In this document: positions 1 to 41,422 of the stretch, one piece after another
Position numbering within the stretch: the stretch's first letter is position 1
How the letters are laid out: each line of letters begins with the position of its first letter
Origin: an uncultured Dokdonia sp.
GTDB lineage: Bacteria > Bacteroidota > Bacteroidia > Flavobacteriales > Flavobacteriaceae
Reading direction: 5' to 3'
NCBI RefSeq assembly: GCF_937910895.1
Contig: NZ_CALEMI010000083.1
Location: forward strand, 1-41,422
Length of the DNA stretch: 41,422 nt
Translations under genes and position numbers: made by a program
The notes under the pieces: model-generated
The model's input: only the letters and a program-made list of their open reading frames with translations
Database searches by the model: none
Told to the model about the DNA's origin: nothing

Positions 1-37
1 AATAACTGAGTTAAAAACTGAAAGAACCAAAATCTTC

Positions 38-75
38 AAAATATAAAAGACCGCCTAAATTGTTTTTAGACGGCC
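38..75 (-). terminator. Probable intrinsic terminator, minus strand
   Basis: Arms at 49-59 and 65-75 enclose a 5-nt loop. Read on the minus strand the stem is 11 bp with two G-U pairs. On the plus strand the same positions are A-C and C-A mismatches, so the RNA is more likely made from the minus strand. A U-rich tail (UUUUAUAUUUU) follows on that strand. It probably ends the gliding-operon transcript or a small RNA from 76-747. Confidence 0.6.
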
Positions 76-747
76 TCATTATTTTTGCTAAATTTTATTG
101 ACTTAATGCTATCATTATTAGTGATCATATTTAGGTAAAGATTTGAAAATCGAACGTAGAGCAATCCATTAAAAGTATCCTCTTAAACTCATATAGTGTT
201 TTAGGACGCCACAGCAGCTCCAAACTAACTCGTTAGACAACTATTCTACTACAACAGAATAAGTGTTCTAAAATATGTCCTAAGGGCAAAACTCTTGAGT
301 TTTATTCAAAGGAATTAGATCAACTAATTTGAAGATTCTATTTTGAATATAAAATACGAAGGTGTTATCTAGAAAATAACGGATACACTTTTGAAGAATA
401 TATAACCCTTTGTATCGACACCTTTATTTTAGAAAGATATCTTATACTAAAATTAACGTGAGTTCGACATACCTTTTCTTCTTTTTCTCTAGTATACGAC
501 AGAATGTAAGTTCTGGGCGAGATGAGGCGGTGGCAATTTCCGTTAAAAAATTTTGAAGCCTTGGAAACGACAAAGCGTGAACTTTAGGCATGGAGGAGCG
601 ACGGAGGAAACTCCTTGTAGTTTTTCGCTTTAAGCGAAAGAATACCTAATATGCCGTAAGGTTCTCCATACGGAAAACTTAAAATGATATAAAATAATTA
701 CCAAGTTATAAGTTAGTTAACTTCGCTATGAAATGATCTGTATTATT
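76..747. other. Intergenic region downstream of sprF, no gene recognised
   Basis: This 670-bp stretch has no convincing ORF or tRNA. It contains a pyrimidine-rich segment at 452-510 that reappears in imperfect form at 18659-18719. It also contains a near-palindromic stretch around 617-637 (TTTCGCTTTAAGCGAAA) and a purine-rich patch near 592-616. It may hold the 3' UTR of the sprF transcript or an unrecognised small RNA. Confidence 0.4.
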
Positions 748-1743
748 CTAATATGCCCAAGTTCTAGCCCCTTCATTAGTCGCTGTACAAGGACAACTAC
801 CTCTGCCTTGAAGAAAGTCAAAACCTATTGTAATAGAATGTGTTCCAGAATTTAACGTTATGAAGTCATTAAGTGTAATTTGATAGGCATACGACACGAA
901 GAAAATTGACCTTTTTACACCTACCATTGGACCTATCCCTAATGGATTTCCAACTTGATCATTAAGGAAACGATAGGTAGCTCCCGCCCAGTAATAATCA
1001 TTTCTTCTATTATACTTACGGTACTTTAGATTAATATCTGTGCTCGATCTCCCGTCACTCATATATCGTTGATAAAATATAGACGGCTCCCACTGTGAGT
1101 AATTATTAGTTTTATAGGTATAGCCTGAATAAACTTGTAAGTTGAATAACAAATTAGGTTCAAAACCAGAAAACTTGTCAATATCCTTTGGGAGAATGTT
1201 ATTGGCATTTACACTAAGAAAAATCTCTCTAAAACGATACAACGCTCCTACATCAAAGTTTAGATTTGTTACAGCACGATTATCTGTAACAAATGGATCT
1301 ATAAAAGGCATATCTATGGTAGGTGAAAAATTTTGTATGTCAATACTAAAACTATTTGTATTTACTGATAAGCCAAAAGAAAGATACTGTTGTGTCTTAT
1401 AATCAAGCGTGAGATGGTGTGCGTATGATATTTTAAATCCTTGTTGACGCGTATTTCCATTTCTATCGTTGTATAATGACACGCCTAAACCAGATCGATC
1501 CGCAAAACGCAAATCTGCATAAAGAGCTTGGTTATCTGGCGCATTAGCAATACCTACCCATTGTGTGAGTGCATTGAGACGTATACGAAAATTATCACCT
1601 ATACCCGCAAAGGTAGGTGCTACTACAAAATTACTATCTGCTAGGTATTGACTAAAAACAGGTAAATTAAGTTCCTGAGTAAAACCTTGCGTAGTACTAC
1701 ACAGAAATAGCACATAAAGGATGTATTTTATTAATGTTTTCAT
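748..1743 (-). CDS. sprF: SprF, PorP/SprF-family outer-membrane protein
   Basis: A 331-aa protein with an N-terminal signal peptide ending near TTQGFTQ, followed by the alternating aromatic/polar beta-strand pattern of the PorP/SprF family. It begins with the usual 'PVFSQYLADSNFVVAPTFAG' block, where an outer-membrane protein announces a host-sized barrel. In Flavobacterium johnsoniae, SprF is needed to bring the adhesin SprB to the surface through the type IX secretion system. Here it lies 27 bp downstream of the sprB-like gene, the same order as in that species, so it is probably the dedicated secretion or anchoring partner of the 3251-aa protein. It is the last gene of the minus-strand operon. 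Family assignment is firm; the symbol rests on synteny. Confidence 0.88.
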   Translation of the reverse strand: MKTLIKYILYVLFLCSTTQGFTQELNLPVFSQYLADSNFVVAPTFAGIGDNFRIRLNALTQWVGIANAPDNQALYADLRFADRSGLGVSLYNDRNGNTRQQGFKISYAHHLTLDYKTQQYLSFGLSVNTNSFSIDIQNFSPTIDMPFIDPFVTDNRAVTNLNFDVGALYRFREIFLSVNANNILPKDIDKFSGFEPNLLFNLQVYSGYTYKTNNYSQWEPSIFYQRYMSDGRSSTDINLKYRKYNRRNDYYWAGATYRFLNDQVGNPLGIGPMVGVKRSIFFVSYAYQITLNDFITLNSGTHSITIGFDFLQGRGSCPCTATNEGARTWAY

Positions 1744-1770
1744 AGGTTAAGTTTTTAAGTTGCTTCGGTA

Positions 1771-4700
1771 TTATCTATACAGCGTAAAGTGACCAACAAA
1801 TTGTCGATCATTCTCTGAAAGACCCAGGGTTACTACATACCAGTAATCACCAGAAGGCAGTTCTTTGCCATCATATTCTCCATTCCAAGTGTAGCCAGGG
1901 CGTATAAATGCAACCACACGTCCATAACGATCAAATATTTTAGTTTTAAGGTTCGGATAGTTGTCTACGCATCCTGGGGCCCAGGTATCTGCTACTCCAT
2001 CATTATTCGGGGTAAAATAATTTGGGATACATACATCAACAAATTCAATAAAAATTTCTGCTTCAGCAATACATCCAGCTTGATCAGTTACCGTCACCCG
2101 ATACGTACCTGTTTCAGAAATAATAAATACGTTCTCACTACCTGTGGATATATCATTAAATGTATACTCATAATTACCAAAACCTCCTGTTGCAGTCGCT
2201 ATGATTTCATTATAATTCCCCTCTACAACAAAAAGTGATAAAGGATTGATCAGATCAATATCAAAGAAATCTGTGCTCTGGATACATCCATTAGCATGTC
2301 TAACCAAAATATAATTTGCCACGCTAAAAGGAATATCTGTAAACACATTACTGCTTTGATAAGGACCTCCATTTAGCGAGTATTCCAAAAGTGTTAGATC
2401 TGTTATACTGTCATCTACCGTTACGGTAACGACATTACTTGGAAGATTATCAATACATAAATATTCAACGTCAACTAATGGATTAAGGGTTACAGATTCT
2501 GGAAACGATATATTCCAAACAGATTCACATCCCTGATTATCTCGAATATAAACTATGTGATCCCCTCCCGAGAGATTAGTAAATGTAAATACAGTTTGCA
2601 AAGCTTCTCCTGTAGTGTAAGGACCATTTTCATTGTCAAGACTTACAGAATACGGAAGTGATCCTCCTGAAATGTCTACACTAAATGAACCGTCTTGTTC
2701 TCCTGAACACTGTTCTGGAAATATAGAATCTGCGACGATGCCAAGTATAACTGCTTCTGGATCGATCAATGTAAATTCTAGGGTTAAGAAACACCCTAAT
2801 TCATCTTGAACAATTACAACATAATCTCCAGGTTCTAAATTTTCAAAGACATTAATGTCAAAAAATTGATCTAAATTAGGCGAAATGGCATATTGAATCA
2901 TTCCAGTTCCTCCAGTTGTGGAGATTTCTAGTATCCCATCATTTGCACCTCTACAGGTTATTTCGGTAATATCTAATGTAGCATCCAGTCCGTTTTCAGG
3001 CTCAGTAATTTCTATAGTTTCAGAAATCGCTTCGCAATCTCCACTTTCTACAAGTACTATATAAATACCAGCTGAAAGTCCTTCAAAAGTGCCAGGTGGA
3101 TTTTGACTTATTGGAATGGTAGCACCTGTACTATCCTGTAACGTATATATATAATCCCCTACTCCTCCTTGAGCTGTTGCAATTATACTACCAGTGCTAT
3201 CACCAACACAATTTATAGCTGGATTCAAAGAATCAAAATTAACTTCTAAGGGTAGTAAAGGATCTATTGTTATCTCATTAAAAACACCATCGATACAACC
3301 ATTTGCATCTCTTATGTAGTATTGATACGAACCTACAGGTACAGTAAAGCTAACGCTGCTTGTAAAGGTTCCTAAAGGATTACTGAAATCACTAGTTTCA
3401 CTATAAGTGTAAGGCGCTATACCACCAGATGCTGTTAATGTAAGTGTTGCTTCAGTAGCGCATGTCTGAGCTGTATTTAAAACAAGACTTGCTTGAATTT
3501 GATCTGGTTCGGTAATGGTAATATCATCAGAAATAAGTTCACAACTATAAGGATCTTGAATCGTAACGGAATACAGACCTGCACCTAAATTTGTGAACGT
3601 ATTGGAAGTTTGAGGACCAAATGTACTTGGGTTAGGAAAAATTCGATTAAGTGTGTAATTGTAATCAGCTCCTTGACCTCCAGTAACGTTAGTAATAGTA
3701 ATAGAGGCTGACTGATCTCCAAAACAAGTAACTTGAGTAGTACTTGGAACAAAAGTTGCATCTATAAGGTCAGGAACTTCTAATAATATAGTTTCACTAT
3801 GTAGACATCCATTTGCATCACGTACAGTTACATCATAAGAACCAGCGCTTAAGTTTTCAAATGTTCCATTACTTGAAAAAGGTACAGTGCTCGCTCCATC
3901 AAGTTCATACTCATAAGGTGGTGTTCCTCCAGAACCAATTGCTGTTATAATTCCTTGATCATTCGTACAAGTTACATTGAAGCTTTCTGAAGCACTCAAG
4001 GATAAGGCCTCGATAGGGGTTGCTATATTTTCAGTATTTGAAGTTGCAACACAAAATGGACTTTCAGTAGCTGTGACACTTATTGTATAATTGCCTGCCT
4101 CTAATCCAGTAATGAGTTGCGGATTATTGCTCGTATTAGAGGTTTGTATTGGGCCGACCGGTGTACCTGTACTATCTAATACTTGATACTCATAATCGCC
4201 TGTATAGCCACTTACCGTAAGTTCCATCTGACCAATAGTATTTTCAAAACAATCAATGTCCTGAATAGTGCTTATTGTTGCCTCAATAGTATCAAAAGGA
4301 TCTATCACAAATGGGTCTGTTAAGAAATAACAATTCGTATCCAAGTCATTTACCTGAAAGAAATAGGTTCCTGGATTAGCTAGAGCAAAAGTATTTGATG
4401 TTTGAGGTGTTCCATCAGGAAGCAACTGGTAGTTAAAGTTTCCAGAACCTCCAGTTACATCTATTGTTACCTCACCAGTGCCATTACAATCGATCGGATT
4501 GATTGTTGCTATTGCTGCGGCTGTAATTGTAGGTAAAGGATTAATAGTTACCGTATTTGATCCTGTACAACCATTAGCATCGGTAACAAATACATCAATT
4601 GTTTGAACACTACCCGTATCTAAAATTGTAAATGTATTTGTAGTGGAGTAATTAGTTCCATCTATACTATATGAATATGGAGCGGTACCTCCAGACCCTG

Positions 4701-7700
4701 TAATAGTTACCATTGAAGAATTTACAGAATTATCTGGTGCACACATAAATTCGGTAGCTATAGCAGAAGCTTCTAAAAGAGAGGGTTGATCTATAGTGAT
4801 GTCTGCCATTTCAAAACAACCTCTTCCAGAGTTCACTTGTACAGTATAAGTGTCTGCTGGAAGATCAAGGAAAATATTTGAATTTTGAGCAGGTACAATA
4901 ATAGGCGCAATAATCTCGTATGTATAGATTGGATTGTCATTTCCAGCTAATAAAGTCACTGTAATACTACCATCGTTTCCAGCAAAACAACTTACATCAG
5001 TTACGTCAGTTTCAAAAGTTACAGGAGTAGGCGCATCGAGAGTTATTTCTATTGTCGCTGTACAGGTACTTAATGGATCTGCATCTCCTACTGTGATGAT
5101 GTACGTTCCAGATGGGACTCCAGAAAATATGTTGCCAGTGAGTGTCACTGAAGCAGGATTTGGAGCAATTGTATACGTATAATTTCCAGAGCCACCACTA
5201 GCATTCACTTCGATTTCACCATCATCGTCATCACAAGATGACAATGCTATCACTTGTACACTCGGGGCAAGTGGAGCTAAAATATCCAACGATATGGAAT
5301 TACCACATCCGTTTGCATCTTGAACTTCTACCGTATGCGTTCCAGAACTTAGTCCTGAAAGCGTAAAAGGAATTGTTTGTACTTGAAAAGCGCCACCATC
5401 AATACTAAAACTATAAGGTGGAGCTCCAGCCGTGGTTAGTGTTACATCAATTTCAAAATCACCTTCTGGTGTGTTACAAGAATTTGCTACAACTGCGTTT
5501 ACCACTGGAGAAGGATCCATATCAACTATTTGAGCTGGACTCGTCACGATACACCCATAGGCATCTTGTACGTGTACATAATAGGTTCCTGCATCAACAT
5601 TAAAAACACTCTGATCAGCCCAGGATGGATCTGTTGCCAAAGGAGCAGTAGCAGTTGTAGTAATTTGATATTGGTACGGTGAAGTTCCATCTTGACCTAT
5701 TGCAGTAATAATACCAGAGGCTAGATTACAATTTGCATCTTGATCAATATTTACAGATAAGTCGAGAGGTATTTGTGACTCGTTGATATTAAACGATGCC
5801 GTAATGACACCACAACCTGAGTTAGATCCAGAGGTTTCACTTACCAATACATAATAGTTTCCTACTCCTAAAGGACCTAAATCAGAAACGGTTATTGAAG
5901 AATTAGCAGAAACTGTATCCATACCTGAGACTCCAGTGGTAATTTGATTTAGAGAATTAAAAATCTCATAATCAATAGCTACATCGGTACCATAAATGCT
6001 GGTTACAGTAAAGGATACATCACCGTCACCATTTCCTGTACAGGTAATATTATCAATATCTGGTGCAGAAACTGATAGCGTTGAATCTGTTGGTATAGGA
6101 ATATCTGCTGTTTCAAAATACGTACACATGGTCGCGGCATCATAGACCATAAATGTATACGTAAGTCCTGGGGTTAGACCTGTAAATATTACGCTTCCTG
6201 GAGACGATTCTGGAAACCAATCTCCAACAGGATTAGGATATACTGGAACAGGATCTGTATATATAGCAAAGAAAAATGGTCCTGAACTACCTAAAACGGT
6301 ACTCACAGAAACCTCAGTAGTTCCGCCAGCTGTACAATCTACCGTAGAATTAACTATAATATCTAAATCGTTAGGTGGCGATGCAATAAGTATATCTTGA
6401 GTCAATAAAGAACAACCGTTTTCATCAATAACATTTACTTGATAAAGACCAAACTCAATAACATCAAAACTGATAGCAGTGGTTCCTGTTACATCTAGTG
6501 CTTGATCCATATAACCGCTTGCACCTGTAACATAGATGTCATACAGTCCTGTACCTCCTATAATGCTATTTACGCGAATTTCACCGAGTGAAATTCCTCC
6601 TGCTTCACATGTGATATCAAAAGGTTCAATGTCTACGATAATAGGATCTGGTTCACTTATAGTAATTGTCTCTATATCCGTACACTCATTCCCATCTGTT
6701 AATGTAATGGTGTAATCTCCTGCAGGAAGTCCCGAAGTCTGGGTACCGTAATCCGTACTTGAAGTTGTGTTGAAAACATTAATAAGAAAAGGAGGTGTTC
6801 CTGCGGTCATATCAATAGTTACATCAATAGTTCCATTTTCATCACCATTACATCGTATTGCTTGCGCTACCACAACAAGGTCTATTTCGGGAGGAGAAAG
6901 AGGATTAACAACCACAACATTTGATTCTGCGGTACATCCCTCATCATCAGTAATTCGAAACTGATAACTTCCAGCTGCTGCTGTATTGTAGGTAAATGGA
7001 GAAGGAGTCGACCCTTGGTTGCTATAAGGATTCCCATCCACAGCAACTTCATAGCTAAAAGGTGGCGTACCTCCGCCTACTGTTACTGTTATTTCAGCAT
7101 CTGTAGATACTGTACAATCCAAGTTATCACTTAATACTGCAGAAACAGTAATCTCTGGTGCTATAATTGAAGCTGGCAAAGTGACGGTACATCCATAAGC
7201 ATCACGTACTACTATGGTATAACTACCAGGGATTAAATTGTTAAACACATTGCTTGATTGGAAAGGTGCACCATTCATACTGTATTCAAAAGGTGCTACT
7301 CCAGAATTCACTGTCACTTCTATAGTTGCAGCGTCGGTACCATCATAACATAAATCTGAAACATTACTTATCTCAGCTTCAACATCTTCTGGGATGGTTA
7401 GATTAAAAGTTGTCGATTCTTGACAACCGTTAATATCTTCTACAGTTACCGTGTAAAGTCCTGCGAGACTTAAGCTGGTAAACGTATTATTAGATTGGGG
7501 TCCTACTATGGAGCTATCTGGTTGTGTAAGCGTGAATGTGTATCCTCCCCAACCTCCAGAAGCAGCTAGTAGCACACTTCCACCATCATTACAAGTTATT
7601 GGATTTTCATCTGCAGTAAGTTGCAGAGGTGTTACTGGCTCATCAATAGTCTCAATGTTACTGGTCGCTTGACAATTTGTTAGTAAGTCCTGAATGACAA

Positions 7701-10700
7701 TAGTGTAGGATCCTGCAGCAAGTCCTGTAAGTAATATAGGAGAGGTTCCAACTATTGAAGGAGCACCATTAACGCTATACTCAAAATTTGTAGTTCCTGA
7801 AACGGTTACTAAAATCGCTCCATCAGAACCACCCACACAAGTCACGTCATTTTGAGTTTGAGCACTTACACTTATTACAGATAAAGCATCAATAACATGT
7901 TGCTCACTGTAGATACATTCATTAGCATCTCTAACTTCAAAAGTATAGATATCTGGTGATAGTCCAGTAAATATATTAGACGATTGATATGCTGTAACTG
8001 CCGATACGGGCGCAATGATTCTAAATTCCAACGGACTCACACCACCCGTTGCAGTGATCGTTACATCACTTGTATTTGATGGACAAGTGATCGGCGTATT
8101 TGTAAAATCCAAATTTGTTGGAGGATCCAATGGTAATACAACTACCGCCTCAGTGGTAAATGTACATCCATTGGCATCTTGAATGACGATGGTATATGAT
8201 CCTTCTGTCAATCCAGAAAAAACAGTTCCCGATTGAAAATTAACACCGTCAATACTATATGTATATGTTGGTGTTCCGCCACTTACATCGGTTACTGTGA
8301 TCTCAGCAGCACCAGTTGTACAAGTAAAGTTTTCTGTAATAGATACATTACCTATAATAGGATCTGGAATTTCTATAATTACAGATTGAGGGTCTGTGGT
8401 ACACGATGAAGGACCAAAAGTATAACGAATAAGCGTTTCATAAGTTCCAGGTGCAAGATTTACAAATACTGAAGAGTTAGAATAACTTATACCATTATCA
8501 ATACTATATTCCAAACTACTTCCATTTGTATTGGTTACCATAAACTCAATAACTCCACTATTGCCAGAGTCAGAACATAGAATATTAGTAGAAGATACAG
8601 TAAAATCTGGAGGTAGAATTTCTTCAACTTCCAAGGTGGTAGTCGCCTCACAATTATTTGCATCTACAACTGTAATATTATAAGTTCCTGCACTGTTTAT
8701 TAAATAAACGGGATCACTTTGAAAAACAGTCGTACTATTTATAAAATATACATAGGGAGGCGTTCCACCATTTGCATTCATATTTATCTCCCCTTGAGCC
8801 TCTTCATATACTGGGTTGTCGTCCTCATCAAATATTGGGTTTCCGTTACTGTCTACGGCCTGAATCAAACAATCTATAAAAGGAGCAATGAGGTCCGCTG
8901 TTAACGTGAGTAGGGGCGGTTCAATAATCGTAACTTCTTGAGTATCTATACAGCCGTCCTCTGTTTCTACAGTAGCAGTGTAAATACCTGGACCTAAGTT
9001 TTCAAAATTATAATTATTCTCGATTATAGGACCAACAGTATTCACTAAAACACCCCCTTCGAAGATAGAGAAAGTATACTGTGGTTCTGCATCAATAGCT
9101 ACTACTTGAATACTTCCCAAATCTCCATGACATAAAGGTTGAATGATCCCCGCGTCAAAAGTAAAATCTCTCTCACGCACAAGCACATCGAGCACGGTAA
9201 AAACACAAGCATCTACAGGCACATTTATTTGTCTTATATACACAGTATAAACTCCTGCGGTACTCACATTAAATACATTACTATCTTGATAATTAATACC
9301 GTCCAAACTAAACTCATAATTACTAGGAACATTATTTACAGTTATAGTTCCTAGGCTATCACACAAAATATCTGTGACTACGACAGTTGGGTCAAGTATA
9401 TTTTGGTATACATTAAAAAAGAATTGGTTAAAACATCCTCCATCATAATTAACTGTCAGTCTAAATTGTCCAGCAGTATTTACCGTAAAATCTGAACCTG
9501 TGGCTACTTGATTCCAAACACATCCTCCATCTTCGTTTGCACAATCAATGTCGCTTACGGGAGGACAGCTTGTTTCATCAAGTTGCTCCCAGATAATCGA
9601 ATTTGAGTCTGTTATATCTGCTGTTAGTTCTCTAAAATCATTTAACCCACATAAAAAAATGTTAGGCAAAAGCTTGCCATCATCAGGACAAGTAACGATT
9701 TCGTCTGCTTGCGGAAGGATCGGATTAGTTTGATCTTCACCATACGTTACTACATTGAATATTTGTATAATTGATCTACAAGGCGCAGGTGCTGTATTGA
9801 AAACATAATAGGTCCCACTTTCTGTAACAGTTAGTGATTGGGTAGTTGCAATGACTGGTATACCTGATGGGTCGGTTGACCAAGAATATGTGGCATATCC
9901 ATCTGCTGCAGTTAAGACTGTACTTTCTCCACATAAAATGGCATTTTCCTCAAACTCACAATCATCGATATCTGCTAAAAAATTAGTAGCTTGTGGAACT
10001 AATAAACACCCCGTATTTGAGCTTACGCTAGGATCATCTGTAATGACAAAATCAGGATTAATAGTTCCTATATAACTTCCAAAAGCTTGGTTTTGAATAA
10101 GATTTGAACACGCTTCGACTAAATGGCTACAAGTATCAACAACGTTAACTTGAATTCTAAACTCGACAACAGGATCATTTTCTTCAATTAAATAATCTTC
10201 AACAGAAAGTATGAGTTCACGTGTTGTAGGGTTGTAACTTACTGGGTTTACACCTGCTGGTAAATCCAAGCCCGCAGGATAATCGAATACTATATTTATG
10301 GGTAAGACATCTCTAATAGTAAATTCTCTACCATCATCATTCCCAACATTTTCAAAGGAAATTACATAATTAAGTTCTTGCCCTAAATTGACCACTTGGT
10401 CGCTAATGTCATTTCCAAATTCATCTTCTACTAATTTGGTGAGAACTATTTTTGGTTCAATTATCTCTACAGCAAAAGCGAAAAAATATTGCAAAAAGAA
10501 ATCACTAGTAGTGGTGAGACTCATAATAGCAGAAGTATCTCCATTTGCAATCACATTATTGCCTGGGTTAGGTACACTAATGACCCCTGTATCAAAACCC
10601 AAAGTGTTAGAACTGTTTGGAATTCTGTTATCAACAGGTTGTGCATCAAGCTGTGTTACAAGACTTCTGAAGAAATTTCCAGCTGGTCTGTCTATAGTTG

Positions 10701-11526
10701 AAAGATCAGTTCCATTAAGACTCATTCTATCACCACCAAGTGACAAATCACCTTCTAAGGTTGCAAAAGCTAAATTAGCTCTTACAGGTTGAGGAAAGGG
10801 TAACGTGCGAAACCCATCAATATTAATATCTACAGCTGCTTGATCTCTAAAAATTGCACTAAAACCATCAAAACTAGTAATAGATTTACTCGGTAAGGTA
10901 GGATCTTCATAAACTATAAATAAAGACCATCCAGCAGTGTAGCCATTTCTATTACGTGGCGTAGCATTATTACCTACGCCTGTTTTAGTTGCAATATTTG
11001 CCACTGTATAATACCCTAGATTTGAAGGGTAGGATTGTACAATGTCTGTTACATCTGCGACACAAGCATACGGATAAGCCGAATTGAGATCTGTGCTTTC
11101 ATCTCTATAAATGATATCTCCAGTGATGTCTATATAGCCACCTGAGGGTCCTTTAAATTTTACTTGTCTAACGGTATCATCGCTAGTATTATCTTCTGGC
11201 TCTACAGCTCCCCAATAGAGTGTCGCTTCTCGGATTACGTAACAATTAGGATTTGGGATAACAAGTTCTGCGCTTGAGGAATTGAATGTAGAACTATCGC
11301 TATCAATATCAATATTGAGCATATTAACATTACTGTTGTTACCTATATCTGTATTCAGCGGATCATTACTAGGACCTAAGACAGTGTTGCCAATGGTTAG
11401 TATATCTCCTTTTAAATCGTCGTCAAATCTAGGCGTAAAAGGGACTAGATTTTGAGCGAAAGCTTGAAAACTAATGCTGCTCAGCATTATTAGTAGTAAT
11501 ACTCTACAAAAATTTGCAATATTCAT
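1771..11526 (-). CDS. sprB: SprB-like giant repetitive surface adhesin, T9SS type B cargo
   Basis: A 3251-aa protein. In order: signal peptide (about 1-25); an N-terminal globular region (to about 355); a DUF11-like 'NLGQELNYVISFENVGN' domain (about 359-475); Ig/PKD-like segments (about 520-780); about 27 SprB-type beta-sandwich repeats (about 795-3160); and a gliding-motility-associated C-terminal domain (about 3162-3251; 'NYFTPNNDGVADTW', 'IFDRYGRVV', 'WNGEYDGKELPSGDYWY'), which is a type B T9SS sorting signal. Repeats follow the pattern ITC.G..G.I...GG.PPY.YS.DG, then F..L..G.YT..V.DANGC, with a Cys near each end that could form an intradomain disulfide. In F. johnsoniae SprB is the mobile filamentous adhesin of gliding; that one is roughly twice as long. 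The upstream sprD and sprC and downstream sprF support orthology. The start is the ATG at 11526. Confidence 0.9.
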   Translation of the reverse strand: MNIANFCRVLLLIMLSSISFQAFAQNLVPFTPRFDDDLKGDILTIGNTVLGPSNDPLNTDIGNNSNVNMLNIDIDSDSSTFNSSSAELVIPNPNCYVIREATLYWGAVEPEDNTSDDTVRQVKFKGPSGGYIDITGDIIYRDESTDLNSAYPYACVADVTDIVQSYPSNLGYYTVANIATKTGVGNNATPRNRNGYTAGWSLFIVYEDPTLPSKSITSFDGFSAIFRDQAAVDINIDGFRTLPFPQPVRANLAFATLEGDLSLGGDRMSLNGTDLSTIDRPAGNFFRSLVTQLDAQPVDNRIPNSSNTLGFDTGVISVPNPGNNVIANGDTSAIMSLTTTSDFFLQYFFAFAVEIIEPKIVLTKLVEDEFGNDISDQVVNLGQELNYVISFENVGNDDGREFTIRDVLPINIVFDYPAGLDLPAGVNPVSYNPTTRELILSVEDYLIEENDPVVEFRIQVNVVDTCSHLVEACSNLIQNQAFGSYIGTINPDFVITDDPSVSSNTGCLLVPQATNFLADIDDCEFEENAILCGESTVLTAADGYATYSWSTDPSGIPVIATTQSLTVTESGTYYVFNTAPAPCRSIIQIFNVVTYGEDQTNPILPQADEIVTCPDDGKLLPNIFLCGLNDFRELTADITDSNSIIWEQLDETSCPPVSDIDCANEDGGCVWNQVATGSDFTVNTAGQFRLTVNYDGGCFNQFFFNVYQNILDPTVVVTDILCDSLGTITVNNVPSNYEFSLDGINYQDSNVFNVSTAGVYTVYIRQINVPVDACVFTVLDVLVRERDFTFDAGIIQPLCHGDLGSIQVVAIDAEPQYTFSIFEGGVLVNTVGPIIENNYNFENLGPGIYTATVETEDGCIDTQEVTIIEPPLLTLTADLIAPFIDCLIQAVDSNGNPIFDEDDNPVYEEAQGEINMNANGGTPPYVYFINSTTVFQSDPVYLINSAGTYNITVVDANNCEATTTLEVEEILPPDFTVSSTNILCSDSGNSGVIEFMVTNTNGSSLEYSIDNGISYSNSSVFVNLAPGTYETLIRYTFGPSSCTTDPQSVIIEIPDPIIGNVSITENFTCTTGAAEITVTDVSGGTPTYTYSIDGVNFQSGTVFSGLTEGSYTIVIQDANGCTFTTEAVVVLPLDPPTNLDFTNTPITCPSNTSDVTITATGGVSPLEFRIIAPVSAVTAYQSSNIFTGLSPDIYTFEVRDANECIYSEQHVIDALSVISVSAQTQNDVTCVGGSDGAILVTVSGTTNFEYSVNGAPSIVGTSPILLTGLAAGSYTIVIQDLLTNCQATSNIETIDEPVTPLQLTADENPITCNDGGSVLLAASGGWGGYTFTLTQPDSSIVGPQSNNTFTSLSLAGLYTVTVEDINGCQESTTFNLTIPEDVEAEISNVSDLCYDGTDAATIEVTVNSGVAPFEYSMNGAPFQSSNVFNNLIPGSYTIVVRDAYGCTVTLPASIIAPEITVSAVLSDNLDCTVSTDAEITVTVGGGTPPFSYEVAVDGNPYSNQGSTPSPFTYNTAAAGSYQFRITDDEGCTAESNVVVVNPLSPPEIDLVVVAQAIRCNGDENGTIDVTIDMTAGTPPFLINVFNTTSSTDYGTQTSGLPAGDYTITLTDGNECTDIETITISEPDPIIVDIEPFDITCEAGGISLGEIRVNSIIGGTGLYDIYVTGASGYMDQALDVTGTTAISFDVIEFGLYQVNVIDENGCSLLTQDILIASPPNDLDIIVNSTVDCTAGGTTEVSVSTVLGSSGPFFFAIYTDPVPVYPNPVGDWFPESSPGSVIFTGLTPGLTYTFMVYDAATMCTYFETADIPIPTDSTLSVSAPDIDNITCTGNGDGDVSFTVTSIYGTDVAIDYEIFNSLNQITTGVSGMDTVSANSSITVSDLGPLGVGNYYVLVSETSGSNSGCGVITASFNINESQIPLDLSVNIDQDANCNLASGIITAIGQDGTSPYQYQITTTATAPLATDPSWADQSVFNVDAGTYYVHVQDAYGCIVTSPAQIVDMDPSPVVNAVVANSCNTPEGDFEIDVTLTTAGAPPYSFSIDGGAFQVQTIPFTLSGLSSGTHTVEVQDANGCGNSISLDILAPLAPSVQVIALSSCDDDDGEIEVNASGGSGNYTYTIAPNPASVTLTGNIFSGVPSGTYIITVGDADPLSTCTATIEITLDAPTPVTFETDVTDVSCFAGNDGSITVTLLAGNDNPIYTYEIIAPIIVPAQNSNIFLDLPADTYTVQVNSGRGCFEMADITIDQPSLLEASAIATEFMCAPDNSVNSSMVTITGSGGTAPYSYSIDGTNYSTTNTFTILDTGSVQTIDVFVTDANGCTGSNTVTINPLPTITAAAIATINPIDCNGTGEVTIDVTGGSGNFNYQLLPDGTPQTSNTFALANPGTYFFQVNDLDTNCYFLTDPFVIDPFDTIEATISTIQDIDCFENTIGQMELTVSGYTGDYEYQVLDSTGTPVGPIQTSNTSNNPQLITGLEAGNYTISVTATESPFCVATSNTENIATPIEALSLSASESFNVTCTNDQGIITAIGSGGTPPYEYELDGASTVPFSSNGTFENLSAGSYDVTVRDANGCLHSETILLEVPDLIDATFVPSTTQVTCFGDQSASITITNVTGGQGADYNYTLNRIFPNPSTFGPQTSNTFTNLGAGLYSVTIQDPYSCELISDDITITEPDQIQASLVLNTAQTCATEATLTLTASGGIAPYTYSETSDFSNPLGTFTSSVSFTVPVGSYQYYIRDANGCIDGVFNEITIDPLLPLEVNFDSLNPAINCVGDSTGSIIATAQGGVGDYIYTLQDSTGATIPISQNPPGTFEGLSAGIYIVLVESGDCEAISETIEITEPENGLDATLDITEITCRGANDGILEISTTGGTGMIQYAISPNLDQFFDINVFENLEPGDYVVIVQDELGCFLTLEFTLIDPEAVILGIVADSIFPEQCSGEQDGSFSVDISGGSLPYSVSLDNENGPYTTGEALQTVFTFTNLSGGDHIVYIRDNQGCESVWNISFPESVTLNPLVDVEYLCIDNLPSNVVTVTVDDSITDLTLLEYSLNGGPYQSSNVFTDIPFSVANYILVRHANGCIQSTDFFDIDLINPLSLFVVEGNYNEIIATATGGFGNYEYTFNDISTGSENVFIISETGTYRVTVTDQAGCIAEAEIFIEFVDVCIPNYFTPNNDGVADTWAPGCVDNYPNLKTKIFDRYGRVVAFIRPGYTWNGEYDGKELPSGDYWYVVTLGLSENDRQFVGHFTLYR

Positions 11527-11534
11527 AATCAGTT

Positions 11535-11549
11535 TGATTTGGGGGGAAT
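11535..11549 (-). promoter_or_regulatory. C-rich leader motif upstream of sprB
   Basis: On the minus strand this reads ATTCCCCCCAAATCA, ending 9 nt before the sprB start codon. Nearly the same sequence overlaps the sprC start at 15855-15868. It is not a Shine-Dalgarno sequence; its C-run is the opposite of one. Function is unknown. Confidence 0.35.
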
Positions 11550-11585
11550 CCTAACTAAAAAAAATTATATTCAGGTTCTACATTT

Positions 11586-14399
11586 TTAATTCTCTATTTT
11601 AATAATCGACATTCTTGATGTATATGGGGTATTATTCATATTCTCTAATTTCTTATTTGCTGCTTGGAGGGAACTAGTTTTATCTGAGTATATATAATAA
11701 TTACTTGTATTTATATCATAAAAGAAATTTACATCCGAATAACCAGAGGCAATAACTTTCTTTACAAAATCATCTCTTTTTAGAGTATCGCCATGAACTG
11801 CCAATACTATGTAATATGCATTGTCAGTATTCTTAACATTTTTTAAAATTTGAATGCTATTACTTCTTTCTTCTCCAAAGTCAAAATCTTCAACTTTAAG
11901 TGGTACACTACTTAATGGTGTATTTTGCTTTAAAATATTAAGCGCTGCCTGATCTTCTTCATACCTATCGTCTTCATCATTAAAAGCAGCTCGTTTAATT
12001 CTTCTTGATCGCTCAAATTGAGTAGCTATCTTAATACTTTCAAGAAGAGATATTGCCGATACCTTCGCATTTTTCGTCTCCTCACGTTGCTTTTTTAGAG
12101 ATGTAATCGCATCTCTGAAATATTGATTAATTTCATCATTACCTCGTACTTTTTTAGTTCTTTGGATGTATAGATCTTCTAGTTCTTCAATCTTTTTATT
12201 TTGTTTTTTAAGAGTTTCATCTAGTTCTAGCTTTAGTGATTCTATCTTCGCATTTTCCTGAGAAACACTCTTAAAAGGTCTTGGTTCTACAAATATTCCT
12301 TGTTCGCTAAGATCATTTTCGTTCTTAAGAGCCTTAAGGTCACTATCCTTACTATTAATGGCTATTGTAAGACTTTCCAAAAGGGTACTTTGAGAGCTTT
12401 GTAATGCTTCTGTTTGAGTTGTTAATATTTGAAGTGAGCGCCCTAATTCATCATTAGGAGTAGGAATATCCATTTTTTCTTCGATATCTCCTTTTTCTAT
12501 TTCTGTTGCTGCAAGTCGCGCTTGCTCTTCGGCTGCTTCCTTAGCAATTGCTTCTGCCTCTATTCTTGCTTGTTCTTCGGCTTCTAAACCTGCTTGTTCT
12601 AATGCGGCAAGTCGTGCTTGCTCTGCTGCTGCTTCCCTAGCAATTGCTTCTGCCTCTATTCTTGCTTGTTCTTCGGCTTCTAAACGTGCTTGTTCTAATG
12701 CAGCAAGTCGTGCTTGCTCTGCTGCTGCTTCCCTAGCAATTGCTTTTGCCTCTATTCTTGCTTGCTCTTCGGCTTCCAAACGTGCTTGTTCTAATGCAGC
12801 AAGTCGTGCTTGCTCTGCTGCTGCTTCCTTAGCAATTGCTTCTGCCTCTATTCTTGCTTGTTCTTCGGCTTCCAAACGTGCTTGTTCTAATGCAGCAAGT
12901 CGTGCTTGCTCTGCTGCTGCTTCCCTAGCAATTGCTTCTGCCTCTATTCTTGCTTGCTCTTCGGCTTCCAAACGTGCTTGTTCTGCTGCGGCAAGTCGCG
13001 CTTGTTCTTCGGCTGCTTCCCTAGCAATTGCTTCTGCCTCTATTCTTGCTTGCTCTTCGGCTTCTAAACGTGCTTGTTCTGTTGCGGCAAGTCGCGCTTG
13101 TTCTTCGGCTGCCTCCCTAGCAATTGCTTTAGCCTCTAACCTTGCTTGCTCTTCGGCTTCCAAACGTGCTTGTTCTGCTGCGGCAAGTCGCGCTTGTTCT
13201 TCGTCTGCTTTCTTGGCTGCTGTTTCTGCATCGATTCTTGCTTTATTTTCGGCTTCTACACTTGCTTTTTCTTCTACAATAGCTTGTTTTTGCTCTTTAA
13301 TTTGTTGCCCAGAAGTACTTTCGGCAACTTCTGATTCGACATCGTTAGATGGTAAAGTACTCTCTACAGGTTTTGCTGACTCTTTTATTTTGTTTCGCGC
13401 TAAGCGACTACGTCTACTATAAGAACTTTTTCTTTTCTTTTCAAAGTTTAAAAGTCCTGTAATTCTTTCTTGTTTAAAACTAGAAGCATCCTGTGTTGGA
13501 AGTATGAATGCTAGTGTTAACTCGTGTGAAGATCCTAAGTCAAGGAAATTACCTAGAGATTTTTCATAATTATATTCTAATGCAATTTTTGAAGTAATAT
13601 TAAAACCAGCACCAGCAGAGCCTCCGTAAAGTGTGTTGTAACCGCCTTGTATCCAAAATCCTTTAGGTACTCTAAGCATAACTAAACCCGAATAAATTGA
13701 AGTCTCTTCTTGAAATTCGGCACGTCCTAATACAGAAAATTTACTATTATCAAAAAAGCCATAAGAATCGATATACCCTGAATACATTAAGTGTCCCTGA
13801 ATTCCTCTTTGTGTCTGCTCTTTTAATATTTGTGAAGTACTCACATCGTAGCTTACTAAATTATTTATAGTTAATCCAACATCTATAAAACCACCACCAT
13901 AGTTTATTCCAGGACTTATTGTTGTTATTAGGCTAGAAGGCAAGTTATTAATCAAGGGATCTGTAACTGTTGTTACTATTCTATCCATATTAATACTACT
14001 ATTATACACCAAAAGATTGAGACCAAACGTTAGATTGCTTTCTGGTGCAAGTTGGGCGTTGTATGCAAAATTTACGATACCTCCAAAAGTAGTGAATACT
14101 CCGAAGTTTCTTTGAAACAGACCTACTCCTCCACCAATTTTTTCAGAGAATCGACCAGAAAAACTTGCTAAATATGTTTCTGGAGCATCTTCTATTTGAA
14201 AAAATTCGCGTTTATTATTAATTGTAATATGCCTATAATCTTCTCTTGCATAGCTTAAGGCGGGGCTAAGGATATATTTATTAAACATTAATGAATTCCG
14301 TGCCGGCAAATCCAATGCAATAGCACCTGTGCTTTCCTGAGCTTGAGAAAGAGCAGTACAACAGATAATCAAAATTATATGTGCTACGATTTTTTTCAC
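11586..14399 (-). CDS. sprD: SprD-like gliding protein: PorP-like domain, long helix, SPOR-like end
   Basis: A 937-aa protein starting at GTG (14399), 1 nt after the sprC stop, which indicates translational coupling. A signal peptide (about 1-20) is followed by a PorP/SprF-like outer-membrane domain to about residue 305. Next come a basic linker ([12 protein letters not shown]) and an Ala/Glu/Gln/Arg region made of 32-residue tandem repeats predicted to be a continuous alpha helix. A second coiled-coil region follows, then a C-terminal '[20 protein letters not shown]' segment resembling a SPOR-type fold. By position and architecture it matches sprD of the F. johnsoniae sprCDBF operon, where it supports SprB function. 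The long helix could span the periplasm from the outer-membrane barrel toward peptidoglycan; that is an inference. Repeat number probably varies among strains. Confidence 0.8.
12528..13199 (-). repeat. 96-bp tandem repeat in sprD, seven copies
   Basis: Seven consecutive 96-bp units (32 codons each) start at 13199, 13103, 13007, 12911, 12815, 12719 and 12623 on the minus strand, followed by a partial copy. Each unit encodes EQARLAA[13 protein letters not shown] followed by a variable IEAEAIA-type tail. Copies differ by only a few bases, including synonymous changes, which suggests recent duplication or gene-conversion-like homogenisation. A more diverged repeat precedes them at about 13200-13290. 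Confidence 0.92.
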
Positions 14400-14400
14400 T

Positions 14401-15855
14401 TTATCTCACAACTGTTATGGAACCGGTTATCACTTCTTTATTTGGAGGAGTAATCATGTAATAGTACACTTGATTTGCATTGCTTAACTCCTGAGTATTG
14501 TCTGGCCAATTATTTAAATAGTCACTAGTACTAAGAGCGGCAGTACCGTTGCTATTAAAAATGACTATCTCTGTATCGGTACCACTTAAATATTCTGCTG
14601 GTATCATCCAAGTATCATTGAGACCATCACCATTGGGACTTATGACATTAGGGATAGTATCTGTATTAACTTCTATTTTGATTTCAAAAAATAGTTCTAT
14701 ACTAAAATCACACACACCAGTCGCCGTTACAATAACTTTATAGTTACCAGCCTGAGAAGCAATTAATTGACTTTCTGTAGCATTTTCAATGATTTCATCA
14801 TTAAAATACCATTCGTACTGAACATCATCTAGCGTAGTTTCTACAGTAACCGTAAGAGACTCTCCCATCTCAATAAAGTTTACTGCAGGTACATCGATGG
14901 TTATAGGATCAGCAAGACTTTCAAGTAGGATACTTCCTACAGCAACACAATCTCCAGCTGTCACAATAACTGCATAATTACCAGAATCATTCGTCTGTAG
15001 TGTATTTTGATTTGCTCCTTCTATAGGTTCATCATCTTTAAACCATTGGTAATTTCCACCTGTCACCGTTGTAAGTATTGTTCCTTCACCATTGGAACAA
15101 AATGAATTTCCGAGACTTGAAGTGATCGTTGCATTAGCTGGCTCTTCACTAGACGCTTGGGAAATAGTAACTCTATTAGAAAATGATTCTGAAGTACAGC
15201 TACCATAATCTGTCTCAGCAAAGTAAGTCCCTTCCTCAGATACCTGCAATGTTTCGCCTTGAGCGATTAAAATAGAATTTGTATCGTCTATAACCTTATA
15301 CCAGTTATAGTTTAGGTTTTCAAAAGTGAGAGGTGATATAGCGCCATCAAAACCTGGATTATCGATCGTAAGCAAGTAAGCTATTCCTGGACAAAAAGTC
15401 CCAGTATCTATAAGTCCATTAATCGTAAATGGAGTGTCGTGTAGTTTAAAATAGGCAGGAAAAGCCGATGAAGGGGCACTTGTCGCAGCTGGGGACGTAC
15501 TCTTTATTCTAATCTTATAATTTTCTCCTGCCGCGTCCGTAGGTAAGGAAAAGGAAATAGTTGCTGGAGAGGTGGTAATCTGGTTAGGATTTGAAACAAA
15601 TACCTCAACCGCCTCTACAAATTCACCACTAGAATCAGAAAGTTCCACAATAAACTGGTTGGAATCGTTTAAGGAAGAAGGAGGATTAAAAACAAAGTTC
15701 GTCTCAAACGTATTAAATGACTCATTAGCACATGCTTTACTAAACTCTAATCCTGGCTGACCAATAACTAGTTGAGCCGTAGCGGTAAGCGAAGTACTGA
15801 CGGCAAAACATATTAGGAATATGCCCTGAAAAATGATTCGGGTAATGTAAGCCAT
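14401..15855 (-). CDS. sprC: SprC-like secreted protein with T9SS type B sorting domain
   Basis: A 484-aa protein with a signal peptide (to about residue 28, TATAQ) and several Ig-like beta-sandwich segments ('YNWYKVIDD', '[20 protein letters not shown]', '[20 protein letters not shown]'). It ends in a gliding-motility-associated C-terminal domain ('[14 protein letters not shown]', 'IVIFNSNG', 'ITGSITVVR'). It should be exported by the type IX system. It sits directly upstream of the sprD-like gene with 1 nt between stop and GTG start, as sprC does in the F. johnsoniae sprCDBF operon. Start chosen at the ATG at 15855, followed by a clear signal peptide. The sorting domain is clear; the sprC name relies mainly on gene order. 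Confidence 0.8.
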
Positions 15856-15868
15856 GATTTGGGGGAAT
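15855..15868 (-). promoter_or_regulatory. C-rich leader motif overlapping the sprC start
   Basis: On the minus strand this is ATTCCCCCAAATCA, whose last base is the first base of the sprC ATG. It is the second copy of the motif upstream of sprB. The two genes downstream both encode type B cargo, while sprD and sprF lack it. Confidence 0.35.
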
Positions 15869-15947
15869 TATGGTTAGTTGTGACGAATGTTCAAATAGGC
15901 TTATTAACCTATGACTTTATGACTTATTGAAAATAATATTGTTTTAT

Positions 15948-17267
15948 TTAGTTAGAACTACTTGATGCTATGATTTTATTAATACGTAAGCGAAAGTCTG
16001 GATCTCTTAAGTTTTTGTGACTTATGAAGGTTTCAACATCTTCTCCTTTTGAATATACATTTTGAAAACTACTGTTTCCATACCAGTTCTCAAGATCTTC
16101 ATTGTTCTGAGAAAATTCAATAAAAATGTTTCCTTCACAACTATTAAAGTACATATTAGTAAATCTAATTTGTTGTAAATTTTTGTCATTTAGAGAAATT
16201 TCACGGTTAAAAATAACTGCTGGATTAAATCCAGATATTACGCTCTTATTCATTGTCAACAAAGTGTTTGCATCTACATAGATAGCCTCGTGTACTAATC
16301 CCACCTCAATAGCGCTTTTTAAATTATTGCTAAAATTAAGAAGGGTAAGATTACTTGCCATAACAGACGTTTTCACTTTTGCAAAATTTGATTCGTCTTC
16401 ATTACTATTCGTTGTAACGTGTATACTTGCAGCACCTTTGGATGCAGAGTCATAGGGCGATCTTACGGCTAAAGAGTTTGAAATATTAACTTGTGTCCCT
16501 GAATCAAACATATAATCTGAATGTCTAGCCTTAAATGACACAAGCTGCTCCAAATCTATCTCACCGCCGACTACATATAAGGAGTTTCCTTTACTGTAAC
16601 TCATCATGACATTAGAAATCTCCGTTTGATTACCCACAGCATAGAGGCTCAAGGCATCAAAGAATCCAAAATCTTTTGTTCGTTTGCCAGCATATTCTAT
16701 TCTCACGTATTCCATCACTCCAGAATTGCTTTCGGGATTCGTACCTCCGTAGATTAAATTATCTGGAGTATAAGAAGTAAGACCTTTTTTAAGAAGGTTC
16801 TTTTCACTGATTTTATTACTAGGAGCATCACCTAGTATGAAAATACCTCCCCAATCTCCGGCTAAAGGAGCATCCTTGGATGATGTAAATACTATAGGAT
16901 CTGTCTGATTCCCTTTTGCGTCAATAGTGGAACCTGAAGTAATTATAAGAGAAGCTTTTGATTTATGATCTGCTAGAATAAGTGTTCCTGGTTCAATAAC
17001 TAATCGTGTGCTATCGGTAACAAATACATCTCCGAGCAAGAGATAAATCTCTTTTTTTCGTAAGGTTACGGTATCACCTTTTATCTCCCCGCTTAGAATT
17101 TGAGTAGGCTTTGGCTTCGTTTCTGGCTTCGCTTGAAATTTAGTCCAATAACTCAACCAGTTATTTTGACCAACAATTCCCTTCTCTTGTTGCGCAAAAG
17201 TAGAACCCGTCGTACAGAAAAGAGAAATAATTAATAATATGAGTACATTATTTTTTTTCACAACCAT
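15948..17267 (-). CDS. Secreted parallel beta-helix-like protein of the gliding locus
   Basis: A 439-aa protein with a signal peptide ending near GSTFAQ. The body has the signature of flavobacterial right-handed beta-helix proteins: an 'LLGDVFVTDSTRLVIEPGTL' opening, then 'ITSGSTIDAKGNQTDPIVFT', 'DWGGIFILGDAP', 'GVMEYVRIEYAGKRTK' and successive short strands with Asn/Gly turns. Such proteins are often extracellular or periplasmic and their function is mostly unknown. I see no type A or type B T9SS C-terminal domain and no lipobox, so it may stay periplasmic or be exported another way. It lies 92 bp upstream of sprC on the same strand and may be co-transcribed. No catalytic residues are recognisable. 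Confidence 0.7.
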   Translation of the reverse strand: MVVKKNNVLILLIISLFCTTGSTFAQQEKGIVGQNNWLSYWTKFQAKPETKPKPTQILSGEIKGDTVTLRKKEIYLLLGDVFVTDSTRLVIEPGTLILADHKSKASLIITSGSTIDAKGNQTDPIVFTSSKDAPLAGDWGGIFILGDAPSNKISEKNLLKKGLTSYTPDNLIYGGTNPESNSGVMEYVRIEYAGKRTKDFGFFDALSLYAVGNQTEISNVMMSYSKGNSLYVVGGEIDLEQLVSFKARHSDYMFDSGTQVNISNSLAVRSPYDSASKGAASIHVTTNSNEDESNFAKVKTSVMASNLTLLNFSNNLKSAIEVGLVHEAIYVDANTLLTMNKSVISGFNPAVIFNREISLNDKNLQQIRFTNMYFNSCEGNIFIEFSQNNEDLENWYGNSSFQNVYSKGEDVETFISHKNLRDPDFRLRINKIIASSSSN

Positions 17268-17408
17268 CTTTTTTATTCAAACTCAATCTTTTTTAAACTC
17301 TATTAAAAAACTAATCTACAATATGTAAGCTGAAATACCAAATAACATCGGCAATCTACACATATTTGTAATTTTATATGCCTCTTTATACCTCACAGTG
17401 CTCTTTTA

Positions 17409-17469
17409 TGTATCTTTTCAGGTTATTCTCATCCATAGTTTATGAAATTAAATAACCTGAAAAGATACA
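17409..17469 (-). terminator. Long perfect hairpin between two gliding-locus genes
   Basis: Arms at 17409-17427 and 17451-17469 are perfectly complementary over 19 bp with a 23-nt loop. The element lies 20 bp beyond the stop of the 150-aa gene and about 140 bp before the beta-helix gene. No uniform U-run follows on the minus strand (AAAAGAGC), so it may act as a processing or attenuating hairpin rather than a classical terminator. Confidence 0.55.
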
Positions 17470-17489
17470 CAAGGTATCACTCCTGATTA

Positions 17490-17942
17490 TTAGTTGAAGT
17501 CATTGTAGGTATGTAAAGATTTCAAAGTCTGCTCATAAAATAAAATAGCCGACAATAAACTCGATTTATCAGAATACGGCAGTACTAATTTTTGAAATGC
17601 CACGGTGTCTTCAAAATAAGAAGAGGTTGCCTCAATATTTTCCAGTAAAGCCTTTCTATGCTCTTTTGTATCAGGAATACCCAAATCGCTCATAGTCACT
17701 CCAGGTTTTGTTGTGAAGGCAATATTTGGTAAAATCTTAATGATCACATCAATACGTTGTATGTACAAATCAAGAAGTTGCCCTTTGTTCATCGCAAGTA
17801 ATTCTTCACGATCATGGTATTTATCGATCCTCACATTTTTGCTAATAATTTCCTGTTCTTTAGCTTGGGAAAAAGCTTCTTGGACAAACCCAAACAGCAA
17901 TAAAAATAAGATTGTAGGACGCAGAATCAGTTTGATAGTCAT
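17490..17942 (-). CDS. Small secreted protein of unknown function
   Basis: A 150-aa protein when started at the ATG at 17942, where a typical signal peptide begins (MTIKLILRPTILFLLLFG, cleaved near EAFSQ). A start at 18023 would add 27 residues ahead of the signal peptide and is unlikely. The mature part is alpha-helical and charged, with a stretch 'ELLAMNKGQLLDLYIQRID' and a later 'AILFYEQTLKSLHTYN'. I do not recognise the family. It precedes the beta-helix gene and sprCDBF on the same strand, separated by a strong hairpin, which suggests but does not prove a role in the same surface or motility system. Confidence 0.7.
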   Translation of the reverse strand: MTIKLILRPTILFLLLFGFVQEAFSQAKEQEIISKNVRIDKYHDREELLAMNKGQLLDLYIQRIDVIIKILPNIAFTTKPGVTMSDLGIPDTKEHRKALLENIEATSSYFEDTVAFQKLVLPYSDKSSLLSAILFYEQTLKSLHTYNDFN

Positions 17943-17981
17943 AGGTAAAATTTTTAAATCAGTCTTTATTTTTTTTAACGG

Positions 17982-18032
17982 ATCGAAAACTACGAATAAA
18001 ATCGATGAAAAACAACAAAACATCGATGAAAA
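17982..18032. promoter_or_regulatory. Repeated ATCGATGAAAA boxes upstream of the 150-aa gene
   Basis: ATCGATGAAAA occurs at 18001-18011 and 18022-18032, 21 bp apart (two helical turns). A shorter relative, ATCGAAAA, lies at 17982-17989, 19 bp from the first. The boxes are 40-90 bp upstream of the start at 17942, a plausible place for a regulator to bind. Confidence 0.35.
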
Positions 18033-19150
18033 GCGATATTTTTATTTTTTTAGAAAAAAACTCATATATAAATATTAATGTTTATAAAATATTAAGCACC
18101 CTAACCTACTCTTTAGACCCTTCCTTTTGGCTATAAATTTTACACGATTATCATAATGGATTGAATAATGTCCTAAAAAATTAAAAAGAGAAAAGAAATT
18201 TTATTCCTCAAAGTTACCTTTATTATGTTCCATAAAGCAAATTTACTTTAATCAATTTCGCGGTAATGAGTACTCCTTTGAATTTTAAATCTTGGTTACA
18301 TTACAAAAGTGGTGTAGGTACTTGTAGAGACGAAATTCAAATCAACTCCTCTAATTCAATGAATTAATTCAACTCTTATATATATTCCTAAAATTTGAAA
18401 ACCATATAAGTTTTAAAGCCTACATGGTTTTTTGCTATTTGTAATAGCTTTAAATGACCGCGAAGGGATTGTTTTTGATCACCAAAAGCGGAACTTTGAA
18501 AATATAAAATGTACTCTTACAAATTCAAGCAAGCTTGACTAAATCTCTATATATTAGGACTACCTCGCCGCGCTCGGTGACTACGAGAATCGAGAGTTTA
18601 AATTTTTTAAGTAATGATTTAATTAAAATTGAAGATTTCATATGAAAATCATATTTGGAATTAATGTGAGTTCGATTTGATTTTTCTTCTTTTTGTCCAT
18701 AAGCTGTGACAAAATGTAAATTATTTTTTTGAATTGGTTGGACAAATGTGCAACACTGCCATAAATTAATTTATAAGATATTTCAGTTAGATTTAGTCCG
18801 TCATATAAAATAAGTTCTTGGGCTCTTTCTATTTTATGTTTTATGATGAAATGTTATATAGTAATCCCTTTAACTTCTGAAAATAAGTTAGATATAGGTG
18901 TAGTCATAATTTAATTTTTCACTAACATAATCGGAAAAATTGACTTTGGGTATCTCATCTTTATAAAGTATCAATATAACTTTCTAAAATCTATGTCAAG
19001 ATTTTAAATCTAAACGAATACTATAATTATATAGCAATACTCATACTGAGCTTTTTTCGATAAAATGAAGCTAAATAAACCAAAGCGATACCCCTTATCC
19101 CAATAAAACATAAATATTCGCTATATTCACGTGTGCATAACGCTTTTATT
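18033..19150. other. AT-rich intergenic region between the gliding and molybdenum loci
   Basis: About 1.1 kb without a supportable ORF, lying between divergently transcribed loci and presumably carrying promoters for both. It holds the second copy of the pyrimidine-rich repeat (18659-18719) and a GC-rich island at about 18560-18600 that breaks the AT-rich background. No tRNA or transposase remnant is recognisable. Confidence 0.4.
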
Positions 19151-20347
19151 ATGATCACCGTAAATCAAGCCTTACAATATGTCTGGAAGCAACCGCTCCC
19201 CTCCGTTAAAGAGCAATCACTCCAAGTAGAGGATGCCTTGGGTCAAATCCTAGCGCAAGACATAAACTCCCCTATTTCCCTTCCCTCGTTTAAACAATCG
19301 AGTATGGATGGTTATGCTGTACGCTTTCGCGAAAAAGAAAACACACTTTACAACCTCATTGGAGAAATAAAAGCAGGGGATTCAGCAAATCTTAGAATGC
19401 AACCTGGCGAAGCAGTGCGTATTTTTACAGGAGCACCTGTTCCGCAACATGCAGATGCCGTAGTGATTCAAGAAAAGTCTATGGTTTTAGGCACGCAACT
19501 GACGATCCAAGATACGCCCACAAATGGACAAAATATACGACCCATCGGCAGTCAAATTGAAAAAGGAAAAATAGCATTGACCAAGGGTCATTACATCACT
19601 CCTGCCTCCATAGGTTTGCTAAAAAGTCTGGGGATTGAAAAATTACAGGTATTCCAGCCCCCTAAAGTTGCGATTGTCATCACTGGCAATGAATTGGTCT
19701 CCACGGGCAAACCACTAGAAGAAGGGCAAATCTACGAAAGCAACAGCGCCGTCCTCAAAGCAGCACTCTATCAGCAAGGAATTGATGACGTATCTATAGT
19801 GTATGCCAAAGATACCTTGGAAGAAACAGAAACTGTTTTAAATACTGTTTTGTCCCATTCAGATATGGTATTGATCTCGGGAGGTATTTCCGTTGGTGAT
19901 TATGATTTTGTAGGCAAAGCATTGAAGAATCTTGAAGTAGAAGAATTATTTTATAAAGTCTTACAAAAGCCTGGAAAGCCTTTATTCTTTGGTAAAAAAG
20001 AAAACACGTTCGTCTTTGCCCTTCCTGGAAACCCTGCCTCCACGCTCACTTGCTTTTATGTCTATGTCACACTCTTACTTGACCGATGGAGAGGTTCAGA
20101 AAATCCTGGCTTGTTACGCGTACAATTGCCTATCTCTAAAACTTTTGAAAATACATTTGGTCGTGCCCTTTTTCTTAAAGCACGCATTAAAAATAATAAA
20201 GTAGAGATGTTGGATCAGCAGAATTCGGCGACAGTTATTAGTTTCGCGAAAGCGAATGCTTTGCTATATATCTCAGAAGACACACAAAAAGTTGCCGAGA
20301 ATGAACTCGTAGAAACTCTAATCCTGCCTTATGGAAGTTCAAATTAG
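19151..20347 (+). CDS. moeA: Molybdopterin molybdenumtransferase MoeA
   Basis: A 398-aa protein. MoeA inserts molybdate into adenylylated molybdopterin, the last step of basic cofactor synthesis in the cytoplasm. Family signatures are in order: SMDGYAV, IFTGAPVP, ITGNELV, GGISVGDYD, KPGKPLFFG and LPGNPAS, and the length is normal for MoeA. I prefer the ATG at 19151, giving MITVNQAL, over the GTG at 19133. It is the first gene of an eight-gene operon and overlaps the following modE-like gene by 17 bp. Two copies of the TTTCGCGAAA palindrome core lie inside it, in two different codon phases (near 19325 and 20242). Confidence 0.96.
   Translation: MITVNQALQYVWKQPLPSVKEQSLQVEDALGQILAQDINSPISLPSFKQSSMDGYAVRFREKENTLYNLIGEIKAGDSANLRMQPGEAVRIFTGAPVPQHADAVVIQEKSMVLGTQLTIQDTPTNGQNIRPIGSQIEKGKIALTKGHYITPASIGLLKSLGIEKLQVFQPPKVAIVITGNELVSTGKPLEEGQIYESNSAVLKAALYQQGIDDVSIVYAKDTLEETETVLNTVLSHSDMVLISGGISVGDYDFVGKALKNLEVEELFYKVLQKPGKPLFFGKKENTFVFALPGNPASTLTCFYVYVTLLLDRWRGSENPGLLRVQLPISKTFENTFGRALFLKARIKNNKVEMLDQQNSATVISFAKANALLYISEDTQKVAENELVETLILPYGSSN
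19324..19334. repeat. Palindrome core copy (CTTTCGCGAAA)
   Basis: Within moeA, read as codons for R-F-R-E. It retains CGCTTTCGCGAAA but loses the final GCG. Confidence 0.7.
20241..20254. repeat. Palindrome copy (GTTTCGCGAAAGCG)
   Basis: Second copy inside moeA, read as S-F-A-K-A, a different codon phase from the copy at 19324. Confidence 0.7.
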
Positions 20348-20675
20348 AAATCGAATCTGGATCGAAATAGACGGCGCCAAGTGGATGGGCAAAGGGCATG
20401 TCCAACTACTCACCGCTATTGAAAAGACAGGCTCATTATCGGGTGCTTCCAGGGAGACGGGCATTTCTTACCGGAAAACATGGCGATTGATTAATCAAAT
20501 CAACGAACTCGCCAAGCACGAAGTCGTTCACCTCCAAAAAGGCGGTGTGGGTGGCGGTGGTGCTGTAGTCACACCCTACGGTAAAAAATTACTTGGTTTT
20601 TTTAAGGATTTAATGGTACAAAGTGAACAGCTTTTACAACAACAATTAAAAGCAAATCCCGACTTATGGAAATAG
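20331..20675 (+). CDS. ModE-like winged-helix molybdate regulator, DNA-binding domain only
   Basis: A 114-aa protein matching the N-terminal domain of ModE: an 'LLTAIEKTGSLSGASRETGI' helix-turn-helix, 'SYRKTWRLINQIN', then the glycine-rich wing 'GGVGGGGAVVTPYGKKLL'. Full-length ModE proteins carry two C-terminal molybdate-binding (MOP/TOBE) domains; these are absent, so how the protein senses molybdenum is unclear. It overlaps moeA by 17 bp and the transporter gene by 10 bp, so it is likely translated together with them. It probably regulates this operon and the convergent molybdoenzyme genes. Confidence 0.88.
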   Translation: MEVQIRNRIWIEIDGAKWMGKGHVQLLTAIEKTGSLSGASRETGISYRKTWRLINQINELAKHEVVHLQKGGVGGGGAVVTPYGKKLLGFFKDLMVQSEQLLQQQLKANPDLWK

Positions 20676-21409
20676 AAACCTCCACATTGATGATCTTCCT
20701 TTTCATACTACCCGTGCTGTCCTTCTTATATGCCAGCGTTGGACACGGCGGAGCTAGTGGGTATCTTGCGTTGATGGCACTTTTTAACTTTCCGAATACA
20801 ACCATGAAACAAACTGCACTACTACTTAATCTATTTGTGGCAGGCATCGCCTTTTATCATTATTACAAAGCGGGACATTTCAGAAAAAAACTATTCATTC
20901 CATTTGCTATCGGCTCTATTCCCACTGCTTTTATAGGAGGCTCGATGCAGGTTGAGCCATTGGTTTATAAAAAGATTCTAGGCGTGCTGCTGATTTTTGC
21001 CATTGGTCGAATATTTTGGAAAAGAACACGTAAAGACAGTGCCATAAAAGATATAAAATGTACACAAGCCTTGATTCTCGGACTCGCTGTAGGATTTTTT
21101 TCAGGGCTTATCGGTATCGGTGGAGGGATTATTTTAACACCTATTATTTTACTCTTGCATTGGGGAAATATGAAGGAAGCAGCGGCAGTTTCGGCATTGT
21201 TTATATGGGTCAACTCATTTTCTGGACTGCTTGGTCAGTTCAGTAGTGGTATTACATTACTCCCCATCTCAGGCGTTATGGTAGTAATCGCCATTTCAGG
21301 GGGGCTAGCTGGAAGTTATTTAGGGAGCCGCAAATGGAATAATCGCATTTTAGAATATTGCCTGGGCATCGTCCTCATCAGTGCTTCAGTCAAATTATTA
21401 CTTTTTTAG
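20666..21409 (+). CDS. TSUP (TauE/SafE) family membrane transporter
   Basis: A 247-aa polytopic membrane protein with about 7-8 hydrophobic segments and the two related halves of the TSUP fold, marked by 'SVGHGGASGYLALMALF' near the start and 'GLIGIGGGIILTPIILLL' in the middle. Family members move sulfite, sulfonates or related anions. It lies within the molybdenum cofactor operon, overlapping the modE-like gene by 10 bp and ending 1 nt before moaD. No modABC molybdate transporter is visible in this window. It could carry a sulfur oxyanion or molybdate; sequence alone does not decide. Confidence 0.88.
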   Translation: MEIETSTLMIFLFILPVLSFLYASVGHGGASGYLALMALFNFPNTTMKQTALLLNLFVAGIAFYHYYKAGHFRKKLFIPFAIGSIPTAFIGGSMQVEPLVYKKILGVLLIFAIGRIFWKRTRKDSAIKDIKCTQALILGLAVGFFSGLIGIGGGIILTPIILLLHWGNMKEAAAVSALFIWVNSFSGLLGQFSSGITLLPISGVMVVIAISGGLAGSYLGSRKWNNRILEYCLGIVLISASVKLLLF

Positions 21410-21410
21410 C

Positions 21411-21644
21411 ATGGAAATTACATTCAAATATCACGGTCGCTTCACAGATCTTTTTGAAAAAAAGAAAGAAATTCTTTCGGTAAAATCTAGAACGGCAGAA
21501 GCTTTAAGAAAAGAACTTGAAGGAGTAGATGTACGCTTTCGCGAAAGCGTATACCAGCTCGCACAAAACAATAAAATAATCACTGGGAATGATCCGATCA
21601 CCGCGGCCGAAGTAGACGTTTTCCCACCATTTTCAGGCGGATGA
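21411..21644 (+). CDS. moaD: Molybdopterin synthase small subunit MoaD
   Basis: A 77-aa ubiquitin-like sulfur carrier ending in the required Gly-Gly ('VFPPFSGG'). The C-terminal glycine is adenylated by MoeB and then thiocarboxylated, and the sulfur is transferred to cPMP in complex with MoaE. The start at 21411 (MEITFKYHG) fits the family; an upstream in-frame start at 21381 would lie inside the transporter gene. The stop overlaps the next start as ATGATGA. A 20-bp perfect palindrome lies in the middle of the gene (21532-21551). Confidence 0.93.
   Translation: MEITFKYHGRFTDLFEKKKEILSVKSRTAEALRKELEGVDVRFRESVYQLAQNNKIITGNDPITAAEVDVFPPFSGG
21532..21551. repeat. Perfect 20-bp palindrome around the TTTCGCGAAA core
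   Basis: TACGCTTTCGCGAAAGCGTA inside moaD, read as V-R-F-R-E-S-V. It is the longest perfect copy in the window. Confidence 0.85.
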
Positions 21645-22711
21645 TGAACGAGCGATACGCAAGACATATCACCCTCGCCGAAGTAGGCAAAGAAGGACAG
21701 GAAAAACTCACTGCAGCCAAAGTGCTTGTGGTGGGCGCTGGTGGTCTTGGTTGTCCCGTATTACAATACCTCGTTGCCGCAGGCGTGGGAACCGTAGGTA
21801 TTGTAGATTTTGATACCGTATCACTATCCAATCTCCAACGACAGATTTTGTACACCGAAAACGACATCGGAAAAAACAAAGCCCTTACCGCAAAAAGCCG
21901 ACTAGCAGCTTTAAATAGCCATGTAGAAATTAAGGCTTACCCGATTCCGCTGGAATTAAATAATTGTCTAGATCTTCTTTCAGACTATGATATTGTGGTG
22001 GATGGTACCGATAATTTTACTACTCGCTATCTTATTAACGACGCCTGTACGAAGCTCCAAAAACCTATGATTTATGGTTCGTTATACAAATTTGAAGGTC
22101 AGGTTTCGGTTTTCAATTACAACAACGGTCCCTCCTATCGTTGCCTTTTTCCTCAACCTCCGACAGCTGGCGAAGTACCTAACTGCAATGACATCGGAAT
22201 TTTAGGTGTACTTCCTGGACAGATCGGAATACTACAAGCAACCGAAGCACTCAAAATCATATTGAAAATAGGAGATGTATTAAGCGGTAAATTACTATAT
22301 ATAAATGTATTAACAAACGATACGCGAACGATAGAGATCACAAAAAACAAACAAATCATACAATCCATTCGATCCAAAAAACTCGAGTTGGTCAGTACTC
22401 AGGATTGTACTTTTATTGAAACAATCTCTCTGTCTGATATCCATTTCCAAGAAGATCTAGTGTGGATTGACGTTCGCGAGGAAGATGAACTACCATATTT
22501 AGAATTCTCTCAATTAAAAAAAATACCGCTATCTACGCTTTCGCGAAATGTGGATACCATCCCAAAAATGGATAAAAAAATTATATTCTGTCAATCTGGA
22601 ATTCGAGCTAAAAAAGCGATAGTACTTTTGGAAGCACAACAAATCACAAATTGTGTTGCTCTCAAAGAAGGAGCGGCTCAATTACAATCTTGGATACATC
22701 AACAATTATGA
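21641..22711 (+). CDS. moeB: MoeB-like MoaD adenylyltransferase with C-terminal rhodanese domain
   Basis: A 356-aa protein. Residues 1 to about 245 form an E1-like/ThiF fold that adenylylates the MoaD C-terminus: RYARHI (Arg finger), ATP loop GAGGLG at 32-37, DGTDN at 121-125, and Cys182 in VPNCNDIG at the position of the ThiF/MoeB catalytic-loop cysteine. Residues about 255-356 are a rhodanese domain with active-site Cys317 in FCQSGIRA, suited to supplying sulfur. The zinc site of classical MoeB (two CxxC pairs) is not present: only one Cys (168) remains in SYRCLF and there is no distal CxxC. The gene could start at 21641 or 21644. It overlaps moaE as ATGA. Confidence 0.92.
   Translation: MMNERYARHITLAEVGKEGQEKLTAAKVLVVGAGGLGCPVLQYLVAAGVGTVGIVDFDTVSLSNLQRQILYTENDIGKNKALTAKSRLAALNSHVEIKAYPIPLELNNCLDLLSDYDIVVDGTDNFTTRYLINDACTKLQKPMIYGSLYKFEGQVSVFNYNNGPSYRCLFPQPPTAGEVPNCNDIGILGVLPGQIGILQATEALKIILKIGDVLSGKLLYINVLTNDTRTIEITKNKQIIQSIRSKKLELVSTQDCTFIETISLSDIHFQEDLVWIDVREEDELPYLEFSQLKKIPLSTLSRNVDTIPKMDKKIIFCQSGIRAKKAIVLLEAQQITNCVALKEGAAQLQSWIHQQL
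22536..22548. repeat. Palindrome copy (CGCTTTCGCGAAA)
   Basis: Inside moeB, read as T-L-S-R-N: the third possible codon phase relative to the other copies. Confidence 0.7.
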
Positions 22712-23151
22712 AAGAGCAAAAAATCAAAAACATATTCATCGAAGGTCCCATCCCTCCAGAAAAAATTGCAACATCAATCGCCAATCATCAATCCAAAATA
22801 GGAATAGGCGCTCATAATATTTTTTTAGGGCAAGTACGCGCTGATGAAATTGAAGGTAAAAAAGTAACCGCTATTGAGTTTTCAGCACAACAGGAAATGG
22901 CAAATGCTGTCGCCCATGAGATCCGTGAAGCGGTGTTTGAAAAATATCCCGTACACTGTATGCATGTGTATCATAGTATCGGAAAAGTCGGTGTAGGAGA
23001 ACTCTGTTTCTTTGTCTTCGTATCTTCCGGACACCGTGATGGCGTTTTTGAATCACTCCCATTTCTAGTGAATGAAATCAAGGCAAAAGTACCGATTTTT
23101 GGCAAGGAGATTTTTGAAGACGAAACACATCAATGGAAAGTAAATAAATAG
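22708..23151 (+). CDS. moaE: Molybdopterin synthase catalytic subunit MoaE
   Basis: A 147-aa protein. MoaE, with two MoaD partners, converts cPMP to molybdopterin. Recognisable family blocks are 'IGAHNIFLGQVRADEIEGKK' (normally GA...F.G.VR), 'MHVYHSIGKVGVGE' and the 'SSGHRDGVFE' and 'VPIFGKE' motifs that carry catalytic Arg and Lys residues. The start at 22708 overlaps the moeB stop (ATGA); earlier in-frame starts lie within moeB. It is followed 2 nt later by moaCB. Confidence 0.93.
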   Translation: MKEQKIKNIFIEGPIPPEKIATSIANHQSKIGIGAHNIFLGQVRADEIEGKKVTAIEFSAQQEMANAVAHEIREAVFEKYPVHCMHVYHSIGKVGVGELCFFVFVSSGHRDGVFESLPFLVNEIKAKVPIFGKEIFEDETHQWKVNK

Positions 23152-23153
23152 AT

Positions 23154-24062
23154 ATGATCGATATCACACATAAAAGTAATACCCTCCGTATCGCAACAGC
23201 ACAAGCAACGGTTACCGTTAGTTTGCAGGAAACGATTAAAGCTATTGAAAACCATACAGTTCCCAAAGGGAATGTCTTTGAAATGAGTCGGGCGGCAGGA
23301 CTTTTGGCAGTCAAAAAAACGCCCGACATCCTCCCCGATTGTCATCCGTTGCCAATTGAGTTTACGGGAATTACTTATGAAATAAATGGATTGAATATTA
23401 TTATTTCTTGCACCATCAAAACCATTTATAAAACAGGCGTCGAAGTTGAAGCGATGCATGGTGCAAGTGTCGTAGCACTCAATCTGTATGATATGCTGAA
23501 GCCTATTGACAAAGGCATTGAAATAAATAACATCAAACTACTTTCAAAAAAAGGCGGAAAATCAGATTATAAATTGAAGAACACCCATCTCACGGCAGCA
23601 GTCATCGTCTGCTCAGATTCGATTTCTAAAGGTCAGAAAGAAGACCGAGCTGGAAAAGCAATCATAGAAGAACTGGAAAAACACCAAGTTGAGATAAAAG
23701 AATATTTCATTATACCTGATGAAATAGAAACCATTCAAAGGCATCTCAAAGCACAAGTCTCTGAGGGTACCTCAATGGTTATTTACACTGGTGGCACGGG
23801 ACTTTCACCGAGAGATCAAACCCCTGAAGCCTTAACACCACTTTTAGATAAGACCATACCTGGCATTGAAGAAACCATACGTCGCTATGGTCAAAATCGT
23901 ACTGCCTACGCCATGTTATCGCGAAGTGTTGCCGGAATGATGGGAGACACTTTGGTTCTTGCTGTTCCAGGCTCAACGGCTGGTGCTCGAGAATCCATCC
24001 AGGCGATTTTCCCTGCGGTGCTACATCTTTTTGATATCATTAAAGGAGCCAATCATTCATGA
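23154..24062 (+). CDS. moaCB: Bifunctional MoaC-MoaB/MogA fusion
   Basis: A 302-aa protein with two enzymes in one chain. Residues 1 to about 145 are MoaC (cPMP synthase accessory protein): start 'MIDITHKSNTLRIATA', KGNVFEMSRAAG, DCHPLPI, 'TGVEVEAMHGAS' and the catalytic Asp-Lys pair in KPIDKG. Residues about 152-302 are a MoaB/MogA molybdopterin adenylyltransferase: 'AAVIVCSDSISKGQKEDRAG', 'VIYTGGTGLSPRDQTPEAL', 'AMLSRSVAGMMGDTLVLAVP' and GSTAGARES. MoaC acts at the first step and MoaB/MogA at the third, so the fusion joins non-consecutive reactions. It overlaps moaA by 4 bp. Similar fusions are known in other bacteria. Confidence 0.94.
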   Translation: MIDITHKSNTLRIATAQATVTVSLQETIKAIENHTVPKGNVFEMSRAAGLLAVKKTPDILPDCHPLPIEFTGITYEINGLNIIISCTIKTIYKTGVEVEAMHGASVVALNLYDMLKPIDKGIEINNIKLLSKKGGKSDYKLKNTHLTAAVIVCSDSISKGQKEDRAGKAIIEELEKHQVEIKEYFIIPDEIETIQRHLKAQVSEGTSMVIYTGGTGLSPRDQTPEALTPLLDKTIPGIEETIRRYGQNRTAYAMLSRSVAGMMGDTLVLAVPGSTAGARESIQAIFPAVLHLFDIIKGANHS

Positions 24063-25066
24063 AACAAACACAAAACATACTCGCTGATACTTTTGGAAGA
24101 ACACATAATTACCTGCGTATCTCACTTACGGAGCGTTGCAATCTGCGTTGTTCTTACTGTATGCCCATGGATGGTGTACCACTTACACCCAAACCACATT
24201 TAATGACTGGAGAAGAACTGTTTGAAATAGCAAAACTCTTTGTTGATGCAGGTGTCAATAAAATTCGATTGACCGGTGGTGAGCCTTTAATACGTAAAGA
24301 TTTTCCAGAAATACTAACGCATCTTTCTACGCTTCCCGTTTCCTTGTCTATTACAAGTAACGGTGTAAACATCGATCGGCATATAGCTATTTTGAAATCT
24401 CATCACGTTTCAACCATCAATTTAAGTCTGGACACTTTGGATGCTATCAAATTCAAGAAAATTACCTTCCGGGATTATTTTGAAAAGGTGTATGCCAATA
24501 TTTTCAAACTGATCGATGCTGGTTTTAAAATCAAAATTAATGTGGTCTTAATGAAGGGAATTAACGACAACGAGATCAACGACTTTATTGAATTTACCAA
24601 AAACCACCCTGTCAACGTTCGGTTTATTGAGTTTATGCCATTTGATGGCAACAATTGGAACCGTGAAAAGACCGTATCTTTAAAAGACATTTTACATCGA
24701 TTGGATACCGCTTTCGCGAAAGCGGAAATTTTAAGACTCCCAGATGCGCCAAATGACACCGCTAAGAATTATAAGATTGCAGGATACACAGGCGAATTCG
24801 GCATTATTAGTACCGTAACCAATCCGTTTTGTGATAGCTGCAATAGAATACGTTTAACCGCTAATGGTCAACTTAAAAATTGTCTTTTTTCAACAACTGA
24901 AAGTGATTTACTTACCCCCTTTCGGGAAGGAAAAGATATCAAACCGATTATTCAAAAGGCCGTTTTAGGCAAGCATGCCATGCGCGGCGGATTGAGCACT
25001 CCCGAACAGTTTAATGATCCAAAAGAGCACTCTGACAACAGAAGTATGATTCGAATTGGAGGTTAG
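24059..25066 (+). CDS. moaA: GTP 3',8-cyclase MoaA (radical SAM)
   Basis: A 335-aa radical SAM enzyme that starts molybdenum cofactor synthesis by cyclising GTP. The SAM-binding [4Fe-4S] cluster uses Cys27, Cys31 and Cys34 (CNLRCSYC). The second, substrate-binding cluster uses Cys258, Cys261 and Cys275 (FCDSCNRIR...NCLF). The essential C-terminal Gly-Gly is present (MIRIGG). The RLTGGEPLIRKD segment is typical. It is the last gene of the operon, and its stop overlaps the stop of convergent mocA by 4 bp (25063-25066). A perfect palindrome copy lies at 24708-24725. Confidence 0.97.
   Translation: MKQTQNILADTFGRTHNYLRISLTERCNLRCSYCMPMDGVPLTPKPHLMTGEELFEIAKLFVDAGVNKIRLTGGEPLIRKDFPEILTHLSTLPVSLSITSNGVNIDRHIAILKSHHVSTINLSLDTLDAIKFKKITFRDYFEKVYANIFKLIDAGFKIKINVVLMKGINDNEINDFIEFTKNHPVNVRFIEFMPFDGNNWNREKTVSLKDILHRLDTAFAKAEILRLPDAPNDTAKNYKIAGYTGEFGIISTVTNPFCDSCNRIRLTANGQLKNCLFSTTESDLLTPFREGKDIKPIIQKAVLGKHAMRGGLSTPEQFNDPKEHSDNRSMIRIGG
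24708..24725. repeat. Perfect 18-bp palindrome around the TTTCGCGAAA core
   Basis: CCGCTTTCGCGAAAGCGG inside moaA, read as T-A-F-A-K-A-E. Confidence 0.85.
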
Positions 25067-25653
25067 TATTTTCTTAATTCCCTTAAAGCTTCTGGTGTAT
25101 CTGCATCTTCCATAAAGACTCCGAGATGAACAAAAGTAACGACATCCGTATACTTTTTAGTTAGATTTTTGGCACCATCATCACCGTCTTGTTGCATCAA
25201 TTCGTTAACATAAAAGGAGTCAAAGATGATGGGAGGTCCTGACCATCCCTCATCAGACTTTGAGCAAATAATTTGATTTTGACCAGGTGTAAAAGTATTG
25301 ATCAGCTTTTTAAAATGTGCTGTGGTAAGTAATGGTTGATCGACCAAGGCAATCAATATGCCATCTATATGTTTATTCTTTTCTATAATCTGCTGCACTC
25401 CAAAAGCAAGTGAATTACCCATTCCTTTTTCCCAATTAGGATTCATACTTATGGTAATTGGCAAATCTTCTATTTGCGGTTGAATCTCTTTCGCGAAAGC
25501 ACCTAAAACTACATGTACTTTCAGCCCTGTTGTAAGTAGCGTTTTTAATTGATGCTCAATAAGAGAGGTTTCATTCCACGGTAAGAGTTGTTTGGTTTTA
25601 CCCATTCGGCGAGATGCACCCGCAGCGAGTAGCAATATCATCATATTATCCAT
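25063..25653 (-). CDS. mocA: MocA-like molybdenum cofactor nucleotidylyltransferase
   Basis: A 196-aa nucleotidyltransferase of the MobA/MocA group. The nucleotide-binding signature LLLAAGASRRMGKTKQLLP is at the N-terminus, 'ALVDQPLL' supplies the metal-binding Asp, and 'GPPIIF' and 'DDGAKNL' follow, as in MocA proteins that attach CMP to molybdopterin. A CTP specificity fits the neighbouring xanthine-oxidase-family enzyme, which uses the cytosine dinucleotide cofactor. The start at 25653 (MDNMMILLL) overlaps xdhC by 8 bp; an alternative at 25674 would overlap by 29 bp. The 3' end overlaps the moaA stop tail to tail. A palindrome copy lies at 25488-25500. Confidence 0.9.
   Translation of the reverse strand: MDNMMILLLAAGASRRMGKTKQLLPWNETSLIEHQLKTLLTTGLKVHVVLGAFAKEIQPQIEDLPITISMNPNWEKGMGNSLAFGVQQIIEKNKHIDGILIALVDQPLLTTAHFKKLINTFTPGQNQIICSKSDEGWSGPPIIFDSFYVNELMQQDGDDGAKNLTKKYTDVVTFVHLGVFMEDADTPEALRELRKY
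25488..25500. repeat. Palindrome copy (CTTTCGCGAAAGC)
   Basis: Inside mocA, read on the minus strand as G-A-F-A-K-E. Confidence 0.75.
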
Positions 25654-26665
25654 GAATGGTTCCTGCTTTTTCACGTAAGGAAATAGGCTTTTGATTTCGG
25701 ATCACTGTCAGAATTTCAGCAATGATAGAGATGGCGATTTCTGAAGCACTTTGAGCGCCAATATTTATTCCAGCTGGCCCGTGCACCTTCTCTATAAACT
25801 CAGGTTCGGTATCTGGAAAACGCTCTAAAAACTCAGCAAACAGTCGTTCCCTGCGATGAGTAGGTCCCAATAGTCCGAAATATGCTGGATTCGTTTCGCG
25901 CAAAGCGATCAGGTATTGCACATCTTTATTAAAACTATGTGTCATTAGGACCACAGCGGTATTTTCATCAATTCTGGAGGTATCCAAGTTATCAAACGTG
26001 GGAGTGCTTAAACTACTTGCGCCTGTAAAATAATCTATGCTTTTTTGCTCATCAGGCGGAGCGATGATGTGTACGTCCCATCCCACATTACTAGTCATTT
26101 TTGACAGTTCGACGGCATCGTGTTCTGCTCCAAAAATATAAAGTTGAAAAATGGGAGAAAACGTTTGCAAAAAGCTTTCTAGGGATGTGTCTATTTGAGC
26201 ATTAGGAAACATAGGAAATTTTTGATCCTTCATTTCGATGATGGTACCCATTTGAAAACTTTTGGATTGCTCAAGGGCATCAAAGCTGTAATAACTTTGA
26301 CAGTGAAAAGTTTCCCGAGTTTGTAATGTGGTTGAGAACGCTTTCGCGAAAGCGGAATCCACATAAAAAGGTTCTAGTAAAATATAAATAATACCCTCGC
26401 ATCCTAAGCGGAATCTGCCATCATAAGACATTATTTTTGGTTGCTGGCTCTTAAAAATAGACTGCGCTTGACGCGCCACTTCTTTTTCTACACAACCACC
26501 ACTCACAGCTCCCTGCCATTCTCCACGGTCACTGATAAGCATACGAACTCCAGGCTTTCTGTAAGACGAGCCCTCCAGAGCCACGACCGTTGCCAAGACT
26601 ATTTTTATGCCTTTTTGTTGCCAATGCAAGGCTGTGTTAATAAGTGTTTTGAATTCGTGGGTCAT
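25646..26665 (-). CDS. XdhC/CoxI-family molybdoenzyme maturation factor
   Basis: A 339-aa protein with the two parts of XdhC proteins. The N-terminal domain has 'VLATVVALEGSSYRKPGVRM' and 'WQGAVSGGCVEKEVARQA'. The C-terminal part is Rossmann-like, with 'LYIFGAEHDAVELSKM' and 'YFGLLGPTHRRERLF' and a 'HGPAGINIGAQSASEIAISI' end. XdhC binds the mature cofactor, promotes its sulfuration and hands it to the apo-enzyme. It follows iorB on the same strand after a 69-bp gap holding an intrinsic terminator, and overlaps mocA by 8 bp. It carries a palindrome copy at 26339-26354. Confidence 0.92.
   Translation of the reverse strand: MTHEFKTLINTALHWQQKGIKIVLATVVALEGSSYRKPGVRMLISDRGEWQGAVSGGCVEKEVARQAQSIFKSQQPKIMSYDGRFRLGCEGIIYILLEPFYVDSAFAKAFSTTLQTRETFHCQSYYSFDALEQSKSFQMGTIIEMKDQKFPMFPNAQIDTSLESFLQTFSPIFQLYIFGAEHDAVELSKMTSNVGWDVHIIAPPDEQKSIDYFTGASSLSTPTFDNLDTSRIDENTAVVLMTHSFNKDVQYLIALRETNPAYFGLLGPTHRRERLFAEFLERFPDTEPEFIEKVHGPAGINIGAQSASEIAISIIAEILTVIRNQKPISLREKAGTIHG
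26339..26354. repeat. Perfect 16-bp palindrome around the TTTCGCGAAA core
   Basis: CGCTTTCGCGAAAGCG inside the xdhC-like gene, read on the minus strand as S-A-F-A-K-A-F. Confidence 0.85.
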
Positions 26666-26680
26666 GTATTATCTTAAAAA

Positions 26681-26713
26681 AATCTTCCTCAAAGACAAGC
26701 TTCGAGGAAGATT
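26681..26713 (-). terminator. Intrinsic terminator between iorB and xdhC
   Basis: Arms AATCTTCCTC (26681-26690) and GAGGAAGATT (26704-26713) form a 10-bp stem with a 13-nt loop. On the minus strand it is followed directly by a U-run (GAUUUUUUUAA). It lies 21 bp beyond the iorB stop. It should reduce read-through into xdhC and mocA, so the structural enzyme would be made in excess over its maturation factors unless a second promoter exists. Confidence 0.85.
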
Positions 26714-26734
26714 ATGATGTAAACTCGTTTATAA

Positions 26735-28990
26735 TTATCCTTTAAGTTCTTGGCTCGCCATAAATGGCTGATGATAGTGTCGCTTTCCTGTCGCTTTGTA
26801 CAAGGCATTTGCCACGGCACCCATGATAGGTGGAAAAGGAGGTTCGCCCAGTCCTGTTGGATCTGTGTCACTTTGCACGAAATCGACTACAATTTTTTCT
26901 GGCGCCTCATTATGACGAATTAATCTATAGGTATCAAAATTCTTTTGTTCAGGTTTTCCTTCCTTAAACGTAATGGCACTGTACATCGCATGCCCTATGC
27001 CATCTACGATACCACCTTCTACGAGGTTAGTTGCCGCATCTGGATTTACCACAATACCACAATCTACAGCGCAATAGACATCCTTAACTTTAGGCTGGTT
27101 GCCTTTCATCTCAAGATCAAGGACTTGTGCGACATAAGAATTATGACAGAAATAGGCAGAAACACCACGGTTTTTTGAGGTACTCGTATCCCAATTGGAT
27201 GTTTTTCTTACCAATTCGAGAACTCCTATATAACGAGACGCATCGTAATCATTATTTTCTCCAACGGGATTATTTTTAGCTTTTTCAAGAAGTTCCAATC
27301 TTAAATCGATAGGATCTTTGCCCATTTCTTCGGCAAGTTCATCTAGAAAACTTTGCTCTGCACCTGCAATAAAGTTAGAGCGTGGCGCTCTGAAAGCCCC
27401 TGTTGTAATGTTTGAAGGAACTTCCCATGTTTCAGCAAGGTAGTTATCGATCGCTCCAGCTGGGAAGCGATTTGCTGCTAGCGGACTTTCAGGGATTCCT
27501 CCTGCAATGACATGAAAACCTATCAGATTATTATTGGCATCAAGAGCTGCTTTATAAGTGGCATGATATGCGGGACGATAGACTCCATTTGTCATATCGT
27601 CTTCACGTGTGTAGACTAATTTTACAGGCGCGTTAATTTCTTTAGAAATCACCGCCGCTTCTACTAAGAAGTGACCATATAATCTACGACCAAAACCACC
27701 GCCCATCCTGGTCATCATAATATCAATATTCTCTAACGGAATGCCCAGACGTTCTGAAACACTCTTTTCCATGATTTCTGGAGTTTGGACAGGTCCCTCA
27801 AGTTCTGCACGATTTTCTGTCACATTTGCGAAGAAATTCATTGGTTCCATTGTATTGTGAGCGAGAAACGGACACGAATAACTGCGTTCGATCACTCTAT
27901 CAGCATTTTTGAACGCTTTTTCAGGATTTCCATCCTTTCGCGCAAGCGTAGCTTTATCAACACCTATTTCTTGCATCATTTTAATATGCTCACTGGTATT
28001 TTCTAATCCCGCTGGACGGTTTACTGTTGAGGTACGACCAAAAATATTCATCTCTCTAGAAATTTCTGGTGCCAATTCCCATTCGGCTTTTAAAGCTTTT
28101 TTAGCTTGCATTACTTGCCAAGTAGTATCTCCGACAACCACCGCTAATTTTGTAAAAGCGGCTTGATCAAAGTAGCTCAGTTTTTGGTCTTCTGTATAGG
28201 AATCAATAATTAAAACGTCTGTAATGCCTGGCATTTGCTTTATTTCAGCATCATTAATAGATGTGAGCTGCATTCCAAAGGCTGGAGGTTGCACTATCAT
28301 CGCAATCTTCATTCCTTCACGCTGGGTGTCCAAACCAAATAACGGTTGTCCTGTTACGATTTTTTTACCATCTACATTCTTCCTTGAAGTCCCAATGATC
28401 GAAAAATTAGACTTTTCTTTTAAGGTTACATTTTCTGGAACTTCCAATTTTGCAGCGATAGATGCCATCTCTCCAAAACCTACTTTTTTATCACTAGCCG
28501 TATGAATGATGAATCCTTCTTTGGTTTCTATTTCACTTACAGGTACTTGCCAAGTATTGGCAGCAGCTTGCTTGAGCATTTCTCTTGCTGTTGCTCCTGC
28601 GGTACGTAAAGGTTCCCAACCTGCACGTATAGACTGGCTCCCTCCTGCAAGTTGACGGGTAAATATATCTGTATTTAAAGGCGCCTGCTCTACGATTACA
28701 TTTGCCCAATCTACATCTAACTCTTCGGCGACGAGCATAGGCATCGAGGTTTTGACATTTTGACCTATTTCTGGATTAGGGGACATAATAGTTACTACAC
28801 CATTATCGCCTATTTTTAAAAATCCGTTGAGTTCGAACCACTCCTTAGGCATTTCCATACCCAGCGCCTTGGCTTCAGGAGTTTCCTTACAAGAGACTAA
28901 ATAATTAAAACCTATAACCAATCCTCCTCCGGCAAGGGATACATTCTTGATAAAAGAACGTCTTCCTAATGTTTTCTTTGTTGTGCTCAT
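26735..28990 (-). CDS. IorB-like molybdopterin-binding subunit (xanthine oxidase family), Tat-exported
   Basis: A 751-aa protein resembling the large subunit of isoquinoline 1-oxidoreductase and related aldehyde dehydrogenases; it holds the Mo-cytosine-dinucleotide cofactor. The start at 28990 (MSTTKKTL) puts a twin-arginine signal at the N-terminus: Arg10-Arg11 in GRRSFIKN, a hydrophobic stretch, and a lipobox LVSC ending at Cys34, so a Tat-exported lipoprotein is likely. Cofactor-binding blocks include 'MMTRMGGGFGRRLYGHF' and 'TGAFRAPRSNFIAGAEQSFL'. The catalytic Glu lies near residue 716 in GLGEPPFPP. The partner [2Fe-2S] gene is 25 bp upstream. No FAD subunit is present, so electrons probably leave through a periplasmic carrier. 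The substrate is unknown. Confidence 0.92.
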   Translation of the reverse strand: MSTTKKTLGRRSFIKNVSLAGGGLVIGFNYLVSCKETPEAKALGMEMPKEWFELNGFLKIGDNGVVTIMSPNPEIGQNVKTSMPMLVAEELDVDWANVIVEQAPLNTDIFTRQLAGGSQSIRAGWEPLRTAGATAREMLKQAAANTWQVPVSEIETKEGFIIHTASDKKVGFGEMASIAAKLEVPENVTLKEKSNFSIIGTSRKNVDGKKIVTGQPLFGLDTQREGMKIAMIVQPPAFGMQLTSINDAEIKQMPGITDVLIIDSYTEDQKLSYFDQAAFTKLAVVVGDTTWQVMQAKKALKAEWELAPEISREMNIFGRTSTVNRPAGLENTSEHIKMMQEIGVDKATLARKDGNPEKAFKNADRVIERSYSCPFLAHNTMEPMNFFANVTENRAELEGPVQTPEIMEKSVSERLGIPLENIDIMMTRMGGGFGRRLYGHFLVEAAVISKEINAPVKLVYTREDDMTNGVYRPAYHATYKAALDANNNLIGFHVIAGGIPESPLAANRFPAGAIDNYLAETWEVPSNITTGAFRAPRSNFIAGAEQSFLDELAEEMGKDPIDLRLELLEKAKNNPVGENNDYDASRYIGVLELVRKTSNWDTSTSKNRGVSAYFCHNSYVAQVLDLEMKGNQPKVKDVYCAVDCGIVVNPDAATNLVEGGIVDGIGHAMYSAITFKEGKPEQKNFDTYRLIRHNEAPEKIVVDFVQSDTDPTGLGEPPFPPIMGAVANALYKATGKRHYHQPFMASQELKG

Positions 28991-29015
28991 CTGTACTGTT
29001 TTTAGGTGAAACTCC

Positions 29016-29480
29016 TTAGCTAAGGTTTTGGTTAGATGCTGTTTTGATTGCTTTTTTGATACGAGTATAAGTACCACAACGACAAATATTACCGCTCATC
29101 GCATCATCTATATCTGAATCAGAAGGCGAAGAATTTTTCTTTAGTAAGGCCGTAGCGCTCATAATTTGTCCTGCCTGACAGTATCCACATTGTGGGACAT
29201 CATGCTCCAGCCAAGCTTCCTGAACTGGATGGTCTCCATTTTCTGAAATACCTTCAATGGTCGTTATGGCATAATCGGCAGCTACAGAAACGGGAGTAAT
29301 ACAAGACCTAGCCGCATCCCCATCAATATGAACGGTACAGGCGCCACACTGAGCGATTCCACATCCAAATTTTGTTCCTACCAGCCCGAGATGGTCGCGT
29401 AATACCCATAACAATGGGGTACTCTCTTCGACATCTACTTGATGTTTTTTACCGTTTACTTTGAGATTATATGTTGCCAT
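29016..29480 (-). CDS. IorA-like [2Fe-2S] subunit
   Basis: A 154-aa electron-transfer subunit with two [2Fe-2S] clusters. The N-terminal ferredoxin-like cluster uses Cys40, Cys45, Cys48 and Cys60 ([13 protein letters not shown]...SC). The C-terminal four-helix cluster uses Cys98, Cys101, Cys133 and Cys135 (QCGYC...ICRC). All eight ligands are present and length is normal. It has no signal peptide, as expected for a subunit that travels with its Tat-signal-bearing partner. It is the first gene of the minus-strand iorA-iorB unit; its leader contains a hairpin followed by a U-run. Confidence 0.95.
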
Positions 29481-29525
29481 AACGTAATGCTTTTTATCTA
29501 GGTTAGACGCTGCTTTAAAGTTAGT

Positions 29526-29578
29526 AAAAAAAGACGAGTCTGTTTTTATTTGATTACTTTTTAACTTAGACCGTCTTT
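29526..29578 (-). terminator. Terminator-like hairpin in the iorA leader
   Basis: Arms at 29530-29541 and 29568-29578 pair over 11 bp with one bulged base and a 26-nt loop. On the minus strand the stem runs into UUUUUUU. It lies about 45 nt upstream of the iorA start, so it would act as a leader attenuator or would end a minus-strand small RNA made from 29579-30040. I do not recognise a known riboswitch. Confidence 0.6.
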
Positions 29579-30038
29579 ATTAGTTACAGACCGAATCCAC
29601 TCCAATAGGATATTATTAACTGTCTTTGATAGCTACCTATTTGAATGTATGTTATTTGCTGTCGTCGCAGGAGTGTAGCAGATTGAAAGAATTTTTATGA
29701 TATTGTCCATGTTGAGAAAGTATTTCTTTTCAATAGTTCTTAAAGGTTTTTAGTAGTTTATAATTTAGGTTTTGAGTTGTTACTAGTAAATAAAAAATAT
29801 AACTACAATGGTAGATGCAAAAATGGATTATCTGATATGTTTTAGAATGATATTTCTGATATACGCTTTTGTACTTCAATCAGGCTCAGTATAGACTTCT
29901 ACCTCAAGATGTTCGTTGAAAGCGTACAGATCTATCCAAAATATAGAAGTAACCAGATAGTATCAAATACGTATTCTATCATTTTAAGAGTATTCCTAAA
30001 GACTGATGAATATCATCTTTTAACATACAAGAACGCAC
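29579..30038. other. Intergenic region between iorA and ppk2
   Basis: About 460 bp of AT-rich DNA between divergent transcription units. I see no ORF or tRNA. Its right edge carries the ppk2 promoter, and its left edge the leader hairpin of iorA. The rest is unexplained. Confidence 0.4.
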
Positions 30039-30046
30039 TACATTTG
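30039..30046 (+). promoter_or_regulatory. Bacteroidota -7 box upstream of ppk2
   Basis: TACATTTG matches the TAnnTTTG consensus of Bacteroidota primary promoters and lies 27 bp before the ppk2 start. No clear TTG is present at -33, so the match is partial. Confidence 0.45.
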
Positions 30047-30073
30047 GGTACATATTATGCTTAATAATCGTAC

Positions 30074-30922
30074 ATGAAATTTACCGCAGAAGACCTTACG
30101 CAAGCAAAAACGAGAAAAGATCTTATTGCTATTGCTAAAAAAAAGAAGATTCTTATATCAAAAGCTTTAAAAAAAATCAGATATGAAGCCGAGCTTTTAG
30201 AGTTGCAGGCGGAATTTGTAAATCTTCAAAAACATATTGCTGAGAAGAAAATTCGAGTAGCCATCATTTTTGAAGGTAGAGATGCTGCTGGTAAAGGGGG
30301 AACTATAAAACGTTTTAAAGAACATCTCAATCCGCGTGCCTCACGTGTAGTAGCACTTACAAAACCAACAGAGGTTGAAAAAGGACAATGGTATTTTAGA
30401 CGATATATAAAAGCATTACCGAATCCTGGAGAAATTGTCTTTTTTGATCGTAGTTGGTACAACCGTGCTGTAGTGGAACCCGTTATGGATTTTTGTAGTA
30501 AAGAACAGTATGAGAAGTTTATTGTACAAGTACCAGAATTTGAACATTTGCTTTATGAAGACAACCTAAAGATTATAAAGTTTTGGTTTTCTATTTCAAA
30601 ATCTGAACAGAAAAAACGTTTTGATTCTAGATTGAAAAATCCGCTGAAACGTTGGAAGTTTAGTCCTGTAGATATGCAAGGACAACAATTATGGGATCAA
30701 TACACGCATTACAAAGAGCAAATGTTTAGTAAAACGCATACTAATTTTAGTCCTTGGATCATTGTCAAAACCAATAATAAAAAACAAGCGCGATTAGAAA
30801 GCATGCGCTATGTATTGTCATTGTTTGATTATAAGGGCAAGGGAACTTCTAAAACCTCCATCTTACCCGATCCCAATGTCATCATGCGATACCACCGCAG
30901 CGCTATTCAAATTGATATCTAA
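30074..30922 (+). CDS. ppk2: Polyphosphate kinase 2 family protein
   Basis: A 282-aa PPK2-family protein, which transfers phosphate between polyphosphate and nucleoside phosphates in the cytoplasm. The Walker A motif is GRDAAGKGG at residues 68-76. The family signature FDRSWYNR (124-131) supplies the Walker B Asp, and the lid region has 'FSISKSEQKKRFDSRLKNP' and 'KRWKFSPVDMQGQQLWDQY'. Length and motifs fit a one-domain PPK2; whether it favours ADP or AMP cannot be told. It is followed 9 bp later by a paralogue broken by a stop codon. Genes of this type often help regenerate nucleotides under energy stress. Confidence 0.93.
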   Translation: MKFTAEDLTQAKTRKDLIAIAKKKKILISKALKKIRYEAELLELQAEFVNLQKHIAEKKIRVAIIFEGRDAAGKGGTIKRFKEHLNPRASRVVALTKPTEVEKGQWYFRRYIKALPNPGEIVFFDRSWYNRAVVEPVMDFCSKEQYEKFIVQVPEFEHLLYEDNLKIIKFWFSISKSEQKKRFDSRLKNPLKRWKFSPVDMQGQQLWDQYTHYKEQMFSKTHTNFSPWIIVKTNNKKQARLESMRYVLSLFDYKGKGTSKTSILPDPNVIMRYHRSAIQIDI

Positions 30923-30931
30923 AAAAAAGCT

Positions 30932-31705
30932 ATGAGTACTACAACACTATCCAAAGAAGATATCACCCTTCTCAATTCCAAAATAGGGTTAGAAACACTT
31001 TTGAAAAATAAAAAGGTAGACATTCCAAAAACATTGGCCGAATTAAAATACATCACCACACTTCGTAAAAAGCAAGAGGAATTGATTAAGCTTCAAAACT
31101 GGGTCATTGAAAAAGAGAAAAAAATAGTGATCCTATTTGAAGGACGCGATGCCGCTGGAAAAGGAGGAGCAATCAGGAGAATTACAGAATATATTAATCC
31201 GCGTCAATTTCGTATTGTGGCACTTAACATCCCAACAGAAGATGAGCGAAAACAATGGTTTTTTCAACGATATATCAATCAGCTTCCCAAACCGGGGGAG
31301 ATTGTTTTTTTTGATTGAAGTTGGTATAATCGTGCTGTAGTAGAACCCGTAAACGGATTTTGTTCTACGCATGAATATGAAATCTTTATGTCGCAGGTCA
31401 ACGAATTTGAAAAAATGCTGATACAATCGGATACATACTTAATTAAATTCTATTTTTCTATTACAAAAGAAGAACAAGCAAAGCGTTTTAAGCAAATAAA
31501 AAAAGATCCTAAAAAACAATGGAAAATGACGGCTGTAGACGAAAAAGCACAAGAGTTATGGGATCAATACACCACCTATAAACAACGAATGTTTGCAGAA
31601 ACAAATTCGCAAATCGCACCTTGGGTAATTATAGATGCGGATAAGAAATCACCCGCACGTCTAGAGGCGATTTGTCATGTTTTAGAAACTATTCCGTATT
31701 CATAG
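30932..31705 (+). pseudogene. ppk2: Second polyphosphate kinase 2, interrupted by an in-frame TGA
   Basis: A paralogue of the preceding gene (about 257 codons) that stays in one frame from 30932 to 31705 except for a TGA at 31316-31318. Walker A is intact (GRDAAGKGG near residues 71-79). The stop replaces the Arg of the FDRSWYNR signature: the sequence reads GEIVFFD, stop, SWYNRAVVEPV. A CGA-to-TGA or AGA-to-TGA change would explain it. Downstream motifs (SITKEEQAKRF, 'KQWKMTAVDEKAQELWDQYT') are undamaged, so the lesion is recent or is a sequencing error. The truncated 128-aa product would lack Walker B and the lid and should be inactive. A restart at ATG 31388 would give a 105-aa fragment without Walker A. 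Confidence 0.88.
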
Positions 31706-31755
31706 ACCTCTCATTGAATATTTCACGAAAGTAAACATTCAAAAAAGAGCATAAA

Positions 31756-31794
31756 AAATGCTTACATCAATCTATAGTGTCGATGTAAGCATTT
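31756..31794. terminator. Bidirectional terminator between ppk2 and the CBS gene
   Basis: Arms AAATGCTTACATC (31756-31768) and GATGTAAGCATTT (31782-31794) form a perfect 13-bp stem with a 13-nt loop. A-rich sequence lies on one side and ATTTATTTTA on the other, so it can stop transcription from both convergent genes. It ends 3 bp from the CBS-gene stop. Confidence 0.85.
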
Positions 31795-31797
31795 ATT

Positions 31798-32217
31798 TTA
31801 ATATTGTTCTAGATGATAATTGATCAGGTCTGTAGTAGTCACAATACCCATCAATTCTCCTTCATCAACGACAGGTAAAGCGTGAAATTCCTTTTTAGAA
31901 AGTATCTCTGCTACTTCTTTTATAGTGGTATCTGAGTTGACACTTACTAAATTTTTAGCCATTACTTGTTCTATAGAAAACATATTATATACCGTAGTAT
32001 CTACTTCTTGTTCATCATCAAACACTGCATCGGCAAAGCTGATACGTAATAAATCGGTATAACTCAACATCCCTATAATATGAGATCCACTTACCACAGG
32101 AATATGCCGTATGTTATTTTCTTTAAAAAGCTTTTCAGCTATTTCGAGGGTATCTTTTGTATTCAGTGTTACCACGTTTTTGGTCATAATACTTGAAACA
32201 GGTGTTCTTTTTTTCAT
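31798..32217 (-). CDS. Two-CBS-domain protein
   Basis: A 139-aa protein made only of two CBS modules. The first covers about residues 8-60 ('VSSIMTKNVVTLNTKDTLEI', 'NIRHIPVVSGSHIIGMLSYT', DLL). The second covers about 80-139 ('VMAKNLVSVNSDTTIKEVAE', 'EFHALPVVDEGELMGIVTTT', DLI). Such pairs bind adenine nucleotides or S-adenosyl compounds and often act as energy sensors. I chose the ATG at 32217 (MKKRTPVSS), because the 15 residues upstream from 32262 are outside the domain. It is convergent with the polyphosphate kinases, so a shared link to nucleotide status is possible but unproven. Confidence 0.9.
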   Translation of the reverse strand: MKKRTPVSSIMTKNVVTLNTKDTLEIAEKLFKENNIRHIPVVSGSHIIGMLSYTDLLRISFADAVFDDEQEVDTTVYNMFSIEQVMAKNLVSVNSDTTIKEVAEILSKKEFHALPVVDEGELMGIVTTTDLINYHLEQY

Positions 32218-32560
32218 AATCGTTACGTTTAATTTGTTACCTAAAAGTAGATCAATTATCACCTAAAAAAGATGATAAAAGTCAGTGTACAGAAAAAGAT
32301 CCTCCCTGATATTTAAAGACTGTTTTGGGGTGTTGTGCGCTTTCGCGAAAGCATAGTGAGGAATAAGTGTATACTGAACCTAGTCGGAGTACAAAAGCGT
32401 ATAAAAGAGCTTTACAATACTAAAGAATAGTATTACTAGGAATTCTATTTTTGATGGCCATAAAATATATTTCTAGCCAAAAAATAGTTTACACGAAATT
32501 TCATTAGTTTTAACCAGATTTCATGCAAACCAACAAGTAAAAAAGAGGTAATCATCTGAT
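32218..32560. other. Divergent intergenic region with a palindrome copy
   Basis: About 340 bp between the minus-strand CBS gene and the plus-strand kinase-aminotransferase gene. It should contain promoters for both. On the minus side TACTTTTA resembles a -7 box. The only intergenic copy of the GCTTTCGCGAAAGC palindrome lies here (32339-32352). No ORF is visible. Confidence 0.45.
32339..32352. repeat. Perfect 14-bp palindrome GCTTTCGCGAAAGC, intergenic
   Basis: This is the same core as the copies inside the molybdenum genes, here between divergent genes and about 120 bp from the CBS gene start. Confidence 0.85.
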
Positions 32561-34822
32561 ATGAAAGAAAAGCTACATATAGAATTTGGACTAGAAGCAT
32601 TAGAAATAGGGAAGCTAAATGGCTATGACAATTCTAATTACCTCATAAAAACTAGTGGGAAGAAGTATATTTTCAAAACATATCCTGAAAAAGAGGATAT
32701 CTATGATTTGATTGAAGCAGAAAATAAAACGCTTTTACATCTTCTCCGTGTTAATGGAGAGACTTTTCCAACCCCGATCCCATTTAAAGATACGTCTTAT
32801 ATAAAAGTACTTACCATTGACGGAAAAAATAAAATCTGTAGGATGTTATCCTTTCTTGAAGGTACGTTTTGGGGTGATGTTACACCGTCAAAAACAAGCT
32901 ATAAATCCTTAGGAACTTTTCTTGCCAAACTAGACCTTTCCCTTCAAAAATTTACCAATTATACCATTAAGTCTAGAACATGGGAATGGGATATTGCATC
33001 GTTAGAATTGAATGCTAGCTATATCGATGATATTGCAAATGCTAAGGATCGGAATCTTGTCCGTTACTTTTTTCAACAATACAAAGAGATCGTACAACCT
33101 ATCTCACAAACGTTAAGAAAGCAAGTAATTCATAATGATGCCAATGAGTGGAATCTACTCGTAAAAGATGATCAGGTTTCTGGTATCATTGATTTTGGTG
33201 ATATCGCTTATTCATATCTTATCAACGAATTAGCCGTAGCCATCACTTATGCCTGTTATGATAAAGAAGATCCAATTCCTTGGGCATGTATTATTTTAGA
33301 AAGTTATCATCGTATACTTCCGCTAGAAGAAAAAGAAGTTAGCGTTTTATATTACCTCATTGCTGCACGACTATGCATCAGTGTTTGCAACTCTGCCCAT
33401 GCAAAAAAAGCAGATTCTACAAATACGTATGCTTCCGTAAGTGAAGTAAACGCTTGGAAAATGCTGTACCGTTTACTAAAAATTAATCCAATTTATGCGG
33501 AGAATACATTTAGAAAAGCTGTTGGCTTCGCCATAGAAAAACCGATATCTATAAATGAAGCTGTGCACCAAAGAAACCAACATATCAGTGCTATCGTATC
33601 CACAAGCTATCATCGACCTATATATATGGTTCGGTCTGCTTTTCAATATATGTATGATGCGTATGGGAATACGTTTTTAGATGCCTACAATAATATCCCG
33701 CACGTAGGACATTCGCATCCTCAAGTTGTAGAGGCTGGACAACGGCAAATGGCAAAACTAAATACAAATACACGATATCTTTATGACCAATTACCCGAAT
33801 ATGCAGCACGGTTAGTCGCAAAATTTCCCGAATCATTAAGCAAAGTCTTCTTTATCAACTCAGGAAGTGCCGCTAGTGATTTAGCTATTCGGCTGGCAAA
33901 AGCACATACTGGATTTGAAAAAATTATGGTGATGGAATCAGGCTATCACGGCAATACACAAACCTCTATTGACATCAGTGATTATAAATTCAATAACCCA
34001 AAAGGACAAGGACAAAAAGAGTACATCATTAAAACTCCAATTCCCGACACCTATAAAGGAAAATATACCGCTGAACATAAAAATGCAGGACAGATATACG
34101 GGCAAGAAGCGGTGGCACAAATACAAAACACCACGGATCCTGTTGCAGCATTTATCACAGAGCCTGTGGTAGGATGCGCTGGTCAGATTCCTTTAGCAGA
34201 AGGCTATTTAGACGTTGTTTACAAAGCCATTAGAGCACAAGGAGGTGTTTGTATCAGTGACGAGGTTCAAACGGGTTTTGGACGTTTAGGAGATCACTAT
34301 TGGGGATATGAAGCACATCAAGTGATTCCAGATATTGTGATAATGGGAAAACCGATTGCCAATGGACACCCGATGGGAGCTGTCATTTGTACCCAAGAAA
34401 TAGCTGCCTCTTTTGACAAAGGGGTTGAGTTTTTTAGTTCCTTTGGCGGGAATCCCGTTTCTTGTGCGATTGCGACTGCAGTACTCGATGTGATAGAAGA
34501 AGAAAATCTACAAGAGAATGCAAAAATAATAGGTGATTATTATAAATCCTGTCTTCAAAAACTGAAGAAAACATACAGTTGTATTGGCGATGTGAGAGGT
34601 TCTGGTCTCTTTTTAGGGATTGAAATTGTGCATGACAACACCTTAAAACCGAATACAGCTTTAGCCGATCGTATTAAAAATGAATTACGAAATCAACATA
34701 TTCTCATAAGCACCGATGGTCCTTACAATAATGTGCTAAAAACAAAACCTGCGCTTTGTTTTACCAAAGAAAATGTGGATATGGTGATACGTGCTTTGGA
34801 TGGAGTGTTGCGGAAGCACTAA
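32561..34822 (+). CDS. Fusion of APH-like kinase and class III aminotransferase-fold phospho-lyase
   Basis: A 753-aa protein with two enzymes. Residues 1 to about 315 are an APH/choline-kinase-like domain: catalytic loop [13 protein letters not shown] from about 189, with metal-binding IIDFGD near 208-213. Residues about 330-753 are a class III PLP enzyme: [44 protein letters not shown] (Asp near 567) and PLP-binding Lys597 in [14 protein letters not shown]. In animals the separate counterparts are hydroxylysine kinase (AGPHD1) and the phospho-lyases AGXT2L1/AGXT2L2, which eliminate phosphate from phosphoethanolamine or phosphohydroxylysine. The fusion therefore probably phosphorylates a hydroxy-amine and then splits off ammonia and phosphate. 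The substrate (hydroxylysine, ethanolamine or a relative) is not decided. A misannotation as plain aminotransferase is likely elsewhere. Confidence 0.9.
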
Positions 34823-35298
34823 GTGTAGGAATGGAAGTTGGTGTTGGTATTTTGGTAGTATATGCTTTCAAGGAACATCATGACGCAGAAGTTTATGCTG
34901 AGCACTTCGGCAAGATCAGTGTGACACTTGTCGAAGTACGAAAGATACCTCAACCTAACAGTACACTAATAAGTTGTTTTTCTATTTATCTTGGCTTTCA
35001 TAAACCAAACCTATATATAATTCTAAATTTATAGTGTGTGTATGATACCTATTACCATTTAAAATGCACCGCCTTTTTTGGGATTTGGGATTTGTTTTTT
35101 TTGGAATTTGATGCCTCGTATGCTTGTATAGAGAGAATTCATCTAAAATGTCCTGGAACTTATTTTATAAATGCAACTCGTATGTATAAAGAAAAAATAG
35201 CGACACGTGATGACGTCTTACTTTTTAATTTACAAGGCTCTTTACAAAACAAATTAAAAATAAAGAAAAAAGCGAGTCTAAAAACGCACTAATGAATA
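34823..35298. other. Intergenic region with a REP-like repeat
   Basis: About 475 bp. The left half carries a palindromic repeat (34864-34937). The right half is low-complexity, T-rich DNA around 35068-35110. Two open frames here (34756-35034 and 35038-35292, plus strand) lack family resemblance and signal peptides, and I do not accept them as genes. Confidence 0.5.
34864..34937. repeat. REP-like dispersed repeat with hairpin
   Basis: Begins with GCTTTCAAGGAACA (34864-34877), which recurs exactly at the right end of the window (41409-41422). It contains an imperfect inverted repeat, ACTTCGGCAAG (34904-34914) and CTTGTCGAAGT (34927-34937), with CAGTGTGACA between. Short elements of the form CTTCGACAAGCTCAGTGTGAC are common between genes in many bacteria. 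Confidence 0.6.
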
Positions 35299-36849
35299 CT
35301 AATAATGAGTGTTTAAATAATCAATTAAAACTTTACTGTTTTCTAGATTCATTTTTTTACTTATCCTATATCGCTGGCTCTCAATACTCCGAAGTGATCT
35401 ATTAAGAAAAAATGCAATATCTTTATTTTTAAATTCTAATTTAAGGTAATAGCATATTAGGAATTCTGTGTCTGTAAGACTTGGGTGGTCTTTTTTAATT
35501 TTCTCGAAAAAAGATAGATTTAGCTGTTTTAAAATAGTAATATGATTCTCTTCACTATTAGTCAGATTTGAGGCTTCTGCATTAATTGTTCTAGACAAGT
35601 CTCTAATTTTATTTTTTTGTGCATCATAATCCTCTATAGAAGCTATCTGCCTCACCTTATCCCTAATATCTGTTATGTAATGCTCTAGTTCTTGTCTCCT
35701 AACTTTGAGTTTCTCATGTTTTGTTTCAAGTTGAAAAAAATTTTCTTTCTTAAGAGAGAAATTCTTCAATCGTGATTTGAACTTTTGATATCTAAAAATA
35801 AACAGGGCTATGAGTATCACTAAAACTAAAACCAGTACAAGTATCCAATTTTGACTTTCACGTTTTTTCTGTATCTCATCTCTGAGTGTTTCTTCAGAAT
35901 TTAATAATACAGTATTCAGTTCTAAACTTGCACTTACCGTATTATCTAATACTTCCTCTTGAAGCTGCTGAAGGGAATCTAAGTATGTTTTACTTTTATC
36001 ATAGTCTCTTACCTGTTTATAAGCTTCAGTAGAGAATGAAAAATATTTTCTAGTAGATGGAACGTCCATAAAATTGCGAGATTTACTAGCAACAGAAAGA
36101 TAATATAGCGTTGAATCTATTTGCTTTTTGTCTAAGTGTAATTTTGACATACAAATAGTAAGACTTACTGCATACGTATTATAGTTATATGAATCAATTG
36201 TAGAGTTAGATTTTAAGTTGTGAAATTGCTTTAAGTACGTATGAGCATTTGTAAGATCATTCAAATGTATATAGTTAGATGAAAGCATATAGTTAGCAAG
36301 CAAATAATAATAAGCATCATCCTTAATATTCCGATACAGGTCTAAATTTTCTAAAATAAGTTGATTACTCTTTTCATAACGCTTTTCAGTGAAAGCGACA
36401 TAAGCATGCATTAGCTCAACTTCTAATAAGCCTATAGTGTTATTTGAAAGTGTATAGAAATTTTTAGCTTTTTCTAAATAGGTATATGCAGAAGTATCTT
36501 TTTTTAGAAAAAACATATTTGAAAACAGTTCTAAACTTGCGTCAGCAGCTGTATCAAAATCTTTTTCTTCTTCAGCATATCTTACAGACAATATATAAGA
36601 TTGAAATAATTTTGAATCTTGTCGTGTGCGATCATAAGCAATACCCTGCAAAAAATAATACTGCCCAATACTCCCGCGTATTTGTTCATTTAAAGGAGTA
36701 GGAATACTATCTAGAAACAGTAATGCTTTCTGAGCATCCTCGCTCAAAGCAATATCCGCAGAATCAATAAATCTCTTGTAATCATGTTGGGTTTGAGTGA
36801 ACGCTATAACTATTTGAAACAATAATAAACACGTACAGATATATTTCAT
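35299..36849 (-). CDS. Membrane-tethered TPR regulator with C-terminal LuxR-like HTH
   Basis: A 516-aa protein: signal peptide (to about residue 19, AFTQTQ), TPR-like helical repeats through about 300, one transmembrane helix at about 333-352 (ILVLVLVLVILIALFIF), a cytoplasmic coiled coil (about 355-450), and a helix-turn-helix at about 453-516 ('HPSLTDTEFLICYYLKLEFK', NKDIAFFLNRSLRSIESQRY) like LuxR/GerE domains. This layout is widespread in Bacteroidota. A periplasmic TPR part could sense a signal and the cytoplasmic HTH act on DNA without phosphorelay; that is an inference. It is divergent from the 1375-aa secreted protein gene with 201 bp between, so it may control it. No kinase or receiver domain is seen. 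Confidence 0.85.
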   Translation of the reverse strand: MKYICTCLLLFQIVIAFTQTQHDYKRFIDSADIALSEDAQKALLFLDSIPTPLNEQIRGSIGQYYFLQGIAYDRTRQDSKLFQSYILSVRYAEEEKDFDTAADASLELFSNMFFLKKDTSAYTYLEKAKNFYTLSNNTIGLLEVELMHAYVAFTEKRYEKSNQLILENLDLYRNIKDDAYYYLLANYMLSSNYIHLNDLTNAHTYLKQFHNLKSNSTIDSYNYNTYAVSLTICMSKLHLDKKQIDSTLYYLSVASKSRNFMDVPSTRKYFSFSTEAYKQVRDYDKSKTYLDSLQQLQEEVLDNTVSASLELNTVLLNSEETLRDEIQKKRESQNWILVLVLVLVILIALFIFRYQKFKSRLKNFSLKKENFFQLETKHEKLKVRRQELEHYITDIRDKVRQIASIEDYDAQKNKIRDLSRTINAEASNLTNSEENHITILKQLNLSFFEKIKKDHPSLTDTEFLICYYLKLEFKNKDIAFFLNRSLRSIESQRYRISKKMNLENSKVLIDYLNTHY

Positions 36850-36943
36850 TAAAAAAATTATTTAAACTTTAAATAGATACAAAGCAGTAAAAATCAATAT
36901 TAAAACTGTAAAATAATAGCAAATAAAAGGCTAGGTCGTGTTC

Positions 36944-36965
36944 GCGTAGTATTTGCGTAGTGTTT
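36944..36965. promoter_or_regulatory. 11-bp tandem direct repeat between divergent genes
   Basis: GCGTAGTATTT followed immediately by GCGTAGTGTTT: two 11-bp units differing at one base, about one helical turn apart. They sit near the centre of the 201-bp region shared by the regulator gene and the secreted-protein gene, some 50 bp upstream of the plus-strand -7 box. This is a plausible operator. Confidence 0.45.
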
Positions 36966-37014
36966 TAAATTGAAATTTAACGTCCTTCCATTCCATCAAC
37001 TTTTAAAAATAAAA

Positions 37015-37022
37015 TACTTTTG
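37015..37022 (+). promoter_or_regulatory. Bacteroidota -7 box upstream of the secreted beta-propeller gene
   Basis: TACTTTTG fits TAnnTTTG and lies 28 bp before the start codon, predicting a short 5' leader. The -33 position has no good TTG, which would fit an activated promoter. Confidence 0.5.
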
Positions 37023-37050
37023 CCATATAAAATAATTTTAACACTTTATT

Positions 37051-40000
37051 ATGAAATTAATTTACCTCCAATTTAAACATTTAGCTCTTGTTTGCATTTT
37101 GTGTTTTTCAGCTTTAGGTGTAGCACAATCTACCAAAAACGGAAATTACAAATCTAAAGTTACAGATGAAAGTGCTAACTTTTATGAAATTGTAGCTCAA
37201 AAAAGAGCTGAGTTTGCTGCAATGGATCTTACCATTAAGGCAAATAACAAAGCAATGAAACAATTTGAACGCTGGGCTTATGTATGGCAAGATAAAATAA
37301 ATGCAGATGGTTCTTTTCCTAAAGCTTCAAATGAACGTGTATCTAAAGAAACGTATATTAATATATTGATGGAAACTCAGTTTCAAAACAGGTCGGCTAC
37401 AAACACTTGGACCCAAGTAGGGCCAGTAGATAGGCCGGTACCAAATGGTTATGTGGGGTATCCTGGAAAAGGGAGGGTTAATGTAATTGCAGAAGACCCT
37501 ACGAATACCAATATTATGTATGCAGGTTCTGCAGCAGGTGGTATCTGGAAGACTACAAATAATGGAGCGCTTTGGACACCAAAATCTGATTTTCTTGCAG
37601 GATTAGGAGTAACAGACATATTAGTTGATCCATCCAATACTAATATTATTTATATGGCTACTGGAGACGAAAATGCACAACACATTTCATCTATTGGTCT
37701 TTTTAAATCTACAGATGGTGGTGATTCTTGGAATCCTACAGGTCTAACCTTTTCTTTAGATGTAAATGAGTATATCAAGGATATTGCTTTTGCTCCAGGT
37801 AGTTCAACGACTATTTTTGCCCTCACTAATACAGAGGTAAAAAGAACTACAGATGCTGGTGCTACTTGGACTGACATGTCTGTTATGTATCCTTTTGACC
37901 CATTCACAGAAAATTTTCAAACGATAGTTTTTGATCCTAATGATGCTATGAAGGTTGTCGTTTCTGATGCTTTTGGTGCATTATATTTTTCTACAGACGG
38001 CGGTGCAACTTTTAATATGCATGATACGATACAAGGTCTAGGAAGTGGTCAACAAAAATTGAAAATTACGAGCTCTGCAAATGACCCAGATTTTTTCTAT
38101 GGTATTCTTGAAGATCAAAGAGACGGCAGTACAATCACCGAACAAGCAACATTCAGAAAGTACAGATATGCTTTTGATAATACTGCAGCAGATTTAATAA
38201 GTTCAACACCTATAACAGGGTTTAATACACAAGGAGGTTATAACCAATGTATTACTGTTTCACCTACAAATGAAAATAATATAATAGTGGCAGGTGTAAA
38301 TGGTTATAAATCTACAGATGGAGGTGCTACTTTTACTATTTTTATGGATGCTTATGAAGATGAAACTTCGGGGTTATTTGATAGCTTTTATGTACATGCA
38401 GACCATCATCACGTATCTTTTTTAGCAGACGGTGAGACGGTATTAAATGGACACGATGGAGGTGTCCATAAAGGACCTTTTAGTACAACAGAAATACATC
38501 CAGCTACACCCTGGGCAGACCTTTCAAATACGTTGGTAATTACACAACCTTATAATATAGCAGTGACCCAAGAGGCAAATGGGGATAACTTTATGATGGC
38601 AAACCAAGATAATGACGGTTTTTCAAAAATCTTACAAATAGGAGGTACTAATGCAAGAAATTGGCTTTCTGCAATTGCTGGTGATGGCACTTCTGCTGGT
38701 ATTGATATTTCTGACTCAAACCAGCGATATCTTGGTGGAACCAACGGTGGTCTAAATTATGCAAATTTAGGCTTTGCTGATGGTCATGATCAATCTGATG
38801 AGATATTGACTGCCAAAAGTGACGGTACAGCTGCATTTGTTTCTCCTATATCAGTACACCCTACAGATGCTCCCACGATTTATGCCTGCTATGGTACTAT
38901 AACAAAATCCACAGATAGAGGTATTAACTGGACACCATTTAATACAGGACTCATTCAAACTAAATTTATAGATGTTACTGAAAATGCTTCATCAATAAGA
39001 ATCTTCACAATTGGAAATTCTGGGACTTTACAGGAGCCAGTGACAACTGCTAAGCGTACTGTTAATGATGGTGCTACTTGGACTACAATAACACCTCCGT
39101 CAGGACAAATCTTTAATAGCTTTGCTGCTGTACCCAATTCTAATACGGTTTATGCAACTGTAAGTGGGTATAATGCGGGGAATAAAGTGTATAGGTCTAC
39201 AGATAATGGTTCAACTTGGACAAATATAAGTACGGGACTTCCTAATATTATTATGAAAAAAGTTATTGTACACAAAACAACAGAAACCCTTTATTTAGGG
39301 ACAGAATTAGGCCCTTACTTTATAGAAAATACAGTGGGCGCTACTTGGGCAAAAATTGGATCAGGATTGCCTAATGTTAGGGTAGATGATTTGGAAATAA
39401 ATTATACAGATAACATACTCTACATTGGAACTTTTGGCCGTGGTATGTGGGGTGTATCTATTGAAAATAGTTGTACGGGAATTACAAAAACCTGGAATGG
39501 TAGTGAATGGTCCCCATCTGGCGCACCTGGAAATACAGATACTGCGGTACTAAATGGGACATATAACACAATGACTCATGGAAATTTAGATGTTTGTACA
39601 CTTACTGTTTCTGGTACAAGTACACTTACAGTTCCTACAGGAACCTTTGTATCGGTTCAAGGCAATGTGGTTGTAGATACTGATAATTCTATAATTGTTG
39701 AGCACGAAGGAAGCTTTGTTCAAGTGGGAGAAGATGCCATAACAACAAATAATGGTACTATTATCATACAAAAAACAACCCCTACAATCGCTGCTCGTAA
39801 TTTTGTAGCGATGAGTAGCCCTATGAGCTCAGAAACGAGAGATGGAGTGTATGGAATGTCTAGAGCTGTTTTTGGTATCATTCCAAGTAATTTTGTGCCT
39901 TTTGCTATTGATTTAACAGAATTTCCTGAATTTACAGATGCAGAAATCTTCTTAGATGATAATAATGATTTCTTATTACCATATACAGGAAGTACAGCGT

Positions 40001-41178
40001 TACCAACAGCAGGAATAGGGTTACTTGTTTTTCCTCAGCCTGACGCTTCTGTATCGCCAGACACGTATGATCTTGAATATATGAAAGGAACACTAAATTC
40101 TGGAACGGTCTCAATACCCATTAATTATAATGGTCCTGCTACCATAAATAATTATAATATTCTAGGAAATCCATATGCATCTGCAATAGATGTAACTGCA
40201 TTTATAACAGCTAATGATGCTGTAAATGAAGTATATTATTGGGAACATATTACAAACCCAGTAGCTGAACTCCCTGGCCCAGGAACAAGTAATTTCTCTA
40301 TGAACGATATTTCTATACGTAACGCAATGATGGGTACTGCTGCGGTAAACGGAGGCACTGCTCCTGGACAATACATGGCATCTGGACAAGGATTTGGAAT
40401 CAAAGCAGATCAGGCAGAAATGGCAAGTAACACGCCTGTTGTATTTACAAATAGCCTGCGAGTCACTGGAAATAATGATGATTTTAGAACAGTTAATTCT
40501 ACTTCTAATGTTGACAAAATATGGCTAAGCCTTAGGTCTTCCTCATTTGAAAGAAGTGTACAAGCTGCTATAGGTTTTACACCCAATGCTACTGCCGACT
40601 ATGACAAAGGATATGACAGTAAGCGACTAGCCACATCTATTTCTTTATTTTCTAATCTACAAGGAGCATACCTAGCGATTCAAGGAAGAGAAATATTTAA
40701 CGACCAAATGGAGATTCCATTAGGAATGTCTACGATAATAGACAGAGAAGAAAACTACACAATTAGTATTGATCGATTAGAAGGAGAGTCCATAGAAAAT
40801 ACACCTGTTTTCTTAGTAGATCACCTACTTAATACGGAGACTAATTTAACTGACGAAGATTACACACTAGTCACTAGCAAAGGTATTCAAGCAGATCGCT
40901 TTACCCTAGCCTTTAGAAGTAGAGAACTATTAAATACGGATAGCTTTGAGCAAAATGAAGTCCTTGTGTATCCTAACCCAAGTAAAAATATCATTACGGT
41001 TCAATTATCAAATCCTTCGGAAATACGTGATATGAAAGTATATGATATGCTAGGAAGAGAAATTCAAGTAGATTTTCAAAATAATGAAGTAAATATATCT
41101 TCTTTAAATACTGGGATATACTTGTTAAAAATAAGCACTGATTCAGGAACATTGACGACCACATTTATAAAAAAATAA
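37051..41178 (+). CDS. T9SS type A secreted protein with sortilin/BNR-like beta-propeller
   Basis: A 1375-aa secreted protein. A signal peptide (to about residue 25, ALGVAQ) is followed by a short helical part, then a large beta-propeller region (about 110-800) with repeated Asp-box motifs of the BNR/VPS10 kind: 'IWKTTNNGALWTP', 'LFKSTDGGDSWNPTG', 'VKRTTDAGATWTD', 'YKSTDGGATF', 'VYRSTDNGSTWTN'. A beta-sandwich region follows ('YNILGNPYASAIDVTAF'). The C-terminus (about 1303-1375) is a type A T9SS sorting domain ('VLVYPNPSKNIITVQL', 'MKVYDMLGREIQV', 'LNTGIYLLKI'), so the protein is exported and probably anchored to the cell surface. No protease or glycosidase catalytic set is evident; an adhesive or binding role is possible. 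Confidence 0.9.
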   Translation: MKLIYLQFKHLALVCILCFSALGVAQSTKNGNYKSKVTDESANFYEIVAQKRAEFAAMDLTIKANNKAMKQFERWAYVWQDKINADGSFPKASNERVSKETYINILMETQFQNRSATNTWTQVGPVDRPVPNGYVGYPGKGRVNVIAEDPTNTNIMYAGSAAGGIWKTTNNGALWTPKSDFLAGLGVTDILVDPSNTNIIYMATGDENAQHISSIGLFKSTDGGDSWNPTGLTFSLDVNEYIKDIAFAPGSSTTIFALTNTEVKRTTDAGATWTDMSVMYPFDPFTENFQTIVFDPNDAMKVVVSDAFGALYFSTDGGATFNMHDTIQGLGSGQQKLKITSSANDPDFFYGILEDQRDGSTITEQATFRKYRYAFDNTAADLISSTPITGFNTQGGYNQCITVSPTNENNIIVAGVNGYKSTDGGATFTIFMDAYEDETSGLFDSFYVHADHHHVSFLADGETVLNGHDGGVHKGPFSTTEIHPATPWADLSNTLVITQPYNIAVTQEANGDNFMMANQDNDGFSKILQIGGTNARNWLSAIAGDGTSAGIDISDSNQRYLGGTNGGLNYANLGFADGHDQSDEILTAKSDGTAAFVSPISVHPTDAPTIYACYGTITKSTDRGINWTPFNTGLIQTKFIDVTENASSIRIFTIGNSGTLQEPVTTAKRTVNDGATWTTITPPSGQIFNSFAAVPNSNTVYATVSGYNAGNKVYRSTDNGSTWTNISTGLPNIIMKKVIVHKTTETLYLGTELGPYFIENTVGATWAKIGSGLPNVRVDDLEINYTDNILYIGTFGRGMWGVSIENSCTGITKTWNGSEWSPSGAPGNTDTAVLNGTYNTMTHGNLDVCTLTVSGTSTLTVPTGTFVSVQGNVVVDTDNSIIVEHEGSFVQVGEDAITTNNGTIIIQKTTPTIAARNFVAMSSPMSSETRDGVYGMSRAVFGIIPSNFVPFAIDLTEFPEFTDAEIFLDDNNDFLLPYTGSTALPTAGIGLLVFPQPDASVSPDTYDLEYMKGTLNSGTVSIPINYNGPATINNYNILGNPYASAIDVTAFITANDAVNEVYYWEHITNPVAELPGPGTSNFSMNDISIRNAMMGTAAVNGGTAPGQYMASGQGFGIKADQAEMASNTPVVFTNSLRVTGNNDDFRTVNSTSNVDKIWLSLRSSSFERSVQAAIGFTPNATADYDKGYDSKRLATSISLFSNLQGAYLAIQGREIFNDQMEIPLGMSTIIDREENYTISIDRLEGESIENTPVFLVDHLLNTETNLTDEDYTLVTSKGIQADRFTLAFRSRELLNTDSFEQNEVLVYPNPSKNIITVQLSNPSEIRDMKVYDMLGREIQVDFQNNEVNISSLNTGIYLLKISTDSGTLTTTFIKK

Positions 41179-41256
41179 CTACAGATAGCTATTAATAAAA
41201 ATACATGGATTTCTATTTTTTGTCTTATGTAACTAAAGAATAAAAGGTATTAAACC

Positions 41257-41333
41257 CCAGGGCAAGCCCTGGATCCTGAAAATCGACCCAAGGGTCGAGA
41301 TATTAAACCATAGATCCCGCCGAAAAGCGGGAT
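41257..41333. repeat. Three tandem hairpins (composite palindromic element)
   Basis: Three perfect 7-bp stems follow one another: CCAGGGC/GCCCTGG (41257-41272, AA loop), TCGACCC/GGGTCGA (41283-41298, AA loop) and ATCCCGC/GCGGGAT (41314-41333, CGAAAA loop). The block is far richer in GC than its surroundings. It lies about 80 bp after the 1375-aa gene. Similar GC-rich hairpins recur between genes in Flavobacteriia. It may end transcription or be a mobile REP-type element. Confidence 0.65.
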
Positions 41334-41408
41334 TAGTTCAACTAGCTATTTTGAATACGTCTTTCAGACTTTACAAAACAGCGTTTCACTAATAAAAACG
41401 ATGTATCC

Positions 41409-41422
41409 GCTTTCAAGGAACA
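41409..41422. repeat. Partial second copy of the dispersed repeat
   Basis: GCTTTCAAGGAACA matches 34864-34877 exactly and is cut off by the end of the window, so the full extent cannot be judged. Confidence 0.5.

Follow-up and report, generated by a model that had tools for sequence, protein, structure and literature searches.

The element analyzed here, a palindrome found in hundreds of copies in Dokdonia genomes, is clade-specific and genome-wide, and we tentatively read it as an uptake (self-DNA) signal that may work like a DNA uptake sequence, a reading to which we assign a probability of about 0.45. Its near-invariant core is the 14-bp palindrome GCTTTCGCGAAAGC.

Sites in the Window

The window is the whole 41,422-nt stretch of Dokdonia DNA that was analyzed (NZ_CALEMI010000083.1). 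Eight copies of the 10-bp core TTTCGCGAAA had been reported from it, and all eight are present (Table 1), where 0.07 would be expected; in 100 dinucleotide shuffles of the window the core occurred 0.07 times on average and twice at most, never eight times. Five copies extend to longer perfect palindromes, where the original prediction had perfect or near-perfect ones, and the remaining three are perfect over 10 bp. Seven of the eight are genic and, again as predicted, all three codon phases are used. Degenerate relatives had also been noted, one of them listed in Table 1 and another visible in the sequence near 25893.

The window scan bears out the reported absence of the core from 1-19324 and from 32351-41422. 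The claim that this unevenness is striking proved weak, as the genome density predicts 9.4 sites in the window vs. the 8 found, and the window is average in site density. With random placement, the probability is 0.012 for an empty first 19.3 kb and 0.13 for an empty last 9.1 kb. A giant-adhesin-type locus fills the site-free 18 kb of the window and comprises two PorP/SprF-family genes, an open frame of 3251 aa, a CHU_C/PKD protein and one gene without a Pfam match; in a relative, genome G299, a locus of this kind likewise forms the largest gap among the regions sampled. Rather than uneven, the motif is unusually even.

Table 1. Sites, a degenerate relative and the site-free stretch in the window.
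Feature	Coordinates	Core start	Gene or locus (strand)	Codon phase, reading	Aligned place in D. pacifica
Core, 10-bp palindrome	19325..19334	19325	moeA (MoeA_N domain protein, 19133-20347 +)	0, VRFREK	Holds full 14-mer
Core, 10-bp palindrome	20242..20251	20242	Close to moeA 3′ end	2, SFAKA	Not kept
20-bp perfect palindrome with full core	21532..21551	21537	Putative small MoaD-like frame, by-eye reading (~21412-21644 +)	0, VRFRESV	10-bp core kept
Core, 10-bp palindrome	22539..22548	22539	ThiF-family gene (21641-22711 +)	1, STLSRN	Not kept
18-bp perfect palindrome with full 14-mer	24708..24725	24712	moaA (24059-25066 +)	2, AFAKA	Not kept
12-bp perfect palindrome, 14-mer but for one mismatch	25488..25499	25489	MobA-like gene (25063-25674 -)	2, AFAKE	Not kept
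16-bp perfect palindrome with full 14-mer	26339..26354	26342	XdhC-family gene (25646-26665 -)	2, AFAKA	Kept
Full 14-bp perfect palindrome	32339..32352	32341	Intergenic, between CBS-domain gene (31798-32262 -) and aminotransferase/APH gene (32561-34822 +)		
Degenerate relative, 14-mer with two mismatches	27934..27947		Molybdopterin-binding protein gene (26735-29077 -)		
Site-free stretch	748..17267		Giant-adhesin/T9SS type locus (-)		

Architecture, Abundance and Taxonomic Spread

Around the 14-bp core the consensus extends to TTACGCTTTCGCGAAAGCGTAA, a palindrome of 22-24 bp, and on either strand the DNA 5′ of the core is G/T-rich and C-poor out to ~26-30 bp from the centre. The total biased region is two-fold symmetric and spans ~52-60 bp. 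Past 12 bp the flanks change at about the background rate and retain only their composition, and we found no common sequence outside the palindrome of the kind that a mobile repeat leaves. Spread as a copied repeat was rejected on these grounds. At ~101.7 kb in G299 two copies lie 33 bp apart; an auto-regulated binder encoded beside this double site was considered and dropped, as the adjoining gene appears by eye to encode a small membrane-like protein.

The source genome contains 1,092 copies of TTTCGCGAAA in 4,809,286 bases (1 per 4.4 kb). Cores number 369-905 per genome in all 18 Dokdonia genomes searched and 408-664 in two further genera, and 0-19 in the remaining genomes of a 299-genome sample of the family. 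The count is nearly flat across genome size (log-log slope 0.17 in 15 of the 18 Dokdonia genomes). Across 15 Dokdonia genomes there is one 14-mer in every 3.7-7.5 kb, and the core density of G299 and the source genome is one per 3.4-4.4 kb. Perfect 14-mers number 159 in 595 kb of G299, vs. 12 with a single mismatch. A search for analogous palindromes in other genera, confined to short stretches and of low power, returned none.

Placement Relative to Genes

In sampled stretches of other Dokdonia genomes the sites are spaced more evenly than random. All 30 stretches of 20 kb taken across the G299 chromosome contain between 1 and 8 sites, and pairs less than 500 bp apart are scarce (4 observed vs. 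16.4 expected). Intergenic copies are in excess, making up 65 of 119 although intergenic DNA provides 8.5% of bases, and 22 of these 65 are centred 10-20 bp beyond a gene end, where 3.9 would be expected. The other 54 copies are genic and fall into the three codon phases as 11, 13 and 30. Codon use does not account for them: when the 325 coding sequences of G299 were shuffled among synonymous codons, the core occurred 1.6 times on average and at most 6 times. Core and non-core genes hold 1.49 and 1.87 sites per 10 kb, respectively, in what is a tiny sample (19 in 128 kb vs. 2 in 10.7 kb).

Conservation in Place

The original prediction had argued that the DNA, not the protein, is what is preserved, and in G299 and its relatives the iterated palindrome is indeed maintained at the DNA level. 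The exact core was found at 24 of 28 aligned genic places in G302, 20 of 23 in G304 and 22 of 25 in G301 (86-88%), whereas control 10-mers were exact in proportions of 0.27, 0.18 and 0.18. Nor was the site lost at synonymous positions, as windows encoding the same peptide were identical in DNA in 20 of 23, 16 of 18 and 17 of 18 cases (G302, G304 and G301), compared with 0.30, 0.18 and 0.17 of control windows. Conservation declines with distance: in G305, 4 of 8 genic places were exact vs. 0.10 for control 10-mers, and D. pacifica kept three of seven places of the window. At 32 of 50 places the site is present in every species compared. Of 128 place-by-species comparisons, 103 were exact, with one mismatch in 9, two in 3, four in 1, and three gapped; a further 9 had 6-9 mismatches and trace back to just four positions, of which three are intergenic and unsure in alignment.

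Phages and Transferred Blocks

Fourteen phage contigs, picked because they bear the motif, contain 53 cores in 271 kb. The Haemophilus phage HP1 has 17 perfect USS in 32 kb, and we therefore dropped phage carriage as an argument against uptake sequences. Transferred blocks in other genera hold roughly the site density of the donor; in Winogradskyella jejuensis, all six sites of the genome lie inside 23 kb. In low-copy genomes, 20 chosen stretches contain 41 copies; genes for metal efflux or of TolC-like, Fur-like or TraN-like type, as judged from translations by eye, hold 32 of these, and the other 9 lie elsewhere. A clustered, parS-like ancestor, suggested by the clustered look of the sites in these genomes, was rejected in favor of transferred blocks on the basis of this gene content.

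Possible Functions

The USS of Haemophilus and the DUS of Neisseria provide the best match to the element, which is why we read it as a possible uptake signal. Perfect copies are many and single-mismatch copies few, as in both systems; in the part of PMC1626085 available to us, this excess is described as a puzzling mark that USS and DUS have in common and that sets them apart from regulator sites. The sites are also conserved in place far above the surrounding DNA, and places without a site may tend to be all-or-none. For DUS, the accessible text of PMC2397512 reports exact conservation of 71% at ~85% identity and takes the all-or-none pattern as arrival by recombination. The even spacing and intergenic excess, the carriage of the motif by host phages, as HP1 carries USS, and a copy number that hardly tracks genome size would likewise suit an uptake signal. 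G299 encodes a ComEC-family competence protein whose own gene contains a site, which is weak evidence because ComEC-type proteins are widespread. Natural competence is described for Riemerella, which the authors of PMC7965970 place in the Flavobacteriaceae, and R. columbina favors its own DNA, although according to the portion of that paper at hand an uptake sequence is not established there.

Several observations count against this interpretation. Known USS and DUS cores are not palindromes, whereas both the 14-mer and its extended consensus are, and conservation declines with distance. The comparisons with 6-9 mismatches go back to four mostly intergenic positions, and core genes show no difference in site density from non-core genes in the tiny sample given above. 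The literature searched on palindromes, uptake sequences and recombination signals yielded no report of Dokdonia competence. The excess just past gene ends is also unfavorable, because most USS and DUS show no bias to places downstream of coding sequences, the evenness of their spacing being itself disputed (PMC1939737, as far as the available part goes).

If the element is an uptake signal, a putative DNA receptor of the transformation machinery would prefer fragments bearing the site, and would most simply be a symmetric dimer contacting the core and the keto-rich flanks. Recombination of such fragments would spread perfect sites and restore damaged ones. Sites would accumulate where they are permissible, namely past gene ends and, read as AFAKA, RFRE or LSRK, in linkers and in signal peptides; in the end one would be present in most fragments that are several kb long. 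The phages and mobile blocks of these hosts would gain the signal as well. Somewhat more tentatively, we propose the fuller form of this reading: a palindromic uptake signal with keto-rich DNA on both flanks, common to the hosts and their phages and mobile elements, recognized by a two-fold symmetric receptor and the first such tag in Bacteroidota. We know of no earlier palindromic self-DNA signal from that phylum.

The original prediction suggested roles in repair or chromosome organization; these are possible, and the pattern of DNA uptake sequences fits better. A chromosome-organizing protein is nevertheless the main rival, although we consider it unlikely: a clade-specific nucleoid or topology protein, putatively binding the palindrome as a dimer and touching the G/T-rich flanks on the outside, would anchor or bend the DNA every few kb. 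The two-fold symmetry of the long biased region, the even spacing with few close pairs and the strong conservation in place would all suit such a protein. However, copy number is about constant over genomes of 2.9-5.5 Mb, so that spacing is not fixed, the motif-selected phages and the transferred blocks hold sites at similar density, and site-free adhesin loci are tolerated. Much like the Dokdonia motif, parS and Noc-type ParB sites are 14-16 bp palindromes with TTTC/GAAA halves, with a centre that we take to be two bases shorter. The Dokdonia motif differs from them in occurring in hundreds of copies across the chromosome. Moreover, each genome has one chromosomal-type ParB, motif-rich genomes have no specific second one, and the DNA-reading region is unchanged; re-specification of ParB was rejected, as no residue separates the 9 motif-rich from the 11 motif-poor proteins among the 20 of 27 that were aligned. 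Two of the 15 motif-rich genomes and five of the 12 motif-poor ones also encode relatives of ~600 aa.

It is improbable, in our judgment, that the element is a Chi-like signal acting in two directions on an AddAB helicase-nuclease, with G/T-rich DNA 5′ on each strand. Matches to PF12705, taken as AddB-like (~900 aa), are present in 27 of 27 genomes and AddA-like proteins (~1,050 aa) in 23 of 27, calls that are based on protein size and adjacency, but these nuclease genes are as frequent in motif-poor genera. The core density is close to that of E. coli Chi (GCTGGTGG; 48 in 200 kb), which is also carried by resident DNA; phage DNA would benefit too, and the G/T-rich strand would form the 3′ tail. 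Known Chi sequences are short and non-palindromic, the E. coli one being an octamer, whereas the motif is a palindrome of 14-22 bp, and in the same 200 kb Chi is clustered (CV 1.40) and its flanks have no comparable G/T bias. Still less probable is a palindrome of the HIP type, made and maintained by a resident DNA methyltransferase with linked mismatch repair. The HIP1 comparison of the original prediction stands in so far as both HIP1 (GCGATCGC), with the alternate HIPs of cyanobacteria, and our motif are over-represented, genome-wide palindromes in all codon phases; its methylation link is not supported, as none of the three methylase families covered tracks the motif (of 15 motif-rich genomes, 6 have PF00145, 2 have PF01555 above the cut-off and 9 have PF02086, which is found in 0 of the 3 that lie outside Dokdonia). 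HIP1 is tied to matching methyltransferases, and the part of PMC4390886 open to us describes no flank bias for it; at 8 bp and ~1-2 per kb it is also shorter and denser than the Dokdonia motif with its 14 near-invariant bp and biased flanks. We give least credence to an RNA-level element, be it a bidirectional terminator, an mRNA-end stabilizer or a REP-like mobile palindrome. The palindrome is able to fold and intergenic copies gather just past gene ends, but nearly half of all copies are genic, the downstream side is A/C-rich with no T-run, and no shared sequence past the palindrome suggests a mobile repeat. Complementarity between the two flanks of one copy does not exceed that between flanks taken from separate copies (P = 0.86 and 0.87), which led us to reject a terminator hairpin.

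Likeness to Known Systems and Significance

The USS of Pasteurellaceae is AAGTGCGGT with AT-rich segments and the DUS of Neisseria is GCCGTCTGAA. As far as the excerpts we drew on describe them, they have in common with the Dokdonia motif hundreds or more copies per genome, perfect copies exceeding single-mismatch ones, conservation in place, restriction to a clade, an excess in non-coding and permissive places and carriage by a host phage, and USS in addition has biased flanks outside its core. The Dokdonia motif differs in being palindromic, longer (14 near-invariant bp within 22-24 bp), G/T-rich on both flanks, sparser, common just past gene ends, found in Bacteroidota and known from sequence alone. 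In the literature searched, which mostly left subscription papers out of scope, the 14-mer was not found; the 10-mer appeared under unrelated titles. Overrepresented palindromes in Flavobacteri-, a crossover hotspot instigator in Bacteroidetes and a link of Chi or GT-rich DNA to RecA or AddAB likewise gave nothing there, and there is no mention of Dokdonia or of Bacteroidetes in the available part of PMC5217627.

Even if its function differs from the one proposed, the tag is a tracer of gene transfer. To our knowledge, sequence-marked DNA exchange is established only in Neisseriaceae and Pasteurellaceae. If our reading is true, these marine bacteria would represent a third, unrelated case, with a palindrome replacing the oriented core; why such tags evolve would become testable in a new system, and the motif would provide a handle for a receptor search.

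Abundance and Distribution of the Palindrome

The 10-bp palindromic core occurs eight times in the window, where 0.07 copies would be expected by chance. Five copies extend as perfect palindromes of 20, 18, 16, 14 and 12 bp, the remaining three being 10 bp long, and seven of the eight are genic, with all three codon phases in use as originally predicted. The site-bearing genes belong to a molybdenum-cofactor cluster comprising moeA, ThiF-family, moaA, MobA-like and XdhC-family genes (family matches) and a small MoaD-like frame (read by eye), while the site-free stretch holds a 3,251-aa frame and PorP/SprF genes.

Coordinates of sites and associated features
Feature	Sequence	Position	Strand	Remark
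Core	window	19325		
Core	window	20242		
Core	window	21537		
Core	window	22539		
Core	window	24712		
Core	window	25489		
Core	window	26342		
Core	window	32341		
3,251-aa open frame	window	1771-11526		lies between genes of the PorP/SprF family; a probable giant adhesin of the cell surface
Six-copy block	Winogradskyella jejuensis (G548), contig C4	394481-417533		
Arg-rich in-frame insertion	stretch L089	~4500-4601	reverse	near protein N-terminus
Arg-rich in-frame insertion	stretch L082	~3200-3346	reverse	near protein N-terminus

The source genome (4.81 Mb) contains 1,092 cores, compared with 22 reversed-control matches, and 878 copies of the near-invariant 14-mer GCTTTCGCGAAAGC, compared with none for the control. 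All 18 Dokdonia genomes searched had between 369 and 905 14-mers, the two lowest counts coming from genomes 78% and 85% complete. Dokdonia pacifica had 903, with contig positions matching those listed for G300, and the genus is called Dokdonia on that ground. Among 299 genomes sampled across the family, 61 had at least one 14-mer and just five had more than 19: two Dokdonia, two members of a second genus (G010, 578; G242, 664) and one of a third (G190, 408). The 14-mer was matched in 18 of 246 genomes of the order sample, with a maximum of 6 copies outside the source genome. The motif-rich genera adjoin one another in a 41-row PolA tree, which would be compatible with, rather than demonstrate, a single origin. 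In 15 of the 18 Dokdonia genomes, those with a completeness of 88% or more, copy number barely tracked genome size (slope 0.17; Spearman 0.40, P = 0.14).

The distribution in the window had been considered strikingly uneven. This impression did not hold, as the window is average (8 cores versus 9.4 expected at the source-genome rate) and spacing in other Dokdonia is more even than random. In another Dokdonia genome, G299, the CV of spacing was 0.79 versus 0.99 (P = 0.003), pairs less than 500 bp apart numbered 4 versus 16.4 expected (P = 0.0002), and 30 stretches of 20 kb held a mean of 5.5 sites with a variance of 2.19; for the D. pacifica sites listed on two contigs, the CV was 0.61 (P = 0.0001). 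Within 400 kb of G299 we found 119 cores, 65 of them intergenic, with intergenic DNA making up 8.5% of bases according to open-frame gene calls. Twenty-two of these 65 were centred 10-20 bp beyond a gene end, versus 3.9 expected. Within the G299 sequence sampled, the largest gaps between sites contain two giant open frames, of 4,432 and 5,053 aa; their neighbors resemble, by eye, PorP/SprF and OmpA-like proteins, much as in the site-free stretch of the window. In G299 (L235-L236), a unit labeled by eye as OmpA-like, PorP/SprF-like and giant-adhesin frames is repeated, and the same neighboring motif copy recurs alongside it.

Constraint and Anatomy

The motif is preserved by the DNA and not by the protein, as had been proposed: G299 has 54 genic copies, versus 1.6 after synonymous codon shuffling. 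The peptide AFAKA occurs 29 times in G299, versus 0.1 in shuffled proteins, and together these excesses indicate that the DNA element even shapes proteins. At aligned places in three related genomes (G302, G304 and G301, respectively), the exact core was found at 24/28, 20/23 and 22/25 genic and 22/25, 17/25 and 22/25 intergenic places, compared with 18-33% for control 10-mers. A genome with 95% identity (G313) kept 43/43 cores, versus 67-68% for controls. The motif was not lost at synonymous sites, since windows with identical peptides had identical DNA in 20/23, 16/18 and 17/18 cases in the same three genomes, versus fractions of 0.30, 0.18 and 0.17 for control windows. Counting against conservation, G305 kept only 4/8 genic places, yet 11/13 intergenic ones, and 3/7 window places examined were conserved in D. 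pacifica. In 595 kb of G299 there were 159 perfect 14-mers and 12 with a single mismatch. Gain and loss over 128 comparisons, covering few positions, were bimodal: 103 exact, 12 with 1-2 mismatches, one with 4, 9 with 6-9, and 3 gapped.

Base composition was profiled in five Dokdonia genomes over 552 half-sites, some of them orthologous to one another; because the sites were picked by the 12-bp core, the six bases nearest the center are fixed in every half. Counting from the center, position 7 was 98% G, 8 was 84% C, 9 was 62% A, 10 was 79% T and 11 was 61% T. From position 11 to 25, C made up just 2-10% (14% at position 15) and G and T were elevated, the bias fading by about 30 from the center. 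This bias was present around genic and intergenic copies alike; the second genus showed it too (25 sites), and the third more weakly (15 sites seen). No complementarity was found between the two flanks of one copy, and beyond 12 bp flanks evolved at about the background rate, intergenic ones often slightly faster; what is kept is thus flank composition rather than a fixed sequence.

Mobile DNA and Phages

In 20 hand-chosen stretches from low-copy genera, with genes named from translations alone, 32 of 41 copies were located in genes of the metal-efflux, TolC-like, Fur-like or conjugation (TraN-like) type, the other 9 falling outside such genes. All six W. jejuensis copies fall inside 23 kb, part of which (L059) encodes molybdenum-cofactor genes, and this block looks like an acquisition from a motif-rich donor. 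MobA- and XdhC-like genes are also part of the cofactor cluster of Algoriphagus sediminis (L002); the MoaA encoded there shares 71% identity with that of the window, exceeding most Flavobacteriaceae listed. This case suggests that the cluster may have been transferred between orders.

Scanning viral contigs with a 16-mer gave 41 stretches. Fourteen contigs with at least two sites, picked for bearing them and including some near-copies or relatives, had 53 cores in 271 kb versus 1 control match; at least four other such contigs (those of L175, L184, L210 and L126/L387) were left out of this set. Phage genes with internal sites include those for a head protease, a primase, a head-protein relative and, next to a transposase, an ATPase; 18 of the 20 phage proteins scanned had a PHROG match. 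As a yardstick, the Haemophilus phage HP1 (32 kb) has 17 perfect and 9 single-mismatch uptake sequences (USS), with 7.1 of both expected by chance. The insertions in L089 and L082, of types RACPKRSRRE and ERRRSAKARLN, look like a second palindromic repeat family that is read through in genes.

Discussion

The element is real, clade-wide and selected at the level of DNA; our data establish its existence, the constraint on it and how it is distributed. The original prediction likened it to HIP1, and HIP sequences have been tied to methylases (PMC4390886). That tie is unmatched here: across 15 rich and 12 poor genomes, three methylase families did not track the motif, with PF00145 present in 6/15 rich genomes, PF01555 above cut-off in 2/15 and PF02086 in 9/15. 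E. coli Chi has a similar density but lacks the flank bias and even spacing. Matches to the PF12705 nuclease family, judged AddAB-like from their size and from being adjacent, occurred in 27/27 genomes, rich and poor. The next-best reading, a nucleoid protein site, seems rather unlikely to us; no ParB residue separating 9 rich from 11 poor genomes was found.

The best single reading is an uptake-type signal of self DNA, to which we give a probability of about 45%. The motif matches the USS in its strong consensus, few single mismatches and flank segments (PMC1626085). It shares conservation in place and permissive siting with the DUS of Neisseria, where sites are described as emerging with many simultaneous mismatches (PMC2397512). 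In H. influenzae, 65% of USS are reported within reading frames, with a non-coding share above expectation; the same source cites Karlin's even spacing but questions how even it is, and rejects any preference for sites downstream of genes (PMC1939737), whereas the Dokdonia motif is biased to places just past gene ends. We do not claim membership among uptake sequences, since its palindromic form sets the motif apart from those known and we infer uptake itself, along with a receptor. Riemerella, classed by the authors in the same family as Dokdonia, is described as naturally competent, R. columbina preferring its own DNA with no known tag, and Flavobacterium johnsoniae was non-competent in that study's test (PMC7965970). 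Judged by the testable marks, the Dokdonia motif appears to work like an uptake sequence.
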